The position numbers were made by a program, and so were the translations under genes. Positions 1 to 64,000 of a stretch of 64,000 nucleotides of DNA are shown here, one piece after another (positions within the stretch are counted from its first letter, which is position 1; each line of letters begins with the position of its first letter). The notes below the pieces were generated by a model. That model worked only from the letters and a program-made list of their open reading frames with translations, was not told the DNA's origin and ran no database searches. Origin of the DNA: Burkholderiales bacterium (GTDB lineage: Bacteria; Pseudomonadota; Gammaproteobacteria; Burkholderiales; Nitrosomonadaceae); assembly GCA_015075225.1 (NCBI GenBank), contig JABTUQ010000003.1, forward strand, positions 333,107 to 397,106. Direction: 5' to 3'.

Positions 1-336
1 GATATCGGGCGAGTCGTAAATAGCCACTTCAGGCATGCCTATTCCTGCTGCTTTGGCTTGTCTGCGTACCGTTTCCACCAGCCATCCCTCGGTCGAATTG
101 GAGGGCACATCAATAACCACGGCTCCGGTCATATGCTTGGCGCTCCATTTGGACATGGCAAGTGAAATAAGCGAGCCGCCAAATCCGATTACAGCCGAGA
201 AGATCAGCAAGGCGTTAAAATTCAATCCGCTGCCTTCAGCATCCAGTATGCGGTCAACACCAAGCAAGCGCAGAGTGATGTTCAACATTACCAGTATGGC
301 AAGGTTGGTTACGATAAAAAGAAAAATCCGTTTCAT
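1..336 (-). CDS. htpX: HtpX membrane metalloprotease, N-terminal part
   Basis: Reverse-strand reading from the ATG at 334-336 gives 112 codons that run off the left edge. The protein starts [18 protein letters not shown], a hydrophobic first helix. A second hydrophobic stretch (about residues 46-66) follows, and then the [14 protein letters not shown]-like region with [12 protein letters not shown], which is typical of HtpX. The family is an inner-membrane M48 zinc protease that degrades misfolded membrane proteins. The HExxH zinc site should lie beyond the window and cannot be checked. The family call rests on the N-terminal pattern and is fairly secure. Forward ORFs over this stretch are shadows. 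Confidence 0.85.
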
Positions 337-651
337 TATCCTCATCCTTCAAGATTGTTAATAGGCTTGTCTGATTCTGATGGCTATAAATTATAATCGT
401 TCAAGCCAAGCCGTTATATGGTGGCATATTTGCTGATATCAAGTGCCGTGAAGTGCTGTTTCTCATTACTTCATCTGGCGCATCGCTGGAATCTTCTTGC
501 CTTGATGTACAATGAAAACACAGAGTATGCGCAGTTTGCCATGCAAAGGCATGAGGTGCTGGAGTGAATCTGCGCAGTAAGAGTTACTGATAAATTACTG
601 ATTCAAGTTCAGGGGAAATCAATTGACCAGAATTAAATGGAGTATGTCGAT
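337..651. other. Intergenic region between divergent htpX and the reductase gene
   Basis: This holds no convincing gene. It must carry the promoters for htpX (leftward) and the reductase (rightward). An AT-rich TATAAT-like string lies near 391, but no pair of boxes is clear enough to call. A GGAG at 640-643 precedes the reductase start. Confidence 0.5.
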
Positions 652-1806
652 ATGAGTCAGTCGTCTATCGTGGTAGTAGGAAGTGGCATGGCTGGCTATA
701 CGGTGGTGCGCGAATTACGGAAGCTGGATGCCTCGGTGCCGATTATGCTGCTGTCGGCAGATCATGGTGGTTTTTATTCGAAACCGATGTTATCCAATGC
801 GCTGGCTACAGGCAAAACGCCAGAATCCATTCTCAGTTCCGGTACGGCACAAATATCCGGGCAATTGGGAATTTCGGTCCAGCCTTATACCTGTGTCAGT
901 GCCATTGATGTGTCTGCAAGTAGCGTTTCTTTCGAGGAAGGCGGGCAACTGGGCTACGATCGACTTGTGCTGGCTTTGGGTGCTGATCCGATTCGTCTGC
1001 CGATACCGGGAGAGGGGGCGGATGAAATCCTGTCTGTCAATAATCTGGATGATTACCGGAAATTTCGTGAAACCCTGGAAGATAAGCGCCATATCGCCAT
1101 ACTGGGCGCCGGATTGATAGGTTGCGAATTCGCCAATGATCTTGCTGCCAAAGGGTATCAGGTCAGTGTGTTCGATCTGAGTCCGCAACCACTGGGGCGG
1201 CTGCTTCCTCCTGCGGCTGGTCAATTTTTTCGCGATAGGCTGACTGCAGCAGGTGTTCATTTTCTGCTTGGTACAACTGTCGAAAGGATAAACAAGGAAA
1301 ACGGCCGTTACCAACTGTTTTACAAGGATGGCGGAGTGGTTGAGGCCGATATGGTGTTGTCGGCTATCGGGCTGAGGCCCCGCACCAGCCTGGCCGCCGC
1401 CGCTGGTATACAGGTCAATCGTGGTATCGCGGTGAATCGTTATTTGCAGACCAGTGCCGAAAATATCTATGCCCTTGGAGATTGTGCCGAGGTGGAAGGA
1501 AAGGTATTGCCTTTTATTCTTCCGATAACGCATGCTGGCCGGGCCCTGGCTGCAACGATTGCTGGCACCCCGACGCTGCTGCATTACCCGGCGATGCCAG
1601 TAATGGTTAAGACACCTGCTTGCCCTGCTGTCGTTTCACCTCCTGATCCGGCTACCAAAGGCGAATGGAAAGTTGAACCTGTCGAGAACGGTGTGCGCGC
1701 ACAATATTACGATGAAGATGGCAATCTGCACGGTTTTGCCTTGCTTGGAACAGCAACAGGGGAGCGTAACACTCTGGCTTCGCGCTTGCCGCCAATACTG
1801 GCATAG
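652..1806 (+). CDS. Rubredoxin-NAD(+) reductase-type FAD oxidoreductase
   Basis: The product of 384 aa is a pyridine nucleotide-disulfide oxidoreductase of the rubredoxin reductase type. It would pass electrons from NAD(P)H through FAD to rubredoxin or a similar acceptor. An N-terminal FAD Rossmann motif (VVVGSGMAGY), a second NAD-binding motif (ILGAGLIGCEFA, about residue 145) and the FAD-binding YALGDCAEV motif (about residue 275) are visible. The start at 652 is preferred over 637 because GGAG at 640-643 sits 8 nt upstream of it and the Rossmann strand then begins a few residues in. YciI follows 78 bp downstream. No rubredoxin gene is visible nearby, so the partner is unknown. Confidence 0.85.
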   Translation: MSQSSIVVVGSGMAGYTVVRELRKLDASVPIMLLSADHGGFYSKPMLSNALATGKTPESILSSGTAQISGQLGISVQPYTCVSAIDVSASSVSFEEGGQLGYDRLVLALGADPIRLPIPGEGADEILSVNNLDDYRKFRETLEDKRHIAILGAGLIGCEFANDLAAKGYQVSVFDLSPQPLGRLLPPAAGQFFRDRLTAAGVHFLLGTTVERINKENGRYQLFYKDGGVVEADMVLSAIGLRPRTSLAAAAGIQVNRGIAVNRYLQTSAENIYALGDCAEVEGKVLPFILPITHAGRALAATIAGTPTLLHYPAMPVMVKTPACPAVVSPPDPATKGEWKVEPVENGVRAQYYDEDGNLHGFALLGTATGERNTLASRLPPILA

Positions 1807-1884
1807 GGCAGGGAGTAACAGGGTAAGATCGAAGCGGGAAAAGTACTCCAGTACTCAATTCATACTGACCAAGAGAGAACAAGC

Positions 1885-2187
1885 ATGCTTTATTTGATAT
1901 ATGGCGAGGACGTGCCTGATAGCCTGGCGCTACGGGCAACCAGTCGTCCCGCCCATTTGGCAAGACTCCATGAACTGCAAGAGCAGGGAAGATTACTGCT
2001 GGCAGGTCCATGTCCGGCAATAGACAGCATTGATCCAGGTCCGGCAGGATTTAGCGGAAGCCTGATTGTGGCCGAATTTGCGTCACTAGATGCTGCCCGT
2101 GAATGGGCTAATGCTGATCCGTATCTCCTGTCAGGAGTGTATGCAAAGGTAACTGTCAAACCGTTCCGAAAGGTATTACCCGGATAG
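1885..2187 (+). CDS. YciI-like protein
   Basis: A 100-aa protein of the YciI family, small dimeric alpha/beta-barrel proteins related to muconolactone isomerase. The start [14 protein letters not shown], the central [22 protein letters not shown] stretch and the [18 protein letters not shown] end match the family well in length and pattern. The His of the RPAH motif is the residue usually proposed as functional. The in vivo role is not known for most members. AGAGAG just upstream of 1885 can serve as ribosome binding site. It lies between the reductase and a PPIase on the same strand and may be co-transcribed with the former. Confidence 0.85.
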
Positions 2188-2337
2188 GTTATCTACAGAC
2201 AATGGTAATCCGGTCACACCCATCAGTAAGTTTGTGAAAAGTTGATTTGTTTATAAAAAGAATCCATGCATAGTTTGCTAAGATATGCTTCTCAGATAAA
2301 ATTTTTCAACGCTTTACTATTTAACAAAGGAAATTCT

Positions 2338-3132
2338 ATGCGCTTAACCAAGTTTCTCTGTGTGCCACTAACTATTCTGGGGTTGGCTTGTGTTGTACCT
2401 GTAAGTGCACAGAGCGGAGGGGCGGTTGCCAAGGTCAATGGCGTGGCAATTCCGCAATCACGTCTTGATCTGGTAATCAAGGCCGCAACAGCACAAGGCC
2501 AGCCAGATTCGGCTGAAGTCAGAAATGCGCTGCGTGAAAATCTGATCACGGAAGAAATTTTGGCGCAAGAAGCCATCAAGAAAGGACTGGATCGTAACCA
2601 GGATGTGCTCACACAGATTGATCTGGCGCGCCAGGGCATTTTGATCAGAGCTTACCAGGCCGATTTCATGCGCAACAATCCGGTTAGCGATAGTGACTTG
2701 CGCAAGGAATATGATTCGGTAAAAGCGCAAATGGGTGACAAGGAATACAAGGCTCGCCATATCCTGGTGGAAACCGAGCAGCAAGCAAAGGATCTGATCG
2801 CTTCTCTCAAGAAAGGTGGGGCATTCGATAAACTGGCAGGCGAGCATTCCGTCGATACTGGCAGTAAGAACAATGGTGGTGAACTAGGCTGGAGTTCATC
2901 GGCTGTTTATGTCAAGCCATTTGCTGATGCACTTACCAATCTGAAAAAAGGTGAAACCACCAATCAACCAGTACAGACACCTTTTGGCTGGCACGTGATC
3001 CGTCTGGATGATATCCGGGCAGCAGTGCCGCCTTCTTTTGAAGAAGTCAAACCTAACATGCAGCAGCGCGTATTGCAGCGTAAATTTGCCGCGATGGTTG
3101 AATCATTGCGCAAAAATGCGAAGGTTGAGTAA
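2338..3132 (+). CDS. Periplasmic parvulin-type peptidyl-prolyl isomerase
   Basis: A 264-aa SurA/PrsA-type foldase. A signal peptide (MRLTKFLCVPLTILGLACVVPVSA, cleaved before QSGG) directs it to the periplasm. A SurA-like N-terminal chaperone region follows, then a rotamase domain from about residue 140 (KARHILVETEQQAKDL, GGELGWSS, PFGWHVIRLDD). It probably helps outer-membrane protein folding. The start at 2338 is chosen because the signal peptide begins there and AAAGGA lies 7-12 nt upstream. The longer reading from 2266 adds an unlikely prefix. A small inverted-repeat element follows its stop. Confidence 0.88.
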   Translation: MRLTKFLCVPLTILGLACVVPVSAQSGGAVAKVNGVAIPQSRLDLVIKAATAQGQPDSAEVRNALRENLITEEILAQEAIKKGLDRNQDVLTQIDLARQGILIRAYQADFMRNNPVSDSDLRKEYDSVKAQMGDKEYKARHILVETEQQAKDLIASLKKGGAFDKLAGEHSVDTGSKNNGGELGWSSSAVYVKPFADALTNLKKGETTNQPVQTPFGWHVIRLDDIRAAVPPSFEEVKPNMQQRVLQRKFAAMVESLRKNAKVE

Positions 3133-3166
3133 CCGGAGCTTAACTGGTTCTAACAGGGGATTCTTC

Positions 3167-3308
3167 AGGAACATCTGAAAAACTACTTGCGTTGTTATTT
3201 CTGCGTTAAAAATCGGCTTAAAATGCTCTTTATTACATATAAACTCTGCTTTTTTGCCGATTTTTGCCTTGAACTGACTGCCTCACTGACGTTTTTCAGA
3301 GATTCCTT
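3167..3308. repeat. MITE-like element with terminal inverted repeats
   Basis: The left end AGGAACATCTGAAAAAC (3167-3183) and the right end GTTTTTCAGAGATTCCTT (3291-3308) are imperfect inverted repeats. Inside, AAAAATCGGC and GCCGATTTTT form a second inverted pair. It has no coding capacity and lies between the PPIase stop and the alr stop. The structure fits a miniature transposable element or a palindromic intergenic repeat that could also act as a bidirectional terminator between the converging genes. No second copy was spotted in the window. Confidence 0.5.
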
Positions 3309-3317
3309 AACTATCAG

Positions 3318-4406
3318 TTAAAGAGCAGCGCTCACGGTTTGTACTCTTGGGGAAAGCGCTGTCAGGAGTTCATAGCTAATCGTCTGTGCTGATCTAGCTA
3401 CTTCTTCAACCGGTAATCCCTCACCCCAGAGGGTTACCGGGCTTCCCACACCAGCTTCACCCATCCCGCTCAGATCAATAGTCAGCATATCCATGGAGAC
3501 ACGCCCTACCAGCCGTGTGCGCTGACTGTTCACCAGTACCGGGGTTCCTGTAGGGGCATGACGCGGGTAGCCATCCGCATAACCTGCCGCCACCACGCCA
3601 ATACGCATTGGCCGGTCAGCCACAAATACCCCCCCGTACCCCAATCTATCTGATGGAGCAAGATGCTGGACGGCAATAACCTGGCTGGACAGAGTCATGG
3701 CTGGCTGCAAACCGGGTTCTACACCTGTTTTATCCGCTATGGGCGAGGCGCCGTAAAGGAGAATGCCTGGCCGTACCCAGTCTGCATGTGTTCCCGGATA
3801 ACGCAGAATTGCAGCCGAGTTGGCCATTGTCTGGCATGTTCCATTTTCCTGATTTGCCTGAAGCAGGGCAAAACTGCCAAGCTGTTGATTGACCTGGCTT
3901 GTTTCAAGGGAATCGTCAGCGCTGGCAAAATGAGTCATTAACGTAATGTTTGCATCCGGGCGCCATTGTTTTAGCTGATTCTGCGCTGAAATTCCTTCTT
4001 CCGGCCGAAAGCCAAGGCGGTTCATGCCTGTGTTGATCTTCAGGTAGATATCCGGCTTCCCTGTTTCCTTGTGTGCCAGCAGCATGGATAACTGATCCTG
4101 GCAATGAATGACCGTACTTAACCTGTACTGGTTAATGACGTCAATTTCATCCGTCGAAAAAAAACCTTCCAGCAGCAGAATGGATTGATTGAATCCGGCT
4201 TCTCTCAGTTGAATTGCCGCTTCCAGTTCGAGCACGGCGAATCCATCGACCGAATTGAGTGCTTGCGCAGTACGCAGCAGACCGTGACCATACGCATTCG
4301 CCTTGACAACAGCCATGATGCGCGTTTTGTGTACATGTTTGTGAATAACAGCAAGGTTATGCTGTAAAGCGGAACAGTTGATGAGCGCACGAAGCGGACG
4401 CGGCAT
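3318..4406 (-). CDS. alr: Alanine racemase
   Basis: A 362-aa PLP enzyme that interconverts L- and D-alanine for peptidoglycan. The PLP lysine is K35 in VVKANAYGHG. The catalytic tyrosine lies in the RLGYGGVF motif near residue 260, and a C-terminal substrate motif GRVSMDMLTIDLS is present. Length and motif order fit Alr/DadX. The start MPRPLRALINCSALQHN is typical. It converges on the PPIase gene across the inverted-repeat element and lies downstream of the M16 protease start region on the same strand. Intact. Confidence 0.95.
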   Translation of the reverse strand: MPRPLRALINCSALQHNLAVIHKHVHKTRIMAVVKANAYGHGLLRTAQALNSVDGFAVLELEAAIQLREAGFNQSILLLEGFFSTDEIDVINQYRLSTVIHCQDQLSMLLAHKETGKPDIYLKINTGMNRLGFRPEEGISAQNQLKQWRPDANITLMTHFASADDSLETSQVNQQLGSFALLQANQENGTCQTMANSAAILRYPGTHADWVRPGILLYGASPIADKTGVEPGLQPAMTLSSQVIAVQHLAPSDRLGYGGVFVADRPMRIGVVAAGYADGYPRHAPTGTPVLVNSQRTRLVGRVSMDMLTIDLSGMGEAGVGSPVTLWGEGLPVEEVARSAQTISYELLTALSPRVQTVSAAL

Positions 4407-4525
4407 GTATCAGGTAATTATCAATGTTTAAAATGGATATTTGTTACTGGTGATCTGACACCGGAATGCATCATGCATGAATCTTGTTTGATTCTGTCCA
4501 TGACAATTCCGGGGTAGATAAAAGG

Positions 4526-5920
4526 TTAATGCTTCAACTCAATGTTGCTGTTGCGCGGCTTTGCTATTTCGGACAAAGGTTGCGGATCCAGTACAGCAAC
4601 CGTCAGCGAATCATCAACCAGGTATTTTTCAGCCACTGTTTTTACCTGTTCTGCTGTCACTGCCTGTAACCCTTCCAGAATCACATCCGCATCGCGGTGA
4701 GATAGTCCGACACTTTCCAGCCTGCCAATCTGCATTGCCAGGGCAAATGTTGAATCAAGCTGATATACACGGCTCGCTACCACTTGAGCCTTGACGCGGG
4801 CAAGTTCTTCCTGCGTGATGCCAGACTGGATGATTTTACTGATTTCAGCCCGGATCGCCTGCTCCAGATCATCCACTGTCTTGCCTTCGCTGGGTGTGCC
4901 ATCAATAAAAAAGACACCGGGACCACGTTCGACCGCGCTATAGCTGGCGTCGGCCGAGATGGCAATTCGTGATTCACGCACCAGCGTCTTATTGAGTCTT
5001 GCAGAAGCATTGCCATCCAGCACCTCTGCCAGAATGGTCAGCGCGTAAGGCTCCCAGTCATTTTCCGGATCTTTTAGAACAGGCGCCTTGTATCCCATGA
5101 TCAAGTGCGGGAGTTGCGCAGAAGCTTTTACTACCAGGCGCTTGATACCTGTTTGCGGCGGTTCGGTTTGCGGTTTGCGTTCGGTCAGCGTGGGCACGTT
5201 ACCGGCTCCGAATCTGCCGTAGTGTTTCTTGGCCAGAGCGAGCACCTGCTCCGGATTTACATCGCCCACCACTACTAATACTGCGTTGTTGGGGGCATAC
5301 CAGCGTTTGTACCATTCCCGAGCATCGCCTGGCTGCATATTTTCCAGGTCATTCATCCAGCCAATGACCGGGCGCTGATAAGGATGTGCCTGAAAAGCGG
5401 TTGCCATCATTTTTTCGTACAACAGCGCATGTGCCTGATCATCCGTGCGCAATCTCCGTTCTTCCATGACAACCTGTATTTCCTTGGCAAATTCGTCATC
5501 GGTTAGTTGCAGATTGCGCATGCGATCGGATTCGAGTTCCATTGCCATAGGCAGATGGCGTTGATGCAGTTGCTGGTAATAGGCGGTGTAATCACTGCTG
5601 GTGAATGCATTTTCCTTTCCGCCGACTGCCGCAATTCTTCTGGAAAATTCTCCGGCCGGCAGGCTGTCTGTGCCCTTGAACATCATGTGTTCCAGTGCAT
5701 GTGCAACACCCGTGGTGCCATTGACTTCATCCATGCTGCCGGCTTTGTACCAAACCTGCTGAATTACCACAGGCGAACGGTGATCTTCCTTTACGACCAG
5801 TTTGAGGCCGTTGTCTAGCACGTATTCGTGCGCTTGTGTATTGGCAACTGCGGACAGCGGCAATGCCAGTGTAATGGCGAGTAAAGTTGAAAAATGATTG
5901 AAGAAAAAGCGATTTTTCAT
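4526..5920 (-). CDS. M16-family zinc protease, periplasmic
   Basis: The 464-aa product is a pitrilysin-type (M16) metallopeptidase. A signal peptide (MKNRFFFNHFSTLLAITLALPLSAVANT) is followed by VLDNGLKLVVKEDHRSPVV. The inverted zinc motif HALEHMMFKGT (HxxEH) lies near residue 75 and a distal glutamate near residue 150. The C-terminal half is an M16C inactive-like domain. The start at 5920 is chosen because the longer reading from 6169 adds an implausible 83-residue prefix overlapping ftsY. In many proteobacteria such genes stand next to ftsY in divergent orientation, often as a pair. Only one copy is seen here. Confidence 0.9.
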   Translation of the reverse strand: MKNRFFFNHFSTLLAITLALPLSAVANTQAHEYVLDNGLKLVVKEDHRSPVVIQQVWYKAGSMDEVNGTTGVAHALEHMMFKGTDSLPAGEFSRRIAAVGGKENAFTSSDYTAYYQQLHQRHLPMAMELESDRMRNLQLTDDEFAKEIQVVMEERRLRTDDQAHALLYEKMMATAFQAHPYQRPVIGWMNDLENMQPGDAREWYKRWYAPNNAVLVVVGDVNPEQVLALAKKHYGRFGAGNVPTLTERKPQTEPPQTGIKRLVVKASAQLPHLIMGYKAPVLKDPENDWEPYALTILAEVLDGNASARLNKTLVRESRIAISADASYSAVERGPGVFFIDGTPSEGKTVDDLEQAIRAEISKIIQSGITQEELARVKAQVVASRVYQLDSTFALAMQIGRLESVGLSHRDADVILEGLQAVTAEQVKTVAEKYLVDDSLTVAVLDPQPLSEIAKPRNSNIELKH

Positions 5921-6037
5921 GTTGTGCTGGTAATTGGACTGGCTGTTGGGATGATTGTTACCTGGTGGGCGACGCCACCCCGGCAAGCGGATAATGGTAT
6001 GATCATTACCTTCCTGAAACAGAAACAGCCTACCAGA

Positions 6038-7036
6038 ATGTTTAGTATTTTCAAATCCAAAAAAAATCCTGACGAAAAAAATCCTGCCCAGACTGAAGCT
6101 GAATCCCTCAGCTTTACCGACAAGATCAGGCAAGGGCTGGCACGCACCCGGCAGCAGCTTGGCAAGCAATTATCCGGTTTGTTCGGCGGAAGGAAAATCG
6201 ATGAGGATTTGTACGAAGAGCTTGAAACAGCGCTGTTGACAGCGGATACCGGGATCGAGGCAACCAATCGTTTGCTGGAATCCGTGCGAACCCGTGTGAA
6301 GCGGGATGCGCTGGATGATTCCGCACAGCTCAAAACGGCACTGCAGGATGCAGTAACCGAGTTGTTGCAGCCGCTGGAACGGCCGTTGGAAACAACCACA
6401 CATCAACCTTTCGTCATCATGATTGCCGGCGTGAATGGTGTTGGCAAAACCACAACCATTGGCAAACTTGCCCATTATTTTCAATCACAGGGACACTCGG
6501 TATTGCTCGCAGCCGGTGATACGTTCCGTGCCGCAGCGCAGGAACAACTCAAGGTATGGGGCGAACGCAACCAGATCACCGTAATTTCACAGGAAAGCGA
6601 ACCTGGCAAAAAAAGTGACCCGGCTGCCGTGATTTTTGACGCAATCAATGCAGCCATTGCCAGGAAAATTGATATTGTTCTGGCCGATACCGCTGGGCGC
6701 CTGACTACTCAGCTTCACTTGATGGAAGAAATTAAGAAGATCAAGCGGGTTATTGCCAAAGCCATCCCTGATGCGCCACATGAAGTACTGCTGGTGCTGG
6801 ATGCCAATACCGGCCAGAACGCTGTCAGTCAGCTCAAGGCGTTTAACGATGCATTGGGCGTGACTGGTCTGGTTATGACCAAACTGGATGGCACGGCCAA
6901 AGGTGGCGTGATAGCCGCCATTGCAGCACAATTTTCCGATGCACCCCCTGCCTTGCGTTTTATTGGAGTGGGGGAGGGACTGGATGATTTAAGGCCATTC
7001 AATGCCCGCGAATTTGCTGAAGCACTGTTTGATTAA
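6038..7036 (+). CDS. ftsY: Signal recognition particle receptor FtsY
   Basis: A 332-aa SRP GTPase that docks ribosome-SRP complexes at the inner membrane. A short charged A region is followed by the N domain (DLYEELETALLTADTG) and the G domain with P-loop GVNGVGKTTT (about residue 131). DTFRAAAQEQL, LADTAGR and TKLDGTAKGG (about residue 280) are also present. The start at 6038 (MFSIFKSKKNPDEK) is the usual FtsY beginning. The upstream in-frame extension from 5894 is hydrophobic and overlaps the divergent protease promoter. It begins the ftsY-ftsE-ftsX run, 45 bp before ftsE. Confidence 0.95.
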   Translation: MFSIFKSKKNPDEKNPAQTEAESLSFTDKIRQGLARTRQQLGKQLSGLFGGRKIDEDLYEELETALLTADTGIEATNRLLESVRTRVKRDALDDSAQLKTALQDAVTELLQPLERPLETTTHQPFVIMIAGVNGVGKTTTIGKLAHYFQSQGHSVLLAAGDTFRAAAQEQLKVWGERNQITVISQESEPGKKSDPAAVIFDAINAAIARKIDIVLADTAGRLTTQLHLMEEIKKIKRVIAKAIPDAPHEVLLVLDANTGQNAVSQLKAFNDALGVTGLVMTKLDGTAKGGVIAAIAAQFSDAPPALRFIGVGEGLDDLRPFNAREFAEALFD

Positions 7037-7081
7037 ACGCCTTGTTCTGTTTGAGTAATTGTGGAAATCACAGAGGCAACA

Positions 7082-7735
7082 ATGATCAGCTTTAATAATG
7101 TCAGCAAATTTTATCCTGGAGGCTTTGAAGCGCTCAAAGGTATTACCCTGGCAATCAATCCGGGAGAGCTGGTTCTGTTTTCCGGACATTCCGGGGCGGG
7201 TAAAAGCACGCTGTTAAAGCTGATTCCCGCCATAGAGCGCCCTACATCAGGAAATGTCGTCGTGGGGCAGCAAAATATAGGCACGCTCAGGCGAAGTGCC
7301 ATTCCTTATCTGCGCAGAAATATCGGCATGATTTTTCAGGGGCAGAAAATCCTTTACGATCGTAATGTATTTGCCAACGTCATGCTGCCGCTGCAGGTGA
7401 CGGGTTTTGATACCAGAACCAGTGCCGCGCGCGTGCGAGCCGCTCTGGATAAAGTGGGTTTGCTGCACAAGGAAAAGGCTGATCCCATTACCTTGTCGGG
7501 TGGCGAGAAGCAGCGTTTGTGCATAGCGCGTGCAGTCGTTCATCGCCCAACCATCCTGATTGCGGATGAGCCCACCGCCAATCTGGACAGCAACTATGCG
7601 CGGGACATTATGGCTGTTTTTGAATCGTTCAATCAGGTGGGTGTAACTGTCCTGATTTCAACGCACGACACTATGCTGCTCGATATAACCCGGCATCGTA
7701 TCGTCGAGCTGAAACAAGGGAAACTGATCGTATGA
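7082..7735 (+). CDS. ftsE: Cell-division ABC ATPase FtsE
   Basis: A 217-aa ATPase partner of FtsX that controls periplasmic peptidoglycan hydrolases at the septum. It has Walker A GHSGAGKST (about residue 35), the signature LSGGEKQRL (about 137) and Walker B ILIADEPT (about 158). The beginning MISFNNVSKFYPGGFEALKG is characteristic. CAGAGG at 7071-7076 supports the start at 7082 rather than 7061. The last codons overlap the ftsX start (7732), which implies translational coupling. Confidence 0.95.
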   Translation: MISFNNVSKFYPGGFEALKGITLAINPGELVLFSGHSGAGKSTLLKLIPAIERPTSGNVVVGQQNIGTLRRSAIPYLRRNIGMIFQGQKILYDRNVFANVMLPLQVTGFDTRTSAARVRAALDKVGLLHKEKADPITLSGGEKQRLCIARAVVHRPTILIADEPTANLDSNYARDIMAVFESFNQVGVTVLISTHDTMLLDITRHRIVELKQGKLIV

Positions 7736-8526
7736 TTCGCTGGATATCTCAACACGGCCACGCATTCATGCGGGCACTCGGGCAGCTTGTATCCACACCC
7801 GTTACCAGCCTGCTGAGCATTATCGTATTCAGTATTGTTCTGAGCCTGCCTGCCGGGATTTTTATTTTGATCGAAAATTTGCGCGAGATCTCGGGACAAG
7901 CCACAGATACGCAACAAATGACCCTGGTGCTGGATACCGCAGCCAGACAAGCTGATATAGAACAGATCAACACCCGGCTTGAGGCACTGGCCACAATTGA
8001 AGGTTTCCAGTTCATCTCCAAAGAAATTGCCTTGCAGGAACTACTGCAGGAAAGCGGAATGGCCGAGGTGATGCGCAATCTGGGTGAAAACCCACTGCCG
8101 GATGCTTTTGTAATCAATCTTGGCAGCATGTCTGCCAGTGAAATTGAACAACTTCAGGCCATGATGCAAGCCTGGCCCAATGTGGCTCATGTGTTGGTGG
8201 ATACCGATTGGGCGAGAAAACTGGATGCACTGCTTGATGTGGCCAGGCTGATTGTCATCATGCTGGCATCGGTATTTGGTACCGCACTTATCATTGTGAT
8301 GTTCAACACGATTCGCCTACAGATATTGACGAAGCGCGATGAAATCGAGCTATCCAAACTCATTGGTGCTACCGATAGCTACATTTGCCGTCCATTTCTG
8401 TATTTCGGTGCGATACAAGGTCTGGCAGGAGCAGCGCTGGCGTGGCTGTTGCTGTATTTTGCGATCATCCAGTTAAACGAAGCATTAACCGAACTGGCCC
8501 GGCTATGTACCACCACATTCTCATAA
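7732..8526 (+). CDS. ftsX: Cell-division permease FtsX, cut before the last helix by an in-frame stop
   Basis: The ORF gives 264 aa against roughly 300 for the family. Three membrane segments are visible: about residues 23-45, 160-190 and 222-245. The large periplasmic loop between the first two is intact. After residue 264 a TAA (8524-8526) ends the frame. The same frame then continues with a segment rich in leucine ([21 protein letters not shown], 8542-8604) that looks exactly like the fourth FtsX helix. That frame has no further stop before ispD. FtsX normally needs four helices, so the gene is either truncated by a nonsense change or the base call is wrong. Confidence 0.85.
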   Translation: MIRWISQHGHAFMRALGQLVSTPVTSLLSIIVFSIVLSLPAGIFILIENLREISGQATDTQQMTLVLDTAARQADIEQINTRLEALATIEGFQFISKEIALQELLQESGMAEVMRNLGENPLPDAFVINLGSMSASEIEQLQAMMQAWPNVAHVLVDTDWARKLDALLDVARLIVIMLASVFGTALIIVMFNTIRLQILTKRDEIELSKLIGATDSYICRPFLYFGAIQGLAGAALAWLLLYFAIIQLNEALTELARLCTTTFS

Positions 8527-8688
8527 ATCCCCTTTCCTTGGGACAGCCTGATTCTATTGTTGCTTTCTGCAACATTGGCTGGATGGGCGCGCTGGTCAGT
8601 AGCCCGCATCTGGCACAGATTGACCAGGAAGCACTATTTCCTAATGATTGCTATTTCTTTCTTCGATATCTATTTGCCTTGTTTCTTC

Positions 8689-9393
8689 ATGGCTGAATTT
8701 ATTGCACTGATTCCCGCAGCCGGTTCCGGCTCGCGTATGGGAGAAGATCTTCCCAAACAATACCGGCTGCTTGCTGGTAAACCAATGATTTATCATGCAT
8801 TGCACACTTTATGCAGCACAGAGCGTATTGGTACTGTCTGCGTAGTATTGGCGCCCGATGACACCGAATGGAAGCGGTATGACTGGTCGGAATTTGTCGG
8901 CAAGATCAAAGTGCTCAACTGCGGCGGAGCAACCCGTGCCGAAAGCGTTACCAATGGCTTGAAAGCATTGCACGCTGCCAACCATGTACAGGATCATGAC
9001 TGGATACTGGTGCACGATGCCGCCCGACCGGGATTGAGTCATGCGCTGGTTGAACGTTTGCTTGATCAGCTAACAGATGACGAAGTGGGCGGTTTGCTGG
9101 CCGTGCCATTGGCAGATACGTTAAAGCGGGCAGATGAAGCTGGCCGGGTACAGCGCACCGAATCCAGGGAGTATTTATGGCAAGCGCAAACGCCGCAAAT
9201 GTTTCGCACAAAATTACTGCTTGAGGCGCTGGGAAAGGCACACGCGGGTATTACCGATGACGCCAGCGCAGTGGAAGCACTGGGATATTCACCCAAACTG
9301 GTGATGGGTGATGCCTACAACTTTAAAGTGACTTATCCGCAGGATTTGAAACTGGCCGAACTGATATTGCAGGAACGCATTGCTACACGATGA
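8689..9393 (+). CDS. ispD: 2-C-methyl-D-erythritol 4-phosphate cytidylyltransferase
   Basis: The 234-aa enzyme transfers CMP to MEP in the non-mevalonate isoprenoid pathway. The glycine-rich CTP loop [11 protein letters not shown] with PKQY is at residues 7-25. VHDAARPG (about residue 105) and TPQMF (about residue 168) are the expected motifs. The start at 8689 ([12 protein letters not shown]) is the usual one. A TTG-initiated reading from 8557 would fuse the orphaned FtsX helix to IspD but is less likely. ispF often follows ispD in proteobacteria. Here the gene is instead followed within 40 bp by a tRNA 3' fragment and foreign DNA. Confidence 0.95.
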
Positions 9394-9429
9394 AGAAGGG
9401 TTGAGCACCTTCGGTTTGCCATAACTTTG

Positions 9430-9457
9430 GCGGAGAAGGCGGGATTCGAACCCGCAT
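9430..9457 (-). other. tRNA 3'-end fragment, probable attachment-site relic
   Basis: Read on the reverse strand, this gives a complete T arm (GCGGG-TTCGAAT-CCCGC), then CTTCTCC, a G discriminator and CCA. That is the last 28 nt of a tRNA, possibly tRNA-Ser judging by the G discriminator. Sequence on the 5' side of the fragment (9458 onward) cannot form a D arm or anticodon arm, so no full tRNA is present. Such orphan 3' ends are what integrases leave when an island targets a tRNA gene. No integrase gene is recognisable beside it. Confidence 0.7.
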
Positions 9458-9460
9458 CAT

Positions 9461-9598
9461 TGATAAATAAAATCTTATTTATCAAATGGTTACAAAAAGT
9501 TGCTTCCTGAAAATAAGCATAAATGAGCATGTTTTGGCATAGCTTGGGCAACATTTTGGGCAACAATTTTTGTGATTAAATTATAAAAATTAATCACA
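9461..9598. repeat. Cluster of small inverted and direct repeats beside the tRNA fragment
   Basis: Three repeat pairs are visible. There is a perfect 10-bp inverted repeat TGATAAATAA/TTATTTATCA (9461-9484), and a direct repeat TTGGGCAACA at 9544-9553 and 9556-9565. A 9-bp inverted repeat TGTGATTAA/TTAATCACA lies at 9571-9579 and 9590-9598. Beside a tRNA 3' end this resembles core and arm sites of a tyrosine recombinase. The functional reading is inference. Confidence 0.45.
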
Positions 9599-9791
9599 AT
9601 TAATCAAAAAAATATTCTTGCTGTTTATTCTGTTGTTCGTAAGCGTCCATCCCAGCGAGGCCGAGCGGCTGGCTGATGGCACCGGCTGGATGCCCGCCGC
9701 GTCCGGTTTCAACGGCCAAAAGCAAAACCGCCACGCTGCCGGACTCTTGAAGGCGCCCCATCACCAGGGCGGGGCGCTGGTTTTCACGGCA
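9599..9791. other. Junction into GC-rich DNA, no recognised gene
   Basis: Composition changes sharply near 9650 from AT-rich intergenic sequence to GC-rich sequence that continues through the endonuclease gene. No gene is recognised here. The long forward ORF starting in this stretch is a shadow of the reverse-strand endonuclease. Confidence 0.4.
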
Positions 9792-11128
9792 TCACGTCAG
9801 CGTGTCCAAGTAGGCATCGCTGTCGTCAATGCCCAGCTCAATCCACATCGGCAGGTGGTCGCTCATGCGATAGGTGCGCCAGTCCTTAAAGCTGCGGCCC
9901 GGCTTTTCGGCGCGTTCCTTCGCGTAAGTCGCTTCGTCTTCGAGCCGGTAGACTTGCTCGAAGAAATCGAACACGCCGGCCTGGCCGGTCGGCTGCAAGC
10001 GCGCCAGGCGCTCGTAATAAGCGATCTGGTCGTAGTGCTTGTTCCTGGCGACGTTCGATCCGGGAATGCGGTTCAGTTCCTCGGGGACGACAAAACCAGC
10101 TTGGGTGATGGCCTCCATCGTCACGTCCTTGCGATTGAAGATGTTGAAGTCGCCCAGTATGATGAGGTTGTCCGGCAGCGGTGGCGCGCCAGGTTCGTAC
10201 TGCGGTGCCCCGGAGAGTTTGGCTGCGTTCCTGGCGATCGTTTCGCTGAAGGCTTTGATTTCGGCCAGCCGGCGCGGGTCTACGGACACGCTCTTGCCGT
10301 AGTAGATGTGGACCGTGGCCAGGGTCAGGTAAGCCCAGCCGGCCCGGAACCCCGCGATGTAAGGCGAGCGGGCCAACTGCAACGGCTCCTCCTGAGCGTT
10401 CCTCGCCTTGGGCAATACCAGCTCGGCTGCCAAGCCGGTGAAGCTGACCTTGCGGCGGTCGTACAGATAGGCCATCCGCTCCGAGTTGCCGGACGTGCCC
10501 AGCGTCACGTCGGTGACGAGAAAGGCCCAGTCGTTGCCCAGTAGATGCCGCAGGCGTTGCAAGGGATACAGGCCGTCGCGCACTTCCTGGATGGCGATCA
10601 GGTCGAAGCGGCTCAGGATTTCGGCGATATAGTAGTACGGCTCGTCGCCCCGGTAGCCGTACTTGCCGGAGTCCAGCTCGCGGATGTTCCACGTCGCCAG
10701 CAGCAGTGTGTGGGTGGCCGTTCGCCTTGGGATGGCCTCGGTCAGCGCCGGCCGCAAGCGCTGCAAGCCCTCAATGATCCGCCGGCGCATCGCAGCGTCG
10801 CTGATCTTCTTCAACCTCGCGTAGTGCATACGTCCCTCCCGTTCGGCAGCGCCCGCGATTGCTTCCAGTTCCTTGCGTATCCGCGCCAGCAGTTGATCGG
10901 TTCCGGCCGGATTTCCGTCAGCATAGGCCAGCGTCAGCAGCGTGAAGGGATGCACATTCATGGCCTCGCACAGCTCGGCCACCCTGTTCAAGGGCGGGCT
11001 TTTCAGGCTGTGCTCCAGCGACGAACCATGTACGTGCGGCTCGACACGTCGGAGAACGCTTCCTGGCTCAAGCCACGCGCTTTCCTGACCATCTTCAACG
11101 CTGTCGCAAATGAGTTTTTCGCTGTCAT
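9792..11128 (-). pseudogene. XRE-type HTH plus endonuclease/exonuclease/phosphatase protein, frameshifted
   Basis: Two reverse-strand frames make one protein. The ATG at 11126-11128 opens an HTH reading (NSFATALKMVRKARGLSQEAF) that stops at 11003. The second half of the HTH (SSLEHSLKSPPLNRVAELCE) is in the frame that continues to 9792, so a small indel lies near 11030. The long part carries an EEP nuclease domain: LLLATWNIREL, LIAIQEVRDGL, NLIILGDFNIFN and the final MSDHLPMWIEL, which are the metal-binding and catalytic motifs of the DNase I-like fold. The DNA is clearly more GC-rich than its neighbours, so it is probably acquired. The nuclease may still be made from an internal start. Confidence 0.7.
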
Positions 11129-11317
11129 TCGGTGGTTTCCTCAACACTCAAAATGACATCTCGTTGCGTTCTATAGGGCCACAATCTACAGTGGTCGCTT
11201 GATGCCCGAGACATGCGCTTTTGTGCTTCTGCTGAAATCCGCATGTGTGGATTGCGCCAAATCCAGGGAACCGTATTCGTGTCATTGATCTGTATTTCGT
11301 TGCCCGGCGCATTGTGC

Positions 11318-11900
11318 CTATTCCGGTCTGGGTTCAGACCGGCAACACATCCCATCCGCACTATTGCGCGAGTGCCGCACAGGCCCACCACTTGTCTTTG
11401 GAGAAGGTGTTCCGTCCGGATTCTGAAACTGACATTTCCTTTCCAATGCATCGATAACTGAATCTGCTTTCCATCCAATAATCGAAGTAGCGTATTTTTC
11501 CAAGTTTTCGGGGTAAAAATCGTTGTCAGTCAGTAGATATTCTATCTTCCCCAGTGCGGCAGGTAATTGTGTCAGCTGATCGAGCATCGGTTTGACCCGT
11601 TCCCGGTCGTTACAGGCTGGTGTGACTGCCGGTGCGATGACCGGCATGCTGTTTGTATCAACGGCCGCCTGGGCGTTGTAAGCCTGTTCGAATCGACCGC
11701 CGGAAACGGGCATGATGCGCGATTCCTCGTCTGTCAGGTTGATCTGGTCTTTGTTTGTCTATCCGGCTACGGGCGGTGCAGGAGCGCCCAATTTTTTCTG
11801 CCGTGACAGTTTATCCTGTATTCAGCCAGTTCAACAGTTCCATTTCATCCGGCACGCCAGCACCTGATCCGGCTGCATTCTTCTCTTTTGATCTTCATTG
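11318..11900 (-). pseudogene. IS1182-type transposase remnant
   Basis: The reverse strand encodes QAYNAQAAVDTNSM, LPAALGKIEYLLTDNDFY and, upstream, TNKDQINLTDEESRIMP. These are nearly the same strings as in the element at 33585-35095. Further upstream a broken VPDEMELL segment is recognisable in another frame. Both ends are missing and stops interrupt the frame, so the copy is dead. C-terminal to about 11318 the sequence no longer resembles the other copy. Confidence 0.7.
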
Positions 11901-12275
11901 GCCAGGAGTGTTGTCGCTTCAACTACCACTTCTTTGCGTTAATAAGTCCTTATTCTTGGTTGGTTATTAATAACAAACGCATAAAGGTGACGATGTAAAA
12001 CACTATTTTCTAATTCTTCATTCAACCTGGAAACCGCGATTGGACGCGTCCGAGTATGCGTCTGGCGTGCTGTCTGGCAAGGCGCGACGAGGCGCATGCT
12101 CATTCCCTGCAACGAGGAGCAGCGGAGCCAGGCAGGCAAGCGGGTGCGTAGCGGTCTCACCCACCAGGTTAGCATGAGCGAAGGCAGCAAGCTCACTATC
12201 CATCGTGGTTTCCAGAAGCTGATAAGCAATCAATTGCGGTTTCCAGGTTCATGCCCATTACGCTTGACAACAGGT
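11901..12275. other. Intergenic stretch without a recognised gene
   Basis: Short ORFs on both strands (for example 12018-12233 reverse) have no recognisable family. A moderately GC-rich block at about 12040-12200 may be another mobile-element scrap. Nothing here can be named. Confidence 0.35.
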
Positions 12276-12305
12276 GCGACAAATTGTCGCGCGACAATTT
12301 GTCAC
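12276..12305. promoter_or_regulatory. Double dyad with GCGACAAATTGTCGC core, upstream of mbtH
   Basis: GCGACAAATTGTCGC (12276-12290) is followed directly by GCGACAATTTGTCAC. Positions 12278-12303 form a perfect 26-bp palindrome. The same 15-mer recurs at 55888-55902, and in both places ACATTGACG or GCATTGACG follows. The place, upstream of the first NRPS-locus gene, fits an operator. A recombination or boundary site is the alternative. Confidence 0.55.
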
Positions 12306-12350
12306 ATTGACGGTATGAATCTCTGGGTTTAACTTCTAAAAAGGATGTTC

Positions 12351-12399
12351 GATTGAAATTTGTTAGCAGAGATTGAAATAATTTTTATTCGATTGAAAT
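12351..12399 (+). promoter_or_regulatory. Three GATTGAAAT repeats at 20-bp spacing before mbtH
   Basis: GATTGAAAT begins at 12351, 12371 and 12391, exactly two helical turns apart, and the last copy ends 16 bp before the mbtH start. The layout suggests cooperative binding of one regulator along a single face of the helix. No regulator gene is recognised in the locus. Confidence 0.45.
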
Positions 12400-12415
12400 A
12401 CTGAAAGGTGGTTCC

Positions 12416-12649
12416 ATGGTTTTGAGCAATGAAGAAGATACAACAATTTATCACGTAGTCATTAATCATGAAGAACAGTACTCAATATGGCCTGAGTATA
12501 AGGAAATACCCAGGGGGTGGCATTCTGTAGGCAAATCCGGGAAGAAAGATGATTGCCTTGCCTATATTGAGGAAGTATGGACGGATATGCGCCCACTGAG
12601 TCTCCGTAAGCAAATGGCTGAGACAGAATCTCAAATCAACCCTCAATAA
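12416..12649 (+). CDS. MbtH-like NRPS accessory protein
   Basis: The 77-aa protein matches the MbtH family over its length: the [10 protein letters not shown] motif, then [20 protein letters not shown] and [11 protein letters not shown]. MbtH proteins bind A domains and are often needed for their folding or activity. GAAAGGTGG precedes the ATG by a normal distance. It is the first gene of the NRPS locus and lies downstream of the repeat-rich control region. Intact. Confidence 0.95.
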
Positions 12650-12672
12650 TTCCACGGTTTGCCTGGTTAAAG

Positions 12673-12900
12673 ATGATTCAGGCTCAAATAAATAATATCG
12701 TTTCTTCCTGGTTTCCAAAAGTGCGTATTAAACCCTCAGTGAGATTGCACCTTTTCTGTTTATCGTATGCGGGTGGCAGTGCTTCGATATATCAGTCATG
12801 GGCAAAGTGCTTTCCTGAGACCATCGATATCAGAGCTGATTCTTCTTTGTTTGAATCATATTGTTCCCGGTTTCATCCTTTTATTCATAAAGCCGCATGA
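12673..12900 (+). pseudogene. Type II thioesterase remnant
   Basis: This 75-codon ORF reads VRLHLFCLSYAGGSASIYQSWAKCFPETIDIRA. That is the first third of an editing thioesterase of the NRPS TEII family, which hydrolyses wrongly loaded carrier proteins. After that point the similarity ends. The GxSxG nucleophile and the catalytic His are absent, and the frame closes after a short unrelated tail (about 240 aa would be expected). The stop overlaps the PPTase start (ATGA). It therefore looks like an internal deletion in an originally mbtH-TEII-PPTase operon. Confidence 0.7.
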
Positions 12901-13691
12901 TGCAAGCGCTGATGTGTAACGAGACAAATACCAAAAATATCCTGCCAAGACGTGTAGTGCAGGTGTGGAAGGCAGATTTGGATACGCATGCACATCAGGC
13001 TGGAGATTTTTATAAAGTTTTGTCACAGGATGAACAGTGTCGTGCCTTTCGTTATCAGTTTGTCAGGGATCGCCAGCGTTTTATTGTTGCTCGTGGAATT
13101 TTAAGGTTTCTGTTGGCAGATTATCTGGATGTACACCCTCATGAAATCAGGTTTGATTACGGTGCCGGCGGTAAACCTGAAGTTATCAAACCAGAAACAC
13201 AGCTCACATTTAACCTGTCACATAGCGGTTCTGCCGTGTTATATGCGATATCCCGGGAAAATGAGATAGGTATTGATATCGAAACATTGCGTTTCGATCC
13301 TGTTGCAGGATCGATTGCCAGCCTGATCTTTTCAGATCGTGAACAGGCAATACTCGATACTTTCCCTGTTGACCAGAAAACAGTGGCACTTCTACGGGGC
13401 TGGACGCGGAAGGAGGCTTATGTAAAAGCCAGAGGTACAGGATTGTTTTTTCCTTTGAAACAGATTGAAGTGCCTTTTGGACCTGTTGTCAGTAACTTCC
13501 GAATAAATACTGAATACCGCCTGCACACAGAGGGTCATTTTCGGTTGTATTCCTTTAGCGTATTCCCGGGGTATGAATCAGCACTGGTCATAGGCGGCGA
13601 TCCTGCATTGATTATGTATAAAACGTGGCCTGAGCAGACTGAGGTTACAGAAGCAGCCACAAGGTACTCAGAAGAGAGTACGTCATGGTAA
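12897..13691 (+). CDS. Sfp-type 4'-phosphopantetheinyl transferase
   Basis: The 264-aa enzyme moves the phosphopantetheine arm of CoA to the serine of carrier domains and would activate the T and ACP domains encoded downstream. The family motifs are present: FDYGAGGKPEV, FNLSHSG, the Mg-binding GIDIETL and WTRKEAYVKARGTGL. Length suits the Sfp group. Its start overlaps the thioesterase-remnant stop, and its stop overlaps the NRPS1 start (13685), so the three readings are translationally coupled. Intact. Confidence 0.93.
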   Translation: MMQALMCNETNTKNILPRRVVQVWKADLDTHAHQAGDFYKVLSQDEQCRAFRYQFVRDRQRFIVARGILRFLLADYLDVHPHEIRFDYGAGGKPEVIKPETQLTFNLSHSGSAVLYAISRENEIGIDIETLRFDPVAGSIASLIFSDREQAILDTFPVDQKTVALLRGWTRKEAYVKARGTGLFFPLKQIEVPFGPVVSNFRINTEYRLHTEGHFRLYSFSVFPGYESALVIGGDPALIMYKTWPEQTEVTEAATRYSEESTSW

Positions 13692-16600
13692 AATTGCTTC
13701 GTTCCGACTGTGCTGTTGTGAATCTGGTGTCGCTCTTACTGCATCGTGTAGATGAATTGGCAGATGCTTGTGCTTATGTGTTCTTAATAGATGGTGAGCA
13801 TCAGGAGCAATCAATAACGTACAAAGAGCTGGATTCCAGAGCAAGAATGATCGCAGGGTGCCTGCAAGCTACTCATAAAGCAGGTGAACGTGCCTTACTA
13901 CTCTATCCATCTGGTCTCGATTACATCGTTGCATTTTTTGCCTGTCTGTACGCAGGACTCATTGCAGTGCCTGTTTATCCGCCATCTCGCCATCATCTGC
14001 GACGGCTTGAGGCCATCATTCACGATGCCACACCCACTATCATACTGACCACTGCCGAGTGGCAATCAAAGTTACAGGGGAATGGCCAGGAAAACTGGGG
14101 ACAAAACCGTTTTAACTGGCTGGCGACTGATCAGCAGCTGAGTGGGGATGCTACACCTGGCTGGAAAGCTTATTTATTAAAGCCGGATGGCCTTGCATTC
14201 TTACAATATACGTCGGGATCTACCGGAACTCCAAAAGGGGTAATGGTAAGCCATGGTAATTTGATGGCTAATCAACGTGCGATTCAGGCAGCATTTAAAC
14301 ATTCCAGCGATACAGTCGTGGTGGGATGGTTGCCGTTCTACCATGACATGGGTCTGATCGGTAACATTCTGCAGCCACTTTACCTTGGCGTGCCTGCGAT
14401 TCTGATGTCACCGATGGCATTTCTGGAAAAGCCGATCCGATGGTTGAACACGATTTCAAAATATCGTGCTACTACCTCTGGCGGGCCTAATTTTGCCTAC
14501 GAGCTTTGTGCTCGGAAAATTACACCAGAACAAATTAGTACGATCGATTTGAGCTGCTGGAATTTGGCTTTTAACGGATCCGAACCGGTACGTGCTGCGA
14601 CTCTGGATCGATTCGCGGATGTTTTTTCTTCCTGTGGTTTTCGCAAAACAGCTTTTTTTCCTTGCTACGGATTGGCAGAAGCAACGTTATTTGTTACTGG
14701 CAGGGCATATGCACCTGAATCCGGGACAAAAAATGCGATATCACCAGTAAGTAATCCATCTCATCAGCCATCTTCGAATTTTGTGAATTGCGGGCACGCT
14801 GATATCGATCATCAGGTCTGTATCGTTAATCCCGAGACAGGGACACTTCGTCCGGACGGAATCGAAGGTGAAATATGGGTGAAAGGTCCCAGTGTGACGC
14901 AGGGGTACTGGAATCAACCGGTAGCATCTGAAGAAACGTTCCGTGCCATGCTCGCAGGATCCGGGGTTCATGAGCTTCCAGAGGTTGATACTTATTTACG
15001 TACAGGCGATCTCGGTATGTTTAAGCGAGGTAATCTGTACGTGACGGGCCGTATCAAGGATCTTATCGTTCTTCGCGGTCACAATTATTTCCCGCACGAC
15101 TTTGAGCAAGCTTTGGATGATGGCGTTGATGCGTTAAGGCCAGGTTGCAGCGCAGCATTCTCAATCAATAACGAGAATGAGGAAATACTGGTCATTGTTG
15201 CAGAAGCCCGACGCAAAAAACTATCCCCCGAGAAAGCCAGAGAAATATTGAATGCCATGCGGCAAGTGCTAAGCGAATCCAGTGATGCACCGATAGGCGT
15301 ATTGGTATTGGTTCCGCCAGGAACCATTCCCAAAACATCGAGTGGAAAAATTCAGCGTCAGGCATGCAAACAAGCCTATCTTGAGCAGCGCATGCCGATT
15401 CTGATGCAGTCTGGTGAACACACTGTTATATCCACGCTGACAAACGTAGCGTATGAAGAGACAGCGGTCGAGTCACTGCGGAATACGTTGCAACAGTCAG
15501 CACAAACACAACGTGCCACTCTTCTGGCAAGTTTTCTCCGCACCCATCTGGCACGGTACCTGCGTATACCCGAGACTGACCTGGACACTACTCGATCCAT
15601 TCGATATCTGGGATTGGATTCTTTAGGTACCGTTGAGCTCAAGCATGCGGTAGATACTTTACTAAATGACGATGTACCTCTGTCATTGTTTTTGTCTGAT
15701 CATTCTGTTCGGGATCTGTCGGAAATTTTGGCGAGTGAGTGGGTAAATACTGACACTTCACCATCTGTTGATATTACTCATGACCAAATATCAGAATCAT
15801 TAGTCTCTTCATTTTCAGAATTGTCCTGTGCGCAACAGGCTATATGGATGGTGCACAGTCTGGAAACCCGGAGTGTTGCCTATAACCTGCATTTTGCCGT
15901 GCAGCTGGAAGGCTTTCTCAAATCGGATAGGGTGCAACAGGCATTTGATCAGTTGCGTGTTCAACATGCGCAACTGCGCATGCGCTATCGCATGATAGAT
16001 GACGTAGTTGTACAGATGCCACTTTTACCTGATGACTGGCCTGAATATTTTGTTGCCGTTGATGCCTCGGGTTGGACAGAAGCTGACATCCAAACAGATT
16101 TTGCTCAGCGTATCCGCAAGCCATTCGATCTGCCTGCTGGGGATGTGCTGCATATCACATGTTATAGCCTGAGTGAGCAGCAACATATCCTGCTTTTCTG
16201 TGGTCATCATATTGCGGTTGATTTACGTTCTGCATTGATTATGCTGAACGACTTGAAATCTATACTCAGTGGGCTGATTTCAGGAGAGAAATCCAATAAT
16301 TCAGGAGTCAATACTGTTCCATATCGCAGTTTTGTGACCTGGCAGCACAATTACCTGCAAAGTAATGCTTGTAAAGTCGACTGGGAATACTGGCAAACAC
16401 AGCTGGCAGGGACCTTGCCGATTCTGGCTTTGCCGATTGATTTTCCCAGACCGCCCATCCCGACATATCAGGGTGCTTCTCAAGATTTCCAACTGGACTT
16501 GAAACAGACGGAGAAGCTTAAACATCTGGGCCAGCAACATGGTGCAACACTGTTCATGACTCTGCTGGCAGTCTACAAAATACTGTTATATCGCTATACC

Positions 16601-19078
16601 GATCAGCATGATCTGATCGTCGGCACCGCCAGCCATGGTCGACCACAGGCGCGTTTCATGAATGTCGTGGGCAACTTCGTCAATCCCATTGCATTACGCA
16701 GTCATCTCAGGCCGACGCTGACTTTCGCGGCTTACCTGCAGCAGATACGGAATATCGTATCAGATGGTCTATCGCATGCTTACTACCCTTTTTCATTACT
16801 GGTAAAACAGCTGCAACCCGAGAGAAATACCGATCACTGGCCTGTTTACCAAACCTGGTTCATGTTGCAGCAGGATAGATCCGATCATGAAGAAAGTTTG
16901 GCCTACTTAACATTAGGAAATGAAGGTAAAAGCCGGAAATGGGGTCGATGGCAACTGACACCAAAGTCCATTCGTGAGCAGATCGAAAATTTCGATTTGC
17001 GGTTGATGGCAGCTGAAAATGACGATGGTATTACGCTGGCATTCAAATATCGCAGTGATTTGTTCCAAGCGCAGACAATCGCGCGCATGGCAGATCACTT
17101 TCAGGAATTAATTGCCAGAATAGTGGCTGAACCTGAAATTAGACTGAGTGAATTATCCCTGTTGACTCATACCGAATGGGACAGACAGGTGAAACAGTGG
17201 AATGCAACCGCAACCCTGTTTCCAAAGAGATCGAGTCTGCAAAGCCTGTTTGAAACACAAGCAAGGAAAACCCCCGGGCAGGCAGCTGCGTCATGCAATG
17301 GGGAAGTTTTGATCTATGCCAGACTCAACTCGCGTGCCAATCAGCTTGCCCATTATCTACGTAGATTGGGAGTCGGCCCGGAAACCATTGTCGGGCTATG
17401 TGTGACACGCTCCCTGGATATGTTGGTCAGTATATTGGGAATACTGAAGGCGGGGGGAGCCTATGTTCCGATCGACCCTAATTCTCCAGCGGAACGGATG
17501 AATGTAGTACTCACTGATGCAAATGCCACAGTGTTGGTTACGCATCAGGATCTTATACGTTGCGCTATCTCTTCAACTATCAAAGTTGTTCATCTGGACA
17601 GGAACAGCGAAACAATTGCTGCCAGATCGAATGCCAATTTGCGTGACATCAGTATTCCTGACCATCTGGCTTATGTGATTTATACCTCAGGCTCGACCGG
17701 TAGGCCTAAAGGGGTTGCGGTGAGCCATGCCAATATCATCAACTCGACCCTGGCTCGCTCTCATTACTATCAGGAGGATATTGAGGGTTTTCTGCTGCTG
17801 TCGTCCTATACCTTTGACAGCTCTATGGCAGGTATTTTCTGGACATTGAGTCGAGGCGGTTGCGTTGTTATGCCATCCGAAGGAGGTGAAAAGGATCCTC
17901 AGGCATTAGGTGGATTGCTATCAATAGAAAAAATAACTCATCTGTTATGCCTGCCTTCGTTTTATGCCGTACTGCTGGCAAGTATTCCTCAGCAGTATTT
18001 CACCCGATTGAAAGCAATCATTGTGGCAGGCGAAGTGTGTTCTTCAAAAATGGTTGCGCAGCATCATCTCAATTTGCCACAAGTGGCTCTATTCAATGAA
18101 TACGGCCCGACGGAAGGTACCGTCTGGAGCAGTGTTTACCCTGTACAGCCGGAAGATGCAAACCGATCAATCCCGATCGGGAAGCCAATTTCCAACATCC
18201 ATATTTATCTGCTGGACAATGATTTAAATCCTGTCCCCATCGGCGTTATCGGAGAAATGTATATCGGCGGTACAGGTCTTGCTCGAGGCTATTATGGTCA
18301 TGGTGCATTAACTGCGGAACGGTTTATTCCTCACCCATTTGGAGAGCAATCTGGTGAACGGCTTTACCGTACCGGTGATCTGGCGCGCTATCGTGCAGAT
18401 GGCGATATCGAATACCTGGGTCGTACCGATCAGCAGGTAAAAATTCGTGGATTCCGTATTGAGCTGGGGGAAGTTGAAACTGCGTTGCTACAGTATCCGC
18501 AGATCAAGGAAGCAATTGTTTTAGTACATGGGGATGGTACTGAAGCTAAACGATTGGTGGCGTATTTGGTGCCCAATGGGGCAGTGGATATCGAAGATAT
18601 CAGGATACATCTCAAAGCACAGCTACCGGATTATATGGTGCCGGCTATATTTGTTGTGCTTGAAGCGATGCCATTGACCACTAATGGAAAAATAGACCGG
18701 AAGGCGTTGCCGGATCCTGAAAATATAAGATCAGCAATACAAGAAGAAATTATCCAGCCACGTAATTCAGTTGAAAAAGCGCTTGTGGATATTTGGATGG
18801 AGGTACTGGATACCCCGCAACCATTTGGTATTCATGATGACTTTTTTCATTTAGGTGGACATTCACTTTCTGCCATTCAGGTAATGGTCAGAATTCAAGA
18901 AAATTTCAAGGTTGAGTTACCGGTAACGAATCTTTTTGAAGCGACTACTGTAGCAAAGCTGGCAGATGTAATCGTACAGCAACAAATCGATGGCCAGGAT
19001 AAAGCATGGGTCGAGTTGCTACTCGATGAACTGGAACAGCTTCCTGATGACGAGATACAAACGTATTTAGCCAAATAA
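13685..19078 (+). CDS. NRPS1: FAAL-ACP-C-A-T loading and first module
   Basis: A protein of 1797 aa. Residues 1 to about 585 are a fatty acyl-AMP ligase (YTSGSTGTPKG near 175, GWLPFYHDMGLIGN). An ACP follows with GLDSLG near 642, then a C domain whose active site is HHIAVDL near 839. Next is an A domain (YTSGSTGRPKG near 1331, NEYGPTEGTVW) and a T domain with LGGHSL near 1722. It should activate a fatty acid and acylate amino acid X1. The extracted specificity code is DSACIAEVW, which I cannot assign. The Gly of HHxxxDG is replaced by Leu, as is common in lipid-accepting C domains. The gene is intact and is followed 12 bp later by the hydroxylase gene. Confidence 0.92.
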   Translation: MVKLLRSDCAVVNLVSLLLHRVDELADACAYVFLIDGEHQEQSITYKELDSRARMIAGCLQATHKAGERALLLYPSGLDYIVAFFACLYAGLIAVPVYPPSRHHLRRLEAIIHDATPTIILTTAEWQSKLQGNGQENWGQNRFNWLATDQQLSGDATPGWKAYLLKPDGLAFLQYTSGSTGTPKGVMVSHGNLMANQRAIQAAFKHSSDTVVVGWLPFYHDMGLIGNILQPLYLGVPAILMSPMAFLEKPIRWLNTISKYRATTSGGPNFAYELCARKITPEQISTIDLSCWNLAFNGSEPVRAATLDRFADVFSSCGFRKTAFFPCYGLAEATLFVTGRAYAPESGTKNAISPVSNPSHQPSSNFVNCGHADIDHQVCIVNPETGTLRPDGIEGEIWVKGPSVTQGYWNQPVASEETFRAMLAGSGVHELPEVDTYLRTGDLGMFKRGNLYVTGRIKDLIVLRGHNYFPHDFEQALDDGVDALRPGCSAAFSINNENEEILVIVAEARRKKLSPEKAREILNAMRQVLSESSDAPIGVLVLVPPGTIPKTSSGKIQRQACKQAYLEQRMPILMQSGEHTVISTLTNVAYEETAVESLRNTLQQSAQTQRATLLASFLRTHLARYLRIPETDLDTTRSIRYLGLDSLGTVELKHAVDTLLNDDVPLSLFLSDHSVRDLSEILASEWVNTDTSPSVDITHDQISESLVSSFSELSCAQQAIWMVHSLETRSVAYNLHFAVQLEGFLKSDRVQQAFDQLRVQHAQLRMRYRMIDDVVVQMPLLPDDWPEYFVAVDASGWTEADIQTDFAQRIRKPFDLPAGDVLHITCYSLSEQQHILLFCGHHIAVDLRSALIMLNDLKSILSGLISGEKSNNSGVNTVPYRSFVTWQHNYLQSNACKVDWEYWQTQLAGTLPILALPIDFPRPPIPTYQGASQDFQLDLKQTEKLKHLGQQHGATLFMTLLAVYKILLYRYTDQHDLIVGTASHGRPQARFMNVVGNFVNPIALRSHLRPTLTFAAYLQQIRNIVSDGLSHAYYPFSLLVKQLQPERNTDHWPVYQTWFMLQQDRSDHEESLAYLTLGNEGKSRKWGRWQLTPKSIREQIENFDLRLMAAENDDGITLAFKYRSDLFQAQTIARMADHFQELIARIVAEPEIRLSELSLLTHTEWDRQVKQWNATATLFPKRSSLQSLFETQARKTPGQAAASCNGEVLIYARLNSRANQLAHYLRRLGVGPETIVGLCVTRSLDMLVSILGILKAGGAYVPIDPNSPAERMNVVLTDANATVLVTHQDLIRCAISSTIKVVHLDRNSETIAARSNANLRDISIPDHLAYVIYTSGSTGRPKGVAVSHANIINSTLARSHYYQEDIEGFLLLSSYTFDSSMAGIFWTLSRGGCVVMPSEGGEKDPQALGGLLSIEKITHLLCLPSFYAVLLASIPQQYFTRLKAIIVAGEVCSSKMVAQHHLNLPQVALFNEYGPTEGTVWSSVYPVQPEDANRSIPIGKPISNIHIYLLDNDLNPVPIGVIGEMYIGGTGLARGYYGHGALTAERFIPHPFGEQSGERLYRTGDLARYRADGDIEYLGRTDQQVKIRGFRIELGEVETALLQYPQIKEAIVLVHGDGTEAKRLVAYLVPNGAVDIEDIRIHLKAQLPDYMVPAIFVVLEAMPLTTNGKIDRKALPDPENIRSAIQEEIIQPRNSVEKALVDIWMEVLDTPQPFGIHDDFFHLGGHSLSAIQVMVRIQENFKVELPVTNLFEATTVAKLADVIVQQQIDGQDKAWVELLLDELEQLPDDEIQTYLAK

Positions 19079-19090
19079 TAAAAAGTCTTT

Positions 19091-20721
19091 ATGAATAGCA
19101 ATCAACCGCTTTATCGTCTTGCTGATCATGTGGTAATCGAGCCGCTGATCGATCAGTGGATAGCCTGGCCACATAACTTTTCACCGATTCTATATGGCTT
19201 TCATCTGCTGAATTATCAGAAAGCAGTATTGACTTCCTATCTCAAGAATCCGGCAATTCATATTAAATCCAGTAATAACCCCAAGCTGCTTGGCGGTCCG
19301 TTTGTCAATATTCCGGGGGAACGTGCTGATGAAGTCAGGCAGTTACTTGAGGTGATGGAGAAAAACCATGCTGATTTGCTGGAGCTGGCCCAGGATCTGA
19401 CAACATTTCAGAATACATTAAAACAGGAAGCCAAAGGACAAAGCCTGGAGATCTATTACAAGCAGTTACCTGATACGTTGAGTGGTTATGTTGAGCTGGG
19501 TTACGACTATCTGAATAACCCGGTGGTGCGCTGCATAGAAAGCCTGTTTTATGAAAGTTCCTATTACAAAAGGGATATCCAGTCATTTCGGATGTTTGCA
19601 TTGCAGCAGGATGAAGCCAGACCTTATTACATGAGTACACCGCGCCTGGCTGATTCACACGATCTGGAATGGCATAAACCTTTTGATGATCCTGCAGTGG
19701 ATGCGTTGTACCACCTGGATATCTGTCCTCAGCCACTTGCTGAAATAAGCGCCATATTGGGTTTGGAGGATAACCCGAACCTGTTGCCCTTGTTGTCCGA
19801 AGAACCTTTGACACCGATACCGCCCTGGTCAGAAACAGGTGTACGTCTGCGTTATTTTGGTCATGCAACCGTATTGATCGAGGTCGAGGGGATCACAATA
19901 TTGACGGATCCATTCATTTCCGTGATTCCGGAAAAATCAGGTACAGCACGATATAGCTTCCGGGATTTACCTGCGAAGATCGATTATGTGTTGATCACGC
20001 ACGGCCATCATGATCATTTTGTTTTCGAGTCACTTTTGCGCCTCAGGCATCGCATAGACACGATCGTTGTGCCGAGGAATTCCAGTGTTTATTACGGTGA
20101 TTTGTCGCTCAGCAGCTTGCTCAACGGCTGGGTTTCAAACGGGTTCAGGGAATGGATGCACTGGACACAATTGCATTGCCCGGCGGAGGAATTACCGCAA
20201 TACCTTTTCTCGGTGAACATTGTGACTTGCTTCATGCGAAGTCGGGATATGTAGTGCGTTTTGGAGATGAGCAGATTCTGTTTGCAGCAGATTCATGCTG
20301 TCTGGATAAGCAGATCTATAGAAATGTAAAAAATATCCTGGGTCCGATATCAACTGTCTTTATTGGTATGGAATTTATTGGTGCACCATTGTCGTGGGTT
20401 TATTCACCATTCCTGCCTGTCAAATCTGAGCGTGACTACGACCAATCGCGTCGTTCGCATGCAAATGGTGCAGACTCGGCGCTGGATCTGCTGCAATCAG
20501 TTGAAGCGAAAAAAGCCTTCGTTTATGCGCTGGGTCGAGAGCCCTGGCTCAAATATTTTATGGCGCTGGAGCCGACCGAAGATGACCCTTATATGAAAGA
20601 AATAAATAAATTTGTAGCAGCTGCGCAAGCACGAGGAATAGATGCGCAGATGTTGTATGGAAAGAAAGATTTATTTTGTGAATCTGGAAAATATCAATTC
20701 CGAGATGCCATAAGCATATAA
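19091..20721 (+). pseudogene. CmlA-like diiron amino-acid beta-hydroxylase, one frameshift
   Basis: Two frames join into about 543 aa. The N-terminal 240 residues (YRLADHVVIEPLIDQWIAW) precede a metallo-beta-lactamase fold. Its metal motif THGHHDH has H304, H306, D308 and H309. The downstream part contains GMEFIGAPLSWVYSP and ALGREPWLKYFM. Size, two-part layout and position inside an NRPS operon match the CmlA family, which beta-hydroxylates T-domain-bound amino acids with a diiron centre. A one-base loss near 20129 moves the frame; the second half then runs from about 20130 to 20721. A plain MBL hydrolase is the alternative. If the indel is a sequencing error the gene is intact. Confidence 0.7.
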
Positions 20722-20736
20722 AGGAAGGAACAGATA

Positions 20737-23700
20737 ATGAGTACAAGTAAAGCAGATTTATTGGAACGCATCGCACATCTTTCAGATGAAAAGCGGGCTT
20801 TGCTTGAAGCACGTTTGGCTGAAGCTGGAAAAGAAAAAAGTACCGGTATTCCCAAATGCCAGCCAATGGACTCATATCCACTGTCTTTTGCACAGGAGAG
20901 TTTATGGTTTTTGTCACAATTAGAATCCGATAGCCCATTTTATAACGAAGCCTGCGCGGTTGAATTTAACGGTAATGTGGATCATGACGCGCTTAATTGG
21001 AGTATCAATCAGATTGTGCAGCGTCACGGAATTTTACGTACGACAATTACTGTAACAAATGAAGGGCAGCCTCGACAGGTTGTATTACAAAATTCTACGT
21101 TAACCGTAAAACACATAAATTTGCAGGAATGGCCAAAGCATGTGCACACAGTACAGAAATTGATAGAGGCAGAAACGAAACAGCCTTTTGATTTAGCAGC
21201 TGCACCTCCATTTAAAGTTACATTGATTCAGATATGCTCGAATAAATATATTCTGTTACTGGTACTACATCATATTGTGGCTGATCGATGGTCATCCAGA
21301 CTTTTGATTCAAGAATTCAGTGTTCTTTATGGTGCTTATTTCAATGATCAGAAATCGCCTTTGCCTGAACTATCAATTCAGTACGCTGATTATGCGGTAT
21401 GGCAACGTGAGAAGCTGAAAGATCTTTTGTATGACAAACATATAGAGTTCTGGAAAAAACAATTAACCAGTGCTCTTCCAGTACTCGGATTGCCGGTGGA
21501 TTTACCAAGGCCGCCAATCCTAAAGCATCAAGGAAGAAAATATCATTTCGAATTGCCACAGGAATTGACCATTGCGTTGAGGCAGTTTTGCCAATTTAAT
21601 AGCACTACATTATTTACGACACTGATTGCTGTTTTTACAACCTTACTTTATCGTTATATAAAGCAGAATGACATATGCATTGGATTTCCAGTTACCAACC
21701 GAACTCGTATTGAACTGCAAAGTTTAATTGGCTTTTTTGTAAATACACTGATACTACGAACTGATCTCTCAGATAGTCCAAGTTTTACAGCCTTACTGGT
21801 GAGAATTAAACATACGATTCATGCGGCTCACGCACATCAGGATATACCGTTTGGAACGATCTTAGATACGCTGAATCCGGTTCGAGATACATCCTACACT
21901 CCGCTGTTCCAAACGATGTTTGTATTTCAAAGCAAAACTGTTAGTGAATTAGATCTACCGGGAATTAAATCAAGACTATTTGAATTAGATTCAGGGGGTA
22001 CTAAATTTGATGTAACACTTTGTGTTAGCGAAGAAGAGGGAGTATTAAAAGCCTGGTTTGAGTACAACACAGAGCTCTTTTTTGAGCAAACCATGGTGCG
22101 TTGGGCAAGACACTATCAGCAGTTACTCGAGGTTGCGATTACACGACCTGATATACCGATAGACGTGTTGAATTACTTATCTCACGAGGAACGTCAGCAG
22201 TTATTACTGGATTGGAATGCGACGGAGGTGTTATATACACAAGATCGTTGTATCCATCAGTTATTTGAGGAACAGGTTGAGAAGAATCCGGATGCCGTAG
22301 CCGTTATATTCGGGGAGAGGCAACTGACCTATGGTCAACTTAATGCCAAGGCAAATCAGTTGGCACATTATCTGCGTGCACAAGAGGTTGGCCCGGAAGT
22401 GCTGGTTGGTATCTGTGTTGAACGCTCGCTTGAAATGGTGGCTGGCATACTGGCTATCCTCAAAGCTGGCGGAGCGTATGTACCAATTGATCCCAAGGCC
22501 CCTCAGGAACGTATAGCGGATGTACTGAGCAATGCACGACCTGCATTAGTACTCACCCAGGAAAAACTTCGAGAACAGCTGCCATCAGCCATTCAGCTGT
22601 TTAATCTCGATAGTGAATGGAGCCAGATTGCTCAAGAAAGAACAGATCCAGTTACCAGTGCGGTAACCCCAGATAACCTGGCGTATGTGCTGCATACCTC
22701 CGGCTCTACCGGAAAACCTAAGGGGGTAGCAGTCACGCACCGAAATGTAGTCAATTCTACCCAGGCACGTTTAGATTATTACCAGCAGCCGATCGATAGT
22801 TTTTTGCTGCTGTCATCCGTAATCTTTGACAGCTCGATTGTGGGCCTGTTCGGTACCCTGAGTCAGGGCGGGCGCTTGGTATTTCCTCAGGATGATGCAT
22901 TACTTGATGTCAGCTACCTGACGCGGCTGATCACTGATTACAAAGTATCTCACTTGCTGGCTGTCCCTTCTTTGTATAAAGCGATATTAAGACAGATTGC
23001 GACGGGTCATGCAGACACCAGCCTCGAAGCTGTTCTAATTGCTGGCGAGACTTGCTATCCAGATCTGGTGAAGTTGCATGATCAGCTGTTACCACAAACC
23101 GAATTATTCAATGAGTATGGTCCCACCGAGGCGACAGTTTGGAGCAGTGTGCATCAGATTCAACAGGAAGCCATACAACACACAGTATCCATAGGCCGAC
23201 CGATAGCCAATACACAGATTTATCTGCTGGATGCTTATCAGAATCCGGTACCGGTGGGTGTGCCAGGAGAGTTATACATTGGTGGTATCGGGTTGGCACG
23301 AGGTTATCTAAATCGATCCAATTTAACTGCAGAGAGATTCATTCCCAATCCATTCAGTAAGCAGTTGGGTGAACGGCTGTATCGAACCGGGGATCTGGCA
23401 CGTTACCGTGCGGATGGCAATATTGAATACCTGGGCCGTACCGATCATCAGGTAAAGATCCGGGGATTTCGTATTGAACTGGGGGAGATTGAGGCTGCAT
23501 TGTTGCAGCATGAACAGATCAAGGAAGCTGTTGCAATAGTACGTGAAGATAATCCGGGAGATAAACGGTTGGTGGCCTATGTAGTTGATCATGCCTCCAC
23601 ACTGGATATCGAGACGATTCGCTCATATCTTAAAACACACTTGCCAGACTATATGATTCCGGCAGCATTTGTATTCCTGGACAACCTCCCTTTGAACTCG

Positions 23701-26700
23701 AATGGCAAATTGGATCGCAAAGCCCTGCCTATCCCCGATATCAGTCACCAACTGATACATGAATATGTTGCCCCACGCAATCTGGCTGAAGAAATCCTGG
23801 CCAATATTTGGGCAGAAGTACTCGGTGTTGAGAAAGTGGGCATTTATGACAACTTCTTCGAACTTGGGGGAGATTCGATTCTAAGTATTCAAATGACTAG
23901 TCGGGCTCGACAAGCTGGAATTGTCCTTACACCTAAAGAATTTTTTCAGTATCAAACAATAGGCAAACTAGCTGCAAATATTAATAACGTTGGAGAAACC
24001 AAACAACAAATTGCTGAACAGGGGCTAATTACCGGTAGTGTACCTCTGGTGCCAATTCAACATTGGTTTTTTGAGCAAAAATTACCTAATTCGTATCATT
24101 GGAACCAGTCAATTGTACTGGAAGCGAAGGAAGCTATTGATGCGGATATTTTCGAAAAAATAGTTGAGAAATTAGAACAGCATCATGATGTATTGCGATC
24201 ACGTTTTTTTCAGAAAGACGGGCAATGGTATCAAAATTATGTCGCTGAAAAGAGCAAAGGCGTATTTCAGGAGGTAGATCTTTCCAATATATCCAATGAT
24301 AAACAGCAAGAGGTAATCGAAGCTCAAGCTACCGAGTGGCAAAGCAGTTTGGATTTGCTTGAAGGTCCCATTTGGCGCATTGTCTGGCTTAATTTTGGAA
24401 GACATCGGGCAGGACGTTTATTGATCATCATCCATCTTAGTTATAGATGGTGTTTCCTGGCGAATTCTACTGGAAGATTTGCAGACTTGTTATCAGTGGG
24501 CACTAAACAAAGAAAAAGCTATAGATTTGCCACCTAAGACAACTTCGTTCAAACGATGGTCGGAATCTTTGTCGGATTATGTAACTAACGGAATGCTGAA
24601 TAGTCAGATTGATTATTGGCAGCATATAGCAGGCGCAAAAGTTATCCCTCTACTTGTAGATAATCCTTCCGGATCAAATATTGAAGCATTTGCTGATGAA
24701 ACAATCGTATTTCTAAACAAAACCCAGACGGATGCGTTATTACGAATTGTTCCAGCCGCATACCATACCCAGATCAATGACATTCTTCTTACTGCACTAT
24801 TGCAGACATTCTGTGATTGGGCGCATGTCGATTCAATACTGATTAATCTAGAAGGACATGGCCGAGAGGATAATCTTTTCGGAAACATAGACGTTTCACG
24901 TACCGTGGGATGGTTCACCAGCAGCTTTCCTGCATTACTGATTCAACCACATTCTGTTACGCCAAGAAGTCTTATTAAATCAGTCAAAGAAAAGCTACGC
25001 AATATTCCAGATAAAGGATTAGGGTATGGATTATTACGTTATCTCGGCCAGACTGAAATCGTAGAGCAAATTGTAATGAGCTCGCAACCTCAGATTAATT
25101 TCAATTACCTGGGGCAATTTGATCAAACTTTAGTAGAGAATTCGTTATTCTTTCTTGCGAAAGAATCAATAGGATCTGAACGAGATGGTAAAGGTACACG
25201 TTGCTATGAGCTGGATATCAACGCATGCATTATTGGTAATTGCTTACGTGTAGGATGGACTTATGGTACAGCACGTTATCACAAAAAAACGATTGAGAAG
25301 CTAGCGCTGGCCTACATATCCAACTTGCAAGGGCTTATTCACCATTGTGCGACGCTTGAGAAAGAAGAATTTACTTCGTCTGATTTTCCACTTGCGCGGC
25401 TTAAGCAAGCTGATTTAGACAATATCTTACGCAAGCAGCCGGATATTGAAGATATTTATCCACTGGCTCCTTTGCAGCAGGGGTTGATTTTTCACAGTCT
25501 ATATGCGCCTGAAACTGGCATGTACTGTAATCAATTCAGTTGTACCCTGACAAATGGTCTGAACGTAGAAATTTTCATACAAGCCTGGCGGCATCTTGTC
25601 GCAAGACATCCGGCGTTGCGTACAGCATTTCTGATAGAGAAAAGAGAACTGCCATTACAGCTGGTGTTCAGTAAGATCGAAATACCGGTGGAGTATCTTG
25701 ACTGGCGCAAGCTCTCTGCCGATGATCAGGTGTCGCACTGGCAGAATTATCTAATTTTAGATCGAAATAAGGCATTTTCTTTTGACCAAGCACCATTAAT
25801 GCGATTCGCACTGATCCAGTGCGCACAGAATCGCTATTATTTTCTTTGGACTCATCATCATGTGCTGCTGGATGGCTGGTGCACACCACTAATCTTTAAA
25901 GAAGTATTCAATATTTATGAAGCATTGCTTAATGGCCATGATATTGCCCCAGCATCTAATAGACTCTATCGCGATTATATCGCTTGGTTACTGAAGCAGG
26001 ATCGGTATAGTGCGGAAAATTATTGGAAAAGAACGCTCAGCGGTTTTTCTACCTGCACATCATTAGGTGTTGCTGATCATATCATCTCAAATACAGTTAG
26101 TCAGGATGATTTCTCAACTTATAGCTTTGCTATTACAACGAGCCATACATCCCATCTAACTGACTATACTAAATATCATCAGCTTACCTTGAATACCCTG
26201 ATACAAGGTGCATGGGCTTTATTGCTTAGCCACTACAGTGGTGATCAAGATGTCGTGTTCGGAATTACAGTCTCCGGACGGCCAGCAGATCTTGCTGGAG
26301 TAGATCAAATGATCGGTCTATTTATTAATACAGTACCGCTCCGAGTAAAAATACAACCGGAAGTATCTACCATAAGCTGGCTTCGTACCTTATTCCAAAA
26401 AAATCAGGATATACGTCAGTACGAATACGTACCCTTGGTAGATATCCAGAAACGGAGTGATATCCCACGTGGACAACCGTTATTTGAGAGTCTATTGGTT
26501 TTTGAAAACTATCCGGTAGATTGGGCAATTGAAAGTTATGCGGAAACAATTGGTATACAGGATATTACTTTCAAGGAGCAGACAAACTACCCACTTGTGG
26601 TAACAGCTATGTGTCTACCTGGGGAAGGCTTAACACTATGTTTTAACTATAAAATAATTTATTCACTCAATCGACGATTGTCCGTATGGGGAGGACACTT

Positions 26701-28672
26701 CCAGCGGTTACTGGAAGGATTGTCTCTTCACCGGATAAATGCTTGGTAGATCTGGCCTTTACTCCCAGATGTTGAACGAAACCAGTTATTGGGATGGAAT
26801 GCGACTGGAGTGGTTTATTCGGGAGAAGAATGTCTTCACCAGCTGTTTGAAGCACAAGTAGAGAAGAATCCGGATGCGATAGCGGTTGTATTCGAAGACC
26901 AGCAGCTGACCTACGGGCAGCTGAATGCCAAGGTCAACCGGCTGGCCCATTATCTGCGGGCACAAGGAGTCGGCCCGGAAGTGCTGGTCGGTATCTGTGT
27001 CGAGCGCTCTCTGAAAATGGTGATTGGCATACTGAGCATATTGAAAGCAGGTGGTGCATATATGCCAATCGATCCAGATTATCCGCGGGAACGGATTGCC
27101 TTCATGCTGGGAGATGCACGACCTGTTTTAAGTCTCATCCATACAGCGACCCGAGAAGTGCTGCCTGAAGGTATCTCTGTTGTTGATATGGATGAGCAAT
27201 GGCAAGCCATAGCACAGTTCAGCGAAGATAATCCGCCCAATCTCAGTCAGGTACAAAACCTGGCTTATGTCATCTATACCTCGGGATCAACAGGCAGACC
27301 TAAAGGGACCTTGGTGACTCATTTGAATGCTCTGCGTTTATTTAGCAATACACAAAATGAGTTCACTTTTAGTGACAAGGATGTATGGACGCTGTTTCAT
27401 TCCAGTGCTTTTGATTTTTCGGTATGGGAACTGTGGGGAGCACTGATCTTTGGTGGAAAACTGGTTGTTGTACCTTACTGGGTTAGCCGTTCTCCAGAAG
27501 AATTTTATCGTCTGTTGTGTGAGCAAGCGGTTACGGTGCTCAATCTGATACCTTCTGCATTTCGTTCTTTAATTCATGAAGCGGTATTGGCTCATAATGG
27601 GGGTAAGCAGCGCCATGCATTGCGTTTAATTATTTTTGGTGGCGAGGCACTGGAATTACAGCACCTTAAATCCTGGTTTGATCATTTTGGATATGACCAA
27701 CCCCAACTGGTCAACATGTACGGTATTACGGAAACGACTGTACATGTCACCCGTTATCCAATTTATCAGGATTCGCTTCAGAAAATGTCGGGAAGTCCGA
27801 TTGGCCGGCCTATCGAAGATTTACAGGCATATATTCTGGACAGATATTTTAATTTGCAACCGATTGGTGTGCCAGGTGGACTGTATATCGGTGGTGCGGG
27901 ATTAGCTCGAGGCTATCTGGATCGCCCAGATCTCACAGCGGAGCGGTTTATTCCCAATCCATTCAGCGGGCAGCCCGGCGAGCGGCTGTATCGTACCGGC
28001 GATCTGGCACGTTATCGTGTGGATGGGAATATCGAATATCTGGGTCGCACTGATCATCAGGTGAAGATTCGCGGATTTCGGATCGAGCTGGGTGAGATCG
28101 AAGCAGCGTTATTGGGCCATGAAGGAATCAAGGAAGCAATCGTCATTGTACGTGAAGACAACCCGGAAGATAAGCGGCTGGTAGCCTATATTATAGGTAA
28201 CGAATCAGCTCCCGATATAGAAGCGATTCGCACCCACCTTAGAACAAGTCTGCCGGATTACATGGTTCCGTCAGCCTTTGTGTTTCTTGATCATTTTCCT
28301 CTGACACCCAACGGCAAGCTGGATCGCAAAGCGCTGCCAGCTCCTGATGTCAGTGAGCAGTTGACATATGAATATGTCGCTCCGCGCAATCCGACTGAAG
28401 CAATCCTGGCTGATATCTGGGCAGAAGTACTCGGTATCGAGAAAGTCGGCATATACGACAATTTCTTCGAACTCGGTGGTGATTCATTGTTAGTAATGCA
28501 AATTATATTAAGAGTTAGTGCTCAATTTAAAACCAAAATACCAGTTCGTGCGATGTTTAAAGAAGGGACAGTTGAAGCGTTAGCAAAGACGGTCGAAGCT
28601 GTTTACTGGTTAGCCAAGCAAAATAAAGAAGATATTAGAAATAAGAAAGATTATGAAGAATTTGAATTATAA
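20737..28672 (+). pseudogene. NRPS2: C-A-T-E-C-A(Thr)-T, three indels
   Basis: Three consecutive readings (20737-24537, 24479-26749, 26789-28672) form one two-module synthetase. Module A: C domain with HHIVADR near residue 177, A domain (HTSGSTGKPKG near 651, code DSVALAEVW), T domain LGGDSI near 1043. An E domain follows (PIQHWFFEQ, EGHGRED, VGWFTSSFP, FNYLGQFDQ), so X2 should become D. Module B: C domain with HHHVLLDGW (25855), A domain with code DFWNIGMVH (threonine), T domain LGGDSL (28471). A 2-nt loss near 24437 falls in the E-domain HHxxxDG motif. A one-base loss near 26721 and a one-base gain near 26756 disturb the C-A linker. As written, no full protein can be made. Confidence 0.88.
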
Positions 28673-28717
28673 AAAACTAGTAAGTAGCTGTGTTTGTAAA
28701 TAAGTAGACGAATTTAG

Positions 28718-28799
28718 AAGGGAGTTTTTAGAATGAACAAAGAATCACTTCAAATTATAAGGGAGTTTTTAGAATGAACAAAGAATCACTTCAAATTAT
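28718..28799 (+). repeat. 41-bp tandem duplication spanning the receptor RBS and start
   Basis: AAGGGAGTTTTTAGAATGAA and the next 21 bases occur twice in a row, at 28718-28758 and 28759-28799. Each copy holds an AGGGAG ribosome site, an ATG and the first eight codons of the receptor gene. The copies look identical. Confidence 0.9.
28733..28777 (+). CDS. 14-codon leader ORF created by the duplication
   Basis: The ATG of the first repeat copy opens a reading of 14 codons (MNKESLQIIREFLE). It ends in a TGA (28775-28777) that overlaps the receptor ATG (28774-28776). It has a good ribosome site. It probably has no function as a peptide but may couple or throttle translation of the receptor. This is inferred from sequence only. 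Confidence 0.4.
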   Translation: MNKESLQIIREFLE

Positions 28800-30963
28800 T
28801 TTAGCCGCAATGCTGCTGAATTCAGATTATTTATTAGCAGAGAGTAGCTTACAAATACAGCAAAATAGTGATAGTGCGAAACATTATTTAATATCCCAAG
28901 CAACGAAGGACGATACGGGGCCAGTTGAATTACCAGAAGTCAAGGTAACTGGCTCCATGGGTCCGGATACACCTGGCAATCCAAGCTATACACGCACTAA
29001 TGCGTCAACGGCGACTAAATCCAATCTGCCTCTGATGAAAACCCCGATTTCGGTGCAGGTGATACCGCGTGCAGTGATGGAAGATCAGCAAGCGATTCAG
29101 GTCGAGGATGCGATTAAAAACGTCAGTGGCGTATTTCCGGGGTTCACTTTCGGTGGATTGTCTGAAGAATTCATGATCCGGGGTTTTAATACCGGCTATT
29201 TAAGTTACCGTGATGGATTCCGCTTTCCGGGCGCACGACTATCGTTAGCCAATATCGAACGTGTCGAAGTGGTAAAGGGGGCGGCGGCCAATCTTTATGG
29301 TCGTATCGAGCCGGGTGGCATGATCAACCTGATCACCAAACGACCACAGGCTGAATCCTACTATATGTTGAATCAGCAATTTGGTTCATACGGCCAGTAC
29401 CAGACGCGAGCTGATGCGACTGGCGCTCTTAACGAAAGTGGCACATTGCTTTATCGCCTCAACCTGGAATATTTGAATAAAGATTCATTCCGTGATTTTA
29501 ATTTTCATGAGCGCATTTTTGTTGCACCCTCAGTCACCTGGAAAATTACCCCAAGTACTCAGCTCGATGTGGATTTTATGTACTCCAACGAAGATTTCCT
29601 GGAAGATTACGGTATTGTGGCACTTGGCAACCGTCCGGCCAAAATCCCGAAATCACGCTTTCTGGGAGAACCTGATTTAGATAAATCTACACTGCAACTA
29701 TATAACACTGCCGCTACTTTAACCCACGCATTTAATGATGACTGGCAAGTGCGTACTCGCTTCAATCATTTACGCCGGGATACGGTTGACCCACAAACCT
29801 CTGGAAATAATCTGAATGAATTGACAGGTGAGTTACAAAGAAGATTTTATTCAGGTAATGGTACCAATGATGTCTATATGGGTACAGTAGATGTCACCGG
29901 CCGTTTTCATACTGCGGGTATTGAGCACAATATACTGGCTGGCTGGGATTACTATGGCCAATTTGGCTCTGTTAAAGCGATTAGTCTGGATGCTGGTTCA
30001 ATTAATATTTTCAAACCTCAATACAGAAATATCAATCTGACATTACAACCTTATAACAGATTTATAGATCAGAAGATTGAATGGAATGGCGTGTATTTCC
30101 AGGATCAGATTACACTGTTCGATAAGCTGCATATTATGGGAGGTGGGCGCTATGACTGGGCTTCACAAGAAACCGGTTCTGTTTCAGGTGTAGACCAATC
30201 GTTGGCAGATGCTAGAGCGGCAAGTAACAAAATCAATAGTGCACGTTTCAGCCCACGTGCAGGGATTGTTTATCAACCGTGGAAATGGCTGTCATTTTAC
30301 GGCAATTATGTACAGTCGTTGGGAACGGCTAATGCCGCATTCGATGTCAATGGTAATGTCCTCAAACCGCAAATCGGTGAGCAGTTCGAGGGTGGATTCA
30401 AAACTTCCTTCTTCGATGGTCGACTCAATTCGAACGTGGCCTATTACCATCTGACCAAAAAGAATCTGGCCGTATCGGTACCGGGACAGCCGTACTCGAT
30501 CCCTATCGGCCAGGCACGCAGCCAGGGGGTGGAAGTGGATATTTCCGGGCAGGTGGCCCGGGGGCTGGATCTGATCCTGACTTATGCCTATACCGACGCC
30601 GAAGTGCTGGAAGGTGCCAATAAAGGTAACCGGTTGTGGAATGTGCCCAAACATGCCGGCAGTCTGTGGGCACATTACGACGTGCAGTACGAGCCACTGC
30701 GCGGACTGAGCATCGGGGCCGGCATCTATGCACAGGGCAAACGCCCGGGTGATCCGGCCAATACCTATTTCTTGCCGGCACAAGCACGTGTCGATGCCAT
30801 GGTACGCTACCGCCCGCCCGTCCTGAAGTCACGCCTCAGTTTGCAGCTCAATGCCTACAATCTGGCAAATGAAACCCTGTATGGGGGTACATTGGGTAAC
30901 CGTTTCTCTGTAAATGTTGGTGTCCCGCGTACCTTCGTTGGCTCAATCCGCTATGAGATGTAA
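28774..30963 (+). CDS. TonB-dependent siderophore receptor
   Basis: A 729-aa outer-membrane receptor of the FhuA/FpvA siderophore class. A signal-like start and a TonB-box region (ELPEVKVTG, about residue 50) precede the plug: PISVQVIPRAVMEDQQ, IRGFNTGYLSYRDGFR, VEVVKGAAANLYGRIEPGGMI. A beta-barrel follows and ends in an aromatic-rich strand (RTFVGSIRYEM). There is no STN signalling domain, and no anti-sigma or sigma-factor gene is nearby, so it should be a simple importer. It lies between NRPS2 and NRPS3, which suggests uptake of the peptide's metal complex. Intact; the start is affected by the tandem duplication. Confidence 0.92.
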   Translation: MNKESLQIILAAMLLNSDYLLAESSLQIQQNSDSAKHYLISQATKDDTGPVELPEVKVTGSMGPDTPGNPSYTRTNASTATKSNLPLMKTPISVQVIPRAVMEDQQAIQVEDAIKNVSGVFPGFTFGGLSEEFMIRGFNTGYLSYRDGFRFPGARLSLANIERVEVVKGAAANLYGRIEPGGMINLITKRPQAESYYMLNQQFGSYGQYQTRADATGALNESGTLLYRLNLEYLNKDSFRDFNFHERIFVAPSVTWKITPSTQLDVDFMYSNEDFLEDYGIVALGNRPAKIPKSRFLGEPDLDKSTLQLYNTAATLTHAFNDDWQVRTRFNHLRRDTVDPQTSGNNLNELTGELQRRFYSGNGTNDVYMGTVDVTGRFHTAGIEHNILAGWDYYGQFGSVKAISLDAGSINIFKPQYRNINLTLQPYNRFIDQKIEWNGVYFQDQITLFDKLHIMGGGRYDWASQETGSVSGVDQSLADARAASNKINSARFSPRAGIVYQPWKWLSFYGNYVQSLGTANAAFDVNGNVLKPQIGEQFEGGFKTSFFDGRLNSNVAYYHLTKKNLAVSVPGQPYSIPIGQARSQGVEVDISGQVARGLDLILTYAYTDAEVLEGANKGNRLWNVPKHAGSLWAHYDVQYEPLRGLSIGAGIYAQGKRPGDPANTYFLPAQARVDAMVRYRPPVLKSRLSLQLNAYNLANETLYGGTLGNRFSVNVGVPRTFVGSIRYEM

Positions 30964-31050
30964 CGGTAACGTTGATTACCCGATGTAACCAACTGAATAC
31001 TTTTCATTAATCCTGTTGCAGTTGTTTCCGGTTTTCTCATTATCCAGCTT

Positions 31051-32268
31051 ATGCGCTCTTTACTGGTTTATATCCATCGCTATACCGGGTTGTTGCTAGT
31101 CCCGTTTCTGATCATCGTCGGATTGACTGGCAGTGTACTGGCGTTTAATCAGGAGTTAGATCGTTGGCTGAATCCGGTATTGCTGACAGTACCAACTCCG
31201 AAAAAATCGGATATGCAACGGCTCGATCCATTTACTTTGGGTGAACACATTGAGCGACAAGAATCACGAGCGCGAATTGACTGGATCAACCTGAATTATG
31301 AAGCTGGTCAAACATACCGTTTCTTTTTAGTGCCCCGGATTAATCCGAAAACAAATCAGTTGTTCGAGCTTCCATATAACGAAGTCTATCTGAACCCCTA
31401 TACCGGTGAACGAACGGGAACACGCACCTGGGGAGAAGTATCGCTGGCTGAAGAAAACATCATGCCATTTCTGTACCGGTTGCATTACACACTGGCATTA
31501 CCCAAACACATTGTCATGTTTGGTACTTATGCTTTAGGTGTGGCAGCACTACTGTGGTTCTTCGACTGTTTCGTCGGGTTTTATCTGACGTTGCCGCCGG
31601 GGAGGAAACGATCCGGTCAACCTGATCCGCGAACACAACACTCTTACCCTTTCTGGCAGCGCTGGAAAGCAGCCTGGCAGATCAAACCCAGCCGCTTTAA
31701 CTACGATCTGCATCGCGCCAGTGGATTATGGCTGTGGCCGCTGCTGCTGATATTGGCCTGGTCAGGCATCGCTTTCAACCTGAAGGAAGTGTATCAGCCA
31801 GTCATGAGTACAGTGCTGAATATGCGCGGACAGGAAGACTTGCCTGTAAGAGATACTCCGGTGGAAACGCCTCAGCTGGATTGGCGTGAAGCCTATCGAC
31901 ATGGACAGCACTATATCTATCAGGCAGGCATGCAATATGGTTTTAACGTGGAACGCGAGCAGGTACTCTCGCTTGATCGTATGCACGGTGTCTACCGTTA
32001 TCGTGTGAAAACCAATCAGGATTGGGGAAAATATGGTGCAACCGTCGTGACACTGGATGCTGATACCGGCGCACTTATTTCTCTTACCTTGCCTGAGACC
32101 GATTCCATTGGTGATATCGTCCACCGCTGGATTACCTGGCTACATACCGCACGTGTTTTTGGCTTGCCGATGCAGTTATTGATCTGCATGACCGGGCTGA
32201 TCGTTGCCACGCTTTCGATCACCGGAGTCGTGATCTGGCAGAGAAAGCGTAAAGCGCATAAACCGTGA
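31051..32268 (+). CDS. PepSY-associated membrane protein (PiuB type), copy 1
   Basis: The 405-aa inner-membrane protein has four clear hydrophobic segments. They start with HRYTGLLLVPFLIIVGLTGSVLAF and end with MQLLICMTGLIVATLSITGVVIW before a basic tail. NYDLHRASGLWLWPLLLI is a hallmark of the PepSY_TM family. Members are found beside siderophore receptors and are proposed to reduce or release iron, with conserved histidines perhaps binding haem; the role is not settled. It follows the TonB receptor by 87 bp and is related to the gene at 56386. Confidence 0.88.
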   Translation: MRSLLVYIHRYTGLLLVPFLIIVGLTGSVLAFNQELDRWLNPVLLTVPTPKKSDMQRLDPFTLGEHIERQESRARIDWINLNYEAGQTYRFFLVPRINPKTNQLFELPYNEVYLNPYTGERTGTRTWGEVSLAEENIMPFLYRLHYTLALPKHIVMFGTYALGVAALLWFFDCFVGFYLTLPPGRKRSGQPDPRTQHSYPFWQRWKAAWQIKPSRFNYDLHRASGLWLWPLLLILAWSGIAFNLKEVYQPVMSTVLNMRGQEDLPVRDTPVETPQLDWREAYRHGQHYIYQAGMQYGFNVEREQVLSLDRMHGVYRYRVKTNQDWGKYGATVVTLDADTGALISLTLPETDSIGDIVHRWITWLHTARVFGLPMQLLICMTGLIVATLSITGVVIWQRKRKAHKP

Positions 32269-33580
32269 TTGGCTAAGCAAATGCAATCTGCTAGAAAAAT
32301 AACAACAAATCCTGATATGTCATGAATTTACCGGAAATTCTCATGGGCTTGTATGCCATAACAATTATTTGAACTGGGAATTGTTAGGAGTACCTACGAT
32401 GTTGGATGAACTGATACTGGAGTTGAAGCAAAAAGATGTGCATTTATATCTGCAAGATGGCAAGTTGCGGTGTAAAGCACCACCTTCTATTTTGAATTCT
32501 GAACTGAAATCGACACTGCAAAACTATAGAGCAGAGTTAACTAGCTATCTCTCTGAGGTGCAACAACACAATCAAAAGAGTTATCCGATACATGCGATAT
32601 CACGGAATAGCTACTGTCCACTTTCTTTTGCGCAACAGCGATTATGGACATTAGCCCAATTTAATCCGTGTAGTGTGGCGTATAACATTCCCTCTGCTCT
32701 GCGACTGATCGGTCATTTAGATATTGGAATACTGGAGCGAAGTCTGAATGAGATTGTTTGCCGCCATGAAGTGCTGCGTACGACGTTTGATATGCATGAT
32801 GGACAGCCGGTACAAGTGATTGCACCTGTTCTGGAATTGGATATAGCTGTTGCTGATCTCAGCCAGCTGTCAGGAGATCAGCGTAAAAATGAGGTTGACC
32901 GTTATCTGAGGGAAAAAGCCTGTCGGTCTTTTGATCTGGCGACAGGGCCACTTGTGCGAGCAATGCTCCTGTCTCTGGGAATCTCTGTTTCTTCTGGCCA
33001 TGCGGAGCATGTTCTGCTCTTTTCGATGCACCATATTATTTCAGACGGCTGGTCGACCGGGGTTCTGGTACGTGAATTTGTTGCGTTGTACGAAGCATTT
33101 AGGGCAGGGCAGTCTTCACCACTGCCGGAACTGACGATTCAGTATGCAGATTATGCAGCCTGGCAGAGAGAGTGGTTGCAGGATGAGCGGCTGATACAAC
33201 AACTGGATTACTGGAAACAGCAGCTTGCCGGGACACCAGCTGTACTGGAATTGCCTACCGACCGGTCCAGACCTGCTGTGCAGAGTTATCAGGGTGCCGA
33301 CTATCGTTTTACGATATCAAAAAATATCACAGCACAATTAAACGCACTGAGTCAGCAGCAGGGAGTAACCCTGTTCATGACCTTGCTGACTGCTTTCAAC
33401 ATCTTACTCTCTCGTTACAGCAATCAGCATGATATTTGTGTTGGCACACCTGTTGCCAATCGCAACCGGATAGAAATTGAAGGATTGATTGGTTTCTTTG
33501 TTAACACGTTGATACTGCGTACAGATCTCTCAGGTAATCCGGCATTTACCCAATTGCTAAAGAAGGTGAAGGCAGTATGC

Positions 33581-35049
33581 CTAGCAGCCTGTCGGACTTG
33601 ATTTTGTTTGAACGACACAAAGTGATTTTGCTGAAAAAGTGTCAAAAAGGTCATTTTTGACGGTTTCCTGTTTTGCTCAATTTCCCATTTGAAGACGCAA
33701 TGAGGCCATGCGTTCCAAATTCCACGCCAGGCAAACCAGGGTCCACTCTCCATGACCTTATTCAGGCCACGCAGTGAGAATTGCCGGAATCCCATCACGG
33801 ATTTGATGATGCCAAACACGGGTCTGACGGTTTGTTTGCGTAGTGCGTACAGTTTGCGCCTGCCTGGCTTTCGTTTGTGTGCCATGCGTTGTGCCGGACT
33901 GGCATTGTCCGGCAAGCAGGCTCGGCTCGGTAAAACGTTCAAACGGGCCAGGGGTGGTGTGATTCGCGTCCGACTGCCATCAGTGGTTCAATGTCGTGTG
34001 TTTCACAGGCAGCCGCATTGGCTGCGCTGTAAAAGCCGTTATCGGTCAGTAAATGTTCGATCTTCCCCAGTGCGGCGGGTAATGTGTCAGCTGATTGAGC
34101 ATCGGTTTGACCTGTTCCCGATCGTTGCAGGCTGGGTGTGACTGCCGGTGCAACGATTAGCATGCTGTTTGTATCAACGGCCGCCTGGGCATTGTAAGCC
34201 TGTTCAAATCCTCCACCGGAGGTGGGCACGATGCGCGATTCCTCGTCTGTCAGGTTGATCTGGTCTTTGTTTGTCGGCCCGACTGCAGGCGGTGCGGGTG
34301 GTTTGCCACCCGGTTTTGCCACCGATCCTGGCTTTTTCTTCCCGCCGTACCAGTTTGTCCTGATAGTCAGCCAGTTCCCGTGCATAACGCGTTCTTTGCG
34401 CGCACTTCAATCTTTGCCCGGGCTTGTGCCAGGGCGGCAAGACGTTTCCGTCGCGCGATTTCTTCCGGCAGCTCCATGCGCTATCCGGCACAGCACTCTG
34501 ATCCGCCTGTTCTGCCTGCATCAGCAATTGCTGCACTTCCTGGCGCAGTTGCGGTTCCAGCTTGTCAATGTGCCTGTAAGAGAAGGCGCTATGGCGCGAG
34601 GCATTGGCGTGTATTTTGCTGCCATCCAGACTGATTGTTCCAGCTTATGCAGCTGCATCTCGCATGCAACCTGCAATACCTGCACAAACAGTTCGGAAAA
34701 TCTATTCAAAAACGCCGACGGAAGGTTGCCAGCGTGTCATGGTCAGGATGCTGGTTGGCCGCAATAAGAAAAGCCAGCGAATCGTAAGTAGCTCGCTCAA
34801 TCTTACGGCTGGAAAACACCCCGTTGCATAGCCGTAAACCAGCAGTGCCAGCAGCATATTGGGATGATAGGCTGCACTGCCACGCCCGGCATAGTCTCGT
34901 TCTAAGCTGCGTTGTGGAAAGATTTTCCACCACTTCAACAATAAACGCGCCAGATGATTCTCCGGCAGCCATTCATCTACAGAGGGTGGCAGTAAACAGC
35001 CCGTACCACGATCTACCGGACGAAAGCGACTCATATCAATATCCCGCAA
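33581..35049 (-). pseudogene. IS1182-family DDE transposase, frameshifted
   Basis: The start at 35049 reads MRDIDMSRFRPVDRGTGCLL. The helical N-terminal region follows (RGSAAYHPNMLLALLVYGYATG), then fragments in changing frames (RFSELFVQVLQVACEMQLHKL, QLLMQAEQADQSAVPDS, DQINLTDEESRIVP, YNAQAAVDTNSM). The C-terminal stretch is VRPVFGIIKSVMGFRQFSLRGL. The last frame ends SSPTGC with a TAG formed by the target-site CTAG (33581-33583), outside the element proper. At least three frame changes mean no active transposase. A DDE enzyme of about 470 aa is the family norm. Confidence 0.85.
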
Positions 35050-35095
35050 ACAGAAAAAACATATTATCCCTTAATCTGTAAAGTCCGACAGGCTG
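33585..35095 (-). mobile_element. IS1182-type insertion sequence in NRPS3
   Basis: The element of 1511 bp has perfect 15-bp terminal inverted repeats: CAGCCTGTCGGACTT at 33585-33599 and AAGTCCGACAGGCTG at 35081-35095. It is flanked by CTAG at 33581-33584 and 35096-35099, a 4-bp target duplication at a palindromic target. Removing the element and one CTAG restores the NRPS frame. The ends are perfect, but the transposase inside is broken, so it is unlikely to move by itself. A related remnant lies at 11318-11900. Confidence 0.93.
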
Positions 35096-38000
35096 CTAGA
35101 TGCCCAAGTACATCAGGATCTGCCATTTGAAAAGCTGGTAGAAGAACTGGTACCGGTACGGGATATGAGCCGTAATCCATTGTTCCAGGTGATGTTTGCG
35201 CTACAGAATGTGCCGGAAGCACAGTTGGCGATTGATGGCTTGCAGATTATTCCAGTAGAGATGGACACGAGTTCTGCGAAGTTTGATTTGCACCTGGAGA
35301 TTACCGAACGGCAGGAAAGTCTGGAAGCACTGTTTAACTACAATACGGACCTGTTTAATGAATCGACGATTATCCGCATGGCAGGGCATTTCCAGCGGTT
35401 ACTGGAAGGGATCGTCTCTTCACCTGATAAATGCTTGGCAGATCTGCCTTTACTCCCAGATGTTGAACGAAACCAGTTATTGGAATGGAATGCAACCGAA
35501 GCGGTGTATCCACAGAACTATTGTCTTCACCAGTTATTTGAAGCACAGGTAGAGAAGAGTCCGGATGCGATAGCGGTTGTATTCGAGGATCAGCAACTGA
35601 CTTATGAGCAGCTGAATGCGAAAGCGAATCAGCTGGCATATTATCTGCGCACCCGGGGGATTGGCCCAGAAGTGCTGGTCGGTATCTGTGTCGAGCGCTC
35701 TCTGGAAATGGTGATTGGCATACTGGCTATCCTCAAGGCGGGTGGTGCGTATGTACCGATCGACCCGAGTTATCCGCGGGAACGGATTGCCTTCATGCTG
35801 GAAGATGCGCAACCTGTCGTGAGTCTCATCCATACAGCGACCCGGGAGATATTGCCTGAGAATATTTCTGCTGTTGATATGGATGAGCAATGGCAGGCCA
35901 TAGCACAGTTCAGCGAAGACAAGCCATCCAATCTCAGTCAGGTACAGAACCTGGCGTACGTCATCTATACCTCTGGATCAACGGGCAAACCCAAAGGAGC
36001 CTTGGCAACTCATTTAAATGTGCTGCGTTTATTTAGTAATACGCAAAGTGAGTTTGCTTTTAGTAACAAAGATGTATGGACATTGTTTCATTCCAGTGCT
36101 TTTGATTTTTCGGTATGGGAATTGTGGGGAGCACTGATCTTTGGTGGAAAACTGGTTGTTGTGCCTTATTGGGTCAGCCGTTCTCCAGAAGAATTTTATC
36201 GTTTGTTGTGTGAGCAAGCGGTTACGGTACTCAATCAGACACCTTCTGCATTTCGTTCACTAATTCATAAAGCCGTATTGGCTCATGACGATGGTAAACA
36301 GCGCCATGCTCTGCGTTTGGTTATCTTTGGTGGCGAAGCGCTGGAATTGCGGTCCCTCAAACCCTGGTTTGAGCATTTTGGATACGACCAACCGCAATTG
36401 GTCAACATGTACGGCATTACGGAAACGACCGTGCATGTCACCCGTTGTCCGATCTATCAGGATACATTTCAAAAAATATCGGGAAGTCCAATTGGTCAGC
36501 CTGTCGAGGACTTGCAGACATATGTTCTGGATAGGCACCTCAATTTGCAACCGATCGGTGTACCAAGTGAATTATATATTGGTGGTGCAGGTTTAGTTCG
36601 AGGTTATCTGAGTCGCCCCGGACTGACAGCGGAGCGATTTGTTCCTAATCCCTTCAGCAAGCAGCCGGGTGGGCGACTGTATCGCACTGGTGACCTGGCA
36701 CGTTATCGTGCGGATGGGAATATTGAATATCTGGGGCGTACGGATCATCAGGTAAAGATTCGTGGATTTCGGATCGAGCTGGGTGAGATCGAAGCAGCGT
36801 TATTGCAGCATGAAGGAGTCGAAGAAGCGGTCGTCCTTGTACGTGAAGACAGCCTGGAAGATAGACGGCTGGTGGCCTACATTGCAGGTAACGAATCAGT
36901 ACCCGATATTGAAACGATACGCACTCACCTTAAAGTAAGTCTGCCGGATTACATGGTTCCGTCAGCCTTTGTATTTCTTGACCATTTTCCACTAACACCC
37001 AACGGCAAGCTGGATCGCACAGCACTGCCAGCCCCCGATATCGATCATCAGCTGACACGTGAATATGTTGCGCCACGCAATCCGACTGAGGCAATCCTGG
37101 CTGAGATCTGGGCAGAAGTGCTCGGTGTCGAAAAAGTCGGTATCCATGACAATTTCTTCGAACTCGGGGGGCATTCTATCCGTAGCATTCAGATAGTTAG
37201 TTTGGCCAGAGAAAAAGGGTTAATTTTTTCGATAGAGCAGCTTTATCGCAGCAGAACTATTCATGAATTATCACAGATAGTAGAAGGATTCACACAGTCA
37301 AACAGTGTTGCATCGGCGTTAGACCCTTTCGAAATGATTACTTGGGAGGATCAGGTTAAATTACCAGAAGATATCGAAAATGCATATCCATTGTCATCTC
37401 TTCAGGCGGGTATGATTTTTCATAGTCAATCTGATCCTAACGCCTACCATATTTTCGACAGCATCACGCTGCACTGCGTATTTAATCAGCATTGTCTAGA
37501 AGAAGCCATAAGCTATATTCTGAGACAGCATCCTATATTGCGCACCACCTTCGACTTTAAAAATTTTAGCGAACCATTGCAACTTGTACATAAACAACCT
37601 GTTGTTTATATAAAGTATATCGACTTGCGTCATTTTGACTCTACGCAGCAATTGAACATGTTATTGGAGTGGGAGGAGGTTGAAAGGGTCAGCTATTTCG
37701 AAATTGATCAATTACCACTCATTCGTTTTCGTATTCATCAGTTGGCTGATGATCGATTTCAGTTTTCTATTACCGAGCATCACGCTGTGCTGGATGGCTG
37801 GAGTCTTGTCACCATGCTTAATGAAATCTTTCTGCACTATTTTGCTCTTTTGGAGGCAAAACCATGGGGGCAGATTGCTGGTTTCGATAATGCTATGTAT
37901 AGATTGCTTTCTTATGAGAAAGATGCACTGAATTCTGATCGGTACAAAGATTACTTAACGCAATATTTATCAGGCTTCGAAGTAGATTATCTGCCAGAAC

Positions 38001-40557
38001 TGATTACTGATACCGGACAAGATCAATATGATTGGCACCCTGGATTAAAAATTGTGCTTCCACAGAAATTGACTCAGAAGCTTCGAGATCTGGCGGATCT
38101 TCTGGCTGTTCCTCTGAAAAGCGTATTACTTGCGGCGCATATCAGGGTGGTAAGCTTACTATCTGGTAAAACAAATGTGACATCTGGTCTTGTATGTAAT
38201 ACCCGGCCAGAAGAATTGGGTAGTGAGTATGTATTAGGTGTGTTTCTGAATACATTGCCATTTTATCAGAAGTTAAAAAATGGAAACTGGCAGGAATTTA
38301 TTACACAAATATTCGACACCGAATGTAAGTTGCTTCGAGTTCGTTATTATCCATTAGCAGCGATACAACGAATGTACGGAGGTAAACCGCTTTTTGATAC
38401 CTTGTTTAATTATGTTCATTATCACGTAGGTAAACCGCTTTTAGCGTCTAATAAATTAGAAATAATCGATTGGCAGGATGATGCTCAGCCAAATTTTTCC
38501 TTGGAAGTGGGCTTTAACTTAGACACTTTATCTTCCGATATTCAGTTGAGATTGCGCGGAAATAAATTAAATCCGGGACAATTAGAACGAATTCAAAGCT
38601 ATTTCATGGCTGTTCTTACTGAAATAGCCGATAAACCTACAACCCATATCGCAACACATTCTTTTTTGAGTTCCTTTGAACGCCATCAGTTACTGGTTGA
38701 CTGGAATGCGACTGAAGCGGTGTATTCACAACACTATTGTCTTCACCAATTGTTTGAAGCGAGAGTTGAGCAAAATCCTGAGGATGTTGCGGTTGTATTC
38801 AAAAATCAGCAACTGACTTATGAGCAGTTGAATGCCAAGGCAAATCAGCTGGCCCATTATCTGAGGGCACAAGGGGTTGGCCCGGAAGTACTGGTAGGTA
38901 TTTGCATTGAACGATCACTGGAGATGGTGATTGGCATACTGGGCATATTGAAAGCGGGTGGTGCGTATTTACCGATTGATCCGGGTTATCCGCGGGAACG
39001 GATTGCCTTTGTGCTGGAAGATGCACAGCCTGTTTTAAGCCTCATCCATACGGCGACCCGGGAAGTGCTGCCTGAAGATATCTTTGTTGTTGACATGGAT
39101 GCGCAACGGCAGGCCATAGCCCAATGTAGTGAAGACAATCCATTCAGTCTCAGTCAGGTACAGAACCTGGCGTATGTCATCTATACCTCCGGATCAACAG
39201 GCAGACCTAAAGGGGCTGGACTGGCGCACCAAGGTGTAGTCAATCGTCTGCAATGGATGCAGCAACAGTATCAGTTAAATGCCAGCGATCGAGTCCTGCA
39301 AAAGACACCATTCGGCTTTGATGTATCGGTATGGGAATTCTTCTGGCCGTTATTAACAGGTGCAAGACTGGTAGTTGCGCAACCTGAAGTTCATAAAGAT
39401 GCTATGCGCATTGCACAGATGATCCAGGACCATGAGATCACAATTGTGCATTTTGTACCTTCCATGCTTTCTGCATTTCTCGATATAGCTGACGTGACAA
39501 TATGCCGATCGTTGCGATATGTGATTTGCAGTGGAGAAGCTTTATCTACATCTTTACAACAGAAATTCTTTGAGAAATTACCTGCTCAACTGCACAACTT
39601 GTATGGGCCGACCGAGGCTTCGATTGATGTCACGATGTGGGCGTGTGAACCAGATAGTAAAGAATCAGTCGTTCCGATTGGTAGTCCGATAGCCAACACA
39701 CAGATTTACCTGCTGGACGCTTATCTGAATCTGGTACCGATAGGTGTGCCGGGAGAGTTATATATTGGTGGGGTTGGGTTGGCGCGAGGCTATCAGAATT
39801 GTGCAGCGCTGACGGCGGAGCGATTCATCCCCAATTCATTCAGCAGGCAGCCCGGCGAGCGGCTGTATCGTACCGGCGACGATGGCACGTTATCGTGTGG
39901 ATGGGAATATCGAATATCTGGGCCGCACTGATCATCAGGTGAAGATTCGCGGATTTCGGATCGAGCTGGGTGAGATCGAAGCAGCGTTATTGGGCCATGA
40001 AGGAATCAAGGAAGCAGTCGTCATCGTACGTGAAGACAACCCGGAAGATAAACGGCTGGTAGCCTATATTATAGGTAACGAATCAGTGCCGATATTGAAA
40101 CGATCCGCATCCATCTTAAAACAAGCTTGCCGGATTACATGGTTCCGTCAGCCTTGTGGCTTCTTGACCATTTTCCACCTAACACCCAACGTGAGCTGGA
40201 TCGCACAGCACTGCCAGCCCCGATATCGATCATCAGCTGACGTGAATATGTTGCGCCACGCAATCCGACTGAAACCAATCCTGGCTGAGATCTGGGCAGA
40301 AGTGCTCAGTGTCGAAAAAGTCGGTATCCATGACAACTTCTTCGAACTCGGTGGCCATTCGCTGTTAGTAATGCAGATTATGACAAAGTACGGATGACAT
40401 TTGATGTAGATATGCCTTTAGCAACTTTGTTCAAAGTACCTACAGTGGGCAATTTAGCACAACTAATTGAAGAGATCATAACAGCTGAAATCGAAGGATT
40501 GAGTGAGGCTGAAGCTGAGCATATTGCTTTAGCTGCATTAATAGATAGGAAATAAAA

Positions 40558-43500
40558 ATGGATAACAGTGTACATTTAGCTTCCAACTCTTCTTTGTCTA
40601 AAACGAAACGTGACTTGTTAACAGCTCGTTTGCGTGGACAAGTATTAATACAAAGTAAAAAGAATTTTATTCCTAAGTGTCCTAAAGAGATAAGTGCACA
40701 ACTTTCATTTGCACAACAGAGATTGTGGTTTTTGCATCAAATTGCACCCGATAGTTCAGTATATAACGTGCCAATCGCGCTGCGTCTGGAAGGTGAACTG
40801 GATTTATCTGCGTTAGAGGAAGCTTTTAATATCCTTATAGAGCGACATGAAGTGCTTAAGACATCCTTTACTGAAGTTAATGGGAGGCCCGTTGCAACTA
40901 TTAATACGTTATCCAGGATGGCTTTACCAATAATCGATCTCACTGATGCATCTAAATATGATCAGGATAACCAGGTAAGACAACTAGCCAGCGAGGAAGC
41001 AAAACGGCCATTTTCTCTTGAATCGCATTTAATGATCAGAGGGAATTTAATTAGGCTGAGTAATACGATATATGTTTTACTAATAACTATCCATCATATT
41101 GCTTGTGATGGGTGGTCAATGCATGTTTTAGTGAAGGAAATGGGGAAGCTTTATAAGGCTGTATTAGATAAAAGACCGGTAAAGCTTCCAGATTTGCTTG
41201 TTCAATATTCTGATTTTGCCTATTGGCAACGAAATTATTTACAAGGTGAGGTATTGGAGCAGCATCTTTCTTATTGGAGAAAGCAGCTTTCAGATTTACC
41301 TGTGCTTGATTTTCCAACCGATTATCCGCGTGTATCAGTTCCAATTTATGATGGTGGAACCGTAGACTTTCAAATACCACAAATAATTACAACACGGCTA
41401 AAGGCACTTAACAAGAATCGAGGCGTAACACTATTTACTACCCTTCTTGCAGTATTTTCTTTAATTTTATCTCGTTATACGGGACAGACAGATATCTCCA
41501 CTGGTACGGTGATTGCAAATAGAAACAGGATTGAGATTGAAGGCTTAATTGGATTTTTTGTTAATGCTTTGCCTCTACGAGTAAATATGGAGGGGAATCC
41601 TAAATTTACTGAATTATTGGAGCGTACACGAAATATTATTGAAAACGCTTACGAACATCAGGATCTACCTTTTGATAAATTAGTGGAAGACCTAAAACTT
41701 CCTCGGGATACAGCACGTAATCCAGTTTTTCAAGTTAGCTTGGCTTTAAATAATACACCTAAAAGTAAAATCGAGTTTGAGGGTCTTGATATTTCCTCTA
41801 TCGATGCGGATATTGAGGCAACACAGTTTGATCTTACCGTGCATTTCTATGAATCGGATGACAAGCTTCAGGGTACGATAGCTTACAATACTTCATTGTT
41901 CGATAGTTCTAGAATTAAACGCATGGCGGAGCATATCAAGAATCTGCTAGAAGGAATTGTGAATCATCATGATAAGCGTATTTCGGAGTTCTCGATTTTA
42001 AGTAGGTTTGAGCGTAATCAGTTACTGGTTGATTTTAATACGACAAGAATAGAGTACTCATCAGAAAAACTTATCCATGAGTTGTTTGAAGAGCAGACTA
42101 TTTCAACGCCTGAAGCGATAGCAGTCACATGTGGAGGAGCATCTCTCGATTACAATTTGCTGAATAGAAAAGCAAACCAACTTGCACATTATCTTATAGC
42201 AAACGGCATTAGTAAAAATACATTTGTTGGACTCTGTGTTGATCGATCTTTAGAAATGGTGATTGGTATTTTAGGTATTCTGAAGGCTGGTGCCGCTTAT
42301 GTTCCCATTGATCCTGATTATCCAGATGAGCGAATATCTTTTCTATTAAAGGATACATCGCCTATATTATTGCTTACGCAGGAGTTTTTATTAGATAGAT
42401 TAATTCAATCTTTTGATATTAAATGTATTTGTTTGGATAAACATTGGCCATTAATTGCTCAATATTCCCCTGTAAACCCTCAGGCTGTATGTGTTCCATC
42501 AAATTTTGCGTATGTTATTTATACTTCTGGATCTACTGGGAACCCCAAAGGCGTTGTTATTACTCATCGCAATGTGGTGCATACAACTTTAGCTCGCATT
42601 GAATATTATCAAGAGAGGGTTGAATGCTTTCTCCTGCTATCCTCATTTTCTTTTGACAGCTCTGTTGCTGGTATTTTCTGGACCCTGTGCCAGGGAGGGG
42701 TGCTTACTATACCATCGAAAAATATATTAAGTGATCCAGAGCTAGTAACTGATCTAATAAATCAGGAGAAAGTAACACACCTTCTGAGTGTTCCATCATG
42801 GTATATCCATTTTTTATCATCTTGTTCTGTTAATCCAGAATCACTTAAAGTTATTATTGTCGCAGGTGAAATTTGTCAGACTAATTTAGTTAAACAGCAT
42901 TTTATAACTTGTCCAAAAGTAAATTTGTTTAATGAATATGGGCCCACAGAAGGCACAGTTTGGGCCAGTGTCCAACAACTTACAATTTGTGATGATCAGC
43001 AAATCGTACCAATAGGGCGACCTATTGCAAACACATGTATTTATATCCTGGATAAAACTCTTAATCCCGTACCTGTCGGTATCGCAGGTGAATTGTATTT
43101 GGGTGGATATGGTTTGGCAGTAGGCTATCTTAATCGCCCAATACTTACTGCTGAACGGTTTATTCCCAATCCTTATAGTAGTCAACCAGGAGAGCGTTTT
43201 TACCAGACGGGGGATCTGGCTTGTTTCAGAGATGACGGAACGATTGAATATCTTGGTCGCATTGATAATCAAATCAAGCTCCGTGGTTACAGAATAGAAC
43301 TTGAAGAAATTGAAGCAAAACTCTTATTACACCCAAATGTTGAAAAGGCGGTGGTTACAGCTTATGAACCTATTGTTGATGACTGGAGGTTAGCTGCCTA
43401 TGTACAGACTGATTTGTTTTCACAGAATATGAGTGATACATCTCGAGATACTGCGATGGCAGAGCAGTTAACTGAATGGCAAAGTGCGATTAATGAGTGG

Positions 43501-45948
43501 TATGCGCAGTCGGTTAACTTATCCGATCCAAATATGAATTTTATTGGCTGGCAAAGTAGCTTTACAGGTGAAGCCATTCCAGTAGAAGAAATGCAAGAGT
43601 GGGTTGAACAGATCGTGAGTTTAGTAAGGCGATATAAACCAAGACGCGTGCTGGAAATAGGCTGTGGTTCAGGTTTATTGTTATTTAGATTGGCTCAAAA
43701 TTGTGAAAGATATGTTGGTACAGATTTCTCATTAAATGCATTGAGACATGTTCGTGAAGGGTTGTTAACAGCGGATTATAACTTACCTCAGGTCGAACTT
43801 TTACATCGTCGTGCAGAAGATTTTTCGGGGTTGGAACAGAATTCTTTTGACATGGTGATTTTAAATTCCGTTATTCAGTATTTCCCAGATGTTAGATATC
43901 TAAATAAGGTTCTTCAGTCAGCTAAGAATTTACTCATACCAGGCGGCCATTTGATTATCGGTGATGTACGTCATTATGGGTTGCTGCAATCTTTCCACAC
44001 GGCAGTTGAATTGTATCATGCGGATGATTCTATGCCATCAACTGATCTTTGGAGGCGCATACAAAGTCGGGTTAATATGGAAAATGAGCTATTGTTGGAT
44101 CCAAGGTTCTTTTATGCACTTGCACAAGATAGTTCAGATGAAATAAATGTAGAAGTTCTCCCTAAGCGTGGCCATTATCAAAACGAAATGGTGCAGTTCA
44201 GATATGACGTGGTTTTAAGCTATCAAGCTGATAATAAGACTCAGACAATCAAACAGAAAACTATAGCTTGGGCGGAATTAACATGTCTTGACGCGATACA
44301 GAAGTTACTCCTTTGTGAGTCGCCAGACTATCTGGCTATCCATAGTGTGCCAAACTCTAGGATCAGTCAGGCGGCATATGCAGCTAAGTTGCTGGAAAAG
44401 GGAGAGGTATCAACAGTAGAAGGCCTGCGACAGTTACTATCCAAATCTGTAGTAAGAGGAGTGGATCCTGAGGCTATATACAAGCTTGCTGTAAATAGCT
44501 CGTATAACGTGTGTTTATCCTGGGTGCGCGGTTTAGAGGAGGGATGTTTTGACATATTTTTTAGTAAATTTAGTTTGCCACCATTAGCTGATTGGATCGA
44601 TCTATCAGGAATTAATATTGCTGTGAATGATCCAACTATAAGACTTTACAATAACCCCTTGAAAAATAGAATAACGCAACAATTGACGCAAATGTTGCGT
44701 GATCATTTGCAGATTTTCCTTCCAGCTTATATGCATCCATCTGCATATCTGTTTATCAATAAAATGCCTGTTGGCCCAAATGGTAAAGTTGACAGGGCGG
44801 CTCTGCCGTTACCTGATAATTTAGATTTAGTTGGGGAGGATTACGAACCTGCAAGAACCTCAATTGAAGAAATTCTTGTATCACTTTGGTCAGAATCACT
44901 TGGTGTAAGCCGGATAGGAATACACGATGATTTTTTTCGTTTAGGTGGCCATTCCTTAATGACTGTACGTTTGGTTAAGCGTATTCGAGAACGATTGGGT
45001 AAAGATGTGCCACTCATTAGTATTTTCCAGGCACCGACGGTAGCAAAATATTCAGCATGGTTTACTGATTGGAGTGATAACTCGAGACAGTTATTGGTTC
45101 GCTTAAGAAGCGGTGCCGGGAATCTGCCTTTATACTGTATTTATTCAGGTGCGGGTGATTTGCGCGGCTATGACTACGTGGTGGATAGATTTGGCTCAAG
45201 TCAACCTATTTATGGAATTCAGTGGATTGTTCAGAAGAACCATGAATCGTCGCCAGATTTAATGGAATTGCTGGCTAAGCAGTATGCTCAAGTCTTGAGT
45301 GAACATTCTACAGGGCCTTACATGCTGCTGGGTTGGTCATTGGGTGGTTTGATAGCGTATAAGATTGCAGAAGAGTTGGAAAGAAATGGAAAGTCCGTTT
45401 GTTTTCTTGGAATTATTGATTCTTTTTTGCCAGCTGGATCTAAATCTGTTGAAAAAAATTTGGGGATTTCAAGCTTTGAAAGATATTTGCATGATTCTAA
45501 AGATGTGAAAACATTTCGAAATCTAGATCCACAAGACTATGCGGAGTTAGAAAACATTACTTTGGGGTTGTCTTACGAAGAATGCATGTTCCGTATCGGA
45601 ATTTGGGGGCGTGAAAGAGGTTATTGGCTCCAGAATGTCAGTGAGGAGTATATGCACTTATTTGTGAACCTCATGTGCCACAGTAGGGTAATGATAAATT
45701 CATTTCAGCCCACGATGATAGGCTCAGATATTAACGTATGGTGGGCGAGTGACTCTTGGATTAAGCATAAAAACAGGCCCTTAGACTGGGGTCAGTATAC
45801 GACAGGTAAAATTTATGAGAGCGTTATTGAGGGAGATCATTTTCATATCATGCAAGATCAAAGATTGCATAGCGAATTAGAAAAAGCTATTGATATGGTA
45901 ACTAAGTTTCATAAATCGAAGTTATTGGTTGATCGGGCAGCATTATGA
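40558..45948 (+). CDS. NRPS4: C-A-NMT-T-TE terminal module
   Basis: A protein of 1796 aa, intact. The C domain has HHIACDGW (41093) and the A domain YTSGSTGNPKG (42520) with code DSASIAEVW. An N-methyltransferase is inserted between A8 and A10, marked by VLEIGCGSGLLLF (43650), NSVIQYFP and EMVQFRYDVVL. The T domain has LGGHSLM (44944) and the terminal thioesterase GWSLGG (45330), with its histidine in EGDHFHIM near the end. It should add and N-methylate the last residue and release the peptide by hydrolysis or cyclisation. The start lies 2 bp after the NRPS3 stop, with AGGA upstream. Base composition is more AT-rich than in NRPS1. Confidence 0.92.
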   Translation: MDNSVHLASNSSLSKTKRDLLTARLRGQVLIQSKKNFIPKCPKEISAQLSFAQQRLWFLHQIAPDSSVYNVPIALRLEGELDLSALEEAFNILIERHEVLKTSFTEVNGRPVATINTLSRMALPIIDLTDASKYDQDNQVRQLASEEAKRPFSLESHLMIRGNLIRLSNTIYVLLITIHHIACDGWSMHVLVKEMGKLYKAVLDKRPVKLPDLLVQYSDFAYWQRNYLQGEVLEQHLSYWRKQLSDLPVLDFPTDYPRVSVPIYDGGTVDFQIPQIITTRLKALNKNRGVTLFTTLLAVFSLILSRYTGQTDISTGTVIANRNRIEIEGLIGFFVNALPLRVNMEGNPKFTELLERTRNIIENAYEHQDLPFDKLVEDLKLPRDTARNPVFQVSLALNNTPKSKIEFEGLDISSIDADIEATQFDLTVHFYESDDKLQGTIAYNTSLFDSSRIKRMAEHIKNLLEGIVNHHDKRISEFSILSRFERNQLLVDFNTTRIEYSSEKLIHELFEEQTISTPEAIAVTCGGASLDYNLLNRKANQLAHYLIANGISKNTFVGLCVDRSLEMVIGILGILKAGAAYVPIDPDYPDERISFLLKDTSPILLLTQEFLLDRLIQSFDIKCICLDKHWPLIAQYSPVNPQAVCVPSNFAYVIYTSGSTGNPKGVVITHRNVVHTTLARIEYYQERVECFLLLSSFSFDSSVAGIFWTLCQGGVLTIPSKNILSDPELVTDLINQEKVTHLLSVPSWYIHFLSSCSVNPESLKVIIVAGEICQTNLVKQHFITCPKVNLFNEYGPTEGTVWASVQQLTICDDQQIVPIGRPIANTCIYILDKTLNPVPVGIAGELYLGGYGLAVGYLNRPILTAERFIPNPYSSQPGERFYQTGDLACFRDDGTIEYLGRIDNQIKLRGYRIELEEIEAKLLLHPNVEKAVVTAYEPIVDDWRLAAYVQTDLFSQNMSDTSRDTAMAEQLTEWQSAINEWYAQSVNLSDPNMNFIGWQSSFTGEAIPVEEMQEWVEQIVSLVRRYKPRRVLEIGCGSGLLLFRLAQNCERYVGTDFSLNALRHVREGLLTADYNLPQVELLHRRAEDFSGLEQNSFDMVILNSVIQYFPDVRYLNKVLQSAKNLLIPGGHLIIGDVRHYGLLQSFHTAVELYHADDSMPSTDLWRRIQSRVNMENELLLDPRFFYALAQDSSDEINVEVLPKRGHYQNEMVQFRYDVVLSYQADNKTQTIKQKTIAWAELTCLDAIQKLLLCESPDYLAIHSVPNSRISQAAYAAKLLEKGEVSTVEGLRQLLSKSVVRGVDPEAIYKLAVNSSYNVCLSWVRGLEEGCFDIFFSKFSLPPLADWIDLSGINIAVNDPTIRLYNNPLKNRITQQLTQMLRDHLQIFLPAYMHPSAYLFINKMPVGPNGKVDRAALPLPDNLDLVGEDYEPARTSIEEILVSLWSESLGVSRIGIHDDFFRLGGHSLMTVRLVKRIRERLGKDVPLISIFQAPTVAKYSAWFTDWSDNSRQLLVRLRSGAGNLPLYCIYSGAGDLRGYDYVVDRFGSSQPIYGIQWIVQKNHESSPDLMELLAKQYAQVLSEHSTGPYMLLGWSLGGLIAYKIAEELERNGKSVCFLGIIDSFLPAGSKSVEKNLGISSFERYLHDSKDVKTFRNLDPQDYAELENITLGLSYEECMFRIGIWGRERGYWLQNVSEEYMHLFVNLMCHSRVMINSFQPTMIGSDINVWWASDSWIKHKNRPLDWGQYTTGKIYESVIEGDHFHIMQDQRLHSELEKAIDMVTKFHKSKLLVDRAAL

Positions 45949-46022
45949 GACTGATTACATTAGTTCTGATTGGAGCGAAATTACGTAAATTTTAAGAGCC
46001 TACAGATTAAGGTTGGAATACG

Positions 46023-47246
46023 ATGCATCATATTTCAAATGACTACTCTCCCAAACCTGTTTTTATTCTATCGTGTGAGCGTTCCGGCTCTACGATGCTT
46101 CGATACATTATAGACACGCATTCCGAAGTCGCTTGCCCGGCACATTTATATCTGGGACGTTTGTGTGCTGATTTAAATACTTTTTTCTCTGGAACGTTAG
46201 CTCAAATAGAGAATTTAGATAGGCGGTATGAGCAACATCTGCATTGGGCTGTACGTAAAACAAGGCAAACTATTCAAGAAGTAATGGATACCTATATAAA
46301 GGGTAAGGATAAAAAGATATGGTGTGAGAAAACACCGATGAATCTTGAATTTCTCAGCCATCTTGAAGGATGTTTTCCAGATGCCAGATATATTTGCCTT
46401 TATCGACAATGCATGGATGTAGTGAACTCGTGTATTAATCGTAGTCGGTACACATTTCTTCCAGAGCATATTCTATATGTACATCGAAATCCTGGAAATA
46501 TTCTTGCTGCAATGGTTGAGAATTGGGTAGAAAAGACAGATATCATGCAAAAATTTGAGCTGAAAAATAGTGACCGCTGTCATCGTGTAAAGTATGAATC
46601 AATAGTATCAAGTCCTGAAAAAATCCTCCCGGATATGTTTCGTTTTATTGGTGTGAATTGGGAAAGCGATTTGTTAGAGCGTGTATTTAGCATTGATCAT
46701 GATGTAGGTGAAGGTGATGGTAAAGCCTTTTTGTCGAGCGGTATTCGCCAAAATACTGTAGGACGTGGAGTAGATATACCCAGAAATGGTGTTCCTGGGC
46801 ATTTATTGCAACGCGTTGATGCGTTACTTTCTAATTTAGATTATCCAATGCTTGATGAATATTATTCTAGGGTTAGAGAGGGAGATTTGGAAAATGAGAG
46901 CCCTATTGAGGAAAAGATTGATCTTGTTGAAGTCATCGAGCATCAATTTACAAAAGCAGTAAAAAATAAAAAGCAGTTCCCACTATTGTCTGGCACATGG
47001 AAGATCTTTGTTAAAGATAAGCAAAATTTATGTTGGGTTATTGATTTTACAGCACGGGAGCCAATAATTAAACGTGGAGACTTTATTTCTGATTCTACGA
47101 TCAGACTATCTTCATATGTGCTTCAAGAAATAATTGCTGGAAGAATGGACCCAATGCTAGCGTTTTCGCAAGGTGAAATTAGTTTTGAAGGAAATCAAAT
47201 TTTAGCAGAAGCTTTTGGTAAATTGATTTTATCAAAAAGTCCTTGA
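46023..47246 (+). CDS. Sulfotransferase with C-terminal SCP2-like domain, copy 1
   Basis: The 407-aa protein begins with a PAPS-dependent sulfotransferase domain. The 5'-phosphosulfate loop FILSCERSGSTMLR is at residues 14-27, and CLYRQCMDVVNSC near 125-137 is the 3'-phosphate site. From about residue 305 the sequence (WKIFVKDKQNLCWVIDFT, DSTIRLSSYVLQEIIAGRMDP, GEISFEGNQILAEAF) has the pattern of SCP2 sterol-carrier domains, which bind lipids in a hydrophobic tunnel. The fusion suggests sulfation of a lipidated substrate. It follows NRPS4 by 74 bp and is paralogous to the gene at 48385. The sulfotransferase call is strong; the SCP2 call is good but from pattern only. Confidence 0.85.
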   Translation: MHHISNDYSPKPVFILSCERSGSTMLRYIIDTHSEVACPAHLYLGRLCADLNTFFSGTLAQIENLDRRYEQHLHWAVRKTRQTIQEVMDTYIKGKDKKIWCEKTPMNLEFLSHLEGCFPDARYICLYRQCMDVVNSCINRSRYTFLPEHILYVHRNPGNILAAMVENWVEKTDIMQKFELKNSDRCHRVKYESIVSSPEKILPDMFRFIGVNWESDLLERVFSIDHDVGEGDGKAFLSSGIRQNTVGRGVDIPRNGVPGHLLQRVDALLSNLDYPMLDEYYSRVREGDLENESPIEEKIDLVEVIEHQFTKAVKNKKQFPLLSGTWKIFVKDKQNLCWVIDFTAREPIIKRGDFISDSTIRLSSYVLQEIIAGRMDPMLAFSQGEISFEGNQILAEAFGKLILSKSP

Positions 47247-47366
47247 GTTTATGATTGGCAAACTGTAGGAATACTGATGTATGTATGCAATTGGAATGCG
47301 ATACTGATGAGAAAATTAATTGATTCTCAACGACGTAATTATATTTTATAGCAGATAAGGTAATTC

Positions 47367-48338
47367 ATGAATACTGCTGCTGTTAATTCTAAAAAGAAAG
47401 AACTGCTTCGTGGCTATCAACTTATAACCGAGTACCTTTCTATAAAGAAAGGATATAAGCCGAATCACACTCTAATTTCAAAAATAAAATATATAGTAAA
47501 ACTTCTGGAATATCAATTTCTCTTCCATTATTTTGGGAGCCCTCCTAAATGGCGGATATTTCTACGAAAATTTAGTGGGAAACGTACTTTACCGGATTTT
47601 TGTATTATTGGAGAAATGAAAAGTGGTACTAGCGACTTGTCAGTCAATCTATTGCTGCATCCAAATATTATGGCACCTCTTGCTAAAGAATTCAGATCGG
47701 CTGATCCAGAAGATTGGTATATATATTATCCGACGGAGCGGCAAAAAGAGAGGCATGCTAAGCGTTATGGCCTTGCACTCTCACCTTATTTGGTACCTGG
47801 TCTTGATTGGATGGAAAGAACTTATAATTTCTCTCAAATACAACCAAACACTAAAGTCATACTAGTATTGAGAGATCCTGTAAAACGTTTGTATACTCAT
47901 TGGAAATGGGAAGTTTTTATATCAGGTAAAAAATGTGCAGATAAATTCCCATTTTTGAGAACATTTACTGCTTATGTCGATCAAGCTCTGGCATTATTTC
48001 CTGAAGGCAGAATGTATACTGCTGTTAATAGTGATCCTTTACGTTTAGGTATTTACTGGAAAGTAGTAAGTTACTGGATGGAGTGTTTTGGTCGTAGCAA
48101 TATACTGATACTCGATGTGGCTGATTATTTTGCTGATAGAAATAAGTTTTTAGGACAAATTCACAGATTCGTTGGGCTACCAGATTTTGAATACCCTATA
48201 AGCAATTATAAAGTAAATGAAAATCCTCTTGTTTTGCCACCTCCTGATGATAATAGCATACAAAAATTGGTTGATTTTTACAGACCACATAATGAAAAGC
48301 TCTGGATGCTGATCAATAAAAAGTTTGACTGGTGTTGA
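47367..48338 (+). CDS. Sulfotransferase of the carbohydrate type
   Basis: The 323-aa protein has the PAPS loop FCIIGEMKSGTSDL (residues 78-91) and the 3'-phosphate motif VILVLRDPVKRLYTHW near residue 168. This is the arrangement of heparan/chitooligosaccharide-type sulfotransferases, and it differs from the two neighbouring enzymes. It has no SCP2-like tail. An N-terminal stretch of about 75 residues is basic and has no recognised domain. The acceptor could be a hydroxyl of Thr, Ser or a beta-hydroxylated residue of the peptide; that is inference from the locus. The region is AT-rich compared with the flanking exporter. Confidence 0.85.
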   Translation: MNTAAVNSKKKELLRGYQLITEYLSIKKGYKPNHTLISKIKYIVKLLEYQFLFHYFGSPPKWRIFLRKFSGKRTLPDFCIIGEMKSGTSDLSVNLLLHPNIMAPLAKEFRSADPEDWYIYYPTERQKERHAKRYGLALSPYLVPGLDWMERTYNFSQIQPNTKVILVLRDPVKRLYTHWKWEVFISGKKCADKFPFLRTFTAYVDQALALFPEGRMYTAVNSDPLRLGIYWKVVSYWMECFGRSNILILDVADYFADRNKFLGQIHRFVGLPDFEYPISNYKVNENPLVLPPPDDNSIQKLVDFYRPHNEKLWMLINKKFDWC

Positions 48339-48384
48339 AAGGCCAATTTTGCATATTTATATGCAAAATTTATGGGGTGTAATA

Positions 48385-49617
48385 ATGCAAACAGATCACT
48401 CTCCTGTCTTTATTTTGTCTTGTGAACGTTCCGGATCGACATTACTGAGGATGATTATAGATGCTCACCCAGAAATTGCATGTCCCCCACAATTAAATTT
48501 AGGACAAGCTTGTAAACATTTATATAACTTGGTGTATTACTCTATTGGGCAAACCTATAAAGGTGATACTGAATCTGATAGACGCCAGTGGGTGATTTCT
48601 GAAATACAAAAAATGGTTGGTTCAGTAATGCAGCGTTATGCTGATAATAAGAAAAAGAAACGCTGGTGTGAGAAAACTACGCTCAATATCAACTATATCA
48701 AGCTGTTGTCTGAGATATTTCCGAATGCAAGATATATATGCCTTTATCGGTATAGTATGGATGTTATTTATTCTTGTCTGAAATTTAATACATTAGGATT
48801 TATGTCAGAACTCTCACCGTATGTTAGAGATAAACCTGGGAATTTAGTTGATGCGATGGCTTTGAATTGGCTAGATAAGAATGAAAAAATACTTGAATTT
48901 GAGAAAGAAAATCCAGATAAATGTTTTCGAGTGCACTATGAAGATATTGTTGCGCAACCCAATGAAATATTGGAATCTACATTTAGATCTATTGGTGTTG
49001 AATGGAGAAAAGATATATTGAATAAAGTGTTTTCATCCCATCATGATTTGGGCCCAGGAGACTTAAAAGTAGTTTTTTCAGAAAAAATTAATACCAATTC
49101 AATTGGTAGGGGAAAAATGATCCCAGTGTCGTCGATTTCAAATGTAGTGTATCAACATATAGATCAAGTAAATGAAAGACTGGGGTATAAAAGTCTACGT
49201 GAATTTTATGAAAAAGAGAAAGCTACTGATGGAAATATCTCTATTGAAGATTCAAGAAAGATATTTAATGAACATCGGGTACTTGAAAATTTTTTTCTTC
49301 AGCATACAGATGAGATTTTAACGAAGCAGTGGATAAAAATGGACCAACTGCGCGGTATGTGTCGTTTTGATGTGAGCGAAGAAAGTTGGATTGTAAATTT
49401 AACGATAGGCTCTGCTGAGATTCGTAGATCTTTGGAAGAAGATAATGAAGATTGTGTTATTACAATCGTTAAAGAGGCCTTTTGCCAGTTAGTTAATGGA
49501 GTAGCTAGTGTTGGAGAGATTTATGAGAGAGGTGAGATATCAGCATCTGGAAACATTAATTTGGCATTGCAATTTGGAAAGCTGGTTTTTGAGCATCTGT
49601 TAATTAAAAAATACTGA
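48385..49617 (+). CDS. Sulfotransferase with C-terminal SCP2-like domain, copy 2
   Basis: The 410-aa protein is paralogous to the one at 46023. It has the PAPS loop FILSCERSGSTLLR at residues 9-22, CLYRYSMDVIYSC, and a C-terminal SCP2-like region from about residue 320 (WIVNLTIGSAEIRRS, GEISASGNINLALQFGKLV). The start at 48385 (MQTDHSPVFILSCERSGST) is preferred over 48325, because the homologue starts in the same place relative to the loop and the upstream part overlaps the previous gene. Its stop lies 5 bp before the exporter start. Two related enzymes may act on two positions of the peptide. Confidence 0.85.
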   Translation: MQTDHSPVFILSCERSGSTLLRMIIDAHPEIACPPQLNLGQACKHLYNLVYYSIGQTYKGDTESDRRQWVISEIQKMVGSVMQRYADNKKKKRWCEKTTLNINYIKLLSEIFPNARYICLYRYSMDVIYSCLKFNTLGFMSELSPYVRDKPGNLVDAMALNWLDKNEKILEFEKENPDKCFRVHYEDIVAQPNEILESTFRSIGVEWRKDILNKVFSSHHDLGPGDLKVVFSEKINTNSIGRGKMIPVSSISNVVYQHIDQVNERLGYKSLREFYEKEKATDGNISIEDSRKIFNEHRVLENFFLQHTDEILTKQWIKMDQLRGMCRFDVSEESWIVNLTIGSAEIRRSLEEDNEDCVITIVKEAFCQLVNGVASVGEIYERGEISASGNINLALQFGKLVFEHLLIKKY

Positions 49618-49622
49618 ATATC

Positions 49623-51308
49623 TTGCATTATTTCAATGTAGTCAGGGAGCTGTTTACCGGGAGGTATATTAGTTTAGTGTTTGTCGTTATGGCCGGCAGC
49701 ATTAGCGGATTAAGCGGTATTGTTCTATTGGCGCTTATTAATTCTTTTTTACACGCAGCTAATACGTTTGATGAAAAAAACGCCTTTATTTTTCTTGGGC
49801 TGGTTACATTAGTCATTGGTACCCGGATTGCATCGTCAGTCGGTATGGTGCGGCTTGTTCAAGCTATTGTCCGTGATTTACGTTTGCAGTTGAGCCGTCA
49901 GATTATGGCGGCACCTTATAGTGTGTTTCAAAAGCTCGGTAGTGCGCGTTTGCTGGTAAACCTGACGGAAGATGTATCGGTGATTTCGCAGGCATTGCGA
50001 CGGGTTTCACAAATCTGCATCAATATAGCATGGTTGATTGGTGGCTTGGTTTATATGGCATGGTTATCGTTAAGCCTGCTGTTGTTTGTCATTGGTGTGA
50101 TTGCATTGGGTGTAATTATTTATTATCTAAACGCGCACCTTGCAATGCGACCGCTATACAGTGGCCGCGAGCAGGACAATGTGCTTTATGCACATTTCCA
50201 GGCGCTAACGCAAGGTATTAAGGAACTTAAATTACATCGTTCCCGTGCACAGGATTTTCTGAAAAGTGGATTGATTCCAACGATAAAAGCCAGTTGCCAG
50301 TTCAATATTTCAGCGATGACTTTTTTTGCTTTTGCGGCAGCGTGGGGTGGCGTCGTGCTTTACGTGTTGATGGGCCTCGTGTTGTATGGATCACATAATT
50401 GGTGGGGTGTTGCCGATGAAACGGTGGTTTCAGGCTACATCCTGACGCTTTTGTATATTTTTGGCCCGATTTCGATGTTGATTGACAGTATTCCGGAATT
50501 GGGTCGGGCAAAAGTATCGCTTAAAAAGATTGAAATATTACGCTGCAAATTGGAAGATGAAATTGAAATAACTGGCGAGGCAGCATTACAAGAAATATCT
50601 GCACAACCGTGTACGATTGAGTTAGAAGGCATCTGTTATGGTTATCACCACGATGGCAGCAGCTTTACGCTCGGTCCATTGAGCCTGGTACTAAATCCAG
50701 GTGAATTAGTTTTTATTACGGGTGGAAACGGTAGTGGTAAATCCAGTCTCATGTTGTTGCTGATAGGCCTTTATACACCGGAACAAGGTTGTGTGATATT
50801 AAATGGCGAACTGGTGACTGATGCGAATCGTGGAGTATATCGTCAGCAATTTTCTGCTGTCTTTTCCGATTTTTATCTTTTTGAAAGCTTGCTGGGGCTA
50901 TCGGGTAAACAGGTCGATCAGCAAGTACAGCGCTATTTAAAACAATTACAGCTTGATCACAAGGTGTCCGTGAAAGAGGGTGTATTGTCAACCGTCGCGT
51001 TGTCGCAAGGGCAGCGTAAACGCCTTGCATTGCTAACCGTATTGCTGGAAGATCGGCCGGTTTATGTATTTGATGAATGGGCAGCCGACCAGGATCCACA
51101 GTTTAAGGAAGAATTCTATACAAGTATACTGGCTGATTTGAAAGCACGTGGAAAAACGATTGTCGCGATTACCCATGACGACCGATATTTTCATATCGCG
51201 GATCGGTGTGTCAAGCTGGAAAATGGGCAAATTCTGGAAATTACCGAGCATCCGGGTCTGCGAGCGCATCGATCGGCAGTGATCAATAATCAGGAATCAT
51301 CAGCTTGA
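49623..51308 (+). CDS. Cyclic-peptide-type ABC exporter (PvdE/SyrD-like)
   Basis: A 561-aa fused permease-ATPase. Six hydrophobic segments lie in the first 300 residues. They are followed by the ATPase with Walker A GGNGSGKSS (about residue 365), the signature VALSQGQRKRLAL (about 460) and Walker B VYVFDEWAADQDP. This is the group of PvdE, SyrD and YojI, which move acylated peptide precursors over the inner membrane. The start is TTG at 49623, just after the sulfotransferase stop, so translation is probably coupled. GTG at 49678 behind GGGAGG is a possible alternative. The stop overlaps the acylase start. Intact. Confidence 0.88.
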   Translation: MHYFNVVRELFTGRYISLVFVVMAGSISGLSGIVLLALINSFLHAANTFDEKNAFIFLGLVTLVIGTRIASSVGMVRLVQAIVRDLRLQLSRQIMAAPYSVFQKLGSARLLVNLTEDVSVISQALRRVSQICINIAWLIGGLVYMAWLSLSLLLFVIGVIALGVIIYYLNAHLAMRPLYSGREQDNVLYAHFQALTQGIKELKLHRSRAQDFLKSGLIPTIKASCQFNISAMTFFAFAAAWGGVVLYVLMGLVLYGSHNWWGVADETVVSGYILTLLYIFGPISMLIDSIPELGRAKVSLKKIEILRCKLEDEIEITGEAALQEISAQPCTIELEGICYGYHHDGSSFTLGPLSLVLNPGELVFITGGNGSGKSSLMLLLIGLYTPEQGCVILNGELVTDANRGVYRQQFSAVFSDFYLFESLLGLSGKQVDQQVQRYLKQLQLDHKVSVKEGVLSTVALSQGQRKRLALLTVLLEDRPVYVFDEWAADQDPQFKEEFYTSILADLKARGKTIVAITHDDRYFHIADRCVKLENGQILEITEHPGLRAHRSAVINNQESSA

Positions 51309-53737
51309 GCAATAAATTGTCATTAAGGTCACGAGATGCTATGCGATCTAGATTGGGCATTACATTTAGGATCATAGTCAGTATTTTTTCAATACTGCTA
51401 GTTATGGTCAGTATAGTTTATCTGATCATGCACCTATCTTTAGCAGATGGTGAAACTGAAGCGACAATAATAGGTTTGTCTGCACCGGCTTCAGTTGAAA
51501 AAGATCGATTCGGTGTGCCGAATATTGCTGCACAATCGAAAACGGATGCCTTCCGGGCGTTGGGTTATGTGGTTGCACGCGACCGCTTGTTCCAGATGGA
51601 TTTACTGCGGCGTAAGAGTGCAGGGCGGCTTGCTGAGATTTTTGGCGAAACCGCGTTGCCACATGATAAGAAACAACGTACGTATGGGTTTGAGCATGTG
51701 GCAAAACAGGTGATATTACAGTTGCCTGATGATCAGATCGCATTGCTGGAAGCTTATGTGAATGGCGTCAATAGCGTGATTGACAATATGACCGTTGCGC
51801 CTTTTGAATTTCTGTTGCTGAATTATCGCCCCGATCGCTGGCGATCGGAAGACAGTGTGCTGATCGTGCTCGATATGTTTATAACGCTCAATGGTTCTGA
51901 AGCATTTGAACGAAAAATGAGCATCATGGCGCAAGCATTGCCTGCAGATATTTATACGTTTTTGACACCACGAACAGATCATTATACGCAGGTAGTATTG
52001 GGAGAAGCAGTAGATACGGTAGAGGATTATCCAGTTCCTACTGACTCATTAGCCGCACTGTTGTCTACTAATGTATCAAAAAAGTATACCAATCTGGTGC
52101 AGCCAAATTTTATGCAGGTCGGCTCGAATGCCTGGGCGGTGTCCGGCACCAAAACTCGGGATGGCAGGGCTATATTGGCGAACGATATGCATCTGAGGAT
52201 TTCGGTGCCGAATATCTGGTACCGCAGTCAGTTGCAATATGACGATAAATTAATTGCCGGTGTGAATTTGCCCGGGACGCCATTAATCATTGCGGGTGCG
52301 ACAAAGCATCTGGCCTGGGGACCAACTTCCCTGGCGGCTGATATTCTCGATCTGGTAAAAATTGAGGTTAATCCCGACAATCCGACAGAATATCGTACAC
52401 CGGATGGCTGGGAACGTTTTGGTATCCGGCATGAAACAATTGTGGTTAAAGGCGGGGCATCACAAGAGTTAGCAGTGCAGACTACGATTTGGGGGCCTGT
52501 GTCAGCGCAATTGCTGATGGGACAGCCGGTTGCCCTACATTGGACGGCGCTTGATTCTAGTGCAATTAGTCTTGACCTGCTTAATATCGATCAGATGTAT
52601 ACGTTACAGCAGGGGCTTGACTTAATAAATCATACTGGTGGGCCGCCGTTAAATATGCTATTGGCCGATCATACTGGTGAAGTGGGTTGGACGATCATGA
52701 GCCGGATTCCGATGCGTAGTGGGCCAGCAGCATTTGACGGATCGATCAGCCGATCATGGGCGGATGGTGCAATCGGTTGGGTCGATTATATTTCACCAGA
52801 TGAACTACCACGTCTTGTTAATCAGGATTTCGTTGTCAATGCCAACAACCGCAGTATTGAGAAGAATTATCCTTATACAATCGGGCATGCGTTTGCCAGT
52901 GGTTATCGTGCATACCGCATCTCAGAACGTTTACATACGTTGAGTAAAATTAACGAAACTGACATGTTCCAGTTACAGTTGGATACGGTATCAGAAGTTT
53001 ATCGTGTGTATCGTGACATCGCACTTGCGGTACTCACGCCTGACATGCTTGCTGAGCGACCAGATCGCATTACGTTGCGTGATCACCTGCAAGCGTGGAA
53101 TGGAATGGCTGAGCCGGGCAGTTTGGGGTTAGGTCTGGTCAAACAATTCCGCGATAATCTCGCCCAAACGGTATTTGAACCATTGCTACAAAGTGTCCGG
53201 ATGCTGGATGATGAATTCCAATATTTCTGGCCATATCTGGATGTGCCATTACTGGCTTTGATCAAAACTAACGATGTGCGGTTGTTACCTGATCAACAAC
53301 GTTATCTGGATTGGAACACCTTTCTTCTGGCACAACTTGAAAAAAGTGCGCAGGAACTCATGCGTGAATATTCCGTCGATTCGTTGCAGGATTTAACCTG
53401 GGAAAAAATAAATATTGCAAAATATACGCATCCGCTTAGTCAAGGTATTCCGGGTATCAGTCAGTTCTTGGACTTTCCGAGTGATATGTTGCCGGGTTGC
53501 AGTTTTTGTGTGCGTGTAGATTCAGTCAATGCGGGTGCAAGTATGCGGCTTGTTATATCGCCGTCTTATTGGGAAGGGGGCATATTGCATACACCAGGCG
53601 GTCAGTCTGGTCATCCGCTTTCAGCGCATTATCAAGATCAGCACCCCTATTGGGTGAAAGGACTGCCGATTGCTTTCAAAGCTGAAGTGGTATCGGATTA
53701 TATATTAAAGCTTGTGCCAAAAGCTGATGGTCAGTAA
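51305..53737 (+). CDS. Periplasmic penicillin-acylase-family amidase (PvdQ-like)
   Basis: The 810-aa Ntn-hydrolase has an N-terminal membrane anchor or signal (ITFRIIVSIFSILLVMVSIVYLIMH). The alpha chain starts ASVEKDRFGVPNIAAQS, with YVVARDRLFQMDLLRR. The beta chain should start at the serine of QVGSNAWAVSG (about residue 275), which is both the autoproteolysis site and the nucleophile. Members include PvdQ, which removes the fatty acid from pyoverdine precursors. With a FAAL at the start of the line and a PvdE-type exporter next door, deacylation of the exported peptide is the natural role. The TTG start (51305) overlaps the exporter TGA stop. Confidence 0.88.
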   Translation: MSNKLSLRSRDAMRSRLGITFRIIVSIFSILLVMVSIVYLIMHLSLADGETEATIIGLSAPASVEKDRFGVPNIAAQSKTDAFRALGYVVARDRLFQMDLLRRKSAGRLAEIFGETALPHDKKQRTYGFEHVAKQVILQLPDDQIALLEAYVNGVNSVIDNMTVAPFEFLLLNYRPDRWRSEDSVLIVLDMFITLNGSEAFERKMSIMAQALPADIYTFLTPRTDHYTQVVLGEAVDTVEDYPVPTDSLAALLSTNVSKKYTNLVQPNFMQVGSNAWAVSGTKTRDGRAILANDMHLRISVPNIWYRSQLQYDDKLIAGVNLPGTPLIIAGATKHLAWGPTSLAADILDLVKIEVNPDNPTEYRTPDGWERFGIRHETIVVKGGASQELAVQTTIWGPVSAQLLMGQPVALHWTALDSSAISLDLLNIDQMYTLQQGLDLINHTGGPPLNMLLADHTGEVGWTIMSRIPMRSGPAAFDGSISRSWADGAIGWVDYISPDELPRLVNQDFVVNANNRSIEKNYPYTIGHAFASGYRAYRISERLHTLSKINETDMFQLQLDTVSEVYRVYRDIALAVLTPDMLAERPDRITLRDHLQAWNGMAEPGSLGLGLVKQFRDNLAQTVFEPLLQSVRMLDDEFQYFWPYLDVPLLALIKTNDVRLLPDQQRYLDWNTFLLAQLEKSAQELMREYSVDSLQDLTWEKINIAKYTHPLSQGIPGISQFLDFPSDMLPGCSFCVRVDSVNAGASMRLVISPSYWEGGILHTPGGQSGHPLSAHYQDQHPYWVKGLPIAFKAEVVSDYILKLVPKADGQ

Positions 53738-53794
53738 ATATGTTGGGACTCTCTTCTATTGACAGCCAAATTTCTTCCTCATCAAGACCCAAGC

Positions 53795-54760
53795 TTATTT
53801 AAAGTAGGTTTTAAATTCTTCAATAAATTGACCAATCTGGTCAATAGGTAAGGTGTTGATCCCTGCAGCACTTTTTCGTCCACCACCTGATGGGAATTTG
53901 AGAGCCAATTGATCTGCAGGCAGTGTTTTTCTAGTAATAGGTGTGCGTATACTAACTGTACAGGTGTCGCCTGTATTTTCGGTAATAATAGCGTGTGCGC
54001 GATCAGGGAATTGATTGGCAAGTTTACTAATATAAGTACCATTAACTCGATGTGCCCATTTTTCATTACGAAGTAGAATTATCGCTGATTCAGTAGATTG
54101 ATATAAAAAAGGACTGGTTTGTGCCATTGCAATATCTTTCTGGTAACCGGTTTCTAAGGTATCGTAAATTAAAGGGTCTTCCTGTATAAAATTAAGCGGT
54201 GAATCATATTGTCGCAAATAGCCGTACAACACATCCGGGTGATAAAACAGGTCAGATAAGTTTTCACCATAGCTATTGTAATTGATATAGATACCGAGCT
54301 TTTGAAGCAGGCATAACGACTTATGATCCAATCCAGAGTTTTTACCTAATGACATAGCTATATTATTCATGTTATCGCCGAATGCGGCAACTAATGCCCA
54401 CTCACGGAACTGGCCACTAATATATTGGTCTACGAGTAGCCCAGTACAGATAGTTGATGATTGGTCATTTATTATTGTTTCCAATCTGGGGTGATTTATA
54501 GGTACGCCGCTGTAATGATGATCAAAATATTTTATGGAAGCACCAGAATTTAATAATCTCAGAACATCCAGGTGGTTTTTGTCAAATGAGATATCTAATA
54601 CAGTGATTTGGTCATCTGGAGTTACATTAACGTGTCTGAGCAGATTGATATCACGTTTTACACCTGTGACAAGTTGCGCATTCTGAGGGTTTACCTTACG
54701 TAACTGTATCAGCGCGCAGATGCCATCAGCATCTCCATTGAAGACGTCAATATAACTCAT
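53795..54760 (-). CDS. DHH/DHHA1 phosphoesterase, possible pAp phosphatase
   Basis: A 321-aa protein. FNGDADGICAL (residues 7-17) and YFDHHYSG (78-85) are the DHH metal motifs, and GGGRKSAAG (about 292-300) is the DHHA1 substrate motif. Relatives include RecJ, c-di-AMP phosphodiesterases and NrnA, which degrades nanoRNA and dephosphorylates pAp. Every PAPS-dependent sulfation releases pAp, which is toxic. A DHH enzyme beside three sulfotransferases and an APS-kinase gene could clear it. The metal-dependent phosphoesterase call is solid; the pAp role is inference. It converges on the acylase gene and lies 15 bp after the CysC reading. Confidence 0.8.
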   Translation of the reverse strand: MSYIDVFNGDADGICALIQLRKVNPQNAQLVTGVKRDINLLRHVNVTPDDQITVLDISFDKNHLDVLRLLNSGASIKYFDHHYSGVPINHPRLETIINDQSSTICTGLLVDQYISGQFREWALVAAFGDNMNNIAMSLGKNSGLDHKSLCLLQKLGIYINYNSYGENLSDLFYHPDVLYGYLRQYDSPLNFIQEDPLIYDTLETGYQKDIAMAQTSPFLYQSTESAIILLRNEKWAHRVNGTYISKLANQFPDRAHAIITENTGDTCTVSIRTPITRKTLPADQLALKFPSGGGRKSAAGINTLPIDQIGQFIEEFKTYFK

Positions 54761-54775
54761 GACGAATACACTCTT

Positions 54776-55699
54776 TTATATCAACCGATTTAGTATAGAT
54801 TCAACAGCAGCGTGTGGTGATAATTGGGTTGTCTGAATATGAATTTCAGGTGATTCAGGTGGCTCATATGGGCTATCAATCCCAGTGAAGTTTTTTAATA
54901 TGCCGTTGCGTGCTTTCGAGTAAAGACCTTTTACATCACGACGCTCGCATTCTTCTAAATCAGTATCAATGAAAATTTCAATAAATTCATCTACCGCAAA
55001 CAGTTCACGTGCCATACGTCGTTCCCGGCGAAAGGGAGAAATGAAGCTGACTAGAACAATTAATCCTGCATCAACCATTAGTTTTGCGACTTCAGATATG
55101 CGCCGTATGTTTTATATGCGATCAGCATCTGTAAAATCTAAGTCTCTACATAGGCCGTGTCGAATGTTATCTCCATCCAGCAAGTAAGTATGTTTATTAC
55201 TCTGGTATAAACGTTTCTCAAGTAGATTGGCAATTGTCGATTTACCTGAGCCAGATAAGCCAGTAACCCAGATGCATTTGGGAGCTTGTCGTTTTTGTAT
55301 CGAACGTTTAGTTTTGTTAACTGATAATGTTTGCCATTTAAGATTCTTGGCAGGGCGAAGAGCAAAGATAATTCCGGTACCAACGGTTTCATGCGTTTGT
55401 TTATCAATCAGCAGGAAATTATTTGGGTCTCGTTTGCTGTTGCTGGAGTGCCAGAGCATTAATGGTTCATTTGTATACAGATTAACTCTACCTGTTTCAT
55501 TCGCATTTAATACATGTTCAGCTAGAGGCACATCAGTATTGATATTAGTATGATATTCAATACCTGTTATTGTAGCTATTGCTTCTTTATCACTCAAAAT
55601 TATTTGATACTGCTGTCCCGGTATTAAGGGTTGTTTACCCATCCATATGATATCGGCTTCAAATTGACTGGCTATTCCAGGCATATTTCCAGCTGTCAT
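54776..55699 (-). pseudogene. cysC: CysN C-terminal part fused to APS kinase CysC, with an internal TAA
   Basis: The reverse-strand reading 55699-55112 has about 130 residues like the last domain of CysN (FEADIIWMGKQPLIPGQQY), with no GTPase domain. APS kinase follows (IWVTGLSGSGKSTIANLLEKRL, residues 144-165; LLDGDNIRHGLCRDLDFTDADRI). A TAA (55112-55114) stands where GAA is expected ([14 protein letters not shown]). The same frame then continues through [17 protein letters not shown] and ESPEIHIQT to 54776. This is one nonsense change, not a frameshift. APS kinase makes PAPS from APS and ATP. The lack of the CysN GTPase means ATP sulfurylase must come from elsewhere. Activity is doubtful as written. 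Confidence 0.8.
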
Positions 55700-56385
55700 C
55701 TCAATAAAAGTACTTCAGGATTTCTTATAGATATTGCTGCTATATAGGGCTATGTAAAAAGGAATCGTTCTCCGTTTAGTCAGTACTTTCTCCATATTGC
55801 AGATATTTGATGATGAGTAACTTTGGAGTAATGCTCTATTTTCGATCACTGCTGATTAAGTTATTCGATGCATACACAATCGTCAATGCGACAAATTGTC
55901 GCATTGACGATTAATTGATTTGAGGGGATAACTATTGCCTAGTCTTGTGGGTGAAATTTAAGGCGAGTGGGGTTGGCAGGAGAGGCGCCACCTACCTTCT
56001 TTCATCAATTCAACAAGTAACTTACCGGATAACTCATGGGATGAGGGCTACCCGATTTTTCAGCTCGCGTGTCATAGATAGTAGAAACACGTTTTATATG
56101 CAATAGCAGAGAATTTCATAAAATTTTTTACGATGTCGTGTCCGGTTTTGGTGAGCTTAAACGTCATAGATAGAAAGAAAGGCTTTTGAAAATTGCAATG
56201 ACGTTTTTAACGCTAATCCTATAGCTTACGCTACATAAAATGATTCGATTTTAAAGAGTTGTTTAATGGTTCGATTCTGTGAACTGATAAGACTTTGCAT
56301 CGAAATGATAAGAGGCAAATTGTCTGTAAATTAGAATCAATTTATATGACACTTGCTATATTTTCAAACGGATAACTGAATCAAA
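55700..56385. other. Non-coding region between divergent cysC and PepSY-efflux units
   Basis: No gene is recognised in these 686 bp. It contains the dyad at 55878-55912 and two GTCATAGATAG repeats (near 56070 and 56163). The right half is AT-rich and must contain the promoter of the gene at 56386, since no other upstream start exists. No clear Fur box was found. Confidence 0.5.
55878..55912. promoter_or_regulatory. Dyad with GCGACAAATTGTCGC core, second site
   Basis: A 35-bp inverted repeat with 17-bp arms (AATCGTCAATGCGACAA and its complement) surrounds one central base. Its core 15-mer at 55888-55902 is identical to 12276-12290. It lies in the intergenic space between the leftward cysC unit and the rightward efflux unit. 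A shared regulator operator is the simplest reading. Confidence 0.55.
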
Positions 56386-57651
56386 ATGATATTAAAACGT
56401 TCTTTCTGGGTGTGGCTGCACCGCTGGGCGGGGTTGTTAATGGCCGGTTTTCTGATTATCGTGGGGGCGACGGGCAGTCTGCTGGCGTTCTACCCCGAGC
56501 TGGAACGCCTGATCAATCCTCAGTTTAATCCCAAACAAATCCAGGCCAACAAACTGGACATCGCTACATTGGCCGAGCGTGCAGAACAGCAGGTTCCGCA
56601 TGGCCGGGTCGACTGGGTCACGCTCGAAGGGGTTCATGGTGCAGCGCAGATCAGTATGAGTGCACGTCCGGATGAGACTGGTCAGGCAAGCGAACTCGGG
56701 TTCAATCAAATGTTTCTCGATCCCTATACCGGGGAGGAGCTGGGGCGTCGCCAATCAGGCGAGATTTCCGAAGGGATGATCAACTTCATGCCTTTTGTTT
56801 ACAAATTGCACGACACACTGGCATTAGGCAAGTTTGGGGTATGGGCATTGGGTATTTGTGCCCTGATCTGGACGATCGACTGTTTCGTCGGGTTTTATCT
56901 GACCCTACCGCAGCGGCGCAGACAATCTCCAAAATCTTCTCCTGATCAAAACAGCTGGGGGCAACGTTGGTGGCCTGCCTGGAAAATCCGCTGGCGATCG
57001 AGCAGCTACAAACTCAATTTCGACCTGCATCGCGCCAGTGGTCTATGGCTATGGCTGATTCTGCTCACTTTTGCCTGGTCCAGCGTCTATATGAATTTGT
57101 GGGATACCGTGTATACCTGGACCACTCGCGCAGTGATGGAATACAAAGCGCCCTGGACAGAGCTTCCAAAACGGGATATTCCTCTGGCAGAAGCCGAGAT
57201 AGGCTGGCGCCAGGCACAACGCATCGGTGAAAAACTGATGGCTGAGCAGGCAGAAAAACAGAATTTCGCTATCGAGCAGGTGGTTGCACTGGGATTGAAT
57301 CGTATGAACGGTACTTATGCCTATACCGTGCGCAGCTCGAAAGATATCCAGGACAAGCGAGGCAGAACAAATGTATTTTTTGATGCCAATTCGAGTGAGC
57401 TCAAACTGGCGCTGCTGCCCAGCGGCCAGTACAGTGGTAATACGGTAACTACCTGGCTCGCCGCGTTGCATATGGCTAATGTATTCGGATTGCCCTACCG
57501 CATTTTTGTCTGTGTGCTCGGTCTGGTGATTGTCATGCTGTCAGTGACTGGCATCATTATCTGGATGAAGAAACGACAGGCACGTTTCAGCCAGAAAAAT
57601 CAGCAGCAGGATACGCGCTACCTGGGGCCATCGGTACATCCTCATCTGTAG
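56386..57651 (+). CDS. PepSY-associated membrane protein (PiuB type), copy 2
   Basis: The 421-aa protein is homologous to the one at 31051 across its length: WLHRWAGLLMAGFLIIVGATGSLLAF at the start, a central NFDLHRASGLWLWLILLTFAWS, and a last helix FVCVLGLVIVMLSVTGIIIWMKK. It has four membrane segments with periplasmic PepSY parts. A role in reducing or releasing metal from the imported siderophore is proposed for relatives but not proven. It heads a probable operon with the outer-membrane factor 20 bp downstream. This block is more GC-rich than the sulfotransferase region. Confidence 0.87.
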   Translation: MILKRSFWVWLHRWAGLLMAGFLIIVGATGSLLAFYPELERLINPQFNPKQIQANKLDIATLAERAEQQVPHGRVDWVTLEGVHGAAQISMSARPDETGQASELGFNQMFLDPYTGEELGRRQSGEISEGMINFMPFVYKLHDTLALGKFGVWALGICALIWTIDCFVGFYLTLPQRRRQSPKSSPDQNSWGQRWWPAWKIRWRSSSYKLNFDLHRASGLWLWLILLTFAWSSVYMNLWDTVYTWTTRAVMEYKAPWTELPKRDIPLAEAEIGWRQAQRIGEKLMAEQAEKQNFAIEQVVALGLNRMNGTYAYTVRSSKDIQDKRGRTNVFFDANSSELKLALLPSGQYSGNTVTTWLAALHMANVFGLPYRIFVCVLGLVIVMLSVTGIIIWMKKRQARFSQKNQQQDTRYLGPSVHPHL

Positions 57652-57670
57652 CCCTCCCGGAGAAAAAATA

Positions 57671-59084
57671 TTGATCCGTTTCAAACGGGCTGCCGTGACG
57701 GGTTTGATGCTGCTGCTCGGCGGCTGTAATACGGTATCGGAAAGGCAGGCAAATGCACTGGATGTATCTGTACCCGCTGCGTGGAGTGCGCCTGCCAATA
57801 CTGCTCCACTTGCCGGGCAGCAATGGGTGGAATCGTTCAATGATCCGGTACTGTATTCACTGGTTGAACAGGCGCTGGCCAGCAATTTCGATTTGAAGAC
57901 AGCCGCAGCCCGCATCCATGCCGCCATTGCACAGGCACGTATCGATGGCGCTGCACGCTGGCCTCAACTCTCATTTGCACCGGGATACCAGTATGCGCAG
58001 GTGCGCAGTACCGGGTTTGGTTCGGCGCAATACAGCGTATTCGAAGCCATTGTTCAATCTGAGCTGGGAAGCGGATATCTGGGGACGCATTCGTGCATTC
58101 CAGGAAGCAGCTCACCAGGAAGTGGAGGCAACCAGCGCTGATTTTCAGGCGGCACGGTTATCGCTTGCCGCACGTGTTGCACAGAATTACTTTGCATTAC
58201 TGGAAGCGAAACTTCAGACTTTGGTGGCAGAACAATCGGTTGCGGATCGCAGCACGATTGCCAGTCTGGTACAGGGACGTTTCGAACGGGGTCTGGTGCG
58301 TGCGCTGGATGTGCGCCTGGTATTGACCGATCTGGCTCAGGCCCGGTCCCAACTGGCTCAGGCCAGAAACCAGGTACAGTTGGTTACCCGTCAACTGGAA
58401 ATTCTGTTGGGAAATTACCCTGACGGCTCACTGCCTGAAATTGATCATGCCGTGACTGCTTTATCACGTTCAACCGTCCGGCAGGCTTTGCCTATCCCTC
58501 CGCCACAGCTTCCTGCTGGACTGCCCTCCGAGTTGCTGACCCGGCGCCCTGATCTGATCGCCGCATTTGCACGGCTGCGCGCAGCGGATGCGCGTTTGGA
58601 AAGTACCAGTAAGCTGTTATTACCGCGTATTACCCTGACAGCAGCAGGTGGAACGCGCGACAGCGCGCTGACCGATCTGATCGATCCGCGATCGGTTGTC
58701 TGGAATCTGTTTGCCGGGGCGGTACAACCCGTATTTACCGGTGGACGTATCCGTGGAAATATTCAATTGAACGAAGCCTATGTGGAAGAAGCTTTCAACC
58801 GGTATCAGGGTGTGGCGCTGAATGCCTTTCGTGAAGTCGAGCAGGCACTGGCAGCAGAAGAATGGTTACGTGCGCAGGAAAAAGAATTAAATGAGGCCGT
58901 ACAGCAGACCGAAGCCAGTCAGGAACTGGCGCTGTATTCCTATCGTCAGGGTTTCATTCAGATTCTGACATTGCTGGACAGTTATCGCAGTACGCTCAAT
59001 GCGCAAAGTGCTCATCTGGCTGTCAGACGACAATTGCTGAATAACCGTATCAACCTTTATCTGGCGCTGGGGGGCAGCATTTGA
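57671..59084 (+). pseudogene. TolC/NodT-type outer-membrane efflux lipoprotein, one frameshift
   Basis: TTG at 57671 behind GGAG (57658-57661) opens an RND outer-membrane factor. A lipoprotein signal with lipobox LLGGC is followed by WVESFNDPVLYSLVEQALASNFDLKTAAARI. Near 58050 a one-base change moves the frame. The rest continues in the frame ending at 59084: LFNLSWEADIWGRIRAFQEAAHQ, LTRRPDLIAAFARLRAADARL, SYRQGFIQILTLLDSYRSTLNAQ. The joined protein is about 470 aa, the normal size for the family. It is the outer channel of the efflux system formed with the next two genes. A sequencing error would make it intact. Confidence 0.82.
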
Positions 59085-59111
59085 GCGTCATAAGGTGATC
59101 TCAAATCATCT

Positions 59112-60386
59112 TTGACGCACAATTTCCCGATAAAAAATAAAAAAATTGTGAATTTATCTCGTCAAATCTGGATTGCCACCCTGGTTTTCCTTATGGGTGG
59201 AGTGGCCGCCTGGCTGCTCATTCAATTCCCGCCGGAAAGCGGTAAACAGGCAGAAATACAGACACCGCCCCTTGTTCAGGTTGCCCAGGTGGACATGCAA
59301 TCAAAGCGTCTGCATGTCCGATCCCAAGGGCAGGTCACTGCCCATACTGAAATCGATCTGGTGACGGAAGTTTCCGGCCGAATCATCGATATTTCACCCG
59401 CCTTCGTCAGTGGTGGATTTTTTCGGAAAGGGGATGTGTTGGCAACCATCGATCCGGCCGATTATGACCTGCGTGTAGCGCAGACACAGGCACAGGTCAG
59501 GGAGGCACGTCATTTACTGCTGCGTGAAGAAGCCGAAGCCGCCCAGGCGCATGATGAATGGAAACAGCTGGGTCAGGGAGATCCCAGCCCGCTCAGTCAG
59601 CGTATTCCGCAACTGCAGGAAATGCGTGCGAAACTGGCTGCGGCAGAAGTGGCAGCCAGACATGCCGAGCAGCTCAGACAACGCACCCGCATCCGCGCCC
59701 CATTTGACGGGCGCGTGCGCAGCAAAAATACCGGCATCGGGCAATACGTCACGCAAGGGAATGTACTGGGGATAATCTACAGCAGTGACTACGCCGAAGT
59801 CCGATTACCGGTCAGTACTCGGGATCTGGCTTTCATCGACGTACCTGATGCATCAGTTGCACATGAAGAAAATTCTCAACAAGGACCATTGGTAGTACTG
59901 GCGGCAGAATACCAGGGAGAAAAACGATTCTGGCAGGGCCAGATTACGCGCAGCGAAGGCGTGATCGACCGGGATACCGGCATGCTGATGCTGGTTGCGC
60001 GGATATCGGATCCATTTCTGCGTATACCCTCTTCACTTCAATCTGATGAGATTCGCTTGTCCAGGCTGACCAACACGACAGCACTGCCAGTCGGTTTATT
60101 TGTCGAGGCGCTGATTCAGGGACGCGCCATCGACCAGCTGGTGGTTCTGCCGACCCGTGTCGTGTTCAAAGATGATCAGATAGCCGTTGTCGATCAGCAC
60201 GATCGGTTGCATCTGCGTACTGTCAAGGTACTGAAACGCGAACGTGAGCAGGTCATCATTCAGTCCGGGCTCAATCCTGGAGAAAGGGTGTTGATATCCG
60301 GCCTGTTGCAGCCGGTAGAAGGCATGCTGGTGATCCCTGAAATGCCGAGCACAAACGACCCGGCCAATGACGACAGGCATCCATGA
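59112..60386 (+). CDS. RND efflux membrane fusion protein
   Basis: The 424-aa periplasmic adaptor starts with a single membrane anchor (IWIATLVFLMGGVAAWLLIQF). The biotinyl-lipoyl half (GQVTAHTEIDLVTEVSGRIIDIS) is followed by a coiled-coil hairpin of about residues 120-190, RIRAPFDGRVRSKNTGIGQYV, and a beta-barrel with a C-terminal GLNPGERVLISGL. It links the pump to the outer-membrane channel. The start TTG (59112) has AAGGTG 13 nt upstream. GTG at 59148 is an alternative that would begin just before the anchor. The stop overlaps the pump gene start (60383), so the two are coupled. Confidence 0.9.
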   Translation: MTHNFPIKNKKIVNLSRQIWIATLVFLMGGVAAWLLIQFPPESGKQAEIQTPPLVQVAQVDMQSKRLHVRSQGQVTAHTEIDLVTEVSGRIIDISPAFVSGGFFRKGDVLATIDPADYDLRVAQTQAQVREARHLLLREEAEAAQAHDEWKQLGQGDPSPLSQRIPQLQEMRAKLAAAEVAARHAEQLRQRTRIRAPFDGRVRSKNTGIGQYVTQGNVLGIIYSSDYAEVRLPVSTRDLAFIDVPDASVAHEENSQQGPLVVLAAEYQGEKRFWQGQITRSEGVIDRDTGMLMLVARISDPFLRIPSSLQSDEIRLSRLTNTTALPVGLFVEALIQGRAIDQLVVLPTRVVFKDDQIAVVDQHDRLHLRTVKVLKREREQVIIQSGLNPGERVLISGLLQPVEGMLVIPEMPSTNDPANDDRHP

Positions 60387-63300
60387 AGCTGATCATCTGG
60401 TTTGTCAAAAATCCGGTTGCTGCCAATTTACTGATGATCCTGATCATCGTTGGTGGCATCGTGGGGTTGATCACGGCAGACCGTTATGTCTATCCGCCGG
60501 AACCCCGTCATCAGCTCGAAATCAGGACTATTTATGATGGCGCCGGCCCTGCTGAAGTCGAGCAGGCGATCTGTATTCCGATCGAGCATGCGATCCATGA
60601 TCTGCAGGGAGTCCGGCATCTGCACGCCGAGGCGAAGCAGTCGCTTTGTCGTGTACTGGTGGAATTTGATCCGGCTGTCGATGCCACCCGGCTGCAGGCG
60701 GAAGTGCAGGCGCGTCTGGAAGCAGTGACGGTCTTTCCCGAGGATGCGGATAAACCGGTGATGCGTGAACTGAAAACAGGCCCACAGGCAATCATTGTCG
60801 TCGTGCGCGGCACAGCTGATCCGCGCACGTTACAGCATTACCGTGATCGATTGCACATCCGGTTGAGTACGCACCCCGACATCGGCCAAATCCTGCTTTT
60901 TCCGGAAATACCGTATGAAGTATCGATCGAGCTCAACCGGGCAACACTGCAGCGCTATGAACTCAGCCTGGATGAGGTTGCCCGGGCGATTCAGGCAGCT
61001 TCCGGCAATATCTCAGCGGGAGAACTGAAGAATAGCGATGGCAGATTACTGATCAGAAGCCAGGCACAGGCCATGACCGTGGAGGATTTTGCTGCGATCC
61101 GCTTACGATCGGACCGGCAGGGCATGCAACTGAAACTGGGCGATATCGCACGGATCACAGAGACTGTACGCGAGCAGAACATGCTGGTCCGATCCGATGA
61201 TCTACCGGCAATGGAACTGGTGATCTGGCCGCGCAGCCAGCTTGGTTCGACTGTACAGGCCGTGCACGAGGTGATTGCGGCATTTCGGCCCGAGCTGCCG
61301 GCTGACGTCGAAGTCATCACCTGGGATGACTGGTCCAAGTATTACGATGAGAACATGGCGATGCTGAGAGGCAACGCCATTTCCGGCTTCATTCTGATAT
61401 TCATCGTGCTGGCACTGGTTCTGGATATTCGCCTGGCGTTATGGGTCAGTGCGGGGATTCTGATTTCGGTTTTCGGGGCGTTCTGGTGGATGCCGATACT
61501 GGGACTTTCCCTGAATGTCTATACCATTACTGCACTGATTCTGATTTTAAGCGTGGTAGTGGATGACGCCATCATCGTCGGTGAGCATATCTACAGGCTG
61601 CAGCAGCAGGGCCGGTCTGGCATCTCCGGTGCCATCGGTGGCGTGCGTGCGATGGCGCCGCTGGTGGTGCCTATGGTGCTGACTACCGTGATTGCATTCA
61701 CCCCGGGGATGCTGCTGCCAGGATTGACCGGCCATCTGCTGTATAACAGTTCTGCGGTGGCGATCCTGGCGCTGCTGTTTTCCATGACGGAAACACTGCT
61801 GATTCTGCCTGCTCACCTGGCTGGGCAGCATACGAACGGTCCGGCGGCTGCTATCGAGATCATGCCGCGTTTTCTGGTGTGTGCAATGGCAGCGCTCAAG
61901 AAACAAGTGGATAGCGGATTGCGCCGGCTGACCAGACACTATACCCGTGCCTTGCACATGACCCTGCAGTGGCGCTATCTCACCATTGCCGGATTCGCAA
62001 CCGCGTTGCTGCTGATCGCAGCATTGGTGATATCAGGGCGTATTACCAGTGTGCTGGACCGACCAGTGGATGATTATTATCTGGTGGGCGTGCTCAAATT
62101 TCCGGCCGGTACTGCATTTGAAGAGGTCGAGCGGCAACGGGTGCGACTGGCGCGTATCGCCAATGAAATCCGCACGGAACTGAATGAACGCTATTACCGC
62201 GAAGGTGCTGTGCTGACTGGCGACAGTGTTCGCCATATGCTGATGTACAGTAATGACAACGTAGCGGGCGTCAACCTTGAACTGACCATCGATGACCGTA
62301 TTCGCGACCAGGTGGACACTATCAAACAGCAGTGGCGGGAACGTTTTGGCCCGTTGCCAGCGGGTACGACGTTGATTTTTCAGAGTTTCTGGCCACGCGA
62401 TCTCGGTGTGTCCAGCGATGGTGCCCCCAAGGCAATCGAATGGATCGTAACCGCACCGGATACCGCGCTGCAGAATGCCGCCGGGGAGGTACTGAAGCAT
62501 AAGCTGACGGCCTACACCGGGGTGCACAGTGTCACCAGCTCGATGCAGCCCGGCAAACCCGAACTGCACCTGGAACTGAAACCGGCTGCATCCTTTTACG
62601 GGCTGACGATACGTGACCTGAGTGAACAGGTACGCCACGGCTTTTTCGGGTTGGAAGTACAGCGCTATTATCGCGAGCACGATGAAATCCGCGTCATGCT
62701 GCGTTTCCCGCGTGAAGACAGGCAGACACTTGAGCAACTGCAGACGATGCCGATCAGATTGCCTGACGGCAGCCGCGTGCCGTTTGATACCATTGCCCGG
62801 GCGAAATATCAGCCGGGGTTCGCCAGTATTCAGCGCACCGATCGGGAGCGTATTCAACTGATTGGCGCAGAAGTCTACCAGGATCAGGCCGATGTCGAAT
62901 CTGTCCTAGCCGATATGCGTATTCATGTTATCCCGCAACTGAAAGCGCAATTTCCCGGATTGGATATCAAGCCAGGGGAATCCCGGCAGAAACAGGAAGA
63001 GGTGATGTCAGATCTGTGGCTTTATGGAATTCTGGCACTGTTCGGTATGTATGCGCTGCTGGCGATACCGTTGCGTTCCTACACGCAGCCGCTGATCATC
63101 ATGCTGACGGTTCCGTTTGGTTTCATCGGCGCGGTGGTCGGTCATTTTCTGTTTCAGATTCCGCTTTCACTGGAATCGTATTTTGCATTGTTTGCCGTGA
63201 GTGGCATCGTGATCAATGACAGCCTGGTTCTGATTGCACAGATCAATAAAAACCTGCAACGCAAAACCTCTGTAATAAAAGCTGCGGTGGCAGCAGGTCA

Positions 63301-63535
63301 ATCACGCTTCCGCGCCATCCTGCTGATGAACGTTACGACGCTTGCCGGTTTGTTGCCCCAGCTCAGTTCACAGGGCTACGATGCGGAGAAGATTATGCCG
63401 ATGGCCGTTACCATTGCGTTTGGTATGCTCTTCACGTTCTTCGTGACGCTATTTCTGATACCAGCCGTGTGCGTCGTTTTTAATAGCAATGTCCAGAGTG
63501 ATAAGCCGTTGATAGCCCGTGAAACTTGTCCGTAA
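60383..63535 (+). CDS. RND-family efflux pump, inner-membrane subunit
   Basis: A 1050-aa proton-driven pump with the usual 12 membrane segments and two large periplasmic loops. The first helix is NPVAANLLMILIIVGGIVGLI. The proton-relay aspartates lie in LSVVVDDAIIVGEHIYRLQQQ (about residue 390), and the matching second-half motif is GIVINDSLVLIAQINK. Sequence style is nearer the AcrB-like group of unclear substrates than to heavy-metal pumps. As the last gene of the PepSY-OMF-MFP-RND run beside an NRPS locus, it may export the mature peptide from the periplasm, as PvdRT-OpmQ does for pyoverdine; that is inference. Intact. Confidence 0.92.
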   Translation: MKLIIWFVKNPVAANLLMILIIVGGIVGLITADRYVYPPEPRHQLEIRTIYDGAGPAEVEQAICIPIEHAIHDLQGVRHLHAEAKQSLCRVLVEFDPAVDATRLQAEVQARLEAVTVFPEDADKPVMRELKTGPQAIIVVVRGTADPRTLQHYRDRLHIRLSTHPDIGQILLFPEIPYEVSIELNRATLQRYELSLDEVARAIQAASGNISAGELKNSDGRLLIRSQAQAMTVEDFAAIRLRSDRQGMQLKLGDIARITETVREQNMLVRSDDLPAMELVIWPRSQLGSTVQAVHEVIAAFRPELPADVEVITWDDWSKYYDENMAMLRGNAISGFILIFIVLALVLDIRLALWVSAGILISVFGAFWWMPILGLSLNVYTITALILILSVVVDDAIIVGEHIYRLQQQGRSGISGAIGGVRAMAPLVVPMVLTTVIAFTPGMLLPGLTGHLLYNSSAVAILALLFSMTETLLILPAHLAGQHTNGPAAAIEIMPRFLVCAMAALKKQVDSGLRRLTRHYTRALHMTLQWRYLTIAGFATALLLIAALVISGRITSVLDRPVDDYYLVGVLKFPAGTAFEEVERQRVRLARIANEIRTELNERYYREGAVLTGDSVRHMLMYSNDNVAGVNLELTIDDRIRDQVDTIKQQWRERFGPLPAGTTLIFQSFWPRDLGVSSDGAPKAIEWIVTAPDTALQNAAGEVLKHKLTAYTGVHSVTSSMQPGKPELHLELKPAASFYGLTIRDLSEQVRHGFFGLEVQRYYREHDEIRVMLRFPREDRQTLEQLQTMPIRLPDGSRVPFDTIARAKYQPGFASIQRTDRERIQLIGAEVYQDQADVESVLADMRIHVIPQLKAQFPGLDIKPGESRQKQEEVMSDLWLYGILALFGMYALLAIPLRSYTQPLIIMLTVPFGFIGAVVGHFLFQIPLSLESYFALFAVSGIVINDSLVLIAQINKNLQRKTSVIKAAVAAGQSRFRAILLMNVTTLAGLLPQLSSQGYDAEKIMPMAVTIAFGMLFTFFVTLFLIPAVCVVFNSNVQSDKPLIARETCP

Positions 63536-63582
63536 ACTCAGGGCATAAGGCGGATAGTAGCTATACCTTGTAATAAAAAAAA

Positions 63583-64000
63583 TCAGATTCTTAATACATT
63601 TTTCTTTTTTAGCGTATCTGTCTGAGCTAATGATGCTTTCTCTCCCTCGTATGAAATAACTACATCTTTTCCAGCCACGGGCTTGCCATCCACCACATTT
63701 AATTGATGCACAATAAAATCTTTCCCGGCCTGCTGATAAAAAACTGCATTTTCCTTGTCGATATGCAGAATCTTTCCTTCATACTGTTTTTTATCGTGAG
63801 GAAGTTTGGCCAGATAAATATTGTAAATACCTGGTTTGATCCCTTCTTCAGCTTTCTTGATGGTACCCGTCGTTTCCCATTCATTGTTGATCAGGGCTTG
63901 AATGATCTTTCGCCCGTTCATGACAATGATGCGTCGTTTTTGCGTTGTCATCGTTTCTTGTTTTTCTTTTTTTGTGAGCTGCTTATTAGAGCTTTCTGCA
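63583..64000 (-). CDS. KfrB-like domain protein, C-terminal part
   Basis: The reverse-strand frame is open from the right edge of the window to the stop at 63583. An ATG at 63949-63951 exists, but the reading continues upstream without a stop (QLTKKEKQE), so the gene may be longer. The C-terminal part (GKILHIDKENAVFYQQAGKD, HQLNVVDGKPVAGKDVVISYEGEKA) has the pattern of the KfrB domain. That domain is found in plasmid proteins and at the ends of relaxases and DNA-handling proteins of mobile elements. The function here is unknown. It may mark another mobile-element boundary right of the efflux operon. Confidence 0.5.
   Translation of the reverse strand, partial: AESSNKQLTKKEKQETMTTQKRRIIVMNGRKIIQALINNEWETTGTIKKAEEGIKPGIYNIYLAKLPHDKKQYEGKILHIDKENAVFYQQAGKDFIVHQLNVVDGKPVAGKDVVISYEGEKASLAQTDTLKKKNVLRI

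Follow-up and report, generated by a model that had tools for sequence, protein, structure and literature searches.

The locus at the centre of our window (the whole 64,000-nucleotide stretch of DNA that was analysed) probably directs, or did so until recently, the synthesis of a secreted peptide that scavenges metal, with pyoverdine-like export and deacylation. Its gene content, its matches to His, Thr and Ser adenylation codes, its linkage and its narrow distribution in sampled genomes are all observed. Our analysis supports the original prediction of an acylated, probably sulfated peptide that is exported and deacylated in the manner of pyoverdine.

Gene content of the locus

Profile searches of the window recovered, in the 5' part, MbtH, PPTase, FAAL-ACP-C-A-T, a CmlA-type hydroxylase and C-A-T-E-C-A-T; in the middle, a TonB siderophore receptor, PepSY_TM, C-A-T-C-A-T and C-A-NMT-T-TE; and in the 3' part, three sulfotransferases, a TIGR01194 exporter and an Ntn acylase. 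Domain E-values reached 1e-180, so chance is no concern for these calls. The locus is genuine and bigger than first described, and the PepSY_TM-RND pump unit downstream of the acylase is probably part of it too. The features, with positions in the window and strand, are:

11513..11782, insertion sequence (IS) remnant of the same family as the element in NRPS-3, at the left edge of the locus (match G000:C13:344619-344888, 87% identity)
12416..12649, +, MbtH-like protein (PF03621 1.3e-23)
12897..13691, +, 4'-phosphopantetheinyl transferase (PF01648, PF22624)
13685..19078, +, NRPS-1: FAAL-ACP-C-A(His, DSALIAEVW)-T
19091..20721, +, CmlA-type diiron beta-hydroxylase (PF18456 279.8 bits)
20737..28672, +, NRPS-2: C-A(DSVLLAEVW, His-like)-T-E-C-A(Thr)-T
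28774..30963, +, TonB-dependent siderophore receptor (TIGR01783 363 bits; PF00593, PF07715)
31051..32268, +, PepSY_TM protein, candidate metal-release reductase (PF03929 1.3e-59)
32369..40474, +, NRPS-3: TubC_N-C(split)-A(Thr)-T-C-A(Ser)-T
33578..35098, 1.5-kb insertion sequence within the fourth C domain (DDE transposase fragments)
40558..45948, +, NRPS-4: C-A(His, DSALIAEVW)-N-methyltransferase-T-TE
46023..47246, +, sulfotransferase-SCP2 fusion 1 (PF13469, PF02036)
47367..48338, +, sulfotransferase 2, without SCP2 match (PF00685)
48325..49617, +, sulfotransferase-SCP2 fusion 3 (PF13469, PF02036)
49623..51308, +, cyclic-peptide-type ABC exporter (TIGR01194 451.4 bits)
51305..53737, +, Ntn-hydrolase acylase (PF01804 5.8e-154)
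53795..54760, -, DHHA1-domain protein (weak match)
54776..55699, -, CysNC remnant: CysN C-terminal part and APS kinase
56386..57651, +, second PepSY_TM protein (PF03929)
57671..63535, +, OMF-MFP-RND efflux pump

The predicted domain order (FAAL-ACP-C-A-T / C-A-T-E-C-A-T / C-A-T-C-A-T / C-A-NMT-T-TE) was borne out by the domain searches, and all three claimed sulfotransferases were found (PF13469/PF00685). The TonB receptor, PepSY_TM, the hydroxylase, MbtH, the PPTase and the damage to the locus had been overlooked.

Among the transport genes, the receptor belongs to TIGR01783 (363 bits, curated cut-off 223.5); the domain search reported no STN domain in it, and an STN signalling domain was found in all four methanotroph receptors tested. 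The exporter is a TIGR01194 cyclic-peptide exporter (451.4 bits, curated cut-off 286.2), the family to which PvdE belongs, and the proposed PvdE-type exporter is present. The acylase is a member of the Ntn acylases, with a PF01804 match of 5.8e-154, a Ser274 in GSNAW that aligns with beta-chain N-termini, an N-terminal segment that is hydrophobic as judged by eye, and D-succinylase as its best PDB relative. What had been called PvdQ-like is a PF01804 acylase but not PvdQ in the strict sense, the NCBIfam equivalog NF051460 scoring 53.7 bits against a cut-off of 950 and covering residues 269-437 only. The second PepSY_TM protein shares 54% identity with its counterpart in the matching place of M. 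buryatense 5G, where the order of acylase followed by OMF-MFP-RND pump is the same.

The first sulfotransferase fusion gave an AF2 model with pLDDT 82 and fold matches to ST and SCP2, and Foldseek matched the sulfotransferase, at E values near 1e-10, to TPSTs and to the CurM ST. The fold and the phosphosulfate-binding motifs RSGST and YRxxxDV place these proteins among the sulfotransferases. An APS-kinase gene had also been claimed: the APS kinase match exists, and is the only one in the genome, but it lies in a CysNC remnant that carries an in-frame stop, apparently lacks its 5' part and is not intact. The hydroxylase is of the CmlA type (PF18456 279.8 bits, cut-off 25, plus a PF13483 metallo-beta-lactamase-fold domain) with a broken frame, open only to about 20254; the next open stretch, 20152-20721, lies in another frame and has no family match of its own. 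A CmlA gene stands directly downstream of a His module in 7 of the 7 proteobacterial loci that possess one, a count that leaves out three further CmlA matches of an acidobacterial genome, on contigs other than that of its ST-SCP2 gene. The reported lack of ligand genes holds for hydroxamate, catechol and TauD genes in the scanned locus ORFs, but had missed the beta-hydroxylase at 19091.

Adenylation codes and the predicted peptide

Alignment-based code extraction gave DSALIAEVW for A1 and A6 and DSVLLAEVW for A2, and the six codes read, in order, as His, His-like, Thr, Thr, Ser and His, these specificity codes being predictions of the residue loaded. According to PMC12283262, DSALIAEVW is a code for His and is compatible with beta-hydroxylation of the residue. 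The Thr-Thr-Ser assignment at positions 3-5 agrees with the codes of A3-A5; A1, A2 and A6, previously left open, are here His or His-like, so histidines can supply the ligands otherwise missing, and the expectation that any metal ligands would be unusual was not upheld. Across 18 proteobacterial loci, His-type codes account for 33 of 62 amino-acid A domains, the others reading as 17 Ser, 3 Thr, 4 Asp (confined to two loci) and 5 Dab. The domain count took in 64 A domains, leaving out 6 FAAL rows and any piece in which fewer than 300 residues matched, and the set of 62 omits the two readable A domains of the acidobacterial relative, neither of which has a His code. A cruder first extraction differed at several domains from the alignment-based one, which is used for all counts.

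From these parts we infer the product, the order of its maturation, its sulfation sites and its metal. A FAAL-loaded acyl chain would start a six-residue peptide, roughly acyl-His-His(epimerised)-Thr-Thr-Ser-N-methyl-His, in which the CmlA-type enzyme would probably add a beta-hydroxyl to one His during assembly. PAPS-dependent sulfotransferases would sulfate hydroxyl groups, and the acyl chain may be bound by the SCP2 (lipid-binding-type) domain that two of them carry. The TIGR01194 exporter would then carry the acylated precursor into the periplasm, where the Ser-Ntn acylase would cleave off the acyl chain before the RND pump expelled the peptide; the metal complex would re-enter through the TonB receptor and give up its metal by PepSY_TM-mediated reduction. 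A scheme of one sulfotransferase per Ser/Thr hydroxyl was rejected, being ruled out by four ST-SCP2 loci whose readable A domains carry no Ser/Thr code (G167, G173, G210, G279) and contradicted by G219, with four Ser codes and one ST-SCP2. Because of the same four loci, the sulfation sites are putative.

State of the locus in this genome

The fourth C domain is split by the 1.5-kb insertion sequence, which has 18 matches in the genome (the element itself included) and whose borders are approximate, taken from the C-domain match on both sides. Frames are also broken in the hydroxylase, the E domain, the C3/A3 junction and A5/T5: NRPS-2 has a frame change in E and an in-frame stop between C3 and A3, and NRPS-3 has frame changes at about 39886-40385. 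The receptor, PepSY_TM, sulfotransferase, exporter and acylase frames are open. The breaks are concentrated in NRPS, CmlA and CysNC, the transport genes within the locus being open, and the OMF of the efflux pump outside it is also broken (frame change at about 57920-58140). Production in this genome is doubtful because the insertion sequence and frame breaks hit the NRPS genes, the hydroxylase and the APS kinase, of which no second copy was found.

We consider it probable that the locus is here a relic that has lost production, its host perhaps using only the receptor to take up the product of neighbours. This reading draws on the insertion in C4, the broken frames and stop, the interrupted and apparently truncated APS kinase and the uptake and maturation frames that stay open, and M. 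buryatense 5G, whose NRPS is broken, likewise retains the receptor, ST, exporter and acylase. Since the genome is an assembled one, some breaks may be sequencing errors, although the insertion sequence is hard to explain in this way; moreover the ST, the exporter and the acylase would serve no purpose once production had ceased, so the loss would have to be recent. A relic in this genome is compatible with a metal scavenger at the level of the family.

Distribution among relatives

ST-SCP2 relatives, each full length, turned up in 20 of the 201 genomes sampled from the order of M. buryatense; two other Nitrosomonas genomes have relatives too. In 367 genomes of the class sample beyond the window's genome and M. 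buryatense there were no full-length and two partial matches (Fisher 5e-10 for full-length matches and 5e-8 with partial ones included, both ignoring shared descent). Weak partial ST matches were found in G547 and G591 of the class sample, in G742 of the phylum sample, which overlaps the class sample, and in G1068. A lack of linkage between sulfotransferases and NRPS genes in orthologous loci had been named as a refuting result, and the check did not refute the original reading. Of the 20 ST-SCP2 genomes of that order, 16 have NRPS A or C domains on the stretch examined; the remaining four are cut short by a contig end, and one of these has just a carrier domain.

TonB receptor, PepSY_TM, exporter and acylase are each present in 16 of 19 mapped sequences (the short loci L024 and L026 were mapped but not counted), FecR-family genes in 11 and ECF-sigma-family genes in 9, the last two as protein clusters with one member each identified by Pfam. 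No TonB receptor was found in the examined stretches of LK110, G240 and the acidobacterial relative, and no exporter or acylase in those of G197, G219 and the acidobacterial relative. Among the 19 mapped sequences, the DHHA1-domain protein occurs in the window only. RND pumps lie nearby in the window and in several relatives. In midpoint-rooted ACYL and ABC trees, which do not show the direction of transfer, the window falls beside LK110 (100/99 and 98/94); the LK110 stretch examined holds no FAAL.

Which metal, if any

Copper is somewhat favoured as the metal and iron comes second, since imidazole-rich ligands are predicted and the hosts depend on copper monooxygenases (AMO, pMMO), the window's host genome having two AMO matches. 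This link is drawn from what is known of the hosts, and shared ancestry confounds it, most hosts belonging to one order. We tentatively propose, as a possibility short of even chances, a new class of multiply sulfated, His-dominated nonribosomal chalkophores in Nitrosomonas and Methylococcales, with lipid-anchored precursors handled by ST-SCP2 and freed by a periplasmic acylase, which would meet the need of AMO/pMMO for copper by a second route beside methanobactin, a non-ribosomal one.

The same molecule could instead be an iron siderophore, which has perhaps one chance in three, with beta-OH-His, Asp and carbonyl donors binding Fe(III) and FecIR and the PepSY_TM reductase serving iron. The receptor belongs to a TonB-siderophore family, FecR- and ECF-sigma-family genes accompany many of the mapped loci, two loci have Asp codes, and both beta-OH-Asp and beta-OH-His are known in siderophores (PMC12971057). 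Against iron, hydroxamate, catechol and TauD genes are lacking in the scanned locus ORFs, and FecIR-type pairs have also been proposed as methanobactin regulators in some operons (PMC3621798). FecIR/TonB regulation serves iron as well as copper systems. A Fur-box scan of 18 loci, run without a positive control on a 19-bp consensus, gave no clear signal (19 hits at >=14/19, 12.6 expected) and no box directly upstream of the 8 sigma genes within the scanned stretches (a ninth, in G279, lies outside them), and a search for a shared motif upstream of these 8 found only the ribosome-binding/start region; this argues weakly against iron regulation. It is unlikely that the product is a lipopeptide antibiotic or signal, with the acylase merely activating a prodrug and the TonB receptor importing something else: FAAL-started acyl-peptides and activation by acylases are common outside metal uptake, and RND pumps lie near this locus and several relatives, but a TonB receptor and PepSY_TM each recur in 16 of 19 mapped sequences, and the residues across the 62 A domains are limited to His, Ser, Thr, Asp and Dab.

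Comparison with known systems

To our knowledge, copper acquisition by gammaproteobacterial methanotrophs and ammonia oxidisers is largely open. If correct, the copper proposal would offer a directly testable acquisition candidate, a His-rich sulfated peptide, in culturable methanotrophs, would account for the company that sulfotransferases keep with NRPS and uptake genes in these hosts, and would add a chelator type absent from the metallophore mining rules as given in PMC12971057. For Nitrosomonas europaea, a review names no biosynthesis of siderophores or chalkophores (PMC9693385), a sludge genome survey reports no NRPS clusters in Nitrosomonas (PMC9765116), and methylocystabactin is a catecholate siderophore of alphaproteobacterial methanotrophs (PMC13251462). 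No description of such a cluster type was found in the literature searched, whose scope excluded most subscription journals and preprints.

One comparable system is the NRPS of the gammaproteobacterial methanotroph Methylococcus capsulatus Bath (MCA2107/MCA1883), which was suggested to bind copper (PMC517821); it starts with an ornithine-type module that includes an acetyltransferase domain, its C-TE module is separate, and its description there mentions neither FAAL nor His code, and neither sulfotransferase nor acylase. With methanobactin, which is sulfated in Methylocystis and has a FecIR-like pair in some operons (PMC3621798), the locus shares a metal-capturing peptide of methane oxidisers (here a predicted one), a PF00685 sulfotransferase (MbnS) and a TonB receptor; for methanobactin, however, a ribosomal origin and heterocycle/thioamide ligands have been proposed, whereas the locus has a multimodular NRPS with His codes. 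Membership in the NRP metallophores with a known chelator pathway was rejected, the scanned ORFs showing His codes and CmlA instead of any catechol, hydroxamate or TauD-type Pfam/NCBIfam match.

Pyoverdines mature through PvdE/PvdQ/FpvA/FpvG/PvdRT-OpmQ and have chromophore-forming first modules (Glu-Tyr-Dab) and chromophore genes. The locus shares with them an acyl-primed NRPS, a TIGR01194-family exporter, an Ntn acylase whose beta chain begins with Ser-Asn, a TonB receptor, a PepSY_TM protein and a tripartite efflux pump, but differs in its His-rich peptide, sulfotransferases, RND pump, lack of chromophore-type codes and an acylase that fails the PvdQ model. Its codes (His, His-like, Thr, Thr, Ser, His), with no chromophore gene recognised in the scanned ORFs, rule out membership in the pyoverdines. 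Corrugatin and ornicorrugatin are acyl-peptide siderophores with beta-OH-His, and have in common with the predicted product an acylated peptide that contains His and hydroxy-amino acids; the locus family is set apart by His at about half of the positions, a CmlA-type rather than TauD-type hydroxylase, sulfotransferases and an acylase.

Organization of the locus and its host genome

The host genome (2.48 Mb, 19 contigs, 95.5% complete), in which the window lies on contig 13, contains two AMO (PF02461) matches with open frames and equal score and frame length (G000:C13:63714-64418 and G000:C17:291-995). The locus and the genes after it (window 12416-63535) were annotated with Pfam and NCBIfam scans plus local HMMs, which gave the following gene order (ST, sulfotransferase; ST-SCP2, its fusion to an SCP2 domain).

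First half: MbtH, PPTase, FAAL-ACP-C-A-T, CmlA-type hydroxylase, C-A-T-E-C-A-T, TonB siderophore receptor, PepSY_TM
Second half: TubC_N-C-A-T-C-A-T, C-A-NMT-T-TE, ST-SCP2, ST, ST-SCP2, TIGR01194 exporter, acylase
3′ of the acylase: DHHA1 protein and CysNC remnant (both minus strand), then PepSY_TM-OMF-MFP-RND

Domain scans bore out the NRPS domain order of the original prediction. Its gene inventory lacked MbtH, PPTase, the hydroxylase and the genes for uptake, which the family scans added. The G+C profile is 0.49–0.57 in the left flank, 0.36–0.45 over much of the locus and 0.50–0.56 on the right side; since it drops within the locus relative to the flanks, the low-G+C stretch fits the expectation for an acquired island.

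Adenylation codes and the predicted peptide

Code positions of the six amino-acid adenylation domains (A1–A6) were extracted twice, by motif anchoring on the Stachelhaus positions and then from a common alignment. A3 and A4 read DFWNIGMVH and A5 reads DVWHISLID, and here as elsewhere in the family we assigned Thr, Ser, Asp and Dab from what we take to be their codes. A1 and A6 read DSALIAEVW, reported in PMC12283262 as a code for His that tolerates beta-hydroxylation, and A2 has the His-like DSVLLAEVW. The chain predicted for the window locus is acyl-His-His-Thr-Thr-Ser-(N-Me)His, with an E domain after residue 2. Across 64 amino-acid A domains of the family, His-type codes account for 33 (31 exactly DSALIAEVW), Ser-type for 17, Dab for 5, Asp for 4 and Thr for 3; the remaining 2, both acidobacterial, read otherwise. 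Of the 18 proteobacterial loci, 17 have at least one His-type code; in the remaining one, G240, a single domain could be read. A class-III aminotransferase-family gene accompanies the Dab-type code in each of the five loci that have one (G118, G173, G210, G211 and G279), which is consistent with local Dab supply.

Seven proteobacterial loci carry CmlA (window, G197, G167, G169, G219, G210 and G215), and in all seven it stands directly after a His module, for which the chance is ~0.012 at the observed His share, in a test picked after the data were seen. Three further CmlA matches, from the acidobacterial genome but on other contigs, are not part of this count. A Cupin_8/JmjC-like family gene is present in six loci (G173, G211, G279, G263, G169 and M. 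buryatense), and because the mapped stretch is without CmlA in five of these, it may be an alternative hydroxylase.

The AlphaFold2 model of the first ST-SCP2 fusion (mean pLDDT 82, pTM 0.66) matches human TPSTs and the sulfotransferases of the curacin and olefin-synthase systems; a separate set of matches is to structures of sterol carrier protein 2. As the title of one matched SCP2 entry records a bound C16 fatty acid, the acylated precursor is a possible substrate of these enzymes.

Distribution and gene content of relatives

A three-sequence ST-SCP2 alignment, searched against the named genome collection, retrieved eight loci: four from Methylobacter and one each from a Methylococcaceae, Methylotuvimicrobium buryatense 5G, an Acidobacteria MAG and Nitrosomonas LK110. 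Later searches used an 11-row alignment and found the fusion, full length in every case, in 20 of 201 genomes of M. buryatense’s order. Matches were seen in 4 of 369 genomes of the window’s class (full length in the window’s genome and M. buryatense, partial in two), in 2 of 398 of the phylum sample (the window’s own genome and one partial) and in 4 of 125 of the window’s family (its own genome, G024, G057, which is cut by a contig end, and the partial G1068). In G057, C-A(DSALIAEVW)-T, exporter and acylase adjoin the ST edge. Fisher’s test of order vs class gave 5e-10 for full-length matches (20/201 vs 0/367) and 5e-8 counting partials (2/367), genomes within one order not being independent.

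NRPS A or C domains share the fetched stretch with ST-SCP2 in 16 of the 20 genomes from the order of M. buryatense (here called Methylococcales), and the other four (G103; G263, with a carrier domain only; G235; G193) end at contig ends. Exporter and acylase likewise share it in 16 of 20; in G105 they lie on another contig, the G193 contig is 3.7 kb, and neither gene was found within the stretches fetched from G197 and G219.

Among 19 mapped sequences, the TonB receptor, PepSY_TM, exporter and acylase each occur in 16. Accessory families, defined as sequence clusters with one or two members identified by Pfam, comprise FecR (11), ECF sigma (9), class-III aminotransferase (6), Cupin_8 (6), APS kinase (5, window remnant counted) and carbamoyltransferase (4). 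The STN signalling domain was present in all four methanotroph receptors tested, and the Pfam scan reported none in the window’s receptor. Four methanotroph clusters (G101 (L023/L050), G169, G197 and G219) contain carbamoyltransferase-family genes, and three (G101, G173 and G219) contain a UDP-glycosyltransferase-like gene, which suggests extra peptide decoration. In the Acidobacteria MAG9 locus (L029), ST-SCP2 is directly 5′ of a FAAL-ACP-C-A-T-E-C-A-T gene, neither of whose two readable A domains has a His code, and an APS kinase lies nearby; the fusion may serve another peptide type too.

Apparent damage to the locus

A 1.5-kb IS (window 33578-35098) splits the module-4 C domain. Its family, which is old and decaying, has 18 matches in the genome including this copy: ten others are near-full-length, 90–96% alike and uneven in length, one is at 75% and the rest are fragments, with a fragment at window 11513-11782. 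Local HMMs placed frame changes in CmlA, the E domain and A5/T5, and a stop between C3 and A3. The CysNC remnant has an in-frame stop and apparently misses its 5′ part, and no second APS kinase match was found in the 95.5%-complete assembly. Frames are open for the receptor, PepSY_TM, all three STs, exporter and acylase, and the broken genes have open relatives in other genomes. The picture is similar in M. buryatense 5G, where a related cluster (L028/L040-L041, ~720-753 kb) has a broken NRPS with a transposase gene and a group II intron ORF beside it; PepSY-OMF-MFP-RND come next, in the window’s order. A second acylase lies at ~1,382 kb in that genome, with no further cluster genes mapped beside it.

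Candidate metal, proposed pathway and comparison with known systems

Methanotrophs and ammonia oxidisers depend on copper monooxygenases. We favour copper as the metal because imidazoles dominate, none of the usual hard ligands for iron turned up and such enzymes are what most of the identified hosts rely on; iron is nevertheless a serious rival. FecIR-type control has been proposed for some methanobactin operons too (PMC3621798).

On the basis of gene families and by analogy with pyoverdine, the acylated precursor would be exported, its acyl chain removed in the periplasm and the deacylated peptide pumped out of the cell, with uptake via the receptor and release by reduction to follow. Export, deacylation, uptake and release in pyoverdine biology are the model for this putative pathway. 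The combination of parts was not found in the literature searched; the individual parts of the locus are already known.
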